NCBI RefSeq assembly: GCF_947623445.1
Contig: NC_135245.1
Coordinates: forward strand, 15,073,501 to 15,137,500
Direction: 5' to 3'
Length of the DNA: 64,000 bases
DNA from: Clavelina lepadiformis
Lineage: Eukaryota; Chordata; Ascidiacea; Aplousobranchia; Clavelinidae
Part shown: positions 1-64,000 of the stretch, piece by piece
Numbering within the stretch: the first letter of the stretch is position 1
Layout of the letters: every line of letters begins with the position of its first letter
The notes under the pieces: model-generated
Told to the model about the DNA's origin: nothing
Database searches by the model: none
What the model saw: only the letters and a program-made list of their open reading frames with translations
Position numbers and translations under genes: made by a program

Positions 1-153
1 TGCACAGGACGTCAGTTGGATAAAAGCATTGAACCAAGAACGTCGTGTCCTTTCATTTAATATATGAGTGAAGGTATCAACCAACAGAAACAGCAGCCTT
101 TTGAGCCAGGAGTCCCGAACGGAACAACGCAACACCACCGCTACCTTCGCCAT
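1..153 (-). CDS. Possible 5' coding exon of an unrecognised minus-strand gene, running off the left edge
   Basis: On the minus strand an ATG at 153-151 opens a frame of 51 codons with no stop that continues past base 1. It begins MAKVAVVLRC and is rich in Leu, Arg and Val. Composition is somewhat protein-like and more GC-rich than the flanking DNA, but I recognise no family. If real, it would be divergently arranged with CEBPZ across about 2 kb. A chance open frame of this length is quite possible, and no splice donor can be tested because the frame leaves the window. Confidence 0.3.
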   Translation of the reverse strand, partial: MAKVAVVLRCSVRDSWLKRLLFLLVDTFTHILNERTRRSWFNAFIQLTSCA

Positions 154-2118
154 AATATCATGATAAAATAACAAATTTATCAGCAAACAATGAGTAGGAA
201 AAAGCAGCAAAGCTCGAAAGCTTATAAAATGTGCAAAAATAAAGTAACCAAGTCATAATCATGAATAATGGTTAGAAGGCCACTAAACCCAATTCGTATA
301 CAACATCTTCCAGTAAAGATTCGTCCAGCCTATTGCTCCAACCATTTTTCTTCCAAAACTGCGTTTATCTTGTAAAAATCTTTATATATATAGTAAATAC
401 ATACCTTTATGTATTATTGTGTAGGCCTATATTGTAAATTGATAGGCTATATATCAGCATATATAGGCTACTTCGAGTAGTTCTTTCCACTCTATGGAAT
501 AATAATACAGGTTTACAGGCTGACAAAGATTATGTTCATTGAAAAAAACACAAATATTTTATTGAAATAAATCATTTACATTGCCGTTGACGGCTGAACG
601 GATTGTCGGACATTTTGTGTAGACTGCCAGTATTTCACCAGAAAAAATCAGGCGTTTGAAGCTATTTTTCACAGTTTCTTGTTAATCCAAGTTAAATGTC
701 ACAACATAGTAACCTACACCTAACCTTATAAATTTACCTTCTAAATCTCAATCTTAAGTCTAACAAAACCTTAAATAATTAAGATCAACTTTTTGCATAC
801 TCATTCTACATACCTAACGGCCTATTTTTAACAACAGGCTGCATGACATACTGTGAAATAGTAACTTCGTTTTTTTTATAGGCCTATATATACCGGTAAG
901 TATAGCCTATGTTTTTGTTATATTGCTCGATTTAGAATTGTTCACCAGGTTCACTGAACAGCTACACATCAGTTTTTAAAACATTTATTAAATGGAGTTC
1001 CATAAAATTTGCAAAAGTATTCCAAGGGTACCACAATACCAAAGAAGCGTAAAACTACTTTGCTATGCTAGGCCTATAGCCTAGTCTAGCAGGCCTAAAG
1101 ATAAAAAGTTTCATAGAATGAAGTCATCGTGATTCTGGCAGAATCCCAGTAAAATCATAGAACGCATAAAATAAAATCATAGTAAAATCATAGAATCATA
1201 GAAGTAGTAGGTTTGGTGGCCAAGTGGTCATACTACGGTATTAATCTACTGTACCATTTTTATAGCATAGCACAGTTGTGTTATTCATTATCTTGCTTTT
1301 CTATGTTTTAAGTCTTCGTGGATATAGGATGCCACTTTCTCCTCTTTATTACGTGTTTGTAAGTATGTCCTGGCATCAGAATCGTAATACTAGTATGTTT
1401 TGGTCTGGTTAGCATTAATTTGGTTAGCACGGTTAACGGCGAAAAATAAACAACAAGATATGAATAAAAAAAGACGCGGCAAAGAGTAGGACGCGCGCAT
1501 ATCGAAGCAAAGCAATATGCGTGGCTAAAGCATCCTTACAAGTCGGTTATACTAAGGATATAAAGAATCTTTATGCATTAACAGTTATAAAATCAATCAT
1601 ACGTTAACATCAGTTAAAAATATATGTAGTAACGTCACAGAAATTTAAGCAAAAACATTTTATTTGAATAACTGTGGTTTTATATAAATGTTTTGGTATT
1701 AAAGCAACAAGGACTACACTTTGCCCAATCCCTTTATAATACTATTTTTAGTACTACTTTATACAACTATAGTGTTATAAAGGCGTTACTTTGCCGTGAG
1801 CTCGTGCAGGTTGTGGATATACTAGGACTGATGGATTGTGCAACTAGGTACACCTTGCGATGACGCTAGCCCCGACGTCTTGAAACACATGCTTGCTTTT
1901 ACTGCACTCAAAGTCAAAGTAGCCTAGATAGTAAACCTAAGTTGTGCAAACCCGATATCAAAATATGTAATTTTTTTGTGTTAACTTTGGGTTTTAAATG
2001 ATGCTCTTTCGTTACTAAAATATTATCAGACTTGCAAATTGACATATGAATACTAGAAAGGCTACGTTGTAGGTTATAGGACTAGCCTAACATTTGCTGT
2101 AAATAAATACCTGTTAAC
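154..2118. other. Intergenic sequence upstream of CEBPZ
   Basis: AT-rich DNA with no convincing coding exon. It holds scattered 'aggcctata' words (about 420-480, 880-900 and 1070-1100), a small run of 'aaaatcatag'-type units at about 1150-1203, and a slightly GC-richer patch at about 1470-1530 (cgcggc, gacgcgcgc). The CEBPZ promoter should lie in its right part, but I see no canonical TATA box close to the ATG. Confidence 0.5.
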
Positions 2119-5100
2119 ATGCCAAAAGAAACACTAAAGCTGGGTGACGTGATTGCACTTGGTGGTGGAAAAGAGGATTATGATATGCTGAAGGATTTGG
2201 AGAAGGAGACAAGGAAAACAGAAGTAGAAGATTTTAATGTAGGTATACCTTTTATTGTTTGTATTTACAGGCCGATGCTCGACGTGAGATCTGTTACATA
2301 TCATTTTCGAATGAGCGTTTGGCAGCCCTGTTATGTCATTAGGAAAAGAATTATCGCCAACTCACTGCAAGGCTGGGCATATTTCTTTTATGTTTTTGAC
2401 TTGTACACCCCTAAGTTATGCATATGTACAACGTGCTTCTGTGTGCACAGGTGAAATTGGATCATGTACAGCTGCAATGCTGGATTCCAGACTGGCCGTA
2501 CCCTGTTTAAGATCGAGAAAAAAGCGCGCTGCCACAGCATTGTGCTAACTGTTTTTTTCCGGCCATTGTTAGTAAGATATGATGCCCACATAGCGGTAAC
2601 ATTTTTGGGGACAAGAAAATATAGTGGCGTCAAAGAAAATTTACAAACATGTAGGCTACAAAGAAAAATTTTAAAAGCTATAAAACGGGAAGATTAGCGC
2701 TTCAAAATTACTTGGTATTTGTGCCAGATTAAATGAGTCTTATTTCAAAAATGCGTCTTGTGTATAATGTAGTTTGCTTTGTTATTGTTATCAAATAAGA
2801 AAATATATGCTCGGCTCAATGGTTGTGGTGTTGTGTAGGCCAGGGCTTCCCAAACTTTTTTGCTCGCGACCCCTTTCAAACTTCTGAAGTTTTCCGCGAC
2901 CCTTCACGTTTAAATTGATTAGCAGTGCGAAATATACATTAGTCATTACTCATTAGTGACATTTATTGAGATGCAAAGACTGAATTCAAGCAACCAGTAC
3001 TCAAAGCCTACCAGTACTTACTACTTTACACATAGCCTATGTAGGCTACTGGAAACAAAAAAGCACACACATTTATTCAGTGTGATTGGTGCGACTGCTT
3101 TCTGCTACAAAGCAAGTCCAGCCGTGGCTCAATATATGTTAATGCTGGTCTCAACTCTCAAGGCGGTTTCAATGTTGATTAGACTGGAACGATATTTTGT
3201 TTTGATTGTATTTTGTACTTCGTGTAAAATTGGTATACGCGGTGTGACCCCTGAAGTTCGTTACGCGACCCCTTGCGGGGTCGCGACCCCCAGTTTGGGA
3301 AGCCCTGGTGTAGGCTATATGATAAAAGACTAAAAGCATCCTAAACTTTGCACGATCGTAATCAGTTGCTAACAATGGCCTACAGTATCGGCAATACAAT
3401 TCTGTGGCACCGTGCTTTTTTCTTGATCTCGAACAGGGTATGACCAGGCTATGACCACACAATGCCTGACACAAACTGCAGCAAAGCTTCTACATTTTTC
3501 CTGCGACTTGTATGCATTATGCATGACATCATACATTTTTAATATATGACTATTCGGCATTTTGTTGAGACAGTTTCTTTGGTTAGGTTACTGAAAGTAA
3601 TACTAAATTTTGAGTTAAAAATGTAGTTCAGTTAACTAGCTTACACTGTATACTGTTGCAATGTTGCATAAATGTAAAATTTTATTGCATTAACGAATTT
3701 TTTCTTAATTCAGCAGACTCGTATCAGGAATTAGCTATTAGGCTAAATAGTTGTTGTTTATATGTTTGTTAATTTTTTTAAAGCTGATTAAAAAATTGTA
3801 CAATTAAAGCATAAAAATGTTTTGCTTAACTTTATTGTATAACTATGCCCTTGTGGTCATCATCAATTTTGGCACATATATAAGTTATATGCCAAGTTTT
3901 CCATTTTCCATTCTTTTTAAGGATGGGGAGTTCAAGAACCTTATCAATGAGCTCGGATTTAAACAAATTTCCAAACCAGAACGATTAAAAGGAAAAAAGA
4001 GCAAAACCAGGACAAAGAAGAAAAGTGTATGTTAAACATTTTATAAACAGCATATATACATGGTATTCTTGTAGGCCTGTAAAATGATATGCGGGTATAA
4101 GCTTTAAAAGCTTGTTTTGCGATGACTTTGTATTGTATAAAATTCGTTTGTTGACATTAAGGTTTTTATGAATGTCTGTAAACACGCAGCATTTTTCCAT
4201 GGTTCCGGTGTGTTTGTGATACTATTGCTCACGCTATAGTTTTTCCTCCGATTGTGTATGTTTAGCCAATACAAGACAATGCTATCAGCAGCACAACTGC
4301 CCTCGCTCTTAGTACAGCAACAGTGTCTTCTGGAAAAAGCCCAAATTCTACTCAAATCAGCAGCGATGTGCCATATTTCAACTCCTTACCTTCTCAACTT
4401 ATGCTAAAACCAAGTTCTTTATGGCACGAAACATTTGCACATGATTCAGCCGGCCAGGTTGCCGTAAATGAGTCATATGTTGGTTCTTTGCATGCCCAAG
4501 CTAATAAGTTGTTGGAAAATGAAATAAAACTCTATCGAGACAGGCACAATGTATCATCTGGATCTAACAAAGATGAAAGAAATGCAGAATGGATGCAAAC
4601 AGTAGCATCTGCCGGTATGCTATAATCTGCTAAAATTAAGGTTATGTACAGTGCTCAAGGAAAATATTTCCCTCAGCTCAGCTCATGGCAATCTTACATG
4701 TATTCCCAGGCACACTATCTGACAGAGTTGCGGCTTTGTCCCTGATGGTTCAGGAAGCACCAATTCACAAATTTCACAGTCTTGAACAACTTCTGGCCAT
4801 GGCAAAGAAAAAAGGAAGGAGGGAAGCTATAATGGGTAATTTTTAGTCTTTTAAGACTGATGGTTTCCAAATACAGTGTGTACTGCTCAACTCAAAGTGG
4901 AAGTATCCCATTAAGTCACAGCTACATACTTTCTGTCCAAAGTTTAATTTAGGAAGAGTTTAGTTGACAGGGTTTCACTGTATTAATAATTTTTTAAAAA
5001 CTAGCATGTTTTATCGTTTTGTATGTGCAGGAATTGAAGCAATTAGAGATTTGATGCTTGGTGACCTTCTCCCTGACAATCGAAGGCTGAAATATTTTCA

Positions 5101-8100
5101 CCAACATCCACTTGATTTACTTCTATTATCTATAAAGGTGGTGGTAACAACATACATAATACGTATATATATTTTCTTTTGTCACATTTGATATAGTTTT
5201 AATGAGTGTTTTCGAACGAATTTTTTCCTGAATTAAGGCTAGTGATGGTAGCGGGGAATGGTCTGTTGAATCTTCCCAGCGGCGGCTAATTTTATGGGCA
5301 TATGAACATCGTTTAAAAGAACTTACATTGTCGTTTGTTAATTATTTGAAAACTTTCGCACATGACTCCTTGGAAGTTTCAAAATGCAAAGGTAAATTTA
5401 GAGTTTCATTTTACACTTAGATAAGGGATTGTGGAAGAGCAAAGGACACGGATAAAAAAATGTAAAGTTAATTTTATTACCAACATATTTGCTTCAAATA
5501 TTGTGAACATAAAAAATGTGTGAAAATGTTACAAACAAATAACAGCTTTTGAACTACTTAATTACCAAAGCGCTGATTAAAGCAGTTATAGTCATTGTAC
5601 AATTTGCTTGTTTGTTGCACAGCAATGTCAGTTGCATTGGAACTCTTGACCAAGAAGCCGGAGCAGGAAAAGGCGCTTCTTACTCTGCTTGCTAATAAGC
5701 TTGGTGATCCAAAGTAAGAATTTGTGATGCCCTTTATCAATTTGATTTGGTCATTGTAGTAACCAAAGTTTTCAATGGCTACATTGCTTGGCAATTCGTA
5801 GCTGTTCTGTATACTCCTGGTAATATTTTGTACCTAACTTTAAGAATTATACCAAAGCTTCGGTAAGATTAGTCTGAAATTCTTTTGTATTTTTATCAGG
5901 TATAAAATTGCATCAAAAGCACTTCATATGCTGAACTGTGTCGTTGCTCAACATCCACTGATGCAAGGGATTATTGTTCAAGAAGTTCGAGATCTTTTGT
6001 TGCGACCCAACTTAGCTGCCCGAGCCCAGTATTATTGTGTCTGTTTTCTTAGCTCCCAAATACTTAGTCATGAACGGTAAATATTTTCTGTAAACATCAT
6101 TCTTCCTGTGTTTGCACCAATATACAGGCTATAATATTTGTATGTTTACACTTAACAGCACTTTATCGCTATGGCTGTCTTGTTTAGGCGAGAAGTTGCC
6201 CAGAAGTTAGTGCAGATATACATGAAGTTTTTCAAGGCTTGTGTGGAAAAAAAGAAAAACGCTGACAATAAAATGCTCAGTGCTTTGCTGACAGGTATTA
6301 TTCCTGTTCATAAAACTTTTGTCTTTTTTTGGAATTTAAATAGTGGCATGACATATGTATTACTTTAAACTTAACACGTCATAACATATGAAAAAGTTCA
6401 CATGTCGTATGCAAAATGCCTCAAAAGAATCAGACCTAAAGCAATGCAATCTAACTACAGGCGATTGTAGTCTGCATAATGCCTGCCTTTGATTAAACAA
6501 ATTTGGTTCAAAGCAAAATTTTTACCAATGGGTATTTAAATCTATTCAAGGGGATGTGATCACACAATTTGATAAGTCGAGGACAAGGAACTAAGTCACA
6601 TTTTCACGTATTGAAAAGAACAAAAAGCATGTTTCACAAATTCAACAAGTTATTGAAGTGATTTAAAAACGAATATGCACAATTTAAGGCCTATTGCGAG
6701 CAAAGTAGTGGATTTAGTAAAACGGACTTGGCTTGTACTCTGTTTTACTACAACCATAAATAGCTTGGATAATTGCCTGTTTTTCTGTTTTCACTGAACG
6801 TAGGCATTTTGCCAAATAGTATGCTAGGAATTTTTGACTAAAATCATATGAATATATACCAATCGCACAACAAATATAATGACTGTTATATGGAAGTAAT
6901 TTTGGAAGAAGTCACAAGGTTTTAAGTCATCATTGGCCAGCATCGGAATACTATGTGTATTTCCTTTTTAAGTTGGATTTTTTGCAAAAAAATGCACAGA
7001 TATACAGGTTGGGCATGCGAAAGCATTTAATACTGTTATAAACAATTAAGCGAATTCAAAAACATCTCAAAGACAATATTGTCTACCTGACTAGATTATT
7101 AAGAATGTTATATTATTTTCAGGTGTAAACAGAGCTTTTCCATATGCCAGTGTTACAGACGATGAAATAGTTGGTGAATTAGACATTCTTTTTCGAACAA
7201 TACACCTCTCAAACCTAAACACTGCTGTACAATCTCTTGTCCTTCTATTTCAGGTTGGAACCCAGCTATTTACAGTTTCTTTGTAGAATGTTAAATAAAT
7301 TTAACTCGTGTAGAATTGATGAAAGATTTAAATAGAAAAACTGCTCATTTTGTACTGTCACATTTAATCAGTGTCCTCACAGGTTTTTAGTTCACGGAAT
7401 GAAATATCAGACAGATTTTATAATGCGCTTTATGCTGCCTTATTTCACTCTGAACTACCCATTTGCACAAGCCGCCATCCAATGCTACTGAACGTTCTTT
7501 TTAGGTACTGACTATTGTAATAGCGGTTGCTTTGTAAATGTGGCCATTAGCCATATCCTATACTTTTATTACATTTTTAAGTTGAAATAGATCTTAAGCA
7601 TCATGCAAGTAAAGTTACCATCAGTTTTGACAGATTGGGAAAAAAACCTTTTGTGTTTTTAGAGCTTTAAAGGCCGATCCATGCGACCCTCGTGTACAAG
7701 CTTTTCTGAAAAGACTCCTTCAGATCACAACCTTGCAACTGCCGCCATTCTCTGCTGCTGTGTTGACTTTGTTATCGGAGCTAATTGCTGTGAAGCCATC
7801 TCTTACTTGTTCTTTGATGGGTTCTACAAAGAAAACTGAAAACTTGAAAAATGAAGAGTCCACCCAAAATGAATTAGAGAACCCTGGCTGGTTACAAGAC
7901 GAAGATGATGATGAACACTTTCTTGATGTGAAAGAAGATTCAGATGCACCAGAAAGGTTGTTTTTTTTTAATTTTTGGCTACTTTACTCACATGTCATTA
8001 TAACTGAAATACCTTTAATAGACATGAACGAAAATTTTAACTTATTCATTTTTCTTTAAAGTTCACCGACAGAGGTGGAACAACAAGTGTCTTCTTGGAC

Positions 8101-10988
8101 TCACAAACATCGTGATGCAATGCGGCATGTCAATTCAGCTTATGATCCACTGCATAGAAATCCTCAATACTGTGGAGCTGAAAAATGTGCGGTGTGGGAA
8201 TTGCATTCAATGATAAGGCACTTTCATCCAACAGTTGCCCTGTATTCCAAAGACTTAATTTCACAACAATCGAACCGTGATGCAAGCTCTGGGGATCCGT
8301 TGAATGATCACACTTTAATTAAGTAAATTAGCCAGTTTTTTTAATTTAAACATAAAAGTACGAGCAAACCTCATTTTATGAAAACGTTTTGTAAACCAAA
8401 TTTCTGTTTTATTGATAACTCGACAACTAGCACACCAAAATTGTACAATTGCAAGGTTTTTGGATCGTTTTGTATATCGGAACCCAAAGGACCAAACAAA
8501 GAAAAATCAACCGATTCCAGTTATGTCAATACATCGTCGAAGACGTCATGCGTCTTTTCAAAATGCAATTCCTGTCAATTCAGTCGAATTTCTCAAGAAA
8601 AGCGAACTTAGTCCAGAAGAGGTGTTTTTCCACAGGTGATTAACTGGACGTAAAATCTTTTATTCCAGTTGGAAATATTTCTAAGTTTGGTGAAGAGGAT
8701 TTCTTTCGGGATTGAACTACAATTATTTCTTGTTGTTATGGTTAAAGATATTTCACAAGTCAAGCTGGAATAAGACCCAGGCATACAAAGGAAGGTGAAA
8801 ATGATGAGAGTGACGTAGAAAGCATCTCTGATGATGAGTTTGAACAGTTCATGATGAGCGCAGAAGGACAGAAACAGATTGATCAACAACTAAACTTTTC
8901 TAACCACGTCTATAAAACTAAGTAAAGCAGGTTTTGTTTATACTAAAACAAGTATATGAAATGTTGTTTAATATGACTAAACCTTTCTTTATTATGTTAT
9001 GTTATTGTTTAGTTGCTTCTCAAACTGTGGGTTTCGACCTCGTTATTGCAAAATGTAATTTTGGGGTCGTGAAAAAAATTTAATTTTTATAAATTGAATC
9101 GTTTTTTGATGATTTTTTTATCAGCTTTACTGTTTCCATTAAGACATTTTTTTATTACTGCAGGCTACATTTACTATACTTCAGTGGATTGTGTGCACTT
9201 GCATGATTTTGCCAGGGACAAAAATATCACTTGAGATTTGTAATTGGACGTCTATTGTTTTAACATCATTAACGTGTAGGCTAACTCTCAAGGGGTCGCA
9301 TAGAAATTTCTTTTTTGTAATGGGGTCGCAGACCCAAAAAGTTTGAGAAGCCCTGGTTTAGTTCATAGTTATATGTGCACAGTTCCACATACTCAAGCCT
9401 ACAAACCAAAACTACGCTACATATTGAAACCTTTGATGCATAATTTTACTGTGTTTACTTCATAAAATGTAGTGGAAGTAAAATTGCTTTGCTTAAGGGC
9501 TGAGTTTGCTCAAGTTTTCCCTACATGAAATCCCAAATTAAATTTTTAGCTTTAAAGGAAACCATACATAGAAATATGTATTAATCAGTATCACCAATCA
9601 CTGCGTAAATCACAAAGGTTTATCACATGTTAAAGCTGTCAGAGTTCCTGTATGATAGTTTATTACAGTTTGCAACTATTTCTTGGAATTATGTTTTCCT
9701 AACATAACAGTGTCCACTCTCTGAACTTCTAAAGATTGGCAGCATAACTCTAGGCTTGATTGACCCTTGTAGAAACACACTACTTTGTACTAATATCTTG
9801 GAAATTCTATGTCTTTCGTTCAATTAAGCGACATTTTTATCTGGCAGGACTAAAAAAGGAAGTTTTAGTGGTGATGAGGACATAGATGAAGACGAAAGTG
9901 ATCTTGGTAAATTCATCAATAATTTGTAAATTGTTAATGATTTGTACCTCATTAGTGAAGACATTTTTACAAAATAACGGAGACCTCCCTGATAAGTTTT
10001 AAATTTCCAGCTTCAGAGAATGATGATGATATTCAAGGTGGATATGGGTTTGACTTGGAAGATGGAGAAGAAGACTTTCTTGGTGATGGAGGAGTATTTC
10101 TCGACGAAAATACGGGTAAGTTGCTGACTTATACCATCATCTAATTCTAATAATAATTAGTTTCTTCAAAAAACGAAAATGAAAATTTTTGTTGAATGAA
10201 TGAAATAAAGTTTTTACTTTGAAAACAAACTTTGAAAAATTAGTTTTGAGCATGCTTCTAAAAAATTGAAATCAAACCAGACACTAAAATGTATTAGATT
10301 TGGGTCGTTTTAGGATATTCAGTGGAGTCTGTGAAGTGTTATTCTTGATTTGGTCTTTTAAAATGCTTTTCGCTCACTTAGCGACTTTTTGCACAGGGTC
10401 ATCAAAGAAGCGTCCTAGTGACACCAGGAAAGGCTTGTCGGATCCCAAGAAAAGAAAGAAGGAGATGGATGATTTTAGTTTGATGCTGGAAGAAAATGTC
10501 ACTGATAAGTAAGCAAAAACTTAAATTTTATAAGAAAAGAAACGAGGGTCACAGACAGTGTTTCTGCGTTATTTACTTTGTTTCACTTGAATGTTTCAAG
10601 CTTCAAGCAATTTTTTATTGAAATGATGACTTGACTGAAAAGTTTTGGTGCCGAGCCACTTTGTTCTAACTCTGTCTATCGCAATTCCCAAATAAAAATT
10701 ACGATTTTCACGTTGTCCATGTCAAACCATATCTACCGATTCTAATGTTTCAGGGTGGACTCCACAAGCAGTCATGCGGTGAGCAACAAAGACCGAGCAA
10801 GTGCCAAACAGTTGAAATGGGAAAATAAACGTGACCTTCGCGATATATTGGCGAAGAAGAAAAGTTGGAAACAAGGACACATTCCGAAAAGTAAATCTGG
10901 ACGCATCAATAAAAAATCTTTTAAACGTAAGGAAGGAAATTCAGCGAAACATTCAAAAAAATTGAAAAAATCTGGTAGGAAACGATAG
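2119..10988 (+). CDS. CEBPZ: CCAAT/enhancer-binding protein zeta (Noc1/Mak21 family), 19 exons
   Basis: CBF/Mak21-type HEAT-repeat protein. The family acts in nucleolar 60S pre-ribosome assembly (yeast Noc1) and the vertebrate member was also described as a CCAAT-binding factor. Exons read by splice site and frame: 2119-2238, 3922-4026, 4266-4614, 4710-4835, 5031-5137, 5238-5391, 5623-5713, 5900-6076, 6188-6294, 7123-7253, 7383-7504, 7663-7956, 8062-8322, 8456-8635, 8748-8921, 9848-9906, 10011-10115, 10397-10508, 10754-10988. They sum to 3,009 nt, about 1,002 residues (human about 1,054). Family marks: LLPDNRRL, KMLSALLTG, YDPLHRNPQYCGAE, RFVYRN and EEVFFHR. The tail is acidic (DDD/EED runs) and then strongly basic, ending SGRKR. 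The first ATG of exon 1 is taken as start. Introns 1 and 15 contain MITEs; the 828-nt intron 9 shows nothing recognisable. The model reads as whole. Confidence 0.95.
2841..3307. mobile_element. hAT-type MITE in CEBPZ intron 1
   Basis: A 467-bp non-coding element with terminal inverted repeats: left end CAGGGCTTCCCAAACT, and the right end is its exact reverse complement. It is flanked by a perfect 8-bp target duplication, gtgtaggc, at 2833-2840 and 3308-3315. The 8-bp TSD and the CAGGG...CCCTG ends fit hAT elements. The inner TIR contains a 'gcgaccccc' motif. It has no transposase, so it is non-autonomous. Both TIR and TSD are intact, which suggests moderate age. Confidence 0.88.
9015..9355. 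mobile_element. Second hAT-type MITE, in CEBPZ intron 15, left end shortened
   Basis: Inverted ends gcttctcaaact (left) and agtttgagaagccctg (right) bound a 341-bp segment flanked by an 8-bp duplication gtttagtt (9007-9014 and 9356-9363). The outer 'cagg' of the left end is missing. An inner 'ggggtcg' motif is shared in style with the element at 2841, so the two belong to related but distinct subfamilies. It has no coding capacity. Confidence 0.78.
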
Positions 10989-11984
10989 CGTGATATATAC
11001 TACATGTCACAAACTCTAATCATTGGTGGCATTGAAGGCGCTAAATTAAAAAAAAGTGAATAGTGACAACTGTTGTATTGTTTGGTTGTTCAGTTTATTT
11101 AGGGAAGCCTTGATATTGGGTCAGTAATTGAAAAGAATACTAGTTTGATCAAGTTTTTGAGGAAACTGTAAACTGCGGTGTATAAATAATTAAATATATA
11201 ATGGGCAACATCATCGTTAGTTGCAGCAACATGCCACAACGTTGGCAATACTTTTAATCTAATACGGTTCCCGTGAACGTTGACGCTGTTCAATTTAGAG
11301 GATTAGAATTTACTTCAAGGAAGAAATATTGTGCTACTGTTTGAGCTCTATCGTGTATCGACACTCCACAGTTATACGACATAGCAGTGTTAATGATGTA
11401 TAAAGATTTAACACCATTGCATTGGGCTGTATCACTGAGGTTCAAAGCTACCTCCCGTTTGCAACATTGCACACAGCGCGTGCAAATAGGGAAATATCTA
11501 GAAAACCTTATGTGTTGTGTTCGTATGCAGCAGAGGTTCACCCATCTGCACACTTGGTGTAGGCCAAGCGCAGGGCTCATTGCCTGTAGTAAATAGTTGT
11601 CCTTACATTTACCAAATTCATGCAAGATTAACTTTATTAGAGAAACTTCATTGTGAAACGTGTATAATAATAGATAAGTCTGTTATACACCAATTCCTAC
11701 TCGAGGTGACAGCTGCCGCTACAACCGGGTTTGCTTCGGTTGCACTACTGAAATGGCTCACACGATTAATTCCATCATTTAATAAAATAGAAATAACACA
11801 TAACCAATACTACAGGAAAACTCAACAGCCGGATATACGGGGTTACAAATTCGCTGCATATAGCGTTTTAAAAGTGAAAGCATACATCATAAATTAGCAG
11901 CTATTTTGCGTATAAATATAAAAATACGTTTAATGTCAAAGCGGTTTTTGAAGGATAATAATAAAACTTTTTTCCGCTTCGAAC
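10989..11984. other. CEBPZ 3' region and intergenic DNA
   Basis: The CEBPZ stop codon is followed by a possible polyadenylation signal ATTAAA at about 11,045. Overlapping open frames at 11,290-11,900 on both strands show no family resemblance, and I do not call them genes. Confidence 0.4.
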
Positions 11985-12348
11985 ATTTGGGGGGTGTGAA
12001 CAAACGCGGAAATTTAAGACCCAGCTTGTCGGCATGTCCCCCAAACTTCCAAACAAGAAGAATTTTGAGGGAACCTATAAACCTGGCATTAAAGGTTTAC
12101 TTAAAATGAACTTTAGAAAAGCATACCTGTATAAACCTTAAAATAATGACTTTAAAAGTATAGGGGCCGACTAAAATTTCTAGAGAAAAGTAATTCGGTA
12201 CAGAGATCCGGTACTTTTTTCCAAAAGTACAGACGGAATCGCTATTGCAAAAATACAGCGGCACAGTAATTCGATACTATATGACCGCGGTACTGCCAAC
12301 GTATATCACACAAAGTTTGTCCCCTCCAAAGTTTTCCAGCAGACTAGG
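11985..12348 (+). repeat. Interspersed repeat, copy 1 (family unnamed)
   Basis: This segment aligns by eye with 29,950-30,278 in the same orientation. Shared blocks include cctggcattaaaggttta, aaaagtaattcggt, the 'ttttttccaaaa.tac.gacgg' stretch, 'gtatatcacacaaa', and 'caaagttttc' near the right end. Divergence is substantial. No clear terminal inverted repeat or target duplication was found, so the class is open; a MITE, SINE or fragment are all possible. Confidence 0.7.
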
Positions 12349-13464
12349 CCCGTGACCAGGGGGCATTGGTCTAAACAGGCTACGCTTGTGGGCCGTGGAG
12401 GTTTGCTATCCAACAATTTTTGTTGCTTGGCTACAAAACTGCTGATATGAAGATATCATTCAATTAAAACTTTAGGTTGGGCGACGTGGTTTTTATTCAA
12501 ATCTATCAAATGGTTTTTTGTTATAGATTGACTTAGTTACTTTTTTACTCTATTTTACAACGTTTTTAATAAAACTGTAAAAAGCAATTTATTTATTTAA
12601 AATTACAATAATACTGAAATCCTTCAGATTTTTGCCACACGTGTTTCTGGACGGTTATTTATGGCACCCGTAGTTTTGTAGAATGTGACGTCATGCAAAC
12701 GTGACGTTTGTTCATCACAAAAATGCAAAGCAAGGTTTGCTGCATAACAAAAAAGGTTGAGCTCGGAAATGTTGTATAATAATTTGCTTGTTTATCGATA
12801 AATTTTGAGTTTGCCGCAGCAGAAAACGCGCTATTGTAATTTACCTTTTCTAAAGATATGAAATTTTTTATTAAAGTGCTTGGCTTGAGTCTCTGCAGCT
12901 TATATCGTCAATTGCTCCTTGCTAGAGACGTTTGTCCAGCGCACTTGTTTACAAGTACCGTAGTTATTTATTGCGTCTGGCGAGATTAAAAAAAGTAAGT
13001 ATGGCAAAATAGAACATCTATATAACTAAAATTACAGTATTATATACGAGTATAGTTTTTATAAAATAGCAAGTTGCCTACATAGCTTATACACTCAGGC
13101 TAGGCTGCTTTGCAGTGCGCAAGCATTTTCAACTTTTAAGAGCACAGTTGAGTAAAGATTTTTGATTTGCTTTGCTTGGCGTTTAGTAATGAAACAGCAC
13201 AGTTTAAGTTTGTCACAAAATTAGGCAGGCGCACAGTGCATACAGCAGGATTCTTCCTATGTCTGTATAGGTGCAGAATAAATGCTTATAGGTAAAGAAG
13301 ATGGTATACCTTGTGCACTTTACAAAGTTAACAGCTTGGTATACACATGCAGTTCTCAATATACCCTAGTTCCTAGTTCACTAAACCAAGAATGAATTTT
13401 CGCCCCAAGTGGATTGTGTTGTTATCGCCCATCAAGGCAAAACTGCAGATAAAGGGATACCGTA
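12349..13464. promoter_or_regulatory. Putative promoter and non-coding first exon of the TRERF1-like gene
   Basis: A perfect CRE palindrome TGACGTCA lies at 12,686-12,693, with a second half-site-like TGACGTTT at about 12,702. About 300 bp downstream, a candidate donor GTAAGT (12,995) follows a more mixed-composition stretch at about 12,890-12,994. That stretch could be a 5' UTR exon spliced to an acceptor just before 14,831. The assignment is inference from spacing; no transcript evidence is available here. Confidence 0.3.
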
Positions 13465-13852
13465 TACAATAGAATCCGTTTAATATGACTATTCGCTTTT
13501 AATGTCCAATTTGGTACCCTCTCAAAGTTTACCATATGACATTCTTTTGTTTACTATCAGTCCTCGGATATAATGAGCACTTTTTCTATCTTTTTCGAAT
13601 TTTTTCATCAATTTTTTGTGTCAAGCACCATTTTTCCATCTTTTTCAAATTTTCTCAATTTTTTATATCAATTATGCAATGTGACAGTGACAATTGTGCC
13701 ACCTGTATTCTCAAATCACCTACTGATCGACTTTTAACTTGCAGTGTTATGTTTAATTGATTTTGTAAAAGCTTCAGTTATTGTGACCATTCGGATATTA
13801 TGACCAAACTGGTCTGTTCCCAAGGTGGTCATAATAAGCGGAGTCTACTGTA
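13465..13852. mobile_element. Tc1/mariner-like MITE with TA target site
   Basis: Imperfect terminal inverted repeats: left TACAATAGAATCCGTTTAA; the right end reverse complement reads TACAGTAGACTCCGCTTAT. Both continue into an 'ATATGAC / TTATGACCA' block. The element is bounded by TA dinucleotides. Its 388 bp have no transposase. An internal open frame (13,536-13,760) is low-complexity Phe/Ser-rich and not credible as a gene. Confidence 0.6.
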
Positions 13853-14830
13853 TTAGAATTGATGCTTAAACAAGAGTTGTAGCTAAACTTGTTTCAGTTT
13901 ATGTCTTTTTGCTCTTCTTGGTCCCAGATTTATGAGATAAGCAAGACCATTGGATAATCTCTGCAAGTAATAAGATTTGGTTGGAAATTTGCATTTCCAG
14001 TGTTTGTGTACTATTAAGCCTGCAATTATCAAACAAATGTCTTTAGTTAGTGCTGCACATTTCATAGTGTGTTTTCCTTGCATTCATTCATGTTTCATGA
14101 GTAGTTGTGTACTAAACGTTTCTTAAATTTTATGTTTACTGTACCTGCTTCATATGGAATGGTATCAGAATGCTTAACCTTAGACTAATGAAAGTCTTTC
14201 CCCTACTTGAACTCAATGTTGGTTTCTCGCCACTCTAGCCCTTGTTAGTAAGATAGTCAGTATGTATTTTCTGATTGTTGTGTTTTGTCTTTGAATATAA
14301 TTTTTTTGGCTTTGCCCAAATTTGGAACTGTTCACCATGACCACTGGTCACTGGACACAAGCAAGCATCGTCAAATGCCTCACCCAACGGCATAACAATG
14401 ATATCGCTGCTGAGACTGAAACACAGGTTCTAAATCTAGCTAGCACGTTAACTGCTCTATTACCGTATCAAATTTCTGCTTTATTGGCCTCAAGTTTTGT
14501 TGTTATTTTTCCATTGATAATTTAAATGCTTTATTGGAATTTTGTTTAAATATTGCTCGGCTTATACCTAGGCTGCCAAATCACGAATTTTGCAAACTGT
14601 TTTGTTCCTAAAATGACACATTTGCAAATCCTTTAAAGCTACTGCAAGACAATTGGTCATATGTATATAATTTTGTTTCTCCAGGTGTTATAGAAAGTTG
14701 TATAGGTATGCAATATGCATGGTAATGAGACCGTGTATTACACAAGGGCCACTATTGGCTTGCAGAATTTTTGTCAGTAAAAAACTTAGTTGTATACTTT
14801 TGTAAATGTCAACTTGCAAATGAATATATT

Positions 14831-17800
14831 ATGGATGAATACACTTCAGAAAATATGGCAACTGTGCTCAAACACGACCAGAAAGATTTGTTGTTAACAA
14901 ACAAAGATCCACATTTGTCACATCTGTATGGTAAGATCCAAAATGCATTTTATTCCAAGAAATGAACAGCATTATCATGAAATAAGTTCAAAAATCCCTG
15001 AAACATTCTATCAAAGCAATAACTTTTTAGATCTTGTTCATGCTTAATTAAATACGCTGTTGGTGTTATTGCATTTTTTGATGATTTTAGTCCATTATTG
15101 TTGATTTGGTTTTGATAATAGTTGGTTGATCGTAGTTGATTGTACAGATCTTATCTGCAGTGTATACTTAATCGTTTGATTAGCGTCAATAATGTTTCTG
15201 TTCCCTGTACATCATCACAATTTGCCTGCAACTTTGTAATTATTTAATATTAACACCTTTAGATCATAATGGACCCAACACACCAAACAGTGTTTCGGCT
15301 GAAGGGTTAACTCATTCCATGGAAGTTGAAGGCAGCTATTCTGAAGGTACCGCTGAACCAGATGATTATCAGTTGTTTGAGGAACAAGGCGGATCATATA
15401 TGCCAGGTGATATGTGGTCGTCTTTTAATTAGATTATGTATTGCAGCATGTATGTTAAAATCATTATCACTAATAACTAATATAAAAATGAAGTGTACCT
15501 AGATGCAAAATATTACATCTTTTTTTAAACGCTTATATTTTAAGTTTTCATAAGCCAAAACGATTTTATTTGTGCTGTGAAATTACTGCTAAATGATTAG
15601 CATGCATTCATTTAATCACCTACCATTTGCACATGGTACACAACATTTTTTGTTTATTTCCATACAAAACATATTGCTGAAAGAATGCAACTACCAGCAT
15701 ATCTTTCAGTATATGTAATTATAAGTTATATGTATTTGGTTATTGGTTTAATTGTTAGTGAAAGTAGAAGAACTATGCACCTGTCATAAAATATATTTGA
15801 TGTTTTGTGATTGTATTTATTTATGAATTGAAAACATATGTTCATTTTTTGCGGAAACTACAAACATATTTTCCAATTTAGCTTTCTTGGTATATAAATA
15901 TTATGCAACTTATGCTGGTTTTACAAACATCTTGTTAACTGTTTTTTGTCTTTTGAGAGTGTAAACTGTCTTTTAGCTTAATAAGTTCAAGTTTTATATG
16001 CCAATTCTGTTTCATGAATGATCTCCATAAATCTGCACAAGATAGTCATTGCAGATACATATTGATTATAAAATGATTATTTTACTAAAAAGTGTTTTAT
16101 GAGAATGAGTATCGACTTATATATATATATAACAGGTGTGTTTCCAGAAGTGGTTGGTAGCGACTTTTAGTGCTTTTTTAGTTCTAGTGATTGTAACAGT
16201 ACTAGTGCCGTGATGCTCATTTTCTTTTATTTACAACTTGCGGGTTTTTTCAGCCAAAAACTTAGATATAGCAAGTTATGTTGAAATGCCTACGTTTATC
16301 TTAACGTTTTATGTTGTTAGTGCTAAGTTTAAAGGCCGGTTTGTACACCAAATACAAAGTTTTGTGGAAAAAGTCTTCTCGTGAATTCGTATATGATCGT
16401 AGCCATTTTGGCCTGGTTACATAGTTTTTCACTTATGCTATATGTAATATATATATATTTTTATTTAGTAGTAGTTTATTTTTGTGACAACCGCTATAAC
16501 CATGAAAACTATAAAACCTGAAGATATTGAGTGTCACTAAAATTTTCTTTAAAAAATTCTGCAGTGATGAAGTTATTCATTTGAACTTCTGCAGCTAGCA
16601 AAAAGTTTTCACAACCAAGAAGTTTTGTTCATAATTTTTTGTGGTTGTTACCAACAGAGTAAAAACAATTTCAAATAGAATTTGGTACATAAGCAATTGT
16701 TAGAATATGCCCCAGCTATACTATTTGGCAGTGTCTTTCGTTAAAACCATTCAGACAAAAGTAGCGTGCTATTTCTCATTTTGAGTTAAGGTTACAGTGA
16801 CTAGGTTACATCTTCACTAATTAGTGGTAACAGTCAGTGATGGCGGAACCACTTTCAAAATGGACCACAAGCATATTTTGTCTTGCGTCAAAGGGGCATA
16901 AAAGTTTGATCCCAATTTTTTACTTCTGTGGCTCTGTTCACCTAGCTCATAATGCCAAAATTTTGCACTTTGGTCCCTCACAAACGTCAAAATGTCCCGA
17001 AATGAAATGTATTTTCATATTTGTGTGTGCAGTAGTTGACTAATTATGATGTTCACTTTTTAGATTTGCGACGTTGTATAAAATGATTTTGTAACGCCTT
17101 ATAACCTTTTTAGTATATTTTGCAAGGATCAGCCAAGTTTTTGATAAACTGAGGTTGTATTAAGTATCCGTATTCGTAATAATTTTTGTGGCATTCTTTC
17201 TCTCAACATTTATCTATACACAATTCGATTAAAATGGAAAACTTCGCATCAACAACGGCAATGCTCGATCTACTTGGTTGGAAGAATAGGGCGTTGAAAA
17301 CCTCAATGCTTTATAGCCAGAACCTTATGTATCCGACTATGTTTGAGCTCATGATGTTCTTCATTATGGTCTTTGTTTTATAACAAAACATCTGGAATTT
17401 GCTGATAAAGAGTCGCAAACCTGAAAAATTTGTTGAATGAAACGGAATAAAAATGTAAAAGTAAAAACACCTAGGGCCCAAAAAATGTGGTTTGTAAGAA
17501 AGCATGGCCCAATGCCCTCCACTAGACTCGCTAGTGGGTGGGCCTGGTAGGTTGTTACCTGGCTTGAAGAGTCTATCTGAATATTAGTGCTCATCCTATT
17601 TTCACATATTTATATATTTAAAAGTAGAGGAGCCTAGGCCCACTCGGACCCTCTCTTCCGTGTCTATGGTAACAGTTCTTTCTTACTAGTGGCTGCCGAA
17701 CTTTACTACTCTAACTATGTTATGATAGTAGTGATGCAGTTACACCGAATCATCTTATAGTTTGGACTAATAAAAAGAATTCATTTGATTTTTTCAGTCT

Positions 17801-20800
17801 TTTGCACAATATCTATCTTTTTGCATTATATAAACATCAATTCCATTACTGCAACCTTAAAGCAGTGTATGATATATAACAAAGCTTTATACTAAATGGT
17901 ATGTAATGAAGTGTTTTTCCCAGGATTTTCTTCTGACTCTTCACACTTAGTATTGGATGCTGTTCGTACTAAAGATTTTATTGTCAAGCATCCAAGTAAC
18001 AAAATTAAACACGATGAAAACAACAACAGAAAGAGTAGTGGTAGGTCACATCCATATCAACTTTTTTCCATTTTTCTTTTGATTTCATAATTTGTCAACA
18101 AACATCAAATATACTTATACACAAATGTTTGGTTTTACTTTTTCCAATCAAGTATATACAGTTGAATTTTTTTTTTAATTTAAAAAACGTGTTATACAGT
18201 AACATCTACATAGTATGCAATATTTAACGCAATACATGCAGCACTTCGCCAGAACCAGTATATGCCTAGTGCCTGCCCCATATATTTTGCAACAAAATAC
18301 ACTCCAATTAACAATACAAAAACAACTATAAAGCATATTATATGATTGACTAAGCAAGTCATACGTCACTTCATATATAGCTTTACCAAACAAATTTTTC
18401 AACCATTTTCACTCAGCGAATGTTGGTTGAAGCAGAAAATATATGGTCATAGTAACATAGAAATGCCTGTAGTCTATTGTTTTTCCTGCCCCCTTTCACT
18501 AGTAGAGCACACATGGACAGGTTTCTTGATTGGATGTCACATATTTTGCTCCAGTGTTAGATTTCTGCATGAATGTAAAAGTCACAATTCAAATTAATGA
18601 ATATAATCTCTTCCAATGTAAATTTATATGCCAGTGTAGTTACTGTATGCTTTTTTCTGTCATGGTTCAAAACTAAAAAACATTTGTTTGACACATTGTT
18701 TTTGTATGAAATTGGTACCTTAGTGTAGTTGTGGCTTTGCTTTATGATATTTTCTTTTACGTAATTGCTGATTGAGTTTTTATTTTGTCAGGTTCAATTG
18801 AAACTTCAAAAGGTTCATTGAATATGAATTGTGGAAATGCAGGAAAGTAAGTAAAATTGTGATTGTTTTGCAGCTTGGATAAACTATTATTATATATAGA
18901 TTTGTTTTTATAACTATAGAGATGAAATATGTTGTTCTACTTGTTTACAAGCACATTGCCATGCCCAATGCTTTTGTTTGTAATCAGAATGTAAAAAAGA
19001 AAAAAGACATCCTATATCTATATCCTACTTTTTGTGTAGAAGAGCCTAAATAGATAAAAATGTTCTAATTCAATGAAATCTTTGAGAATCTTGGTAAACA
19101 TGTCATGGTTATAGCATTTTAAGAATCAAGATTATTGCTTTATATAGTTTGGTGCAATTTCTTCTATGTTGCCCTTCTTCTTGTAGCAATCTTAAAGTGG
19201 TAGTTACAAGTGCATGTCTTGAGGCTATTTTGGCTTGTACGGTTTAGTTATATATGTGATGAGAAAATGTTCTCCTTCTCATTGGTCCAATGCCAATGTG
19301 TGCTTTAAAATTCTTGTTTTTATTGCATATTTATTTTATAAAATATTCTGCATATTTATTTATAATGTATGAAGTAGTGGATAAAACACAGCTATCCTTC
19401 ACTGTTTCATTTTCGTCTATCTTCAGTGCTTCATGTCATACAGTATATGCATTATATATGTATGTCAATTGTTTATCATTTAAGTTTTACCCGTTGGTAT
19501 GTTCAGGTCTTTTTCTCGCTTGCTAAAATTAAATCAGGAAGTGATTGCTTCTTGTATTAATACAGTTGAACGCAATAAAGACAATTTGTAACTATTCTGG
19601 TGAAATATGATAAACATTCCTCTGTTGTGGTTTTGGGTTACAATCTGCCATGACAGTAAATGCAGTTTCTTCTTGTGTGGCCGAGCTGATGTGATTGTTG
19701 GTGTTGTTGTATGTTATGGTATTTGAAACCACCATTCAAATTGCGTATAACATACTCAGTTTCAGAACAAAATAGCGGCCTTATGAATAGAACAATATTG
19801 ATTATGGCATGCTATTTTTGACTGGAATACATTTTGTAATAACTAAGTCAGGTGTGCAAGCAGTAATGCATAGGTACCTACAGCAGGGATATCAAAGAAC
19901 GAGAGAGCCAAACTTTTCGGTCCAAAGAGCAGCAAGTCATTTTTGCACCTACACATGCACACTTATAATAAAAATTTTAACTGACTTTTTATGCGAAAAA
20001 AGTAAGACTGATATCTCTTAGGAGCAAAATGTTAGGAGTCAGTGAACGTCCTTAAACCAACAATTTGACTGTAATGGCTTTTTGGCCGCTTTTATAGGAT
20101 AATGTTCCTAAATAATAAGTATTCTAGGTAAATATTTTTGCATAGTCTGTTTTTAATATGTGATTATTATCATCATAGAGAAATCAGAAAAAAACTAATT
20201 TCTTAGATGACAATTTTTATAGAGAAAGAACTTTTATATATTTAAGTTTATAATGCTAGTTTAAAAATTTATTTCTGTTTGACTATTTCCCGGTTGACAA
20301 TTTACAATATTTCAATAAATGCTTATCTTGAATCGTTTGCAATCCCATGAGCTCTTTGCCAGTCAAAATATATGTTTGCAATAGTAGGCTATGTTAGGTT
20401 TGCAAAGAAAAACTATTGTCTCTGATATCTCAAAGAAAAAGTACGTGGCAGATTAATTATTTTTTGTAAAGATATCCAATTTTTGATGTTTCTGTTATGC
20501 CTTTTAAGGTGTATTTGTAGTAACTAACCACCAATATATCGAATTAGTTTATCTCTTCACTTTCCTGACACAATAGATCCAGTAAAGTAAAGACACTTTT
20601 ATCTTTTATGTGCATGGGAGCAAGTTGCAGTATGCACCACTTTTTAACCAAGGCTCTAAATTGAATAAAATTGTTTTGAAAATGGACACGTTATTTCCAT
20701 TGTATAGTACAGTATCACAGTGGTTTTACTAGGGGTGTGGCATGAGGTATATTCAGGTTCATAACATGAACATGATTCATGAAAATCATGCAAATCAATA

Positions 20801-23800
20801 TTCTGGACGAGTCCAAAACTTATTCGTATTAGTAGCAAATGATATTAAAGTTTCATTATCGCGAAACAATTTGTTTTGTTTTAAACAATAAAACAGAATG
20901 TCAGCTTTGAAAAATTTATCTGGTAACAAGCGTTTATGTTATTGTTAAGGAATGCTGTCCAGACTAAAACTAAGTCAGCAGAGATTTTCCAATGTTAGTA
21001 CCGGGTAGCCGGTATTTTTCTTCACATTCCAATCAAGGAATCTTCTGCGCAAGTAATATTTGGCGAATTTCTTCGGGTATAGGTTCACATCGGCCCATTC
21101 GTAATTTTTTTGACACCAGGAGAAAAGCCCAGTTTTGATAGTCTTTCTCGCTGAATCAGTGAGTGTGATGTTTCTTCAGAAGTCATTTGTAAAACTTGAA
21201 TATGACTTACTCCTTTTTTTCTGCAATTAAAGTTAATGTAGGCTTAAACTTGTCCACTTAATGCTCAGTGGGTCATTCTATTCTATTGTCTTCTTTGTAG
21301 ATTTAATTTAACTTTTAAACATTTTTTATGTATGTAACCATTATAATAATTATAATCAATGTATATAAATGCTTATGGCTAATAAGTTATCAGTTGCCTT
21401 AAATCCGTATTCAAACTTGCATTTGTAAACTTGTGTAATTTGTTTGTTCCGTTCAGGTTTAATTTTTCTACTGTTACATTAAATTATTTTACTGTTCTTA
21501 AACATTTCATATTCATTTAGCTCAATGGAAAATGCCTTTCAACATCTTGCACGGCCTGCTGCTTTAGTAATGAATTCTTCCCCAGTAAGCGGATTGTTTA
21601 TTTCTAGGATAGGGACTTTGTTTGTAATTATTTTAAGTAGTCGTAGTATACGTCACCACCATCAGTAATTATTGTAAAATATGACTTGCTTAAGCCTGTT
21701 AAAGTTATGTGCAACACAGTTTTATGTCCAGCAGCAAAAATAGATTTTTTATGTTTATTTCCATTTAGTCGGAAAATACTAAAATTATGTTGCTGTATGC
21801 TAAATGATTATGTCTATTTTGTGCAGAGCAAAACTGTTTCAAACGCCCACAAAAATGTGCCACATCTTGCATCTCCTCCTGCTGACCACTACAACATGCA
21901 GTTGCTGGCTTACAGTGCTCAACGACAACAACAGCTCCTGCAGGAAGAGCAGCAGCGTAAACAGCAGTTGCAAATATATGGCCAAGGAAGCAGCAGTGCA
22001 ACATTGCAGCATCTCGCAAAGTTGAGACAACAACAGGAGTCTGATGCAGTGGCTGAAGAAAATTCCAGGCTTAAGGAGAGGGCATCTGCGTCACCCTTCC
22101 ACCAGGTTATGAAAGATGATCCCAAAGGAACTACTTATATAAAACCGGTGCAGGCTCAATTTCTTCTTCCTGGGCAGCAAAACATCCTTGCATTTTCATC
22201 CAGTCCTCTTAATCCATCTGTAAGAAAATCTCCATTTCCGAACATTTCAACAGCTTGGCATGTTTCAGATCGTGGTACACCGGACATACTTCGCTCCCAT
22301 ATACGTGATCTTTCGTTTGGATCGCAGGATAGTCCAATCCTTCCTCTTCAAACTGGCGAAATGTCCCGGCATTCGGTCAAGAATTTTCTTCCTCAAAGTG
22401 AGCACAAATATTCAGTTCCTCCTCAGTTTCTCCCTGCTGCGTCGTGTCCAGAACCAGAATTGAAAAGTCCACTTGATCATCCAGAGCATCAATTAGATCA
22501 CCAACAAAGACGACGTTTCTTTTCAAGTGATTCAAGGCCAACTAGCAGTGAGGAACAACAAGATGATGAAGCTCCTCTCAATGAAAGGGACAAAGAAGCG
22601 GCTGCTGCTCTCAGTGTCTTGCTGGAGCAAAGTGAAAAAGCCTCAGTTGCTCTTTCAGAAGGTTTTACCTCGCGGTCCCCAAGTGTTGCTAATATGTCAG
22701 ACACTGTTGGTTCGGCCTTACCTGTACGCCTGATTCACTTGCAGCAAGATATACGAAATACCCCACCCCCCGCTTACGAGCACTCACTTTCCGCAGAACA
22801 AACGTTTCAACAGTATGCAAATCCACAGCAAATGGCAGTAATGGCTGATACTCCACCGTTATTGAGCAATCTCCAGCTTGGTCATGATGCCACCAATACT
22901 AGTATTAGCAGTGGTCCAATAAAGAAAGAGCCTATTAGTCCAGCAGTCACTTTTGAAAAATACTTCATGTCAAACTCTGCTCCCCATCAAGCTAGTTTGT
23001 CGTCAAAAACTGTGGATGACAAACCAAATTTAATGTTGCATCAAGTTCCTAAAATGGAATCTCACATGAGGTATCACTGCTGCACTGCATGGAATATTTT
23101 ACTTCGTTGATTAACTGTTTATATAGCGTTAAATACCATATACGTTTAATAGACCAGATATGCATGAATGAAACTGGAATGCTTCGTTTTAAATGTATTG
23201 TAGTTAAGATAAATCTTTGTGTATTATTTAAACCAGTTCTTATTTTTAGAATATCCTTAAATATAAACATTTTGCTGCAGTAGGCAATCCAACCTCACAT
23301 CAGCGGACAACAAGTTTAACCATTCGACCCTGCCTATTCAGGATGATCCTTATGGTCCGTTACGAACATCTGTAAACACCAGTGTGATTGTCTGCAGGCC
23401 TTCTGTGACTTCGGCTAAGGTAGGTCATGCCAGACAGCTTCATTAGTTGTAGCTTGTCAGTTGCGTTATGTACTAGAAAATTGGTTGTATTCAAGGCATC
23501 CACAGTCCGTTCAAAAAGAACAAACAGTACTGGATCAACAACATCAAAGCGTAGGAAGTCAGATGGAAGTTTGACGTGCAGCCTGTGTGGGCATTCCTTC
23601 CGTAGCACACCTGCGTTAAATGGACACATGCGAGTCCACAGTAATTCGGACAAAAAGGTTAGGAAAAGGCTTGCATGGTTTGTTAACATAGGAATATCTT
23701 TTAAAGCATTTGCTTTTTTGTATACAGCACAATAAAGAAGAACGCCAAAAGAGTGCTTCTACAGATCACACCGTTAAAGCAATTGTTTCATCTCCTGTTT

Positions 23801-26800
23801 CAAGGAATACTGTTACACCTGCTCCTTTCGTTAATATTGGTCAGTCTTCATCCATTGTTCAACCTGCATTATGTGTCACTTCCGATGCAGCTGATGCATC
23901 ATCTCAACCTCTCATACCGGAATCTGTAGCTCAGCACGCACAACCCCATCCACACAATGGTTTATTGACTATGGCTTCTGCAGCCTGCTTTCTAAAAACC
24001 GAGCCCGGAATTAGGCCGGAATACCTGCACCAGCCTCAAGTCTTACAACAGGCATACGTCGTTCCTCACCCCATGCTGTTTCAACAGTCTCCTATGATGA
24101 ATGTGTTTGCTCCAGGGCTGAGTGAAGCATCTGTCGAGGTCAGGCATTCCACTGCACAAAGTCTTGAGTCTCAGGGCACTGGATATTCCCAGTTGTATGC
24201 CACCCAGTTTCAACAGGGTTTACCTTTTAACTTTCTTCCAAATGTTGCTCAGCCTTCAGCCCCGATGCTTACCCAGGATGGTGCATATAATCAACATGCT
24301 TCTATTGTACAGCAAGGAGATCCACATGTTCAAGAGCGTGAGAGCATAACAATTAACCCACAGGCATTTGTAAATTCACAAACATCTGTTGAAAAGCAAG
24401 TAAATGTGGCCATGCCTGAGGAAATGTATCCTACCCCGTATGACTCCCAGCAAATGGTAGACACTAATTCACTATCACAACTTGCATCCATTGCAGTCGC
24501 AACAGCGAACAGGAATATGCCTGTGCAGTCAGAATTCCAGCCTGCTTTTGTTCAAAACGACATGAATCCCACCGCAGTTCCTCCAGATCCCAGTGTTCCG
24601 TCGGATGTGGTGTGGATGCAGCACACACCTGTGCACCCAGTAGTGCCAGATGAATGCGTGGATCAGCAGAATATGTATGGGGATCCAACTATGCCTCCAC
24701 AAACGTCCCCAATTCGCTCAGGGCATGATCCTTTTATTCTTCCTGTCAGTGTTCCAGTGCAGGAGAGAGCTCAAGGAAGATATGGAGAGTATAGCAATCA
24801 GACTCCAGAGCCGGTAGTTCCAATGAACAGGGAGACAACGGTAACTTGGCAAGATCATCATGACCTCCAAAACAACTCCTTGTTATCTTCCTATGATGAT
24901 CAACTGATGCAGGAAGCCATAAATGTGGCTAATCCGAGCAAGATTTTGCCCAATTCGATGATGGGTGGCACACCTCCAATAGGATCAGCATTTAGTAGTG
25001 GTAGGCCATTTCGACAAAGGCATTACAGTGAAGGTGCCCACCTAATTAAACCTTCAGAAACAAGTATTTTGAAGCAAATGCTTCACAGTCCTGTGCCTAC
25101 TGTCAAGTTAAGAAATGGAAATGACCGTCCTGATGATCAAGCTAGCACGTTATTGAGAAAATCGGAGAAACCTATTTCTGGAGATAAACAAAATACTCCC
25201 GCTTTGGACTTGGAAAAGCAATCACAATCAAAAAAAGTAGAGCCAAAGAAGGAAGTTTGGGCTGAACCGAAACCAGTTCAGCGTAGAATACGACGCAGAA
25301 GGCACTCAGCAGACTGCCGGTTGTTGTCTAAATATGCCCCAATTACCGGTGCATATATTAACAGGCCACCTTATGCGGCAAATCCGGTATCTAAGAAACC
25401 TGGTTCTTCAGTTCATCCGGAAGTAAGAACACGTCACAGACCACCTCCCCTTGTTATTCCATCCAGTGTTAATACATTTGCTCCTCATCCTCCGAGCCAT
25501 CCTAACTTCTATCAAAGTCATCTTCATCACCGCAGAAGGTACCACATTTGCTTTTTGTTAATTTTGCACTTTGATAACTTCTGACTTTCGCTTATGAGTT
25601 GGATGTTTTCAACCAGCTATAGTGACATTTTAGTAACATGCTTCCTTCACTCATAAGCTTAAATATTTTCTCTCAAGATATTTCTATATTGTGCCGGTGA
25701 TTTATGGTTGATGACCTTTGATGGTTGTTGTTTTGATTATTTATGTTTTTAACTCATGTAACAACTTGCAGGCCCAGCGGAGAAAGCAATTCCAGTTTTA
25801 ATGGAATGAATGACAAAATACCTCCCTACACGCCACCACCAATGTTAAGTCCAATTCGTGCTGGATCTGGCTTGTATTGTATGACACCGGTAACCTCCAA
25901 GACTATGTTTAACAGACAAAGTATGATTCACTTTTCAATTATAAATTTCATATTCTACAATCTCTCCACTAAAAATGTGGTTAACATTAACTTAACTTTA
26001 GAAAGCCTCGAAGTTACAATTCCCACCATCGTCGAAGTAAGTGAGGAAGAATTCGATGATGATGATGATCTTGTTAGATCTTCAGAACCGTAAGTATATC
26101 TCAGTACAGTATATTGTGCCTTGCCAATCCCAGTCTTTTAATACAATTAATATATCTGCCTTCATTTTACAGTAAGATCAACATTGGCTCAAGGTTTCAA
26201 GCTGTCATACCAGATATGCGTAAGTAAATTTAAAGTATGCAACTGTTTATTTTTTTGGGTGCTATTAAAAAGTTGTTCATTTTGGACATAATACTTATAT
26301 CTTGCATACTTCCTCTGATACGAACTTGTTTTTTGATGATGTCACTTTGGCATATTGCTGTTATTGGCACTCCATATCATTTGGTTCGTCGTTTTTATCA
26401 GTTCCCAAAGAAACAGTTCGTCAGTGCAAGCACAAAGCAGACAGGGTGTGGGGCCTATCATACAAAGATGCGAATAATAATGAGATTTTTAAGCACAGTA
26501 AGTTATGCCACCCTATATGTAGGGTTAATGGGTTAGTCTTCCATAAGCTAGCAGTGCATAAAATTCATCTACGGATTGTTTTACAGCACAACAATTCCTG
26601 GAACTATCTTGTTCATCTGTTGTGCCATTTGGTGGTGCTAACAAAGAATATGCTCTTGATTGTATGGCTAAGACCAACGGAAATATTTTGGTACAATTTA
26701 TTATATGTTATTGTTATTGATTCTTTCTGATTAGTTATTGTTTTGGATAATAACTGAAAATCTGTAATTGCAACCTGATTTATTTCATTAAACTATAAAA

Positions 26801-28358
26801 TTTGCTTGTGCAGGCTGCAGTTAAAAAGCTGATTGCCAAAAGGCCAACTGCTATGAATTCGGAGCCCCGAGGCACGCATCGCTGCTATATCGGTTGTGGG
26901 AAAGCCTGGACGGCCCAAGAAGCTAAACTCTTTGACTGTGCAATGCTTGATCATCGAAAGGACTTCTTTGTTATCTCTAAAATGGTATCATTTATACGAA
27001 AACGTTTTTATTGAAGTTCTATTCTGTGCACTTTGACTGAACAAACATTTTCCTGTATTTGCTGTAGGTAAAAACTCGTACGACTGCTGAATGTATTGAG
27101 CGATACTATCACATCGTTAAACGGAATCGCCGACGAATTCGAGTACCTCGTCGCTACCGAGACCAAGATCACGATATCTCGATGGTTTTGAGCAATATAA
27201 ATGAGAAAATAGAAACATCCGTAACGTCTGCCTCCTCTTCAGATGAAGAAACAGACTTGAAGGTGAAGTGATAAATATATGAATGAAACAGCACCATTCA
27301 TCTACCATTTTATCGATCTGTCTTGTGTAAAAGCGTTATCATTGATTTGTTACAGCCTTCATCGCGTACTATTGCTGATCGTGTTTCGTGGATGACCAAC
27401 CCTCCGTACGGTTCAGACTCGTCAAACATGAGCCGCTCTCATCTCTCCCCGCCACAACACGGTAGCAACCAACATGCCATAAAAGCGGCGAAAAAAACAT
27501 CAGGTATTAAATGTATGAATGCACAAGCATCCCACTATGTATTAATATTTAACCATTCAATTGCGCTTCAGTATCTCAACAGAAATTCTATCTAAATGTT
27601 TATTAAGTGTTTAAATTTGCCTTTGTTTGCAGCTCGACAGCATCACAGCAGGTTGGATATTTCACCAGCTGGTTCACCGGCTTCCAACATATCGACAGAT
27701 GAACAACCCCCACAGATATTTACTTGTCCTGTATGTGGAAAATCATTTGGCAAGGTACATTGACGGCTTTCTCTAGTTTCAGTTCAATTACATTGAAACT
27801 GTGTCATATTTGCACATATCTTGAGCTGGTTGTATAATGTATATCTTACAGTGGCTTTTCCACGACGGATTATGTAGTATAGCTCAAAGTTCGCAGAACA
27901 GTTAAGCAAATATTTGCCTTTTGAGCGGGACAGTTAGTAGTCAATTGTGCATTGTAAGACCATTGGAAGGTCATGAAAACACGCAACGCTCGCCAAAAAC
28001 TTAGTAAATCTCAGTCTCATAGAACCTAACAAACTTATACAGACATATCAAGTGGTAACAAGCTCAGTAATTCAACATCTGAAACATACTTATAAAGGTA
28101 AAAAGTCGTAATGCGCACATGAAGACCCACGGCAAACACGCGCAGGAAAAAAGACGGCAACGTGAGGAGGACGCCCGTCGACGCGAGGAGATGGCCAATC
28201 GAAGAGTGCAACCCGTCCCCCCCAGAGTTCAGCCTATTCACACCCAAAGATTTATTCACCCAGCTAATGTTGCTGGCGCCCAACTATATCAGCACCCGCA
28301 GCACAATACATTGCATCACCCTCACGGCGTAATCCAAAGATTTACGAGCGATACCTGA
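14831..28358 (+). CDS. TRERF1-like: TRERF1/ZNF541/MIDEAS-family corepressor (C2H2-ELM2-SANT-C2H2), 19 coding exons
   Basis: ELM2-SANT proteins of this family recruit class I histone deacetylases (MIDEAS/TRERF1 in the MiDAC complex with DNTTIP1) in the nucleus. Exons: 14831-14930, 15263-15406, 17924-18040, 18792-18846, 21521-21584, 21827-23070, 23281-23419, 23496-23657, 23728-25538, 25772-25920, 26002-26089, 26173-26219, 26402-26497, 26587-26690, 26814-26984, 27068-27262, 27356-27503, 27633-27754, 28098-28358. All phases agree; total 5,217 nt, about 1,738 residues. Order: acidic/Ser N-terminus; Gln-rich stretch (about 21,900-22,050); first C2H2 finger CSLC...HMRVH (23,571-23,641); long Gln/Pro-rich region; family signature YTPPPMLSPIRAGSGLYC; ELM2 from INIGSRFQAVIPDM; SANT from WTAQEAKLFD; basic RRRIRVPRR; second finger CPVCGKSFGK / HMKTH split by an intron; basic tail. 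The first in-frame ATG is used. Assignment to one vertebrate paralogue is not possible by eye. Confidence 0.9.
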
Positions 28359-29949
28359 ATGGGTAGCGGTTGATCGCTCTTTGGTCAAGTGTTGGACGAA
28401 GCATAATGTTGCATTTTGCAGTGCTATTAGAGATTACAATGATTTACTTTCTCCCGAATAGCAAGACTTAGCAGTGGATCTGGTCAACTAAGCGCAAGAT
28501 TTCAATAAGATCATGTAGTTGTTAAAAAAAACGTGTCTGTACGGTACGAGACCGGTAACATTTTTGTACCTTTTATCAGTGACAAAGTTCAAGCTGTCTT
28601 TCCCAACTCTATGCTATGTTCCCAGGATTTAAATTTTGGGCTTATTTGTTTATTTTGTAGAAGTTCCAACGTTTAATTTTACGTTTATGATTGCGTACGA
28701 TAGTTCTGTTCGTTTTCATCGATTGCATTTTCTAGTCTTCAATCTGCCGTTAATTATAAATTTGATAATCGTGCATACCATTGTTATGTAGTCTTACAGT
28801 TACTTGCTTAAGACTTACCGTTGTTTTAGTCAAGGACCAAGGTGCATGTTGATCACTTTCATTTAATTTTAACTTTTATTGCTTTAACAGCAAGTAGACG
28901 TGTTGTTACGCGAAAAGATGTATTTAATTATGAAACGATTTAGGTTCATTCTCAATACGCAAAGTGTTGTATCATGCACCAATGTGAAATGCTAATAGTT
29001 TTATAACTTAATTTCGCCCCGTAAAATCATGTTCTAATCTTCCATCTCATAAACTGTAGTGGTTTAATCTACCTGCTACGGATGGTTTCCCACACACGTA
29101 GAGGTAGAAAACCTGCCTTTGTTCTTAGTACCTATTTTTTAGTTCAAAATGCACTTCACTTTGCTTTTGTATATAATATTTGCTTTTATTGAATATTATA
29201 ATTAATCTGGCTTGCTCACAACACGCGCGTGCATTTCTTTCTCCAAGTATTATGGGATTTTCTGCAACGGAACCTTGTCGGCTGTGTATCAATTCTATCA
29301 ATATTATGGTAATATAAACTTGACTCCTCTTACTGGCAGTGCCTTTATTATTATAAGCTACTGTTCAAATTCCAAGTGTTCCCGAAACATGTGTCCTTCA
29401 CAAATCAGTTCACAAGCAACGACATTGTTTACTTTATTAATTTAGTGTTTCAAAATTACAACGGTTCCTATTTCGAACTGCTAATAAGATGAGCAGCTGA
29501 AATTATGATTCGCAATGCTTATCACTTTGGTTCTTGGTGTCATGCAGTCGGTAATAATGTTATTAAGGAAACCAGAAGTCCTATTTTAGTATTGAATTGC
29601 AATATTATGATCCCAGAGTATTGCAACCCAGATGAATTTGAAATCAACGAGTTGCAACTTTTGCCCTTTCTTTCAGTGCCATTTTGTTTTATGTCATATA
29701 GCGTTTTTTCTGCAAAGTGCTGTCAACAAATTGTTCATTATATCTCTTGTTGTATGATAATTTGTTTAATACAAAATGTTTATATATTGACTTTGCTAGC
29801 CTGCTTAAAGAAGTTCCAGAACATTCGCCCGCCCCCTTCACAAAGGTAAAGTTACTGCACATGGGTGTTGCATTCTGAATAGCAACAAGATAACGTTGCA
29901 CGCGACTCTGTATAGGAAATCGAAACCGAGTGGCACAATAAAAAATGAA
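28359..29949. other. 3' region of the TRERF1-like gene and intergenic DNA
   Basis: No further coding exon is visible. The 3' UTR probably occupies the first part; no unambiguous AATAAA is found close to the stop. The open frames at 29,212-29,850 are AT-driven and unlike any family I know. Confidence 0.4.
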
Positions 29950-30278
29950 GGCTTTCAGGTGGGGACAAGTCCCCACCAACTTTCGAATCAGGGGGTCTGT
30001 TCCCCAAATTTTGAACGACAGCGTACTTAAAACCCTGGCATTAAGGTTTATTTAAAATGACATTTAGAAAAAAATACCGGGTAAAACCTTGAAATAATCA
30101 CTTGCAATGTACCGAGACTGACAAAAAATTTTTGAAAAAAGTAATTCGGTGCTTTTTTTCCAAAAATACGGACGGTAGGCCTATCGGTACTGAAAAAGTA
30201 AAATGGCACTGCCCACATCTAACTGTCAATGTATATCACACAAATTTTGTTGCTCTCAAAGTTTTCTAACAAACTAGG
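29950..30278 (+). repeat. Interspersed repeat, copy 2
   Basis: Partner of 11,985-12,348. It shares ccctggcattaaggttta, aaaagtaattcggt, the 'ccaaaaatacggacgg' block and the 'gtatatcacacaaa' block in the same order and orientation. The two copies are clearly diverged by substitutions and small indels. Confidence 0.7.
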
Positions 30279-31019
30279 TAAATCAACTTTTGAATTACTT
30301 TTTAGTTCATTAACTGTCTGCATGTCTTACGGCGTAATAGTTTGTAACTTACTGTACATTCGTTTAGTGACTGTTAATTGACAAACAATTGTTGTTCCTA
30401 GCGGTGGCAGTCTGGGCTGCAGCCGGGGCTCCCCGTGAGTTGAAAAACATGTACTTACAGCAACAGAAATGATTTAATTCTGGTTCTGCACACATTCAAG
30501 TAGTAGCGAACCATTCTAAATACCAAAATGTAGCTACTAAATGCCAAAATTTAATTAATGTAAGTTAACTTTGCAAAATGCATGCAGAAAACCAGTTGTG
30601 TTGAAGGTATGCGCGCTGCCAGGCTTCATAAAATTGTGGTGCTCGTACTTTTGCCCTGTTTTATTGGTACCTGTGTGTAGAGCAGTAGGCTAATTGTGCG
30701 GTAGTCCTTAGTGGAAACTGGAAGTTTGGCACAAGCACGCGTGCCACAGCCTAGTGAAAAGTGCGATACTTCTACGCACGAGAAAAAAGAAACCTAAAAT
30801 AACACATGTGACAATTTGTCACTGACAAAACGTTGTGTCGTTGATGTCTAGGTATGCGGTCTCTCTGCAATCTGCGTGGAGCAGAATAAGCAAATTAGCA
30901 ACAACACACTATCAAACAATGTTTTGCGGAATTATGAGGAATGCCAGATTGATTAAGACTTTTACGCTCAATAATAATTCGAACAATCATATGCATCGTA
31001 GACATCCGATCATAGAAAT
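30279..31019. other. Intergenic, nothing recognisable
   Basis: AT-rich sequence with no supported exon, RNA gene or repeat boundary that I can see. An open frame at 30,835-31,038 has no family resemblance. Confidence 0.35.
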
Positions 31020-32025
31020 GCGTCATGGTGGTTTGTAAAATTCCACTGAGCTGAAAATAACGAGAAGGGAAGTTTGCTGAATCCGATAATGACGATAATT
31101 GTGTGTCGAAATTTCAAAACAAAATTCCGCAACTATTTAGAAATATTTGACTATTTAGAAATATTTATTTGCTGCTAAACAAGTTTCAAAACAAATGTGA
31201 TACACACATTGACTGACTGAAAACGTTTGAAAAATATATGTACATGTGTCTTTGGCGGTGCACTTCAGCCACATACACCTGTAGAGTGAAACCAAAGAGG
31301 TGAAAGTGCTAAAATATTTGCGAGCCTCAATTAGTTTGCGTTTCATGAACAATGCATGCAGGTATAAAGCAATTATTAGCCCATGTAACTTTTGCTTTGC
31401 GATCTTTATTGAAACTTTTGTTCTTCGACTTACTTTAAAGTCGAGAAACATTTAAACTTTTACACGATTTGTGACGATATTTAAAAAGTTTACTTCTAAC
31501 CTTTTTTCAACTCATTTGCCTAAAAACCAATAATAGTGGAGATTTATAAGTAGAGGTATTTGACAATGTGCGTTGATGTTTGTGAGCAACCTGCAATGCC
31601 ACATTAATGTCAGCGTTGTTATCAGCAAGTGGCTTTGACATTATCGACGGTTTCGTTTATCTGAAACCTGTTTTTAATGACTATAGCTCAAACAATTTGT
31701 TGGAAAACATCAAACTGAAATTTTCCATATTTTTGTCATCCACTGAAAGTGCAAAACATGTTTTTAACTTACAATAACAGGCCGACTGACGTGAAAATTG
31801 TTTGTAAAAAAGTTGGGAAAAATATAGGAGAGAGTAAAGTATAAATTGCGCTTCAGTTAGCAGGAATATGGCAATTCTTTGTATTTCCAACAAACGTAAA
31901 AATGGAAATATTGTTGGCTGTTTTGCTCACTTTAGCAAGTTACATCGATGCTGGACAATCAAATGAAGTTTGTCTTTCACTTTCGCAAGCTGGGGCTGCA
32001 AGCACATCACAACTTGAGTTACTCC
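31020..32025 (+). repeat. Tandem duplication, left copy (lectin 5' region)
   Basis: Homologous in order and orientation to about 33,450-34,560. Landmarks: 'gagctgaaaataacgagaag' against 'gagctgaaaatagcgagaag', 'ttgcgagcctcaattagtttgc' against 'ttgcgagcttcaagtagtttgc', 'agtggctttgacatt' in both, and then the near-identical first exon. Homology stops abruptly after the codons for QLEL. The promoter has diverged far more than the exon. Confidence 0.8.
31840..31846 (+). promoter_or_regulatory. Putative TATA box of the lectin stub
   Basis: TATAAAT about 56 bp before the ATG at 31,902. It occupies the same relative place as the TATATATA before the second lectin copy. Confidence 0.45.
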
Positions 32026-32105
32026 ACTCCTCTACTATTTATCTGACTTCGTTATTTCATTATTCTAACCCTAAACATCTCCAGAAGAATGGGGATATTC
32101 AATAA
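31902..32105 (+). pseudogene. Broken first copy of the collagen-like C-type lectin gene (exon 1 stub)
   Basis: The first 40 residues closely match the lectin at 34,441: a signal peptide MEILLAVLLTLASYIDAG followed by QSNEVCLSLSQAG. After QLEL the sequence departs from the lectin, losing the Gly-X-Y segment, and the open frame ends at 32,105 in unrelated sequence. No CTLD exon is found in the next 1.4 kb. It looks like a partial tandem duplicate, and a non-functional or at most short secreted peptide is all it could make. Confidence 0.75.
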
Positions 32106-33449
32106 CAACATTACATTTTATCCTTTTTGCTTTAACAAATCAGATCACGACACAGAATTTTATGTCACAGAAAAATATATGCCAACAAGCCCACGCGGAC
32201 ATTCTACTTATTGTTGGTTTAATGCTACTTACACTCCAACCATTTAGAAAGTACTTCAATACACGCTTCATTGTTAACCCCCAGAAAAACTAGCTTTAAT
32301 ATTTCAAGTGCTATAGCAACCACCAAACTGACCAGCTACAAGAACATGATTGCCGATATTTTATATGAAAATATTTCCTAACTGGAAGACAACATAAGGT
32401 CTTTAATTAATACGCCAATTAATTATAAATTATTACAATTCACTATACTAAAGTCGTCATAGCGCAATCCCATTTTCCGAAATCATGCAAATAGGGTTAG
32501 TATGGAATTTGATGGGGACCCGACACTTTCTAAAAAAGCTATTTTTCCTATAACAATATCTCGAATAAATTCCAACCATCAGCATTGCAGAATTTTGAAA
32601 TTTTGGCGAGATTTACAGTTTTTGGGATATTGTCATTTATGCAAATTTTATTCCAGGGAAGCGTTCTATACACAATTACATGATTTTGGTGAATAGGAAT
32701 GGTTCTGCAACGTTTTCTCTCAAAAAACAATTTATTTGATGAATGCTAAATTTCAATGACGTCAGCCTGTATGCGAGCATGTTCAAGATTGTCAGATCTA
32801 CTAAAAATAAACTTCCCCGTTTGCACTGCACGCTCTGTTGCTTTTGGGCTCGATGTGGCGTGTTTAAAGCCGTACTTCCTTGCAAATGAAAAGAGAGCAG
32901 ATAAAATCGTAATCCGTTATCCATCGCTAACTGTTTCGGGACTTTGTGAATATTGAGTATAAAGTGAACATAGTGTCCGAAAAAAGGCCAGGATGCAAGA
33001 TGAATATAGTAATCTAATCTATAGATAATAATTAAGTAAATCAGACTTAAGTAAATATCATAAGATGCCAATCGTGAGGTAAACAAGTTGCAAACGAGTT
33101 TCATGGACACTGGGGTAAAAGTATGAGAATCAATAGTCTTTATCATTAAATAAAAAGAAGACGTTTTTCAGCCACACAAGAGCAGGAGTCGAGCAACCAC
33201 TGGGTAGCGCTGTCACCAAAAACTCGTAATCTTGAGTTCCGTTCCGCGGCGAATACGATATAGACTACTATATGGGCAGCCAGAGCATGATTTGCGATTA
33301 ATTCCTTCGCGACACAATCATAGCCCGTTGAGTTTGCCGCTCTCCGTTTGCGGGCCACTCCCCACACCGAAATCGATCATTGCGAGTATGCAGGTACTGC
33401 TCGCTAATCCCAGCAAGCCATCCTGAACAGCAATAATCCGGTGTTTGTG
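32106..33449. other. Spacer between the two lectin copies
   Basis: No lectin exon remains. The GC-richer stretch at 33,180-33,430 has open frames on both strands but no family resemblance. The rest is AT-rich and unassigned. Confidence 0.35.
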
Positions 33450-34560
33450 TAATGGTTGTTTGTAAATTTTCACCGAGCTGAAAATAGCGAGAAGTGTATT
33501 TTGTTGGATCCGCCAATGATATTATAATTGTGTTTTCGACTTCCAAAAATAAAAAAAGTCAATAACTGCTAAGAGTTATTTGAGCAAAATCCATAAGTGA
33601 CGAAAAAAATCAACTTAAAAAACTTATTAACCTTATACTAATAATATTTATACTTATAAACTCAAGGGAAGATGAACAAGGACAAAAATTTAAACAAAAA
33701 ATTTAAAAATCTGCCTTAATAAACCGAATGAAAAGATTTACATTATATGTCTGTAAATCAGACAGGTTTTGTTTGCCAGCAAAGAAAGTTTTGAAAAAAT
33801 GCGATGCACATTATATTGCATGACATGAGTCTTGGTTTCGCAGTGAAATTATAAGAGTTGAACGTGTTTGCGAGCTTCAAGTAGTTTGCTTTATACCATA
33901 TACAGGTAAAGAGGAATAGTTATAGGTTCCTTTTCTATTGTGATTTCAATTTATATTAAAATGATTGGTTACCAAATTTAGATAGAGGACATTTCATCTT
34001 CTGCACAATTTGAGACAACAGTTTTAAAAATTTAACCTTAACAGTTTTTAAATCTTTACATCAGTAATAATCAAGATGAAGCGGCAGGAAGTTGTTGACA
34101 ACGCATGTGCGTTAATCTTCATCGACAGCCTGCACTGCACACAAACACTGCCACAGTTCTGTCATTGTTACTAGAAAGTGGCTTTGACATTTCGACTGTT
34201 TAGTTTATTTTCGTTTATCGGAGAAAGGCTCGGTAATGACTATAGTTCAAACAATTTCTCGGTAAACTCAAACCGGTAGTTTTCTATTTGTGTCATCATC
34301 TACATCTGCAAAACATGTTTTTGACTTAAAATGTGAGCTGATGTGAAACCGCAAAAGAAAGTTGAGAAAGATAAAGAAGAGGGTGGAGTATATATAGCAG
34401 AAAAATATATTAGGTCTTTGCGTTATCAACGAACGTAAAAATGGAAATATTGTTGGCTGTTTTTCTCACTTTAACGAGTTACTTCGATGCTGGACAATCA
34501 AATGAAGTTTGTCTTTCACTTTCGCAAGCTGGGGCTGCAAGTGCATCGCAACTTGAGTTA
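33450..34560 (+). repeat. Tandem duplication, right copy (lectin 5' region)
   Basis: Partner of 31,020-32,025; it includes the promoter and first-exon start of the lectin gene that still has collagen and CTLD exons. Confidence 0.8.
34389..34396 (+). promoter_or_regulatory. Putative TATA box of the lectin gene
   Basis: TATATATA about 50 bp upstream of the ATG at 34,441. The short leader 'caacgaacgtaaaa' just before the ATG is nearly the same in the left duplicate, consistent with a short 5' UTR. Confidence 0.5.
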
Positions 34561-35067
34561 GCGCAAGGACCCCCTGGACGTCGCGGCCCTCAGGGACCTG
34601 TCGGCCACAAAGGTGATACCGGTGACCCTGGACAATGTGGTTGTAATCCGAGTGAGATTGAGCAACTTCGAAGACAAATAGACCTACTTCGTGCAGGTAA
34701 CAACTTCTACAATTGCGTTTTGAATAACAGTTTTGCTCTTACTTTGAATGAAATATAAATTTACAGATTTAGTTTTAAACTTAGCACGTTGAAGTTACAG
34801 CGAAAAAAATCGTTGAACCTTGTTCTAGAATCTTGTATCGGTGGCTTCATATATGATGGATCCTGCATCAAGTTGCTTTATACTCGAGGTTCAGGAGGAA
34901 ACTACGATCAGGCTGTGAGAGATTGCTCGATAAACAATGGAAGTCTTGTCGAAATAACATCAGACAGAAAGTACGACCTGGTGGTCAAATATGTTAATCG
35001 AACATGGGATGTGTACGACAGCGGACATGCTTTCAGCGTCAATATTTGGCTGGGAATTTCCTATACG
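34441..35067 (+). CDS. Secreted collagen-like C-type lectin (collectin type), 3' part missing from this locus
   Basis: Exon 1 (34,441-34,696) encodes a hydrophobic signal peptide MEILLAVFLTLTSYFDAG, a Cys-bearing neck, a short collagen segment of Gly-X-Y triplets (GPPGRRGPQGPVGHKGDTG...), a CGC motif and a short helical neck (EIEQLRRQIDLLRA). Exon 2 (34,829-35,067) encodes the first half of a CTLD: CIGGFIYDGSCIKL, AVRDC, NNGSLVEI and WLGI. Family members bind sugars and act in innate immunity as secreted oligomers. The C-terminal CTLD half with the sugar-binding loop (WND, last Cys pair) is not found before the large element that begins at 35,266, about 200 bp after a candidate donor (gtgtga). 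The gene is therefore either split by insertion in an intron, with the rest beyond the window, or truncated. Confidence 0.8.
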
Positions 35068-35265
35068 GTGTGATGCTCATAATTTTATCGAACTTAATTG
35101 AATTCAATCTGCTATTAATATTTTGATTAATTTTTATTGAATTTCACGTTGATATTTAAGCTAAGATAGACATTTCAATTGTGAAATATTTTGAAAAGTA
35201 TTTTGTTAATAATGATTTCGCTTCGGTATCGGCGTTCTTTGCCGTACGAAAACATGAAGCTCTAG

Positions 35266-36270
35266 TAGTATAGTGGTGCCACCTCAGGACTCCTACCGCC
35301 ACCGCCACCGCCAACCCGCCAACCCGCCAACCGGCAATCTGTCAGATTAGGTCATTCAAGTAATTAGGTCATATGTAAAAAGAGAAAAGTGACGTCATAG
35401 TTTTCGTTAGCGCCACCACACGTAAAGAAAAAAGATGTTAGAAAAAGTACAAGTGTAAAAGTGACGTCATAGTTTTCGTTAGCGCCACCACACGTAAAGA
35501 AAAAAGATGTTAGAAAAAGTACAAGTGTAAAAGTGACGTCATAGTTTTCGTTAGCGCCAACGTGTGGTGTTCTAGATTTGTAGAGGAAAAAACATCTTGG
35601 GTTTGTGGATATTCGATATCAGTTACATCATAGTTTCAGTGTAAAGTATACAGAACGATGAACCGTATGCATTGCCACCTGGAATCATATGGAGAAAAGC
35701 CTAGAGTAAGAATGCGTTAATTGACACACTAACATGACCTGGTTATGAAATCCAGCTTGGGTTGAAATAAGCCAGACTTTAGAAACAAAGCATTGGAAGG
35801 TATTACAACCAATCCATTCGATTCCAGGTGTAAGAGAAGAATAAATAATAGCTGGTACCCAGATGTGATTTTTCTTGACCCGATTATAAAGGCAAGTCCA
35901 AACTTGTCTGATTGAAACAAGTGTGTTGGACAGGTCGAAAGGGTGGTATATTGCGCAATCTCACCAATCCACTCACAGCCAGTTGTGGGAAAGAATAACG
36001 GAAAGCTGGTATCCAGATGTGATTTTTCTTGACCCGGTTATAAAGGCAGTCCAAACCTGTCTGATTGAAACAAGTGTGTTGGACATTACTATTCAGCTAG
36101 AGCAGTCATCTTTGTTAAAAAACTGTACTTGCTAGCATTAGATATAATCGTTTAGAGGAGGTAAACTTGTTTCGCATTGATAATTAATGAATAATATTGG
36201 ATATTACTATTCAACAAAGCTTACGGTTTTAGTAATAAATTAGTATTTTTACAGTACCAAGAAGATTAAA
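35266..36270 (+). repeat. Left terminal repeat region of the element
   Basis: Three nested layers. First, a C-rich short tandem array of 'ccgcca'/'acccgcca' units at about 35,287-35,335. Second, 72-bp tandem units whose TGACGTCA cores begin at 35,390, 35,462 and 35,534. Third, 154-bp units beginning 'gctggta.ccagatgtg' at 35,851 and 36,005. The same layers, inverted and diverged, fill about 62,730-64,000. The region recurs in direct orientation from 45,346 with almost no change (for example one C/T difference at 35,286 versus 45,366). Confidence 0.85.
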
Positions 36271-36420
36271 CTTCAACAAAAAACACATCAGAAGGAATAG
36301 GAAACGCTGTAAATTTTGTGTGCGGACATTTACAAAGTGAGTACACAATAAACTTTATGGATGAAATATCATTTTCAATCTATACTGTATATTAGTTTAA
36401 GAGATTTGAAAAAACATATG

Positions 36421-37100
36421 AGACGCTCACACCAACCGCGTGTAGTACCAAGACCCCAGATTCCTCGCCCTAGAACGATTGTGGTGGATGGCGATACAAT
36501 CGCAGAGGATATTCCTGAAGATTACAGGTAAAAATAAAACATGATTGATATCAAATAACAATTCATGAAAGGAGTTTATTTTATTTTTGAAGGGGTATCT
36601 ATCAAAGCAATTGGCGAGCAATACGAACTCATTTTCATATCGGTAATACGGTTCAAGAGCGTTACACGTTTCGTATCCCTGACCAAAGCATGATCGATCA
36701 AGGTCTCGAATCATTATGGCCATACTTTCGTGAAAATATTTTCCAGAGACAACGACAACCGTTCAAAATCCGTGTCGCATTTGGATTTATTTTACGACAT
36801 GAAGGAAATGAAGAAGACTTACCAGTAGTATATCGTTACTTTCATCCGGACAATCACTCCGATTATTTGTATTTAGGCCCTGAAACCATCCGCGATCGAA
36901 CCGAATTCGATCAATTCCTTATCGATATTCAACGGAAGAATATCAGACAATGGTCGGATAGATTAAAATCCGAAAGCGCTTGGGTCGTGGAATCTATCTG
37001 TAATGTTGAATTTTACATCAATCCACTTCGGTATATACCGATTGGTATACCAGAAGCATTACCTGAATTTATTATTTCAAATAAAGGTCGATTTGTATGA
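36421..37100 (+). pseudogene. Polinton-type PolB N-terminal-domain fragment (unit 1)
   Basis: A short exon-like block (36,421-36,528, MRRSHQPRVVPRPQ) is followed by a longer block ending at 37,100. The longer block carries the pattern I recall from the N-terminal domain of large Maverick/Polinton DNA polymerase B proteins: 'W..IRTHF' and 'FKIRVAFGFILRH', then a DF-type stretch (EFDQFL), then SAWVVESI, PIGIPEALPEFI and a following Lys/Val segment. The exonuclease and polymerase domains are not found, so this is a fossil fragment. The outer end of palindrome 1 falls inside this block. Confidence 0.6.
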
Positions 37101-40100
37101 GGTGACAATAAAGAAAAAACGTGTGATTTGGAATCTCCCCATCCAGATACATATGATGAAATACAGCCTACAGTAACGCCTACACAAAACAATTTACAGT
37201 GTTCAACCACTTCATACAGGAAAAAAAAATTTTAAAACAACTTTAAGTTGTCAACGTTTTATTCCATTATCCAACTTTTAACCTAAGAATAGAGTTTGAG
37301 ATATAAATTTATACTAAACTATAGCTCGTGTAATTGGGTAATGCGAAGAAGTCTTAAGTATATAGCCCCGAAAAACATAGCTTTAGGCTATTCGCTTTTC
37401 AAAAAATACAAAATATTGGAATACATCGATCGACGGATGAAATAAAACTAAGACCGCGTTTCGTTAGGTATAGAAAAACTATAAAATTTTCTTGCTTTGG
37501 TTGAATTATTCAAACCATTTAAACTTATTCCGCTGATCATATTCATATATACTCAACTTTCTTTAGAAAAGAACGCGTTCAAACCGAAAGAAATGATTCC
37601 AACACCACAAAATTGGAAAATAAATATGCGGTTAAAAGCAAGTGTAAACTGTTTTTGATTGATTCTTCCTAAGCCAACTTAACTTATAAGTTATGATTTA
37701 ACAAAATGCATTAAAATAAGCATATTTTTTCCTAAACACTGTTTGGTTTGATACACTTTAGTTTGGTAAAAGCATGACGAAACAGTATGTAAACAATATA
37801 TGGTTTAATTAACCTGGTTATTTATTTTTTTTATTTTATTTTTTTATTTTTTCATATGCAAATACTTTTTGCACGTAAAACAGAAGTTCTTAAACTTTTT
37901 CATCTTACTTATTCCCACAAAATAAATGTAAATGTGAGAAGAATCAAGGAGCAACGAACTGCTTGTATACCATTGCGATTAAGTTTCATTGTTTATCGAG
38001 GTAGTAGTGATTTAAGTTATCTCTTTACAGAATGAAATGCAAACGGATCACCTTACCGCGGATTTCCCGGATCTAGAAAGTGACGGGAGGTTGTTGAGAC
38101 AAGTTACAGATCCACCAGGACAACAAAGTCGTTACATTCCACCCGGTAGGTTGGAAAATCATGTTTGAGAATCACGTTCCAGAGAAACGTAGGTTTTTAC
38201 GTCACGATCCTATTTCTGTTAGTACAGGTGATCCAACACGCGAGACCTATCGTCTTTCAACTTTCAAACTATTTCCCAGAGAAGTACAGGTCGATGTTCG
38301 TAAGTTGGCTGCTGCTGGTTTTTATTTCACTGGTTTTAAAGACAGGACCAAGTGCTTCAGGTAACGTCTTGTTCATTAAAATAGAGACTTGGATACATAA
38401 AATACGGGACTTAATTTCTAATCAAACAAATACGTTTAAACAAGTTGTGCGAATAGTTTTACGTTCAAAAACACTATCATAAAACAAATCTCAACTTCAT
38501 TCCAGTTGTGGTCAATCTGTCCAAGAATGGGAAGTCGAAGATGACCCGAAGCTACTCCGATGGCATAGATCCAATTGTGATATCATTAACGGAAAGGATA
38601 CAAGAAACATACCAATCGGTTAGTTAAGACAAAGATTTCAATTAATTTGTAAGAAAAAAAAAAAAGAGAAGCATCGAATCAATCTGATCTGTAATACCAA
38701 CAAAGTGTAAAGATGGATCGATGTTTAAAACGTCTCAAAAGCGTAAATGAACCGAACCAAATCTTGATTCTTTTTTGTAGTTTCATGAAACTACACCTGA
38801 AATTGCCTTATTATACTACCGTTTACGCTGTCATAATAGAACGAGTTACGTGAGTGAGTAGTGAATTCTCCGTTCATACGACGTTACTTCCACTACCTTG
38901 TAAATATTGATTAAATCTAGATTCCATTCTTCGTCAATTCGAACTTATTCCACCCCATGGCCATGGAAACGCTACAAGTTCAGCCACACGACCGCCAACA
39001 TCTGGGAATCCACAGGCTTCAGCAGATCAAAGAAAAGTCATTACAAATGGCATTGGTATCACATCAAATTCACCAATGTTTCAAACAGCTACATTTAGAA
39101 ATTCTTCGTGCTCCACCCCTCCACCTAGTGTGGTTGCGTCCACCATCGCGAATTCACATAGAAATCTTGCAATTAATTTGGAGAACATGAACTTGTTTCC
39201 ATGTTTGAATCCGGTAAATCCCCACATGAAGAGCAAGAAATCTCGTCTCCAAACTTTCCTTGATCACTCGTCATCGTGGCCTACTCATAGGATTCGCACA
39301 ACTCCCAGACAAATTGCAAACGCAGGAATGTATTACTTGGGTGAGGCTCATACTTTCAAGCTTAGGTCTCATACCATAAAAAAAATAAAAAAATAAAAAT
39401 AAAATTTGGTAAGTTGTAGAATTACAAAGTGAAATATTCTCCAGGTGTAAGAGATCGTGTAAAATGTTGGTATTGCAATGGAGGATTACAAAATTGGGAG
39501 AGAGATGACGATCCATGGCAAGAGCACACCAAGTGGTTTCCATTGTAAGTTGAATTTTCTGTCTCCATGAAAGAATTTACCAGATTTGGCTTTTTTATGA
39601 TTTCTATGTTTAACAAACTTGGATCTCCTGCCCAGGTGCGAGTTTGTTCTTCAACAAAAAGGTCCAGATTATGTTCATGGGATCGCCTTTCGATTCCCCA
39701 ATCTAAGAAGACCGACAATTCGGAATCCAGCAAATCCAAATCAACTCAGGAATATTCAATCAGGACAAATGTAAACCTCCTAAAGTCATGTTCTTGATCA
39801 TCATCTTGGTTTTGTTCTTTGTAGTTATCTATTTCTTTGTTTAGTTTACGAAACGGACATCGAAATGGTGGCCCTGAAATCATCGATCCCAGGGAAGAGA
39901 TAAGATCTCTAGAGCGGAAAGTTGACGGAGAGATGTCTTCGTCTGAACTGGTGGAGCAAGCAAAACTAATGGGATTCGACGAAAGAACGATAAAAACTGC
40001 TTTGAAAAGGTGAAATTTTGTCAAGAAAGCTATTTTTTAATTTTTATTGCATTACAATTATCAATAGCATTGAAAACCGATCTTTCTACAGGAAATATGA

Positions 40101-40735
40101 AACCACTGGTTATGGATTTTCTAGGCTTGAAAATCTCGTTGAGTCTATTCTTGCGATGGAGGAAGAATCTGCTTCCAATAGATCTGAAGAAGAAGGATTG
40201 GCAACAAAGAAAGCAACTCCTTCAATAGCATCTGGACTTCAAGAGATTCGTCGTTTACAGGAGGAAAGAACGTGTAAAGTTTGTGGCAACGAACAAGCGA
40301 GTGTTGTTCTTATTCCATGCGGACATATTGCTTGTTGTATTGGTTGCGCTGAAAACGCATCGACTTGTCCCCTTTGTCGTTTGCGAGTTCGAGAAAAAGT
40401 CCGATCTTTTATTGTTTAAAGCAAAAGTTTGGATTCTTTTGAAATGTAAGTCAACGCCGCGCTATGGTGATTTGATATGAAGTGTGAACCGTATTTAGAG
40501 CGCTACCTTGCGTTATCCTCACAATCGATTCAGTTACAAACATCATCGCTGGCTGGCAGTACGATAACATCCAAAACTTTTCAATTTAAATTGTTATTCA
40601 AAAAACTTGCCTTGTATAGTATTTTCTGGAATTTCCCAAAGGTTCTTTTCAAGTTTTGAACATGTATTCACGTTGCTATCATATTATAATTCGTTACATA
40701 GCCATTTATTTCATCACCGTTGCGCAATATGCGTT
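36799..40735 (+). repeat. Palindrome 1, left arm (3,937 bp)
   Basis: Paired with 41,409-45,345 as an inverted repeat: paired positions sum to 82,144 throughout, as many open frames on the two arms show, so there is no net indel between arms. The inner boundary is at gcgcaatatgcgtt and the outer boundary lies within the PolB-like block. Confidence 0.95.
38161..40419 (+). CDS. Inhibitor of apoptosis protein, BIR-BIR-UBA-RING (copy A1)
   Basis: Seven GT-AG exons (38,161-38,360; 38,506-38,618; 38,921-39,340; 39,445-39,544; 39,636-39,770; 39,845-40,009; 40,092-40,419) give 486 residues, close to XIAP length. BIR1 (about 28-100, [10 protein letters not shown] ... CFRCGQ) has an unusual ligand spacing, C-x2-C-x18-H-x3-C. 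BIR2 (about 208-278) is canonical: CWYC, x16, H, x6, C. A UBA-like helix set with the core [12 protein letters not shown] lies at about 350-395. The C-terminal C3HC4 RING starts at CKVC and has CGHIACC and CPLC. IAPs of this plan are E3 ubiquitin ligases that restrain caspases and tune NF-kB signalling. This copy reads CPLC where the other copies read CPIC. A conserved segment at 38,031-38,150 precedes the ATG and may be untranslated or a separate exon. The gene looks whole; expression is unknown. Confidence 0.85.
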
Positions 40736-41408
40736 ATGTGTTTGAAACTCCAAATAGAATGTTTGGCGCCGGACGTTTCACGATTGCCCTGATGAAAAAT
40801 ATGCAATATGCGTTTGAAACTCCAAATAGAATGTTTGGCGCCGGACGTTTCACGATTGCCCTGATGAAAAATACCTTTTGTAACATTTCAGCGATTCGAT
40901 TCCTCCAATCGTGTGTTGATTTTAACAATGTTTCTTGCGCCGAAACCAGGAAAGTGATCCTGTGACAGACAATGATCAGTCAAGTGAGCCGAAAACTAAG
41001 TCGTTGTCTTGCGAAACTTCTGCACACTGTTACAGCGTGATTTTACGAAATTCCTTCAAGAAGCTGTATTTTAAAGCATGTCGTTTAAGCGTTGGAATTT
41101 TTGTTTTGCTGATCGAAGAATCTTGTAACCCGCTTTCAGGAATTACTGCTTTATTTTAATCCTTGAGTGTGTTGTATTATCACTGAACCTATTAAAAAAG
41201 CACAAGCATACTGGATGTGTGTGTTTACAGACCTCTTAAACGTTTCAATTTGATATATTTGTGAGTATGATTCCAATAGAAACGAATATCTATTTTAAGA
41301 CTATCATCATGCTGATCGATCGTGAATATAAGTTTGCTTTTTCATACTTTTCCTTGAAAGCTTGGAGAGTAGCCAGAGGCAAATGATTTCAAGGTATGAC
41401 GATCGCGA
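40736..41408 (+). other. Palindrome 1 spacer, 673 bp (orientation 1)
   Basis: Unique sequence between the arms, not self-complementary as a whole. It opens with a 72-bp direct duplication (tttgaaactcc at 40,741 and 40,813; each unit carries gtttggcgccggacgtttc and ctgatgaaaaat). No convincing gene. The same 673 bp occurs reverse-complemented at 50,815-51,487. Confidence 0.9.
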
Positions 41409-41724
41409 AACGCATATTGCGCAACGGTGATGAAATAAATGGCTATGTAACGAATTATAATATGATAGCAACGTGAATACATGTTCAAAACTTGAAAAGA
41501 ACCTTTGGGAAATTCCAGAAAATACTATACAAGGCAAGTTTTTTGAATAACAATTTAAATTGAAAAGTTTTGGATGTTATCGTACTGCCAGCCAGCGATG
41601 ATGTTTGTAACTGAATCGATTGTGAGGATAACGCAAGGTAGCGCTCTAAATACGGTTCACACTTCATATCAAATCACCATAGCGCGGCGTTGACTTACAT
41701 TTCAAAAGAATCCAAACTTTTGCT

Positions 41725-43983
41725 TTAAACAATAAAAGATCGGACTTTTTCTCGAACTCGCAAACGACAAATGGGACAAGTCGATGCGTTTTCAGCGCAA
41801 CCAATACAACAAGCAATATGTCCGCATGGAATAAGAACAACACTCGCTTGTTCGTTGCCACAAACTTTACACGTTCTTTCCTCCTGTAAACGACGAATCT
41901 CTTGAAGTCCAGATGCTATTGAAGGAGTTGCTTTCTTTGTTGCCAATCCTTCTTCTTCAGATCTATTGGAAGCAGATTCTTCCTCCATCGCAAGAATAGA
42001 CTCAACGAGATTTTCAAGCCTAGAAAATCCATAACCAGTGGTTTCATATTTCCTGTAGAAAGATCGGTTTTCAATGCTATTGATAATTGTAATGCAATAA
42101 AAATTAAAAAATAGCTTTCTTGACAAAATTTCACCTTTTCAAAGCAGTTTTTATCGTTCTTTCGTCGAATCCCATTAGTTTTGCTTGCTCCACCAGTTCA
42201 GACGAAGACATCTCTCCGTCAACTTTCCGCTCTAGAGATCTTATCTCTTCCCTGGGATCGATGATTTCAGGGCCACCATTTCGATGTCCGTTTCGTAAAC
42301 TAAACAAAGAAATAGATAACTACAAAGAACAAAACCAAGATGATGATCAAGAACATGACTTTAGGAGGTTTACATTTGTCCTGATTGAATATTCCTGAGT
42401 TGATTTGGATTTGCTGGATTCCGAATTGTCGGTCTTCTTAGATTGGGGAATCGAAAGGCGATCCCATGAACATAATCTGGACCTTTTTGTTGAAGAACAA
42501 ACTCGCACCTGGGCAGGAGATCCAAGTTTGTTAAACATAGAAATCATAAAAAAGCCAAATCTGGTAAATTCTTTCATGGAGACAGAAAATTCAACTTACA
42601 ATGGAAACCACTTGGTGTGCTCTTGCCATGGATCGTCATCTCTCTCCCAATTTTGTAATCCTCCATTGCAATACCAACATTTTACACGATCTCTTACACC
42701 TGGAGAATATTTCACTTTGTAATTCTACAACTTACCAAATTTTATTTTTATTTTTTTATTTTTTTTATGGTATGAGACCTAAGCTTGAAAGTATGAGCCT
42801 CACCCAAGTAATACATTCCTGCGTTTGCAATTTGTCTGGGAGTTGTGCGAATCCTATGAGTAGGCCACGATGACGAGTGATCAAGGAAAGTTTGGAGACG
42901 AGATTTCTTGCTCTTCATGTGGGGATTTACCGGATTCAAACATGGAAACAAGTTCATGTTCTCCAAATTAATTGCAAGATTTCTATGTGAATTCGCGATG
43001 GTGGACGCAACCACACTAGGTGGAGGGGTGGAGCACGAAGAATTTCTAAATGTAGCTGTTTGAAACATTGGTGAATTTGATGTGATACCAATGCCATTTG
43101 TAATGACTTTTCTTTGATCTGCTGAAGCCTGTGGATTCCCAGATGTTGGCGGTCGTGTGGCTGAACTTGTAGCGTTTCCATGGCCATGGGGTGGAATAAG
43201 TTCGAATTGACGAAGAATGGAATCTAGATTTAATCAATATTTACAAGGTAGTGGAAGTAACGTCGTATGAACGGAGAATTCACTACTCACTCACGTAACT
43301 CGTTCTATTATGACAGCGTAAACGGTAGTATAATAAGGCAATTTCAGGTGTAGTTTCATGAAACTACAAAAAAGAATCAAGATTTGGTTCGGTTCATTTA
43401 CGCTTTTGAGACGTTTTAAACATCGATCCATCTTTACACTTTGTTGGTATTACAGATCAGATTGATTCGATGCTTCTCTTTTTTTTTTTTCTTACAAATT
43501 AATTGAAATCTTTGTCTTAACTAACCGATTGGTATGTTTCTTGTATCCTTTCCGTTAATGATATCACAATTGGATCTATGCCATCGGAGTAGCTTCGGGT
43601 CATCTTCGACTTCCCATTCTTGGACAGATTGACCACAACTGGAATGAAGTTGAGATTTGTTTTATGATAGTGTTTTTGAACGTAAAACTATTCGCACAAC
43701 TTGTTTAAACGTATTTGTTTGATTAGAAATTAAGTCCCGTATTTTATGTATCCAAGTCTCTATTTTAATGAACAAGACGTTACCTGAAGCACTTGGTCCT
43801 GTCTTTAAAACCAGTGAAATAAAAACCAGCAGCAGCCAACTTACGAACATCGACCTGTACTTCTCTGGGAAATAGTTTGAAAGTTGAAAGACGATAGGTC
43901 TCGCGTGTTGGATCACCTGTACTAACAGAAATAGGATCGTGACGTAAAAACCTACGTTTCTCTGGAACGTGATTCTCAAACAT
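41725..43983 (-). CDS. Inhibitor of apoptosis protein, BIR-BIR-UBA-RING (copy A2)
   Basis: Mirror copy of A1 in the right arm, the same seven-exon structure read on the minus strand, tail to tail with A1 across the 673-bp spacer. The RING ends CPIC instead of CPLC, the one coding difference I noticed, so A1 is the odd copy. It looks whole. BIR2 and RING zinc ligands are all present, and BIR1 has the same unusual spacing. Confidence 0.85.
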
Positions 43984-45043
43984 GATTTTCCAACCTACCG
44001 GGTGGAATGTAACGACTTTGTTGTCCTGGTGGATCTGTAACTTGTCTCAACAACCTCCCGTCACTTTCTAGATCCGGGAAATCCGCGGTAAGGTGATCCG
44101 TTTGCATTTCATTCTGTAAAGAGATAACTTAAATCACTACTACCTCGATAAACAATGAAACTTAATCGCAATGGTATACAAGCAGTTCGTTGCTCCTTGA
44201 TTCTTCTCACATTTACATTTATTTTGTGGGAATAAGTAAGATGAAAAAGTTTAAGAACTTCTGTTTTACGTGCAAAAAGTATTTGCATATGAAAAAATAA
44301 AAAAATAAAATAAAAAAAATAAATAACCAGGTTAATTAAACCATATATTGTTTACATACTGTTTCGTCATGCTTTTACCAAACTAAAGTGTATCAAACCA
44401 AACAGTGTTTAGGAAAAAATATGCTTATTTTAATGCATTTTGTTAAATCATAACTTATAAGTTAAGTTGGCTTAGGAAGAATCAATCAAAAACAGTTTAC
44501 ACTTGCTTTTAACCGCATATTTATTTTCCAATTTTGTGGTGTTGGAATCATTTCTTTCGGTTTGAACGCGTTCTTTTCTAAAGAAAGTTGAGTATATATG
44601 AATATGATCAGCGGAATAAGTTTAAATGGTTTGAATAATTCAACCAAAGCAAGAAAATTTTATAGTTTTTCTATACCTAACGAAACGCGGTCTTAGTTTT
44701 ATTTCATCCGTCGATCGATGTATTCCAATATTTTGTATTTTTTGAAAAGCGAATAGCCTAAAGCTATGTTTTTCGGGGCTATATACTTAAGACTTCTTCG
44801 CATTACCCAATTACACGAGCTATAGTTTAGTATAAATTTATATCTCAAACTCTATTCTTAGGTTAAAAGTTGGATAATGGAATAAAACGTTGACAACTTA
44901 AAGTTGTTTTAAAATTTTTTTTTCCTGTATGAAGTGGTTGAACACTGTAAATTGTTTTGTGTAGGCGTTACTGTAGGCTGTATTTCATCATATGTATCTG
45001 GATGGGGAGATTCCAAATCACACGTTTTTTCTTTATTGTCACC

Positions 45044-45345
45044 TCATACAAATCGACCTTTATTTGAAATAATAAATTCAGGTAATGCTTCTGGTATACC
45101 AATCGGTATATACCGAAGTGGATTGATGTAAAATTCAACATTACAGATAGATTCCACGACCCAAGCGCTTTCGGATTTTAATCTATCCGACCATTGTCTG
45201 ATATTCTTCCGTTGAATATCGATAAGGAATTGATCGAATTCGGTTCGATCGCGGATGGTTTCAGGGCCTAAATACAAATAATCGGAGTGATTGTCCGGAT
45301 GAAAGTAACGATATACTACTGGTAAGTCTTCTTCATTTCCTTCAT
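45044..45345 (-). pseudogene. Polinton-type PolB N-terminal fragment (mirror, cut)
   Basis: Inverted copy of the C-terminal part of the 36,421-37,100 block, ending at the arm boundary where the next element copy begins. The open frame runs on a little into the adjoining terminal repeat by chance. Fossil. Confidence 0.6.
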
Positions 45346-46350
45346 TAGTATAGTGGTGCCACCTCAGGACTCTTACCGCCACCGCCACCGCCAACCCGCC
45401 AACCCGCCAACCGGCAATCTGTCAGATTAGGTCATTCAAGTAATTAGGTCATATGTAAAAAGAGAAAAGTGACGTCATAGTTTTCGTTAGCGCCACCACA
45501 CGTAAAGAAAAAAGATGTTAGAAAAAGTACAAGTGTAAAAGTGACGTCATAGTTTTCGTTAGCGCCACCACACGTAAAGAAAAAAGATGTTAGAAAAAGT
45601 ACAAGTGTAAAAGTGACGTCATAGTTTTCGTTAGCGCCAACGTGTGGTGTTCTAGATTTGTAGAGGAAAAAACATCTTGGGTTTGTGGATATTCGATATC
45701 AGTTACATCATAGTTTCAGTGTAAAGTATACAGAACGATGAACCGTATGCATTGCCACCTGGAATCATATGGAGAAAAGCCTAGAGTAAGAATGCGTTAA
45801 TTGACACACTAACATGACCTGGTTATGAAATCCAGCTTGGGTTGAAATAAGCCAGACTTTAGAAACAAAGCATTGGAAGGTATTACAACCAATCCATTCG
45901 ATTCCAGGTGTAAGAGAAGAATAAATAATAGCTGGTACCCAGATGTGATTTTTCTTGACCCGATTATAAAGGCAAGTCCAAACTTGTCTGATTGAAACAA
46001 GTGTGTTGGACAGGTCGAAAGGGTGGTATATTGCGCAATCTCACCAATCCACTCACAGCCAGTTGTGGGAAAGAATAACGGAAAGCTGGTATCCAGATGT
46101 GATTTTTCTTGACCCGGTTATAAAGGCAGTCCAAACCTGTCTGATTGAAACAAGTGTGTTGGACATTACTATTCAGCTAGAGCAGTCATCTTTGTTAAAA
46201 AACTGTACTTGCTAGCATTAGATATAATCGTTTAGAGGAGGTAAACTTGTTTCGCATTGATAATTAATGAATAATATTGGATATTACTATTCAACAAAGC
46301 TTACGGTTTTAGTAATAAATTAGTATTTTTACAGTACCAAGAAGATTAAA
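45346..46350 (+). repeat. Second copy of the left terminal repeat region, in direct orientation
   Basis: Starts with the identical (t)AGTATAGTGGTGCC terminus and repeats the C-rich, 72-bp and 154-bp arrays at an offset of exactly 10,080 bp from 35,266. It marks the start of a second element unit (45,346-50,814 matches 35,266-40,735; the offset drops to 10,079 after a poly-A run near 48,731). Confidence 0.9.
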
Positions 46351-46500
46351 CTTCAACAAAAAACACATCAGAAGGAATAGGAAACGCTGTAAATTTTGTG
46401 TGCGGACATTTACAAAGTGAGTACACAATAAACTTTATGGATGAAATATCATTTTCAATCTATACTGTATATTAGTTTAAGAGATTTGAAAAAACATATG

Positions 46501-47180
46501 AGACGCTCACACCAACCGCGTGTAGTACCAAGACCCCAGATTCCTCGCCCTAGAACGATTGTGGTGGATGGCGATACAATCGCAGAGGATATTCCTGAAG
46601 ATTACAGGTAAAAATAAAACATGATTGATATCAAATAACAATTCATGAAAGGAGTTTATTTTATTTTTGAAGGGGTATCTATCAAAGCAATTGGCGAGCA
46701 ATACGAACTCATTTTCATATCGGTAATACGGTTCAAGAGCGTTACACGTTTCGTATCCCTGACCAAAGCATGATCGATCAAGGTCTCGAATCATTATGGC
46801 CATACTTTCGTGAAAATATTTTCCAGAGACAACGACAACCGTTCAAAATCCGTGTCGCATTTGGATTTATTTTACGACATGAAGGAAATGAAGAAGACTT
46901 ACCAGTAGTATATCGTTACTTTCATCCGGACAATCACTCCGATTATTTGTATTTAGGCCCTGAAACCATCCGCGATCGAACCGAATTCGATCAATTCCTT
47001 ATCGATATTCAACGGAAGAATATCAGACAATGGTCGGATAGATTAAAATCCGAAAGCGCTTGGGTCGTGGAATCTATCTGTAATGTTGAATTTTACATCA
47101 ATCCACTTCGGTATATACCGATTGGTATACCAGAAGCATTACCTGAATTTATTATTTCAAATAAAGGTCGATTTGTATGA
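46501..47180 (+). pseudogene. Polinton-type PolB N-terminal-domain fragment (unit 2)
   Basis: Copy of 36,421-37,100 at +10,080; the translated long block appears identical. Same interpretation and same fossil status. Confidence 0.6.
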
Positions 47181-48240
47181 GGTGACAATAAAGAAAAAAC
47201 GTGTGATTTGGAATCTCCCCATCCAGATACATATGATGAAATACAGCCTACAGTAACGCCTACACAAAACAATTTACAGTGTTCAACCACTTCATACAGG
47301 AAAAAAAAATTTTAAAACAACTTTAAGTTGTCAACGTTTTATTCCATTATCCAACTTTTAACCTAAGAATAGAGTTTGAGATATAAATTTATACTAAACT
47401 ATAGCTCGTGTAATTGGGTAATGCGAAGAAGTCTTAAGTATATAGCCCCGAAAAACATAGCTTTAGGCTATTCGCTTTTCAAAAAATACAAAATATTGGA
47501 ATACATCGATCGACGGATGAAATAAAACTAAGACCGCGTTTCGTTAGGTATAGAAAAACTATAAAATTTTCTTGCTTTGGTTGAATTATTCAAACCATTT
47601 AAACTTATTCCGCTGATCATATTCATATATACTCAACTTTCTTTAGAAAAGAACGCGTTCAAACCGAAAGAAATGATTCCAACACCACAAAATTGGAAAA
47701 TAAATATGCGGTTAAAAGCAAGTGTAAACTGTTTTTGATTGATTCTTCCTAAGCCAACTTAACTTATAAGTTATGATTTAACAAAATGCATTAAAATAAG
47801 CATATTTTTTCCTAAACACTGTTTGGTTTGATACACTTTAGTTTGGTAAAAGCATGACGAAACAGTATGTAAACAATATATGGTTTAATTAACCTGGTTA
47901 TTTATTTTTTTTATTTTATTTTTTTATTTTTTCATATGCAAATACTTTTTGCACGTAAAACAGAAGTTCTTAAACTTTTTCATCTTACTTATTCCCACAA
48001 AATAAATGTAAATGTGAGAAGAATCAAGGAGCAACGAACTGCTTGTATACCATTGCGATTAAGTTTCATTGTTTATCGAGGTAGTAGTGATTTAAGTTAT
48101 CTCTTTACAGAATGAAATGCAAACGGATCACCTTACCGCGGATTTCCCGGATCTAGAAAGTGACGGGAGGTTGTTGAGACAAGTTACAGATCCACCAGGA
48201 CAACAAAGTCGTTACATTCCACCCGGTAGGTTGGAAAATC

Positions 48241-50498
48241 ATGTTTGAGAATCACGTTCCAGAGAAACGTAGGTTTTTACGTCACGATCCTATTTCTGTT
48301 AGTACAGGTGATCCAACACGCGAGACCTATCGTCTTTCAACTTTCAAACTATTTCCCAGAGAAGTACAGGTCGATGTTCGTAAGTTGGCTGCTGCTGGTT
48401 TTTATTTCACTGGTTTTAAAGACAGGACCAAGTGCTTCAGGTAACGTCTTGTTCATTAAAATAGAGACTTGGATACATAAAATACGGGACTTAATTTCTA
48501 ATCAAACAAATACGTTTAAACAAGTTGTGCGAATAGTTTTACGTTCAAAAACACTATCATAAAACAAATCTCAACTTCATTCCAGTTGTGGTCAATCTGT
48601 CCAAGAATGGGAAGTCGAAGATGACCCGAAGCTACTCCGATGGCATAGATCCAATTGTGATATCATTAACGGAAAGGATACAAGAAACATACCAATCGGT
48701 TAGTTAAGACAAAGATTTCAATTAATTTGTAAGAAAAAAAAAAAGAGAAGCATCGAATCAATCTGATCTGTAATACCAACAAAGTGTAAAGATGGATCGA
48801 TGTTTAAAACGTCTCAAAAGCGTAAATGAACCGAACCAAATCTTGATTCTTTTTTGTAGTTTCATGAAACTACACCTGAAATTGCCTTATTATACTACCG
48901 TTTACGCTGTCATAATAGAACGAGTTACGTGAGTGAGTAGTGAATTCTCCGTTCATACGACGTTACTTCCACTACCTTGTAAATATTGATTAAATCTAGA
49001 TTCCATTCTTCGTCAATTCGAACTTATTCCACCCCATGGCCATGGAAACGCTACAAGTTCAGCCACACGACCGCCAACATCTGGGAATCCACAGGCTTCA
49101 GCAGATCAAAGAAAAGTCATTACAAATGGCATTGGTATCACATCAAATTCACCAATGTTTCAAACAGCTACATTTAGAAATTCTTCGTGCTCCACCCCTC
49201 CACCTAGTGTGGTTGCGTCCACCATCGCGAATTCACATAGAAATCTTGCAATTAATTTGGAGAACATGAACTTGTTTCCATGTTTGAATCCGGTAAATCC
49301 CCACATGAAGAGCAAGAAATCTCGTCTCCAAACTTTCCTTGATCACTCGTCATCGTGGCCTACTCATAGGATTCGCACAACTCCCAGACAAATTGCAAAC
49401 GCAGGAATGTATTACTTGGGTGAGGCTCATACTTTCAAGCTTAGGTCTCATACCATAAAAAAAATAAAAAAATAAAAATAAAATTTGGTAAGTTGTAGAA
49501 TTACAAAGTGAAATATTCTCCAGGTGTAAGAGATCGTGTAAAATGTTGGTATTGCAATGGAGGATTACAAAATTGGGAGAGAGATGACGATCCATGGCAA
49601 GAGCACACCAAGTGGTTTCCATTGTAAGTTGAATTTTCTGTCTCCATGAAAGAATTTACCAGATTTGGCTTTTTTATGATTTCTATGTTTAACAAACTTG
49701 GATCTCCTGCCCAGGTGCGAGTTTGTTCTTCAACAAAAAGGTCCAGATTATGTTCATGGGATCGCCTTTCGATTCCCCAATCTAAGAAGACCGACAATTC
49801 GGAATCCAGCAAATCCAAATCAACTCAGGAATATTCAATCAGGACAAATGTAAACCTCCTAAAGTCATGTTCTTGATCATCATCTTGGTTTTGTTCTTTG
49901 TAGTTATCTATTTCTTTGTTTAGTTTACGAAACGGACATCGAAATGGTGGCCCTGAAATCATCGATCCCAGGGAAGAGATAAGATCTCTAGAGCGGAAAG
50001 TTGACGGAGAGATGTCTTCGTCTGAACTGGTGGAGCAAGCAAAACTAATGGGATTCGACGAAAGAACGATAAAAACTGCTTTGAAAAGGTGAAATTTTGT
50101 CAAGAAAGCTATTTTTTAATTTTTATTGCATTACAATTATCAATAGCATTGAAAACCGATCTTTCTACAGGAAATATGAAACCACTGGTTATGGATTTTC
50201 TAGGCTTGAAAATCTCGTTGAGTCTATTCTTGCGATGGAGGAAGAATCTGCTTCCAATAGATCTGAAGAAGAAGGATTGGCAACAAAGAAAGCAACTCCT
50301 TCAATAGCATCTGGACTTCAAGAGATTCGTCGTTTACAGGAGGAAAGAACGTGTAAAGTTTGTGGCAACGAACAAGCGAGTGTTGTTCTTATTCCATGCG
50401 GACATATTGCTTGTTGTATTGGTTGCGCTGAAAACGCATCGACTTGTCCCATTTGTCGTTTGCGAGTTCGAGAAAAAGTCCGATCTTTTATTGTTTAA
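48241..50498 (+). CDS. Inhibitor of apoptosis protein, BIR-BIR-UBA-RING (copy B1)
   Basis: Unit-2 counterpart of A1, with the same seven exons and domains, and a RING reading CPIC as in A2. The third intron has one A fewer in a poly-A run. It looks whole. The sequence downstream enters the spacer at 50,815 in the opposite orientation to unit 1. Confidence 0.85.
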
Positions 50499-50814
50499 AG
50501 CAAAAGTTTGGATTCTTTTGAAATGTAAGTCAACGCCGCGCTATGGTGATTTGATATGAAGTGTGAACCGTATTTAGAGCGCTACCTTGCGTTATCCTCA
50601 CAATCGATTCAGTTACAAACATCATCGCTGGCTGGCAGTACGATAACATCCAAAACTTTTCAATTTAAATTGTTATTCAAAAAACTTGCCTTGTATAGTA
50701 TTTTCTGGAATTTCCCAAAGGTTCTTTTCAAGTTTTGAACATGTATTCACGTTGCTATCATATTATAATTCGTTACATAGCCATTTATTTCATCACCGTT
50801 GCGCAATATGCGTT
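49695..50814 (+). repeat. Palindrome 2, left arm (part with a surviving partner)
   Basis: Paired with 51,488-52,607 (positions sum to 102,302). Only 1.1 kb of the mirror arm survives because the right arm is cut at about 52,607; the unit-2 left side itself continues back to 45,346. Confidence 0.92.
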
Positions 50815-51487
50815 TCGCGATCGTCATACCTTGAAATCATTTGCCTCTGGCTACTCTCCAAGCTTTCAAGGAAAAGTATGAAAAAGCAAACTTATATTCA
50901 CGATCGATCAGCATGATGATAGTCTTAAAATAGATATTCGTTTCTATTGGAATCATACTCACAAATATATCAAATTGAAACGTTTAAGAGGTCTGTAAAC
51001 ACACACATCCAGTATGCTTGTGCTTTTTTAATAGGTTCAGTGATAATACAACACACTCAAGGATTAAAATAAAGCAGTAATTCCTGAAAGCGGGTTACAA
51101 GATTCTTCGATCAGCAAAACAAAAATTCCAACGCTTAAACGACATGCTTTAAAATACAGCTTCTTGAAGGAATTTCGTAAAATCACGCTGTAACAGTGTG
51201 CAGAAGTTTCGCAAGACAACGACTTAGTTTTCGGCTCACTTGACTGATCATTGTCTGTCACAGGATCACTTTCCTGGTTTCGGCGCAAGAAACATTGTTA
51301 AAATCAACACACGATTGGAGGAATCGAATCGCTGAAATGTTACAAAAGGTATTTTTCATCAGGGCAATCGTGAAACGTCCGGCGCCAAACATTCTATTTG
51401 GAGTTTCAAACGCATATTGCATATTTTTCATCAGGGCAATCGTGAAACGTCCGGCGCCAAACATTCTATTTGGAGTTTCAAACACAT
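50815..51487 (-). other. Palindrome 2 spacer, 673 bp (orientation 2, inverted relative to unit 1)
   Basis: Reverse complement of 40,736-41,408. In unit 1 the 72-bp duplication carrying gtttggcgcc lies next to the left arm; here it lies next to the right arm. Arms on both sides keep their order, so only the spacer is flipped. Confidence 0.92.
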
Positions 51488-52607
51488 AACGCATATTGCG
51501 CAACGGTGATGAAATAAATGGCTATGTAACGAATTATAATATGATAGCAACGTGAATACATGTTCAAAACTTGAAAAGAACCTTTGGGAAATTCCAGAAA
51601 ATACTATACAAGGCAAGTTTTTTGAATAACAATTTAAATTGAAAAGTTTTGGATGTTATCGTACTGCCAGCCAGCGATGATGTTTGTAACTGAATCGATT
51701 GTGAGGATAACGCAAGGTAGCGCTCTAAATACGGTTCACACTTCATATCAAATCACCATAGCGCGGCGTTGACTTACATTTCAAAAGAATCCAAACTTTT
51801 GCTTTAAACAATAAAAGATCGGACTTTTTCTCGAACTCGCAAACGACAAATGGGACAAGTCGATGCGTTTTCAGCGCAACCAATACAACAAGCAATATGT
51901 CCGCATGGAATAAGAACAACACTCGCTTGTTCGTTGCCACAAACTTTACACGTTCTTTCCTCCTGTAAACGACGAATCTCTTGAAGTCCAGATGCTATTG
52001 AAGGAGTTGCTTTCTTTGTTGCCAATCCTTCTTCTTCAGATCTATTGGAAGCAGATTCTTCCTCCATCGCAAGAATAGACTCAACGAGATTTTCAAGCCT
52101 AGAAAATCCATAACCAGTGGTTTCATATTTCCTGTAGAAAGATCGGTTTTCAATGCTATTGATAATTGTAATGCAATAAAAATTAAAAAATAGCTTTCTT
52201 GACAAAATTTCACCTTTTCAAAGCAGTTTTTATCGTTCTTTCGTCGAATCCCATTAGTTTTGCTTGCTCCACCAGTTCAGACGAAGACATCTCTCCGTCA
52301 ACTTTCCGCTCTAGAGATCTTATCTCTTCCCTGGGATCGATGATTTCAGGGCCACCATTTCGATGTCCGTTTCGTAAACTAAACAAAGAAATAGATAACT
52401 ACAAAGAACAAAACCAAGATGATGATCAAGAACATGACTTTAGGAGGTTTACATTTGTCCTGATTGAATATTCCTGAGTTGATTTGGATTTGCTGGATTC
52501 CGAATTGTCGGTCTTCTTAGATTGGGGAATCGAAAGGCGATCCCATGAACATAATCTGGACCTTTTTGTTGAAGAACAAACTCGCACCTGGGCAGGAGAT
52601 CCAAGTT
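51488..52607 (-). repeat. Palindrome 2, right arm (truncated)
   Basis: Reverse complement of 49,695-50,814. It breaks at 'gatccaagt' inside the intron before the BIR2 C-terminal exon and is replaced by palindrome 3. Confidence 0.92.
51804..52607 (-). pseudogene. Inhibitor of apoptosis gene, cut copy B2 (3' half)
   Basis: Carries the RING, the UBA-like exons and the end of BIR2 on the minus strand, identical in sense to A2. The 5' half with BIR1 and most of BIR2 is absent because the arm ends at 52,607. A fossil copy. Confidence 0.8.
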
Positions 52608-52810
52608 ATACTATATTACTATTACATGTATTTTATATTACTATGGTAGAAAAGTCAATATTTATACATGATAAGTTGCTTAGGGAAATAACTTGTGTTA
52701 CGTATCAATATAATGTTTATGATAAACAATTTATTAACCTAAATGAATATGAAATGTATCACGGTTTGTCATATTTACACCGTAAAATGTTTAAATTTTT
52801 TCAAAATTAA
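52607..52810 (+). pseudogene. Degraded C2H2 fragment, outer end of palindrome 3
   Basis: The segment resembles the C2H2 block at 57,171-57,300 (compare KLLREITCVTYQYNVYDKQF with RLLREMPSVMYQCNVCDKQF) but is decayed. A fossil relative of the finger segment that sits in the spacer of the same palindrome. Confidence 0.55.
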
Positions 52811-53197
52811 CAAATTCTATCACCAAAATACAAAAAAATGAAATACTTTAATATGTTAAAACTCATTTACAATAAAGATATTTTTCCTAAATACTGTTTG
52901 GTTTGATACAGTTTATAATCTTTATGTTATATATTTAACATTTTAAACATTAAAACCATAAGGAAAAAGTGTAGAATCGACATAAATGAATATGAAATGT
53001 ATCACGGTTTGTCGTATTATAACCATAAAGCGTTAAATTTTTTGTCAAAATTAACAAATTCTATCAATCAATTAGTTATAGTGAAGTTCTCGTGGTACTT
53101 TATTTTACTAAGAATCGTGATAAGATGAATACATTAACGAATTTTGTTTTAAACATGAAAAGGTCTTTTTCTTAAGAATTATTGAATAAGCGTGAAT

Positions 53198-53328
53198 ATG
53201 TCTACTACTGAAAAAACAGAAAAGAATGAAAACCAAATGCGAACCGATGAACACAATCATGATAACAGAAACACTGAATGTCTATCATCAAGAAACTATC
53301 GAGTCAGTAAACTTATAGAAATAGAATA
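53198..53328 (+). other. Short hydrophilic open frame upstream of IAP copy C1
   Basis: ATG at 53,198 opens about 43 codons rich in Asn, Glu, Thr and His (MSTTEKTEKN...). It could be an upstream leader exon of the diverged IAP gene or chance. A mirrored copy lies at about 61,658-61,788. No counterpart was recognised in palindromes 1 and 2. Confidence 0.25.
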
Positions 53329-53864
53329 AAAGCATAAGCGAATAGCATCTAATGTATTCGTCTCATTTCAGTTGGAATAAATATAATTAAGAATTGAATA
53401 TGAGATAGTGATTCCGGATGTGAATTGTAGATGAATAACCAAAATCTTGTTGTCTTAGATATACTTTAGTTTGATAAAAGTATGAGGAAATAGTATGTAA
53501 ACAAGATACGGTTTAATGAAGCTAGTCATTTCTTACACATAAAACAGGGTTTCTCAAGCTTTCTCATGTTTGACATTCCAAAAGAACTTGTCTTCAATTT
53601 TATACATTGATTCGTTGTATAGTATTTGTGGAGATAGGGTAGTGAGAAGAAAAGCAATGAACTGTTTTGTATATCATTGCGATTCAGTTTCCTTATTTAT
53701 CGAGATAGTTATCATTTAAATTATCTCTTTACAGAATGAAATACAAAGGGATTACCTTATCACGGATTTTCCAGATCTAGAAAGTGACGGGAGGTTATTG
53801 AGACAAATTAGAGACCCACCAGGACAAAAAAGTCGCTACATTCCTCCTGGTAGGTTGGAAAATC

Positions 53865-56082
53865 ATGTTTGAGAATCACATTCCAGAAAAACGTAGGTTT
53901 TTACATCACCTTCCTATTTCGATAAGTACAGGTGATCCAACAACTGAAACCTATCGTCTTTCAACTTTCAAACTATTTCCCAGAGAAGTACAAATCGATG
54001 TTCGTAAGTTAGCTTCTGCTGGTTTTTATTTCACTGGTTTTAAAGACAGAACCAAGTGCTTCAGGTAACTAGAGAGTTTGATATAGGGTTTGATTCTAAT
54101 CGAAGCAATATGTTTAAATAAGTTAGGTGATTATAGTTTTACATGTAAAAAACACTATCCTCAACTTCTTTTCAGTTGTGGTCAATCTGTCCAAGAATGG
54201 GAATTCAAGGATGATCCAAAACTACTCCGATGGCACAGATCTGATTGTGATATCATTCACGGAACGGAAACAAGAAATATACCAATCAGTTAGTTACGAT
54301 AAAGTTTTAAATTTATAAGAAAAAAGATACAGATCGAATCAATCCGAAATATATTCATGATCTGTAATACCTACAAAACATAAAGATGGAATGATATTGA
54401 ATACGTCTCAAAAAGTGTGAATGAACCGAACCAAATCTTAATTCATTTCACAGTTTCACGAAACACCATATGAAATTACCTTACTATGCTACCGTTTATG
54501 CTGTGATAGTAGAATATGTTACGTAAGTAGTGTATACCCTGTTCATATGACGTTACATCCACTAGATTGTAAATATTGGTAACTATTTCTAGATTCCATT
54601 CTTCATCAATTCGAACTCACGCCAACCCATGACAATGAAAACGCTACAAGATCAGTAACACGACCTCTAACATCTGGGTATCCACAGGCTTCAGAAGATC
54701 AAAGAAGACAAATTACAACAGGAAAAATCATTACAAATGGCATTGACATCAGAACAAATTCACCAAACGCCACGATGGCAACATTATTTCAAACTGCTAC
54801 ATTTAGGAATAGTTTATGCACCACACCTCCACCTAATGTAGTTGCATCGACCATAGCAAACTCACATAGAAATCTTACTATGAATTTGAGTAACTTGTTT
54901 CCATGCTCAAATCCTGTGAATCCTCACATGAGGAGTGAAGAATCTCGTCTTCAAACTTTCCTGGATCACTCCTCATCATGGCCTTCTCATAGGATTCATG
55001 CCACTCCCAGACAAATTTCAAAAGCAGGAATGTATTACTTGGGTGAGTGGATCAGATAAAGTACTGGTTGATTTGTTTCAAACTTAAGATTCAGGATCAA
55101 AAGTAGAAATTTATGATTTTCTAACGTTTTTTCCTTTATTACCCAGGTGTAAGAGATCGAGTAAAATGTTGGTATTGTAATGGAGGGTTACAAAATTGGG
55201 AGAGAAATGACGATCCGTGGGAAGAGCACACCAAGTGGTTTCCAATGTAAGTTGAATTTTCCATCTCAATGAAGGGATTTCTCAGATTTTACTTTTTATG
55301 ATTTCTATGTTTAACAAACTTCTATACTTTATCCGCAGGTGTGAGTTCGTTCTTCAGCAAAAAGACCTAGATTATGTTCATCGGATCGTTTCTCGATTCC
55401 CTAACCTAAGAAGACCGCTAATTCAGAATCCAGCAAATCCAAACCAACTCGGGAATATTCAATCGGGATTAATGTAAATCTCCTTAAGTCATCTTGGTTT
55501 GTTTGTTATATGTTATCATCTATTTCTTAGTTTAGTTTAGGAAACGGACATCGAAATGATGGCCTCGAAATCATCGATCCGAGGGAAGAGGTAAGATCTA
55601 TAGAGACGAAAGTGGACGGAGAAATGTCTTCGTCTGAGCTGATACAACAAGCAAAACGGATGGGATTCGATGAAAGAATCATAAAAAATGCTTTGAAAAG
55701 GTGAAAAATTTGTTACTGGTTTTATTACATTAAACTTACGAATCACATTGAAAACCAATCTTTCTACAGGAAATATGAGGTCACTGGTAATGGATTTTCT
55801 AGGCTTGAAATTCTTGTTGAGTCTATTCTCGCAATGGAGGAAGAATCTGCTTCCAATAGATCTGAAGAAACCTCAACAACTCCTTCTACAGAATCCGGAT
55901 CTGAAGAGATTCGTCGTTTACAAGAAGAAAGAACGTGTAAAGTTTGTCGAAACGAGGGAGCGAGTGTTGTGCTTATTCCTTGTGGACATATTGCTTGTTG
56001 TATTGGTTGCGCTGAAGACGCATCGATCTGCCCCATTTGTCGTTTGCGAATTCGAGAAAAAGTCAGATCTTTTATTGTTTAA
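53865..56082 (+). CDS. Inhibitor of apoptosis protein, BIR-BIR-UBA-RING (diverged copy C1)
   Basis: Same gene plan as A1 with diverged sequence. BIR1 block (53,865-54,063; CFRCGQ, x18-H-x3-C spacing retained). BIR2 from [13 protein letters not shown] through CWYC and the H-x6-C end. UBA-like [26 protein letters not shown] ... CGHIACC ... CPIC, ending KVRSFIV at 56,082. The linker after the UBA is shorter than in A1. Retention of all domain-defining residues and splice sites despite divergence suggests the gene was under constraint for some time. It looks whole. Confidence 0.8.
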
Positions 56083-56972
56083 AGCAAAAGTTTGTGGAAT
56101 TTAAGTAGCACTTTCGTAAATTATTTTCAATATAAATGATTTTAGAAGATCTTCGCTTAATTTTTTAATAATTCTATAAAACTGGATGATAAATTTATTC
56201 AGATATACGTTTTCCAATATATTTTCTGTACCAGTTTCAAAATGTGCTTCGATTTTCTGTTTTCTGGGTTCTAGTTTACCGTATCATGAATCTATGGATG
56301 AATCAATCGGGTTCTTTTCAAATAAAAGTCAACACTGTTCTATGGTGAATCGATGTAAATTGTATTTAGAGCACCACCTTGCGTTACCTTCACAATCAAT
56401 TCAGTTACAAAAAATCATCGCTGGCTGGCAGTGTGATAACGTCAAACTTCTGCATACTTTTATAGTGTGATTTCAAACAAATCCTTCTAAAAACTATATT
56501 TTGAAACATATCGTTTAAACCGTGGAATGGAACGGTGAAAATTTTCTGGCGCACTAACTACAAAGGAGTTTGTGTACTGTTTTCTAAGAACTTTTTTCTT
56601 ACACATGTACTGAAACTTTATCAGATACCTTCCGAAGATATCAAATTGTAAAAGTATGAATGATATTTCAATTATATTGCTTCATTTTTTACGGGGGGAA
56701 ATCATAATGTATCTGAGTTTCATGAAGAACTATTCACATAATGAAATGGAATAAATTAGGTGATGATTAGGCGGTGACTCAATCGTTTTTTCTTGTAAAA
56801 AAGCACTAACATAAAATACTATGGAATACAATGGCTATTAGGAATAATTTTTGACAGTAAGTAATACACACCTTTGTAATAATTGTATTGACTATTTACT
56901 CAAACACTTTCAACCAGTCAAATATTGTTACACTAGCACCACAGGCAAAATATTCGACATGCTACATATGGA
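56083..56972. other. 3' flank of IAP copy C1 inside the palindrome 3 arm
   Basis: AT-rich and mirrored in 58,014-58,903. An open frame at 56,186-56,470 is shared with its mirror but has no family resemblance. Its 'atcgctggctggcagt' block also follows the IAP gene in palindromes 1 and 2, so it is conserved 3' flank, possibly 3' UTR. Confidence 0.5.
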
Positions 56973-58013
56973 ACATGGGAAACAATCTGTTTGAGAAAAA
57001 GTTATGTTGTACACCATCAGGTTTTGAGAAAGCAAAAGGATGTGTTTGATTTCAAGTGTTTCCGTAGAGAAGGGTATATATCTCCCTCTTGTTTGAGAAT
57101 TGAAAATTATGATGTTATCATGTAAGCAGTTGTAATCAGGTTGAGTAAACTTGTTTCACATCGATAATGAGTGATATTGAATATTACTTTATTTATATAT
57201 GATAGGTTACTTAGGGAGATGCCTTCTGTTATGTATCAATGTAATGTTTGTGATAAGCAATTTAGTACAATCTATAGTTTAAAAAGACATAGAAAAACGC
57301 ATGATGACCAGCGATTTCTCTGTAAGCTGTGTGATAAAATCTATAAACGAAAAGATATTTATCAAAAACATTATCGCAATAAACATGCTGGGAATCAGTT
57401 GGGGGTAGAAAAAAAAAAAAAAAAAAAACCTTTGTTATAACGTAAGTACAATACGAAGTAATCCTATTCCGTACAATATCAATATATTCAATAATTTTCT
57501 TCTTTTTGTGATAGTACCGCATCCCTTGAACAAATGAAGAGAAGAAGTAATGCTATGAGTCGTGAAAGTATTGATAAAAGGTATGAATTGTATTCATATA
57601 CTCTACGTAGTTTTATTCTAATGAATACTGTTAATGATTATTCTGGTCATACACGTCTGGATAGTGATAAAAAATAAGTTTTAAAGTATTTACAATAGCA
57701 TAAACGCCACATAATTTATAGGAATGAAAGATATGAAGAAACGTTTTCTATGGGAACCTATTTAGATTTTCGTATGAAATCATACATCAGTGAGAATTCG
57801 ATTTTAAATGGTCAAGTATCTTTTATGCTTCCACCAACACAGCAAGAGTTAACAAGCATTGGAAAAGAAAATAGTTATGTACAAGTTTCATTGTTTGGGA
57901 AAAACTATATTTTAAATGTTCTTCAATATAGCTGTGCTCTATGTGAAAGAAAGTTCTTCGAAAACGATCAATTAAAAGTGCATATGTTGAGACATGAAGA
58001 AAACATAGTATTT
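56973..58013 (+). other. Palindrome 3 spacer (1,041 bp)
   Basis: Unique sequence between the arms. Its left part (about 57,140-57,190, 'gtaaacttgtttcacatcgataatgag') is related to the inner edge of the terminal repeat (36,160-36,190), and the rest holds C2H2 finger segments. It is unrelated to the 673-bp spacers of palindromes 1 and 2. Confidence 0.8.
57171..57440 (+). pseudogene. C2H2 zinc-finger segment of the element (two fingers)
   Basis: Two adjacent fingers, CNVCDKQFSTIYSLKRHRKTH and CKLCDKIYKRKDIYQKHYRNKH, with a following Lys run from a poly-A tract. Fingers of this kind precede the N-terminal domain in Maverick-type PolB proteins as I remember them, so this may be the front part of the same ancient protein as 36,421-37,100. 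Treated as a fossil piece. Confidence 0.55.
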
Positions 58014-58058
58014 TCCATATGTAACATGTCGAATATTTTGCCTGTGGTGCTAGTGTAA
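57750..58058 (+). pseudogene. Element-derived segment with one C2H2 finger
   Basis: An open block whose C-terminal part has CALCERKFFENDQLKVHMLRH, a single C2H2 finger. The N-terminal part (YLDFRMKSYI ... LTSIGKENSYVQV) is not recognised. It crosses into the right arm of palindrome 3 at 58,014. Fossil. Confidence 0.45.
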
Positions 58059-58903
58059 CAATATTTGACTGGTTGAAAGTGTTTGAGTAAATAGTCAATA
58101 CAATTATTACAAAGGTGTGTATTACTTACTGTCAAAAATTATTCCTAATAGCCATTGTATTCCATAGTATTTTATGTTAGTGCTTTTTTACAAGAAAAAA
58201 CGATTGAGTCACCGCCTAATCATCACCTAATTTATTCCATTTCATTATGTGAATAGTTCTTCATGAAACTCAGATACATTATGATTTCCCCCCGTAAAAA
58301 ATGAAGCAATATAATTGAAATATCATTCATACTTTTACAATTTGATATCTTCGGAAGGTATCTGATAAAGTTTCAGTACATGTGTAAGAAAAAAGTTCTT
58401 AGAAAACAGTACACAAACTCCTTTGTAGTTAGTGCGCCAGAAAATTTTCACCGTTCCATTCCACGGTTTAAACGATATGTTTCAAAATATAGTTTTTAGA
58501 AGGATTTGTTTGAAATCACACTATAAAAGTATGCAGAAGTTTGACGTTATCACACTGCCAGCCAGCGATGATTTTTTGTAACTGAATTGATTGTGAAGGT
58601 AACGCAAGGTGGTGCTCTAAATACAATTTACATCGATTCACCATAGAACAGTGTTGACTTTTATTTGAAAAGAACCCGATTGATTCATCCATAGATTCAT
58701 GATACGGTAAACTAGAACCCAGAAAACAGAAAATCGAAGCACATTTTGAAACTGGTACAGAAAATATATTGGAAAACGTATATCTGAATAAATTTATCAT
58801 CCAGTTTTATAGAATTATTAAAAAATTAAGCGAAGATCTTCTAAAATCATTTATATTGAAAATAATTTACGAAAGTGCTACTTAAATTCCACAAACTTTT
58901 GCT

Positions 58904-61121
58904 TTAAACAATAAAAGATCTGACTTTTTCTCGAATTCGCAAACGACAAATGGGGCAGATCGATGCGTCTTCAGCGCAACCAATACAACAAGCAATATGT
59001 CCACAAGGAATAAGCACAACACTCGCTCCCTCGTTTCGACAAACTTTACACGTTCTTTCTTCTTGTAAACGACGAATCTCTTCAGATCCGGATTCTGTAG
59101 AAGGAGTTGTTGAGGTTTCTTCAGATCTATTGGAAGCAGATTCTTCCTCCATTGCGAGAATAGACTCAACAAGAATTTCAAGCCTAGAAAATCCATTACC
59201 AGTGACCTCATATTTCCTGTAGAAAGATTGGTTTTCAATGTGATTCGTAAGTTTAATGTAATAAAACCAGTAACAAATTTTTCACCTTTTCAAAGCATTT
59301 TTTATGATTCTTTCATCGAATCCCATCCGTTTTGCTTGTTGTATCAGCTCAGACGAAGACATTTCTCCGTCCACTTTCGTCTCTATAGATCTTACCTCTT
59401 CCCTCGGATCGATGATTTCGGGGCCATCATTTCGATGTCCGTTTCCTAAACTAAACTAAGAAATAGATGATAACATATAACAAACAAACCAAGATGACTT
59501 AAGGAGATTTACATTAATCCCGATTGAATATTCCCGAGTTGGTTTGGATTTGCTGGATTCTGAATTAGCGGTCTTCTTAGGTTAGGGAATCGAGAAACGA
59601 TCCGATGAACATAATCTAGGTCTTTTTGCTGAAGAACGAACTCACACCTGCGGATAAAGTATAGAAGTTTGTTAAACATAGAAATCATAAAAAGTAAAAT
59701 CTGAGAAATCCCTTCATTGAGATGGAAAATTCAACTTACATTGGAAACCACTTGGTGTGCTCTTCCCACGGATCGTCATTTCTCTCCCAATTTTGTAATC
59801 CTCCATTACAATACCAACATTTTACTCGATCTCTTACACCTGGGTAATAAAGGAAAAAACGTTAGAAAATCATAAATTTCTACTTTTGATCCTGAATCTT
59901 AAGTTTGAAACAAATCAACCAGTACTTTATCTGATCCACTCACCCAAGTAATACATTCCTGCTTTTGAAATTTGTCTGGGAGTGGCATGAATCCTATGAG
60001 AAGGCCATGATGAGGAGTGATCCAGGAAAGTTTGAAGACGAGATTCTTCACTCCTCATGTGAGGATTCACAGGATTTGAGCATGGAAACAAGTTACTCAA
60101 ATTCATAGTAAGATTTCTATGTGAGTTTGCTATGGTCGATGCAACTACATTAGGTGGAGGTGTGGTGCATAAACTATTCCTAAATGTAGCAGTTTGAAAT
60201 AATGTTGCCATCGTGGCGTTTGGTGAATTTGTTCTGATGTCAATGCCATTTGTAATGATTTTTCCTGTTGTAATTTGTCTTCTTTGATCTTCTGAAGCCT
60301 GTGGATACCCAGATGTTAGAGGTCGTGTTACTGATCTTGTAGCGTTTTCATTGTCATGGGTTGGCGTGAGTTCGAATTGATGAAGAATGGAATCTAGAAA
60401 TAGTTACCAATATTTACAATCTAGTGGATGTAACGTCATATGAACAGGGTATACACTACTTACGTAACATATTCTACTATCACAGCATAAACGGTAGCAT
60501 AGTAAGGTAATTTCATATGGTGTTTCGTGAAACTGTGAAATGAATTAAGATTTGGTTCGGTTCATTCACACTTTTTGAGACGTATTCAATATCATTCCAT
60601 CTTTATGTTTTGTAGGTATTACAGATCATGAATATATTTCGGATTGATTCGATCTGTATCTTTTTTCTTATAAATTTAAAACTTTATCGTAACTAACTGA
60701 TTGGTATATTTCTTGTTTCCGTTCCGTGAATGATATCACAATCAGATCTGTGCCATCGGAGTAGTTTTGGATCATCCTTGAATTCCCATTCTTGGACAGA
60801 TTGACCACAACTGAAAAGAAGTTGAGGATAGTGTTTTTTACATGTAAAACTATAATCACCTAACTTATTTAAACATATTGCTTCGATTAGAATCAAACCC
60901 TATATCAAACTCTCTAGTTACCTGAAGCACTTGGTTCTGTCTTTAAAACCAGTGAAATAAAAACCAGCAGAAGCTAACTTACGAACATCGATTTGTACTT
61001 CTCTGGGAAATAGTTTGAAAGTTGAAAGACGATAGGTTTCAGTTGTTGGATCACCTGTACTTATCGAAATAGGAAGGTGATGTAAAAACCTACGTTTTTC
61101 TGGAATGTGATTCTCAAACAT
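58904..61121 (-). CDS. Inhibitor of apoptosis protein, BIR-BIR-UBA-RING (diverged copy C2)
   Basis: Mirror of C1 on the minus strand, with the same domains and residues in BIR1, BIR2, UBA-like region and RING. C1 and C2 face tail to tail across the C2H2-bearing spacer. It looks whole. Confidence 0.8.
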
Positions 61122-62175
61122 GATTTTCCAACCTACCAGGAGGAATGTAGCGACTTTTTTGTCCTGGTGGGTCTCTAATTTGTCTCAATAACCTCCCGTC
61201 ACTTTCTAGATCTGGAAAATCCGTGATAAGGTAATCCCTTTGTATTTCATTCTGTAAAGAGATAATTTAAATGATAACTATCTCGATAAATAAGGAAACT
61301 GAATCGCAATGATATACAAAACAGTTCATTGCTTTTCTTCTCACTACCCTATCTCCACAAATACTATACAACGAATCAATGTATAAAATTGAAGACAAGT
61401 TCTTTTGGAATGTCAAACATGAGAAAGCTTGAGAAACCCTGTTTTATGTGTAAGAAATGACTAGCTTCATTAAACCGTATCTTGTTTACATACTATTTCC
61501 TCATACTTTTATCAAACTAAAGTATATCTAAGACAACAAGATTTTGGTTATTCATCTACAATTCACATCCGGAATCACTATCTCATATTCAATTCTTAAT
61601 TATATTTATTCCAACTGAAATGAGACGAATACATTAGATGCTATTCGCTTATGCTTTTATTCTATTTCTATAAGTTTACTGACTCGATAGTTTCTTGATG
61701 ATAGACATTCAGTGTTTCTGTTATCATGATTGTGTTCATCGGTTCGCATTTGGTTTTCATTCTTTTCTGTTTTTTCAGTAGTAGACATATTCACGCTTAT
61801 TCAATAATTCTTAAGAAAAAGACCTTTTCATGTTTAAAACAAAATTCGTTAATGTATTCATCTTATCACGATTCTTAGTAAAATAAAGTACCACGAGAAC
61901 TTCACTATAACTAATTGATTGATAGAATTTGTTAATTTTGACAAAAAATTTAACGCTTTATGGTTATAATACGACAAACCGTGATACATTTCATATTCAT
62001 TTATGTCGATTCTACACTTTTTCCTTATGGTTTTAATGTTTAAAATGTTAAATATATAACATAAAGATTATAAACTGTATCAAACCAAACAGTATTTAGG
62101 AAAAATATCTTTATTGTAAATGAGTTTTAACATATTAAAGTATTTCATTTTTTGTATTTTGGTGATAGAATTTGT

Positions 62176-62378
62176 TAATTTTGAAAAAATTTAAACATTT
62201 TACGGTGTAAATATGACAAACCGTGATACATTTCATATTCATTTAGGTTAATAAATTGTTTATCATAAACATTATATTGATACGTAACACAAGTTATTTC
62301 CCTAAGCAACTTATCATGTATAAATATTGACTTTTCTACCATAGTAATATAAAATACATGTAATAGTAATATAGTATA
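62176..62378 (-). pseudogene. Degraded C2H2 fragment, mirror copy
   Basis: Inverted copy of 52,607-52,810 at the outer end of palindrome 3. Fossil. Confidence 0.5.
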
Positions 62379-62602
62379 ATAATATTATCCATTATTGTTG
62401 TGAAATAAGCTTACTCACCCTGATTATAACTGATTACTCCATAAGATTATAACAGCTTTTTCTCGAAACATCACAGTACTCGTGACAGTATTATATCCGG
62501 TTTATTTCGCTTTTGTAGCGCACTCGAATCACCTCATTCCACACTCGTATGACCCATTGTATTATATTTCACACCATAAGATTATAACATCATAATGTAC
62601 AA

Positions 62603-62645
<43 letters not shown>

Positions 62646-62729
62646 CCTCTCTTTTGTTTTATTTAGGTTAGCATTTCGTTTATGATGTAACAATAGATAT
62701 AGAACCCGAAGAGTTTGTAAACAACAAAT
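62379..62729. repeat. Unpaired flank with a CT microsatellite
   Basis: AT-rich sequence containing 'ataagattataaca' words at about 62,442 and 62,576, followed by an uninterrupted (CT)n run at about 62,605-62,642 and a C-rich tail. No gene is visible. Confidence 0.8.
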
Positions 62730-64000
62730 TAACACAATTTATTACTAAAACAATAAGTTTTATATTATTAGTAAGTCCAATATTATTCATTAATTATTAT
62801 CGATGTAAAACAAGTTTACCACTACCCCCCACTCTAAACATTCACGAGTCAACTGAATACACCATAAGATTAGAACATTATAATGTACAAGTCAACGCCA
62901 TTTATTGCTAAAACACTAAGCTTAGCTCAGTTTAATCTACTTAAATACACTACAAAACCAAAACGATTATATCTAACGCTAACAAGTACAGTTTTTAACA
63001 AAGATGACTACGACATATCGCTTCGTTTTGTATTCGTTGATGTAATGATTTCAATTCTCAAACACCAAGTATTATATGCCACATCACGAAAACAAAACAA
63101 ACAAATCACATCTGGATGCAAGCTTTCCAAGACAAATCACATCTGGATGCCAGCTTTCCGTTATTCTTTCCCACAACTGGCTGTGAGTGGATTGGTGGGA
63201 TTGCGCAATATACCACCCTTTCGACCTGTCCAACACACTTGTTTCAATCAGACAGGTTTGGATTTACCTTTATAATCGGGTCAAGACAAATCACATCTGG
63301 ATGCCAGCTATTATTTATTCTTTCCCACAACTGGTTGTGAGTGGATTGGTGGGATTGCGCAATATACCACCCTTTCGACCTGTCCAACACACTTGTTTCA
63401 ATCAGACAGGTTTGGATTTGCCTTTATAATCGGGTCAAGACAAATCACATCTGGATGCCAGCTATTATTTATTCTTCTCTTACACCTGGAATCGAATGGA
63501 TTGGTTGTAATACCTTCCAATGCTTTGTTTCTAAAGTCTGGCTTATTTCAACCCAAGCTGGATTTCATAACCAGGTCATGTTAGTGTGTCAATTAACGCA
63601 TTCTTACTCTAGGCTTTTCTCCATATGATTCCAGGTGGAAATGCATACGGTTCATCGTTCTGTATACTTTACACTGAAACTATGATGTAACTGATATCGA
63701 ATATCCACAAACCCAAGATGTTTTTTCCTCTAGAAATCTAGAACACCGCACGTTGGCGCTAACGAAAACTATGACGTCACTTTTACACTTGTACTTTTTC
63801 TAACATTTTCTTTACGTGTGGTGGCGCTAACGAAAACTATGACATCACTTTTACACTTGTACTTTTTCTAACATTTTCTTTACGTGTGGTGGCGCTAACG
63901 AAAACTATGACGTCACTTTTACACTTGTACTTTTTCTAACATCTTTTTTCTTTACGTGTGGTGGCGCTAACGAAAACTATGACGTCACTTTTACACTTGT
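62730..64000 (-). repeat. Right terminal repeat region of the element (inverted, incomplete)
   Basis: Read on the minus strand it matches about 35,380-36,240 with divergence and an insertion. It has 154-bp units starting gacaaatcac at 63,131, 63,285 and 63,439. It then has the TGACGTCA-bearing units at 63,772, 63,840, 63,908 and 63,980 (spacings 68, 68 and 72). The extreme terminus (C-rich array and ...CACTATACT end) should lie just beyond base 64,000. Confidence 0.85.

Follow-up and report, generated by a model that had tools for sequence, protein, structure and literature searches.

Here we describe a locus of the ascidian Clavelina lepadiformis that is most probably a rearranged cluster of non-autonomous, palindromic derivatives of Polintons (Mavericks), which carry a host-derived, intron-bearing inhibitor-of-apoptosis (IAP) gene as cargo and were presumably formed by a hairpin route. 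The analysed stretch of DNA (the window) comprises 64,000 nt of contig NC_135245.1. We conclude that IAP genes travel on Polinton ends in this genome because of the termini, the target-site duplications and the IAP cargo described below, together with a full-length Polinton that has an IAP gene of its own.

The composite spans window positions 35264-64213, with the last 213 bases beyond the window, and contains three near-perfect palindromes in a rearranged state (Table 1). The arms of palindrome 1 (36799-40735 and 41409-45345; 3937 nt) are 99.98% identical, those of palindrome 2 (49695-50814 and 51488-52607; 1120 nt) are 100% identical, and those of palindrome 3 (52606-56976 and 58010-62379) are 99.9% identical, all far above chance, which bears out the three giant palindromes described in a first-pass annotation. 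The centre of palindrome 1 contains a single copy of a segment that flanks the centre on either side in the elements at C9:4.98M, C6:17.6M and C2:3.89M. The ends of the composite are (AGT)2 termini of the Polinton/Maverick type. The left terminus proposed in the first-pass annotation is a real end of this kind, but the true start at 35264 (AGTAGTATAGTG...) lies two bases earlier because the terminus consists of AGT followed by the 14-mer given there. The flanking hexamers, AGCTCT and CATCTG, differ at six of six bases and thus form no matching target-site duplication. Recombination has broken and rearranged the composite; because of the mismatched hexamers and this rearrangement, the earlier reading of the locus as a single structure bounded by paired termini was abandoned. 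An Rfam scan of the window at gathering score gave no match.

Table 1. Features of the composite in window coordinates.
Feature	Position	Strand	Remarks
Polinton terminal repeat, palindrome 1	35264..36085	+	starts AGTAGTATAGTGGTGCC; flanking hexamer AGCTCT
PolB-like ORF, 5' fragment	36591..37088	+	92% aa identity over 166 aa to residues 1-166 of L044:4487-6898
IAP gene 1	38161..40419	+	whole; seven exons, two BIR, UBA-like, RING, open frame
IAP gene 1, exons 1-3	38161-38360, 38506-38618, 38984-39340	+	start of exon 3 uncertain
IAP gene 1, exons 4-7	39445-39544, 39636-39770, 39845-40009, 40092-40419	+	
Centre of palindrome 1	40736..41408	.	673 nt
IAP gene 2	41725..43983	-	whole; mirror of gene 1; arms differ at 1 of 2473 nt
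Second terminal repeat	45346..46165	+	first bases ATT, not AGT; joined to truncated arm of palindrome 1
PolB-like fragment, second copy	46671..47168	+	
IAP gene 3	48241..50498	+	whole
IAP gene 4	51804..52607	-	cut; last three exons
IAP gene 5	53865..56082	+	whole; type II, seven exons, open
Centre of palindrome 3	56977..58009	.	1033 nt; C2H2 finger motifs at 57240, 57321, 57933
IAP gene 6	58904..61121	-	whole; type II, mirror of gene 5; arms differ at 2 of 2808 nt
Right-end ORF (o205) fragment	63011..63118	-	residues 1-36 of o205 of the full-length Polinton, 92% identity
Right terminal repeat of composite	63128..64000	-	runs on to C6:15137713 (window 64213)

The PolB-type and C2H2 fossils recognised earlier were both recovered, the former as the 5' part of a polymerase-like ORF from a Polinton of the same genome, the latter as the finger motifs of Table 1; two further matches to the C2H2 pattern (54502 and 60484) look like chance. 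The window fragments are homologous to polymerase-like ORFs of 804 and 358 aa in the full-length relative, and positions 37090-37149 match a later part of the same polymerase-like gene, with the 2.7 kb between missing. The integrase, the capsid-like ORF and the A32-type ATPase of this relative had no match in the window; given the result for the integrase, the elements of the window were classified as non-autonomous derivatives and not as complete Polintons.

The IAP gene consists of seven exons with two BIR and a RING, and the window holds five whole copies (ATG and TAA checked in each) and one cut copy, as had been counted before. In Pfam, the two BIR stretches (7.8e-33) and the RING (1.8e-11) scored over the cut-off; the UBA of the previously claimed two-BIR/UBA/RING architecture appeared only under it (UBA_BIRC2-3, E 0.0076). 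The BIR domains and the C-terminal RING place the gene in the IAP (BIRC2/3-like) family, and its best PDB match by sequence was BIRC2 (2e-41). The copies belong to two types (I and II), which differ by a dS of about 0.33.

The 14-mer occurs at two places in the window at up to two mismatches (expectation, 0.22; attained in 4 of 100 shuffles) and at 11 exact places in the genome (reversed-pattern control, 2). Genome-wide, a 20-mer of the terminus at up to one mismatch marked 43 ends (22 on the plus and 21 on the minus strand; reversed-pattern control, 0), and our own pairing of these matches yielded 16 terminus pairs, the window's included. Among eleven further elements read, ten have 6-bp target-site duplications (nine perfect, one with one mismatch); the eleventh, at C6:15333291, has a damaged right end, and four of six hexamer bases differ. 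Cross-paired hexamers were perfect in 0 of 90 cases and had at most one mismatch in 2 of 90. In PMC8097293, Maverick ends are given as (AGT)2//(ACT)2 with 6-bp duplications, and (AGT)2 or (AG)3 ends serve as a criterion for Polintons/Mavericks; such ends are combined with a 6-bp duplication in ten of the eleven elements. Eight of the eleven are palindromes, seven of them with matching 6-bp duplications, and nine (A, B, F, G, H, I, J, L and P) carry IAP genes. Five palindromes among them with type I or II IAP genes (A, F, G, H and I) lie on C9, C3, C7, C6 and C2, and each is flanked by an exact duplicate of its own hexamer, with no relation between the hexamers of different elements. No IAP was found in palindrome K and element M, so the gene is dispensable for palindrome formation or spread. 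The check suggested by the first-pass annotation, which asked whether paired termini elsewhere enclose IAP genes and Polinton core genes, was thus positive, and it also uncovered the full-length Polinton with integrase, packaging ATPase and its own IAP. Of the alternative offered there, an invaded host IAP locus, one part stands, as the cargo resembles a host IAP clade (tandem clusters on C1); since the unit then moved with Polinton ends, simple invasion of a host locus that stayed where it was is refuted as an account of the family.

The full-length Polinton (C5:10297750-10311707; 13,958 bp) encodes an integrase, an A32-type ATPase and an intronless BIR-RING gene (IAP229), with Pfam matches over the cut-off to rve integrase (1.6e-13), Chromo (1.6e-10), Pox_A32 (1.6e-8), Adeno_IVa2 (2.4e-5) and BIR (7.4e-20). 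A 185-aa ORF, a candidate adenovirus-type cysteine protease, matched Peptidase_C5 (E 0.068) and Peptidase_C48 (E 0.058) below the cut-off. The polymerase ORFs matched no PolB family in Pfam, and the later one had no significant match in PDB by sequence (best E 0.89); they contain DTDS and NCSYG, which we take to be polymerase motifs. The capsid-like ORF (435 aa), a candidate for the double jelly-roll major capsid protein, had no match in Pfam and no significant one in PDB by sequence (best E 1.1); it has five near-full copies in the genome, and a viral contig collection contained no relative of this ORF or of IAP229. All four near-full copies of the intronless IAP lie within terminus-flanked elements, and partial pieces occur elsewhere too. 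The left end of the full-length Polinton (terminal repeat and polymerase 5' end) recurs in the type I palindromes, and the start of that Polinton's right-end ORF is present in two of the three type II palindromes (window and C7:16.68M, not C3:5.40M). The palindrome at C4:22.27M is a mirrored right end with capsid-like ORFs, integrase and intronless IAP, and its fold-back junction had no clear microhomology.

Sister arms differ in the IAP segment at 0-2 positions in about 2470-2810 nt (palindromes E, F, I, A and G), compared to 6, 6, 6, 11 and 35 differences, respectively, from the nearest other element. The arms are mutual nearest relatives in five of eight host-type IAP palindromes; two tie, and one contradicts. 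The ties concern the window copies C and D and the copy at C6:15333291, and the contradiction comes from C6:17.63M (H), whose right arm has 2 differences in 1394 from a window copy and 4 in 1394 from its own left arm. Arm identity is therefore not universal, and the idea of sister arms as invariably closest to each other was abandoned.

Intact IAP frames were found in 15 of the 18 aligned arm copies. The dN/dS between types I and II (0.26-0.28; 13 of 18 copies) supports purifying selection on the IAP, which may partly predate capture. Across 15 copies there are 15 synonymous and 20 replacement differences (omega 0.38, one-sided p 0.005), but the comparison of replacement and intron rates was not significant (p 0.097); these substitution counts give modest indications of selection after capture. 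Host relatives that share the exon layout are located on C1 in tandem clusters. In trees based on about 103-123 columns and on 17 rows (one of 18 omitted for gaps), then 16, which represent a minor fraction of the 149 listed BIR matches, types I and II group with the C1:27.530M gene, with a weak support that changed from 68 to 52 after masking of exon edges with intron residues. Single IAP copies without a terminal-repeat match (C4:9.02M, C4:7.50M, C4:19.11M and others) were dropped as candidates for the host donor. A terminus is located 3 kb from C4:7.507M and another 5 kb from the C7:10.82M centre match, so some single copies are decayed elements.

Polintons encode a protein-primed PolB (PMC11071308). 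We propose that in the course of protein-primed, strand-displacing replication a Polinton end was linked to a piece of host DNA that contained an IAP gene. The displaced strand would fold back and serve as template for a symmetric linear molecule, each end of which is a Polinton terminus, and full-length Polintons would supply in trans the enzymes that replicate and integrate such molecules. Cells would be kept alive by the IAP during replication of the element, with the dose of the gene doubled by the palindrome, and recombination between palindromes would then have built the composite of the window. It is conceivable, albeit rather doubtful, that the palindromes are a self-renewing mobile form, in which one arm templates both in each cycle via the protein-primed hairpin and a captured host gene is doubled, kept identical and spread by Polinton enzymes in trans; the arms of C6:17.63M, which are not nearest neighbours, make this somewhat less likely. 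If true, virus-like elements would have a means of capturing and amplifying host genes together with their introns, and possibly of passing them on, and IAP genes would be favoured because the replicating cell is kept alive.

Arm identity might instead be upheld by gene conversion after insertion, as in sex-chromosome palindromes, and not by hairpin replication before insertion, with the elements otherwise as described; we regard this as a serious possibility, although one of less than even probability. Arm conversion is well known in large palindromes, and the sister arms are 1-17 mismatches apart over the 2.1-7.1 kb compared. However, indels between arms persist (H has 47 gap positions and has lost exon 3 in one arm, I has 96 gap positions), the arms of H are not nearest neighbours, and fold-back copying at the origin is indicated both by the composition of each palindrome, drawn from a single Polinton end, and by the C4 element, which consists of a right half and the mirror of that half. 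As to the later upkeep of the arms, neither the one-end composition nor the C4 mirror separates conversion from the hairpin. Near-perfect palindromes are also a classic assembly artefact produced by inverted chimeric reads, and those described here are known from a genome assembly; distinct flanks with matching 6-bp duplications in seven of the eight palindromes read, varying centre lengths and slightly different arms make an artefact scarcely credible, and it was rejected.

Unit mobility would be superfluous if a host IAP locus had been invaded by Polinton ends and then multiplied by ordinary local segmental duplication. In line with this, the IAP segments of the window copies C and D and of the copy at C6:15333291 are identical or one site apart, and these copies are confined to about 240 kb of one chromosome, the window composite has no target-site duplication, and the host IAP clusters on C1 are tandem. 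For the family, local duplication alone is contradicted by A, F, G, H and I, dispersed over five chromosomes with exact duplications of unrelated hexamers, and it was rejected as very unlikely. Fold-back DNA transposons of the Galileo, FB and TU class that merely resemble Polintons would explain the very long inverted repeats and the tandem repeats near the ends. Galileo, however, has a duplication of about 7 bp and a P-type transposase, whereas the duplications here are of 6 bp, the (AGT)2 ends recur on an element with an rve integrase and an A32/IVa2-type ATPase, and the arms hold fragments of the full-length Polinton's genes. On the grounds of ends, duplication length and gene fragments, fold-back transposons were rejected as highly improbable.

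The palindromic Polinton derivatives share (AGT)2 ends, 6-bp duplications and terminal inverted repeats with Polintons/Mavericks and adintoviruses, and within this genome the full-length relative has the integrase and packaging ATPase of Polintons; the derivatives differ from Polintons in being palindromic, in having core genes only as fragments and in carrying an intron-bearing, host-type IAP. Symmetric adenovirus recombinants and defective genomes (SYREC) have a viral terminus at each end, cellular DNA between and a protein-primed linear genome. Elements A, F, G, H and I are likewise palindromes with a viral terminus at both ends and mirrored host-type DNA, but are integrated with 6-bp duplications at many sites, carry a whole host-type gene and are known only as assembled sequence. 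Baculoviruses and other insect DNA viruses carry viral IAP genes, which IAP229 resembles in having BIR and RING in one exon, whereas the copies in the palindromes have retained their seven exons, both BIRs and a UBA-like region. Galileo, FB and TU are similar in their giant inverted repeats, subterminal tandem repeats, ectopic recombination and inversions, but differ in ends, duplication length and enzyme. Anti-apoptotic homologues are said to be encoded in most mammal-associated adintoviruses (PMC11071296). The portions of the open PMC literature covered contained no palindromic Polinton and no Polinton-borne IAP; either may have been published elsewhere.

An animal genome thus contains genes of an anti-apoptotic family that move on Polinton ends, some of them intronless (BIR-RING) and others of the host type with seven exons. 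The left-end, right-end and apparently centre-deleted palindromes provide a natural series for working out the uptake of host genes by protein-primed elements. They also suggest one way in which IAP expansions may arise, an example of which is reported in a clam (PMC8905726), and in which palindromes may cause inversions. The left hexamers at the window (AGCTCT) and at C6:15333291 (AGAGCT) are reverse complements, a clue spotted post hoc that has a chance of 1 in 4096 for one comparison; the 196-kb stretch between the composite and C6:15333291 was probably inverted by recombination between palindromes.

Three palindromes had been described at this locus in the first-pass annotation, and they were borne out by self-comparison of the window (C6:15073501-15137500). 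The resulting composite (window 35264-64213) carries IAP genes between Polinton/Maverick-type termini of the sequence AGTAGTATAGTG(G/T)TGCCACC, i.e. the 14-mer picked out in that annotation preceded by AGT; the first bases of palindrome 2 are ATT in place of AGT. The arms of palindrome 1 show one difference within the 2473-nt IAP segment. Outside the composite, the window also contains two long open stretches of higher GC (474 and 624 aa; window 21686-25584), neither of which had a match in Pfam.

The 209-Mb assembly (95 contigs) was searched for further termini. There were 11 exact occurrences of the 14-mer (2 for the reversed-pattern control), and a 20-mer, when one mismatch was allowed, had 43 (22 on the plus and 21 on the minus strand; 0 for the control). 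Pairing by position assigned 32 of the 43 ends to 16 elements, including the window composite; 2 ends were internal and 9 unpaired. Besides the window composite, eleven elements were read, of which eight are palindromic (A, B, F, G, H, I, J, K) and three are not, namely the full-length Polinton (P) and two other short derivatives (L, M). Duplications of 6 bp were present in 10 of the 11, and cross-pairing of hexamers between elements gave 0/90 perfect matches and 2/90 at up to one mismatch. IAP genes were present in nine elements and absent from K and M. Mavericks are described as having ends of the type (AGT)2//(ACT)2 or (AG)3//(CT)3 and 6-bp duplications (PMC8097293).

Coordinates and features of the window composite and of related elements (C1 to C9, contigs of the Clavelina lepadiformis assembly; C6, NC_135245.1)
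Feature	Position	Details
Palindrome 1	window 35264-45345	arms 3937 nt, centre 673 nt
Palindrome 2	window, from 45346; right arm ends 52607	direct copy of palindrome 1, 99.9%
Palindrome 3	window 52606-62379	~79% identity to other two in IAP segment
Inverted terminal repeat, right end	adjoins palindrome 3; extends beyond window, end at C6:15137713	
Polinton P	C5:10297750-10311707	13,958 bp; duplication TGCCTC
P, polymerase-like ORFs		804 and at least 358 aa
P, ATPase		Pox_A32 and Adeno_IVa2 matches over cut-off
P, integrase		rve with chromodomain
P, protease-like ORF		Peptidase_C5, E 0.068, below cut-off
P, candidate penton, minor and major capsid ORFs		275, 137 and 435 aa; by place and size only
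P, IAP229		one-exon BIR-RING gene, 229 aa
P, o205		ORF, 205 aa
Near-full IAP229 copies	P; C6:608524-620413; both arms of C4:22273248-22285359	
A	C9:4.98M	duplication GCTGTG
B	C6:15333291	right end damaged; the one element of eleven without duplication
F	C3:5.40M	duplication CACTAT
G	C7:16.68M	duplication AGTATT
H	C6:17.63M	duplication TACGAA
I	C2:3.89M	duplication CAAGTC
J		duplication GACTAT
K		duplication CCGACG
L		duplication AGCCTA
M		duplication CCCCGG/CCCTGG

The flanks of the window composite (AGCTCT and CATCTG) contain no matching target-site duplication. On the opposite strand AGCTCT reads AGAGCT, which is the hexamer to the left of B, so that the element ends at C6:15108764 (window 35264) and C6:15333291 carry reverse-complementary hexamers. 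As a lead from a pattern spotted post hoc, this suggests that the ~196-kb stretch between the two elements may have been inverted by recombination between palindromes; the fourth flank is gone with the damaged end of B. Elsewhere, two unpaired, outward-facing Polinton ends on C1 (2397691, minus strand; 4042607, plus strand), 1.6 Mb apart and scoring equally against the terminal-repeat query, are possibly a second element split by rearrangement. Two paired 9.08-kb elements in mirror orientation, 0.26 Mb apart and with equal match scores (C1:1794445-1803523 and C1:2055900-2064978), are probably a duplicated segment. The short element at C3:21.62M contains an ORF of 408 aa (L019:4150-5373) that matches zinc-finger types weakly and is perhaps a nested retroelement.

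The full-length Polinton has terminal repeats of ~0.8 kb (99.8% alike across 659 bp) and is inserted in an apparent retrotransposon ORF, which we take to be gag-pol-like (L044:724-2751, L043:8596-9000). Pfam gave no PolB family for its polymerase-like ORFs and no match for its 435-aa candidate major capsid ORF. Near-full-length copies of its intronless IAP229 were found at four places in the genome, all between paired termini, with partial matches also elsewhere; the five near-full copies of the capsid-like ORF lie at the same four places and at C1:7.095M, also between paired termini.

The arms of type I palindromes hold the left end of a Polinton (terminal repeat and polymerase residues 1-166), followed in the window copies by 60 bp from 2.7 kb further along. 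Residues of the right-end ORF o205 are present in two of the three type II palindromes (those of the window and G), and sequence comparison gave no o205 match in the third (F). In the C4 palindrome, the rightmost 7.5 kb of a Polinton is joined to a mirror copy of its final 4.6 kb. Because of this make-up, each palindrome with residual Polinton genes represents one Polinton end in duplicate, the structure predicted if a displaced strand folded back and was copied. Symmetric adenovirus recombinants exist, and the Polinton palindromes of this genome resemble them; a literature search for such recombinants gave no relevant paper. In A, H and I the segment downstream of the IAP gene flanks the centre on either side; in the window and B it occurs on one side only, which suggests a central deletion there. 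In the IAP segment, sister arms have 0-2 differences in A, E, F, G and I, versus 11, 6, 6, 35 and 6, respectively, to the nearest other element; the window copies C and D and B tie at 0-1 differences. The right arm of H has 4/1394 differences to its own left arm versus 2 to the window copy. Likeness between the two arms of an element, whether created at formation or maintained afterwards, is thus the rule but not universal.

A seven-exon gene model with GT-AG junctions yields an open frame of ~465 codons, with an uncertain start of exon 3 (several acceptors leave the frame open, and 42 models fit). The product has two BIR stretches and a RING over the Pfam cut-off, a BIRC2/3-type UBA only under it, and BIRC2 as top PDB relative; its gene family points to a putative survival function. 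Among 18 aligned arm copies from the window and seven other loci, excluding the cut sixth window copy, 15 retain an open frame and every splice site. Exon 3 is missing from one arm of H; in I, the first half of exon 1 is absent from both arms, neither of which is in frame. The polymerase-like 5' part of I continues directly into the first BIR half-exon in one 475-aa open frame (L037:4437-5861). Between types I and II, exon lengths differ by multiples of three, and dS is 0.32-0.35 and dN 0.086-0.097 (ratio 0.26-0.28; 13 of the 18 copies); part of this constraint may predate capture. Within types, omega was 0.38 (one-sided p 0.005), calculated from 20 replacement and 15 synonymous differences among 15 copies, but the replacement rate was not significantly lower than the intron rate (p 0.097).

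A BIR search of the genome, in which 150 of 183 candidates were scored, yielded at least 149 matches, among them tandem clusters at about 27.5 and 28.2 Mb of C1. The exon layout of the element IAP is common to the three C1 genes read; the nearest, at C1:27.530M, shares ~90% identity with types I and II in exon 3 and 62-73% with type I in the exons for BIR1 and RING, and short-fragment trees weakly group both types with it. On the basis of this layout, these identities and these trees, a host IAP clade likely supplied the cargo, which may have been captured once or twice. IAP229 is 47-49% identical to types I and II over BIR2 and linker. BIR matches in C1:28.21-28.29M are spaced 18,507 bp apart (C1:28227244, 28245751, 28264258), a regularity that probably reflects host IAP genes recently duplicated in tandem.
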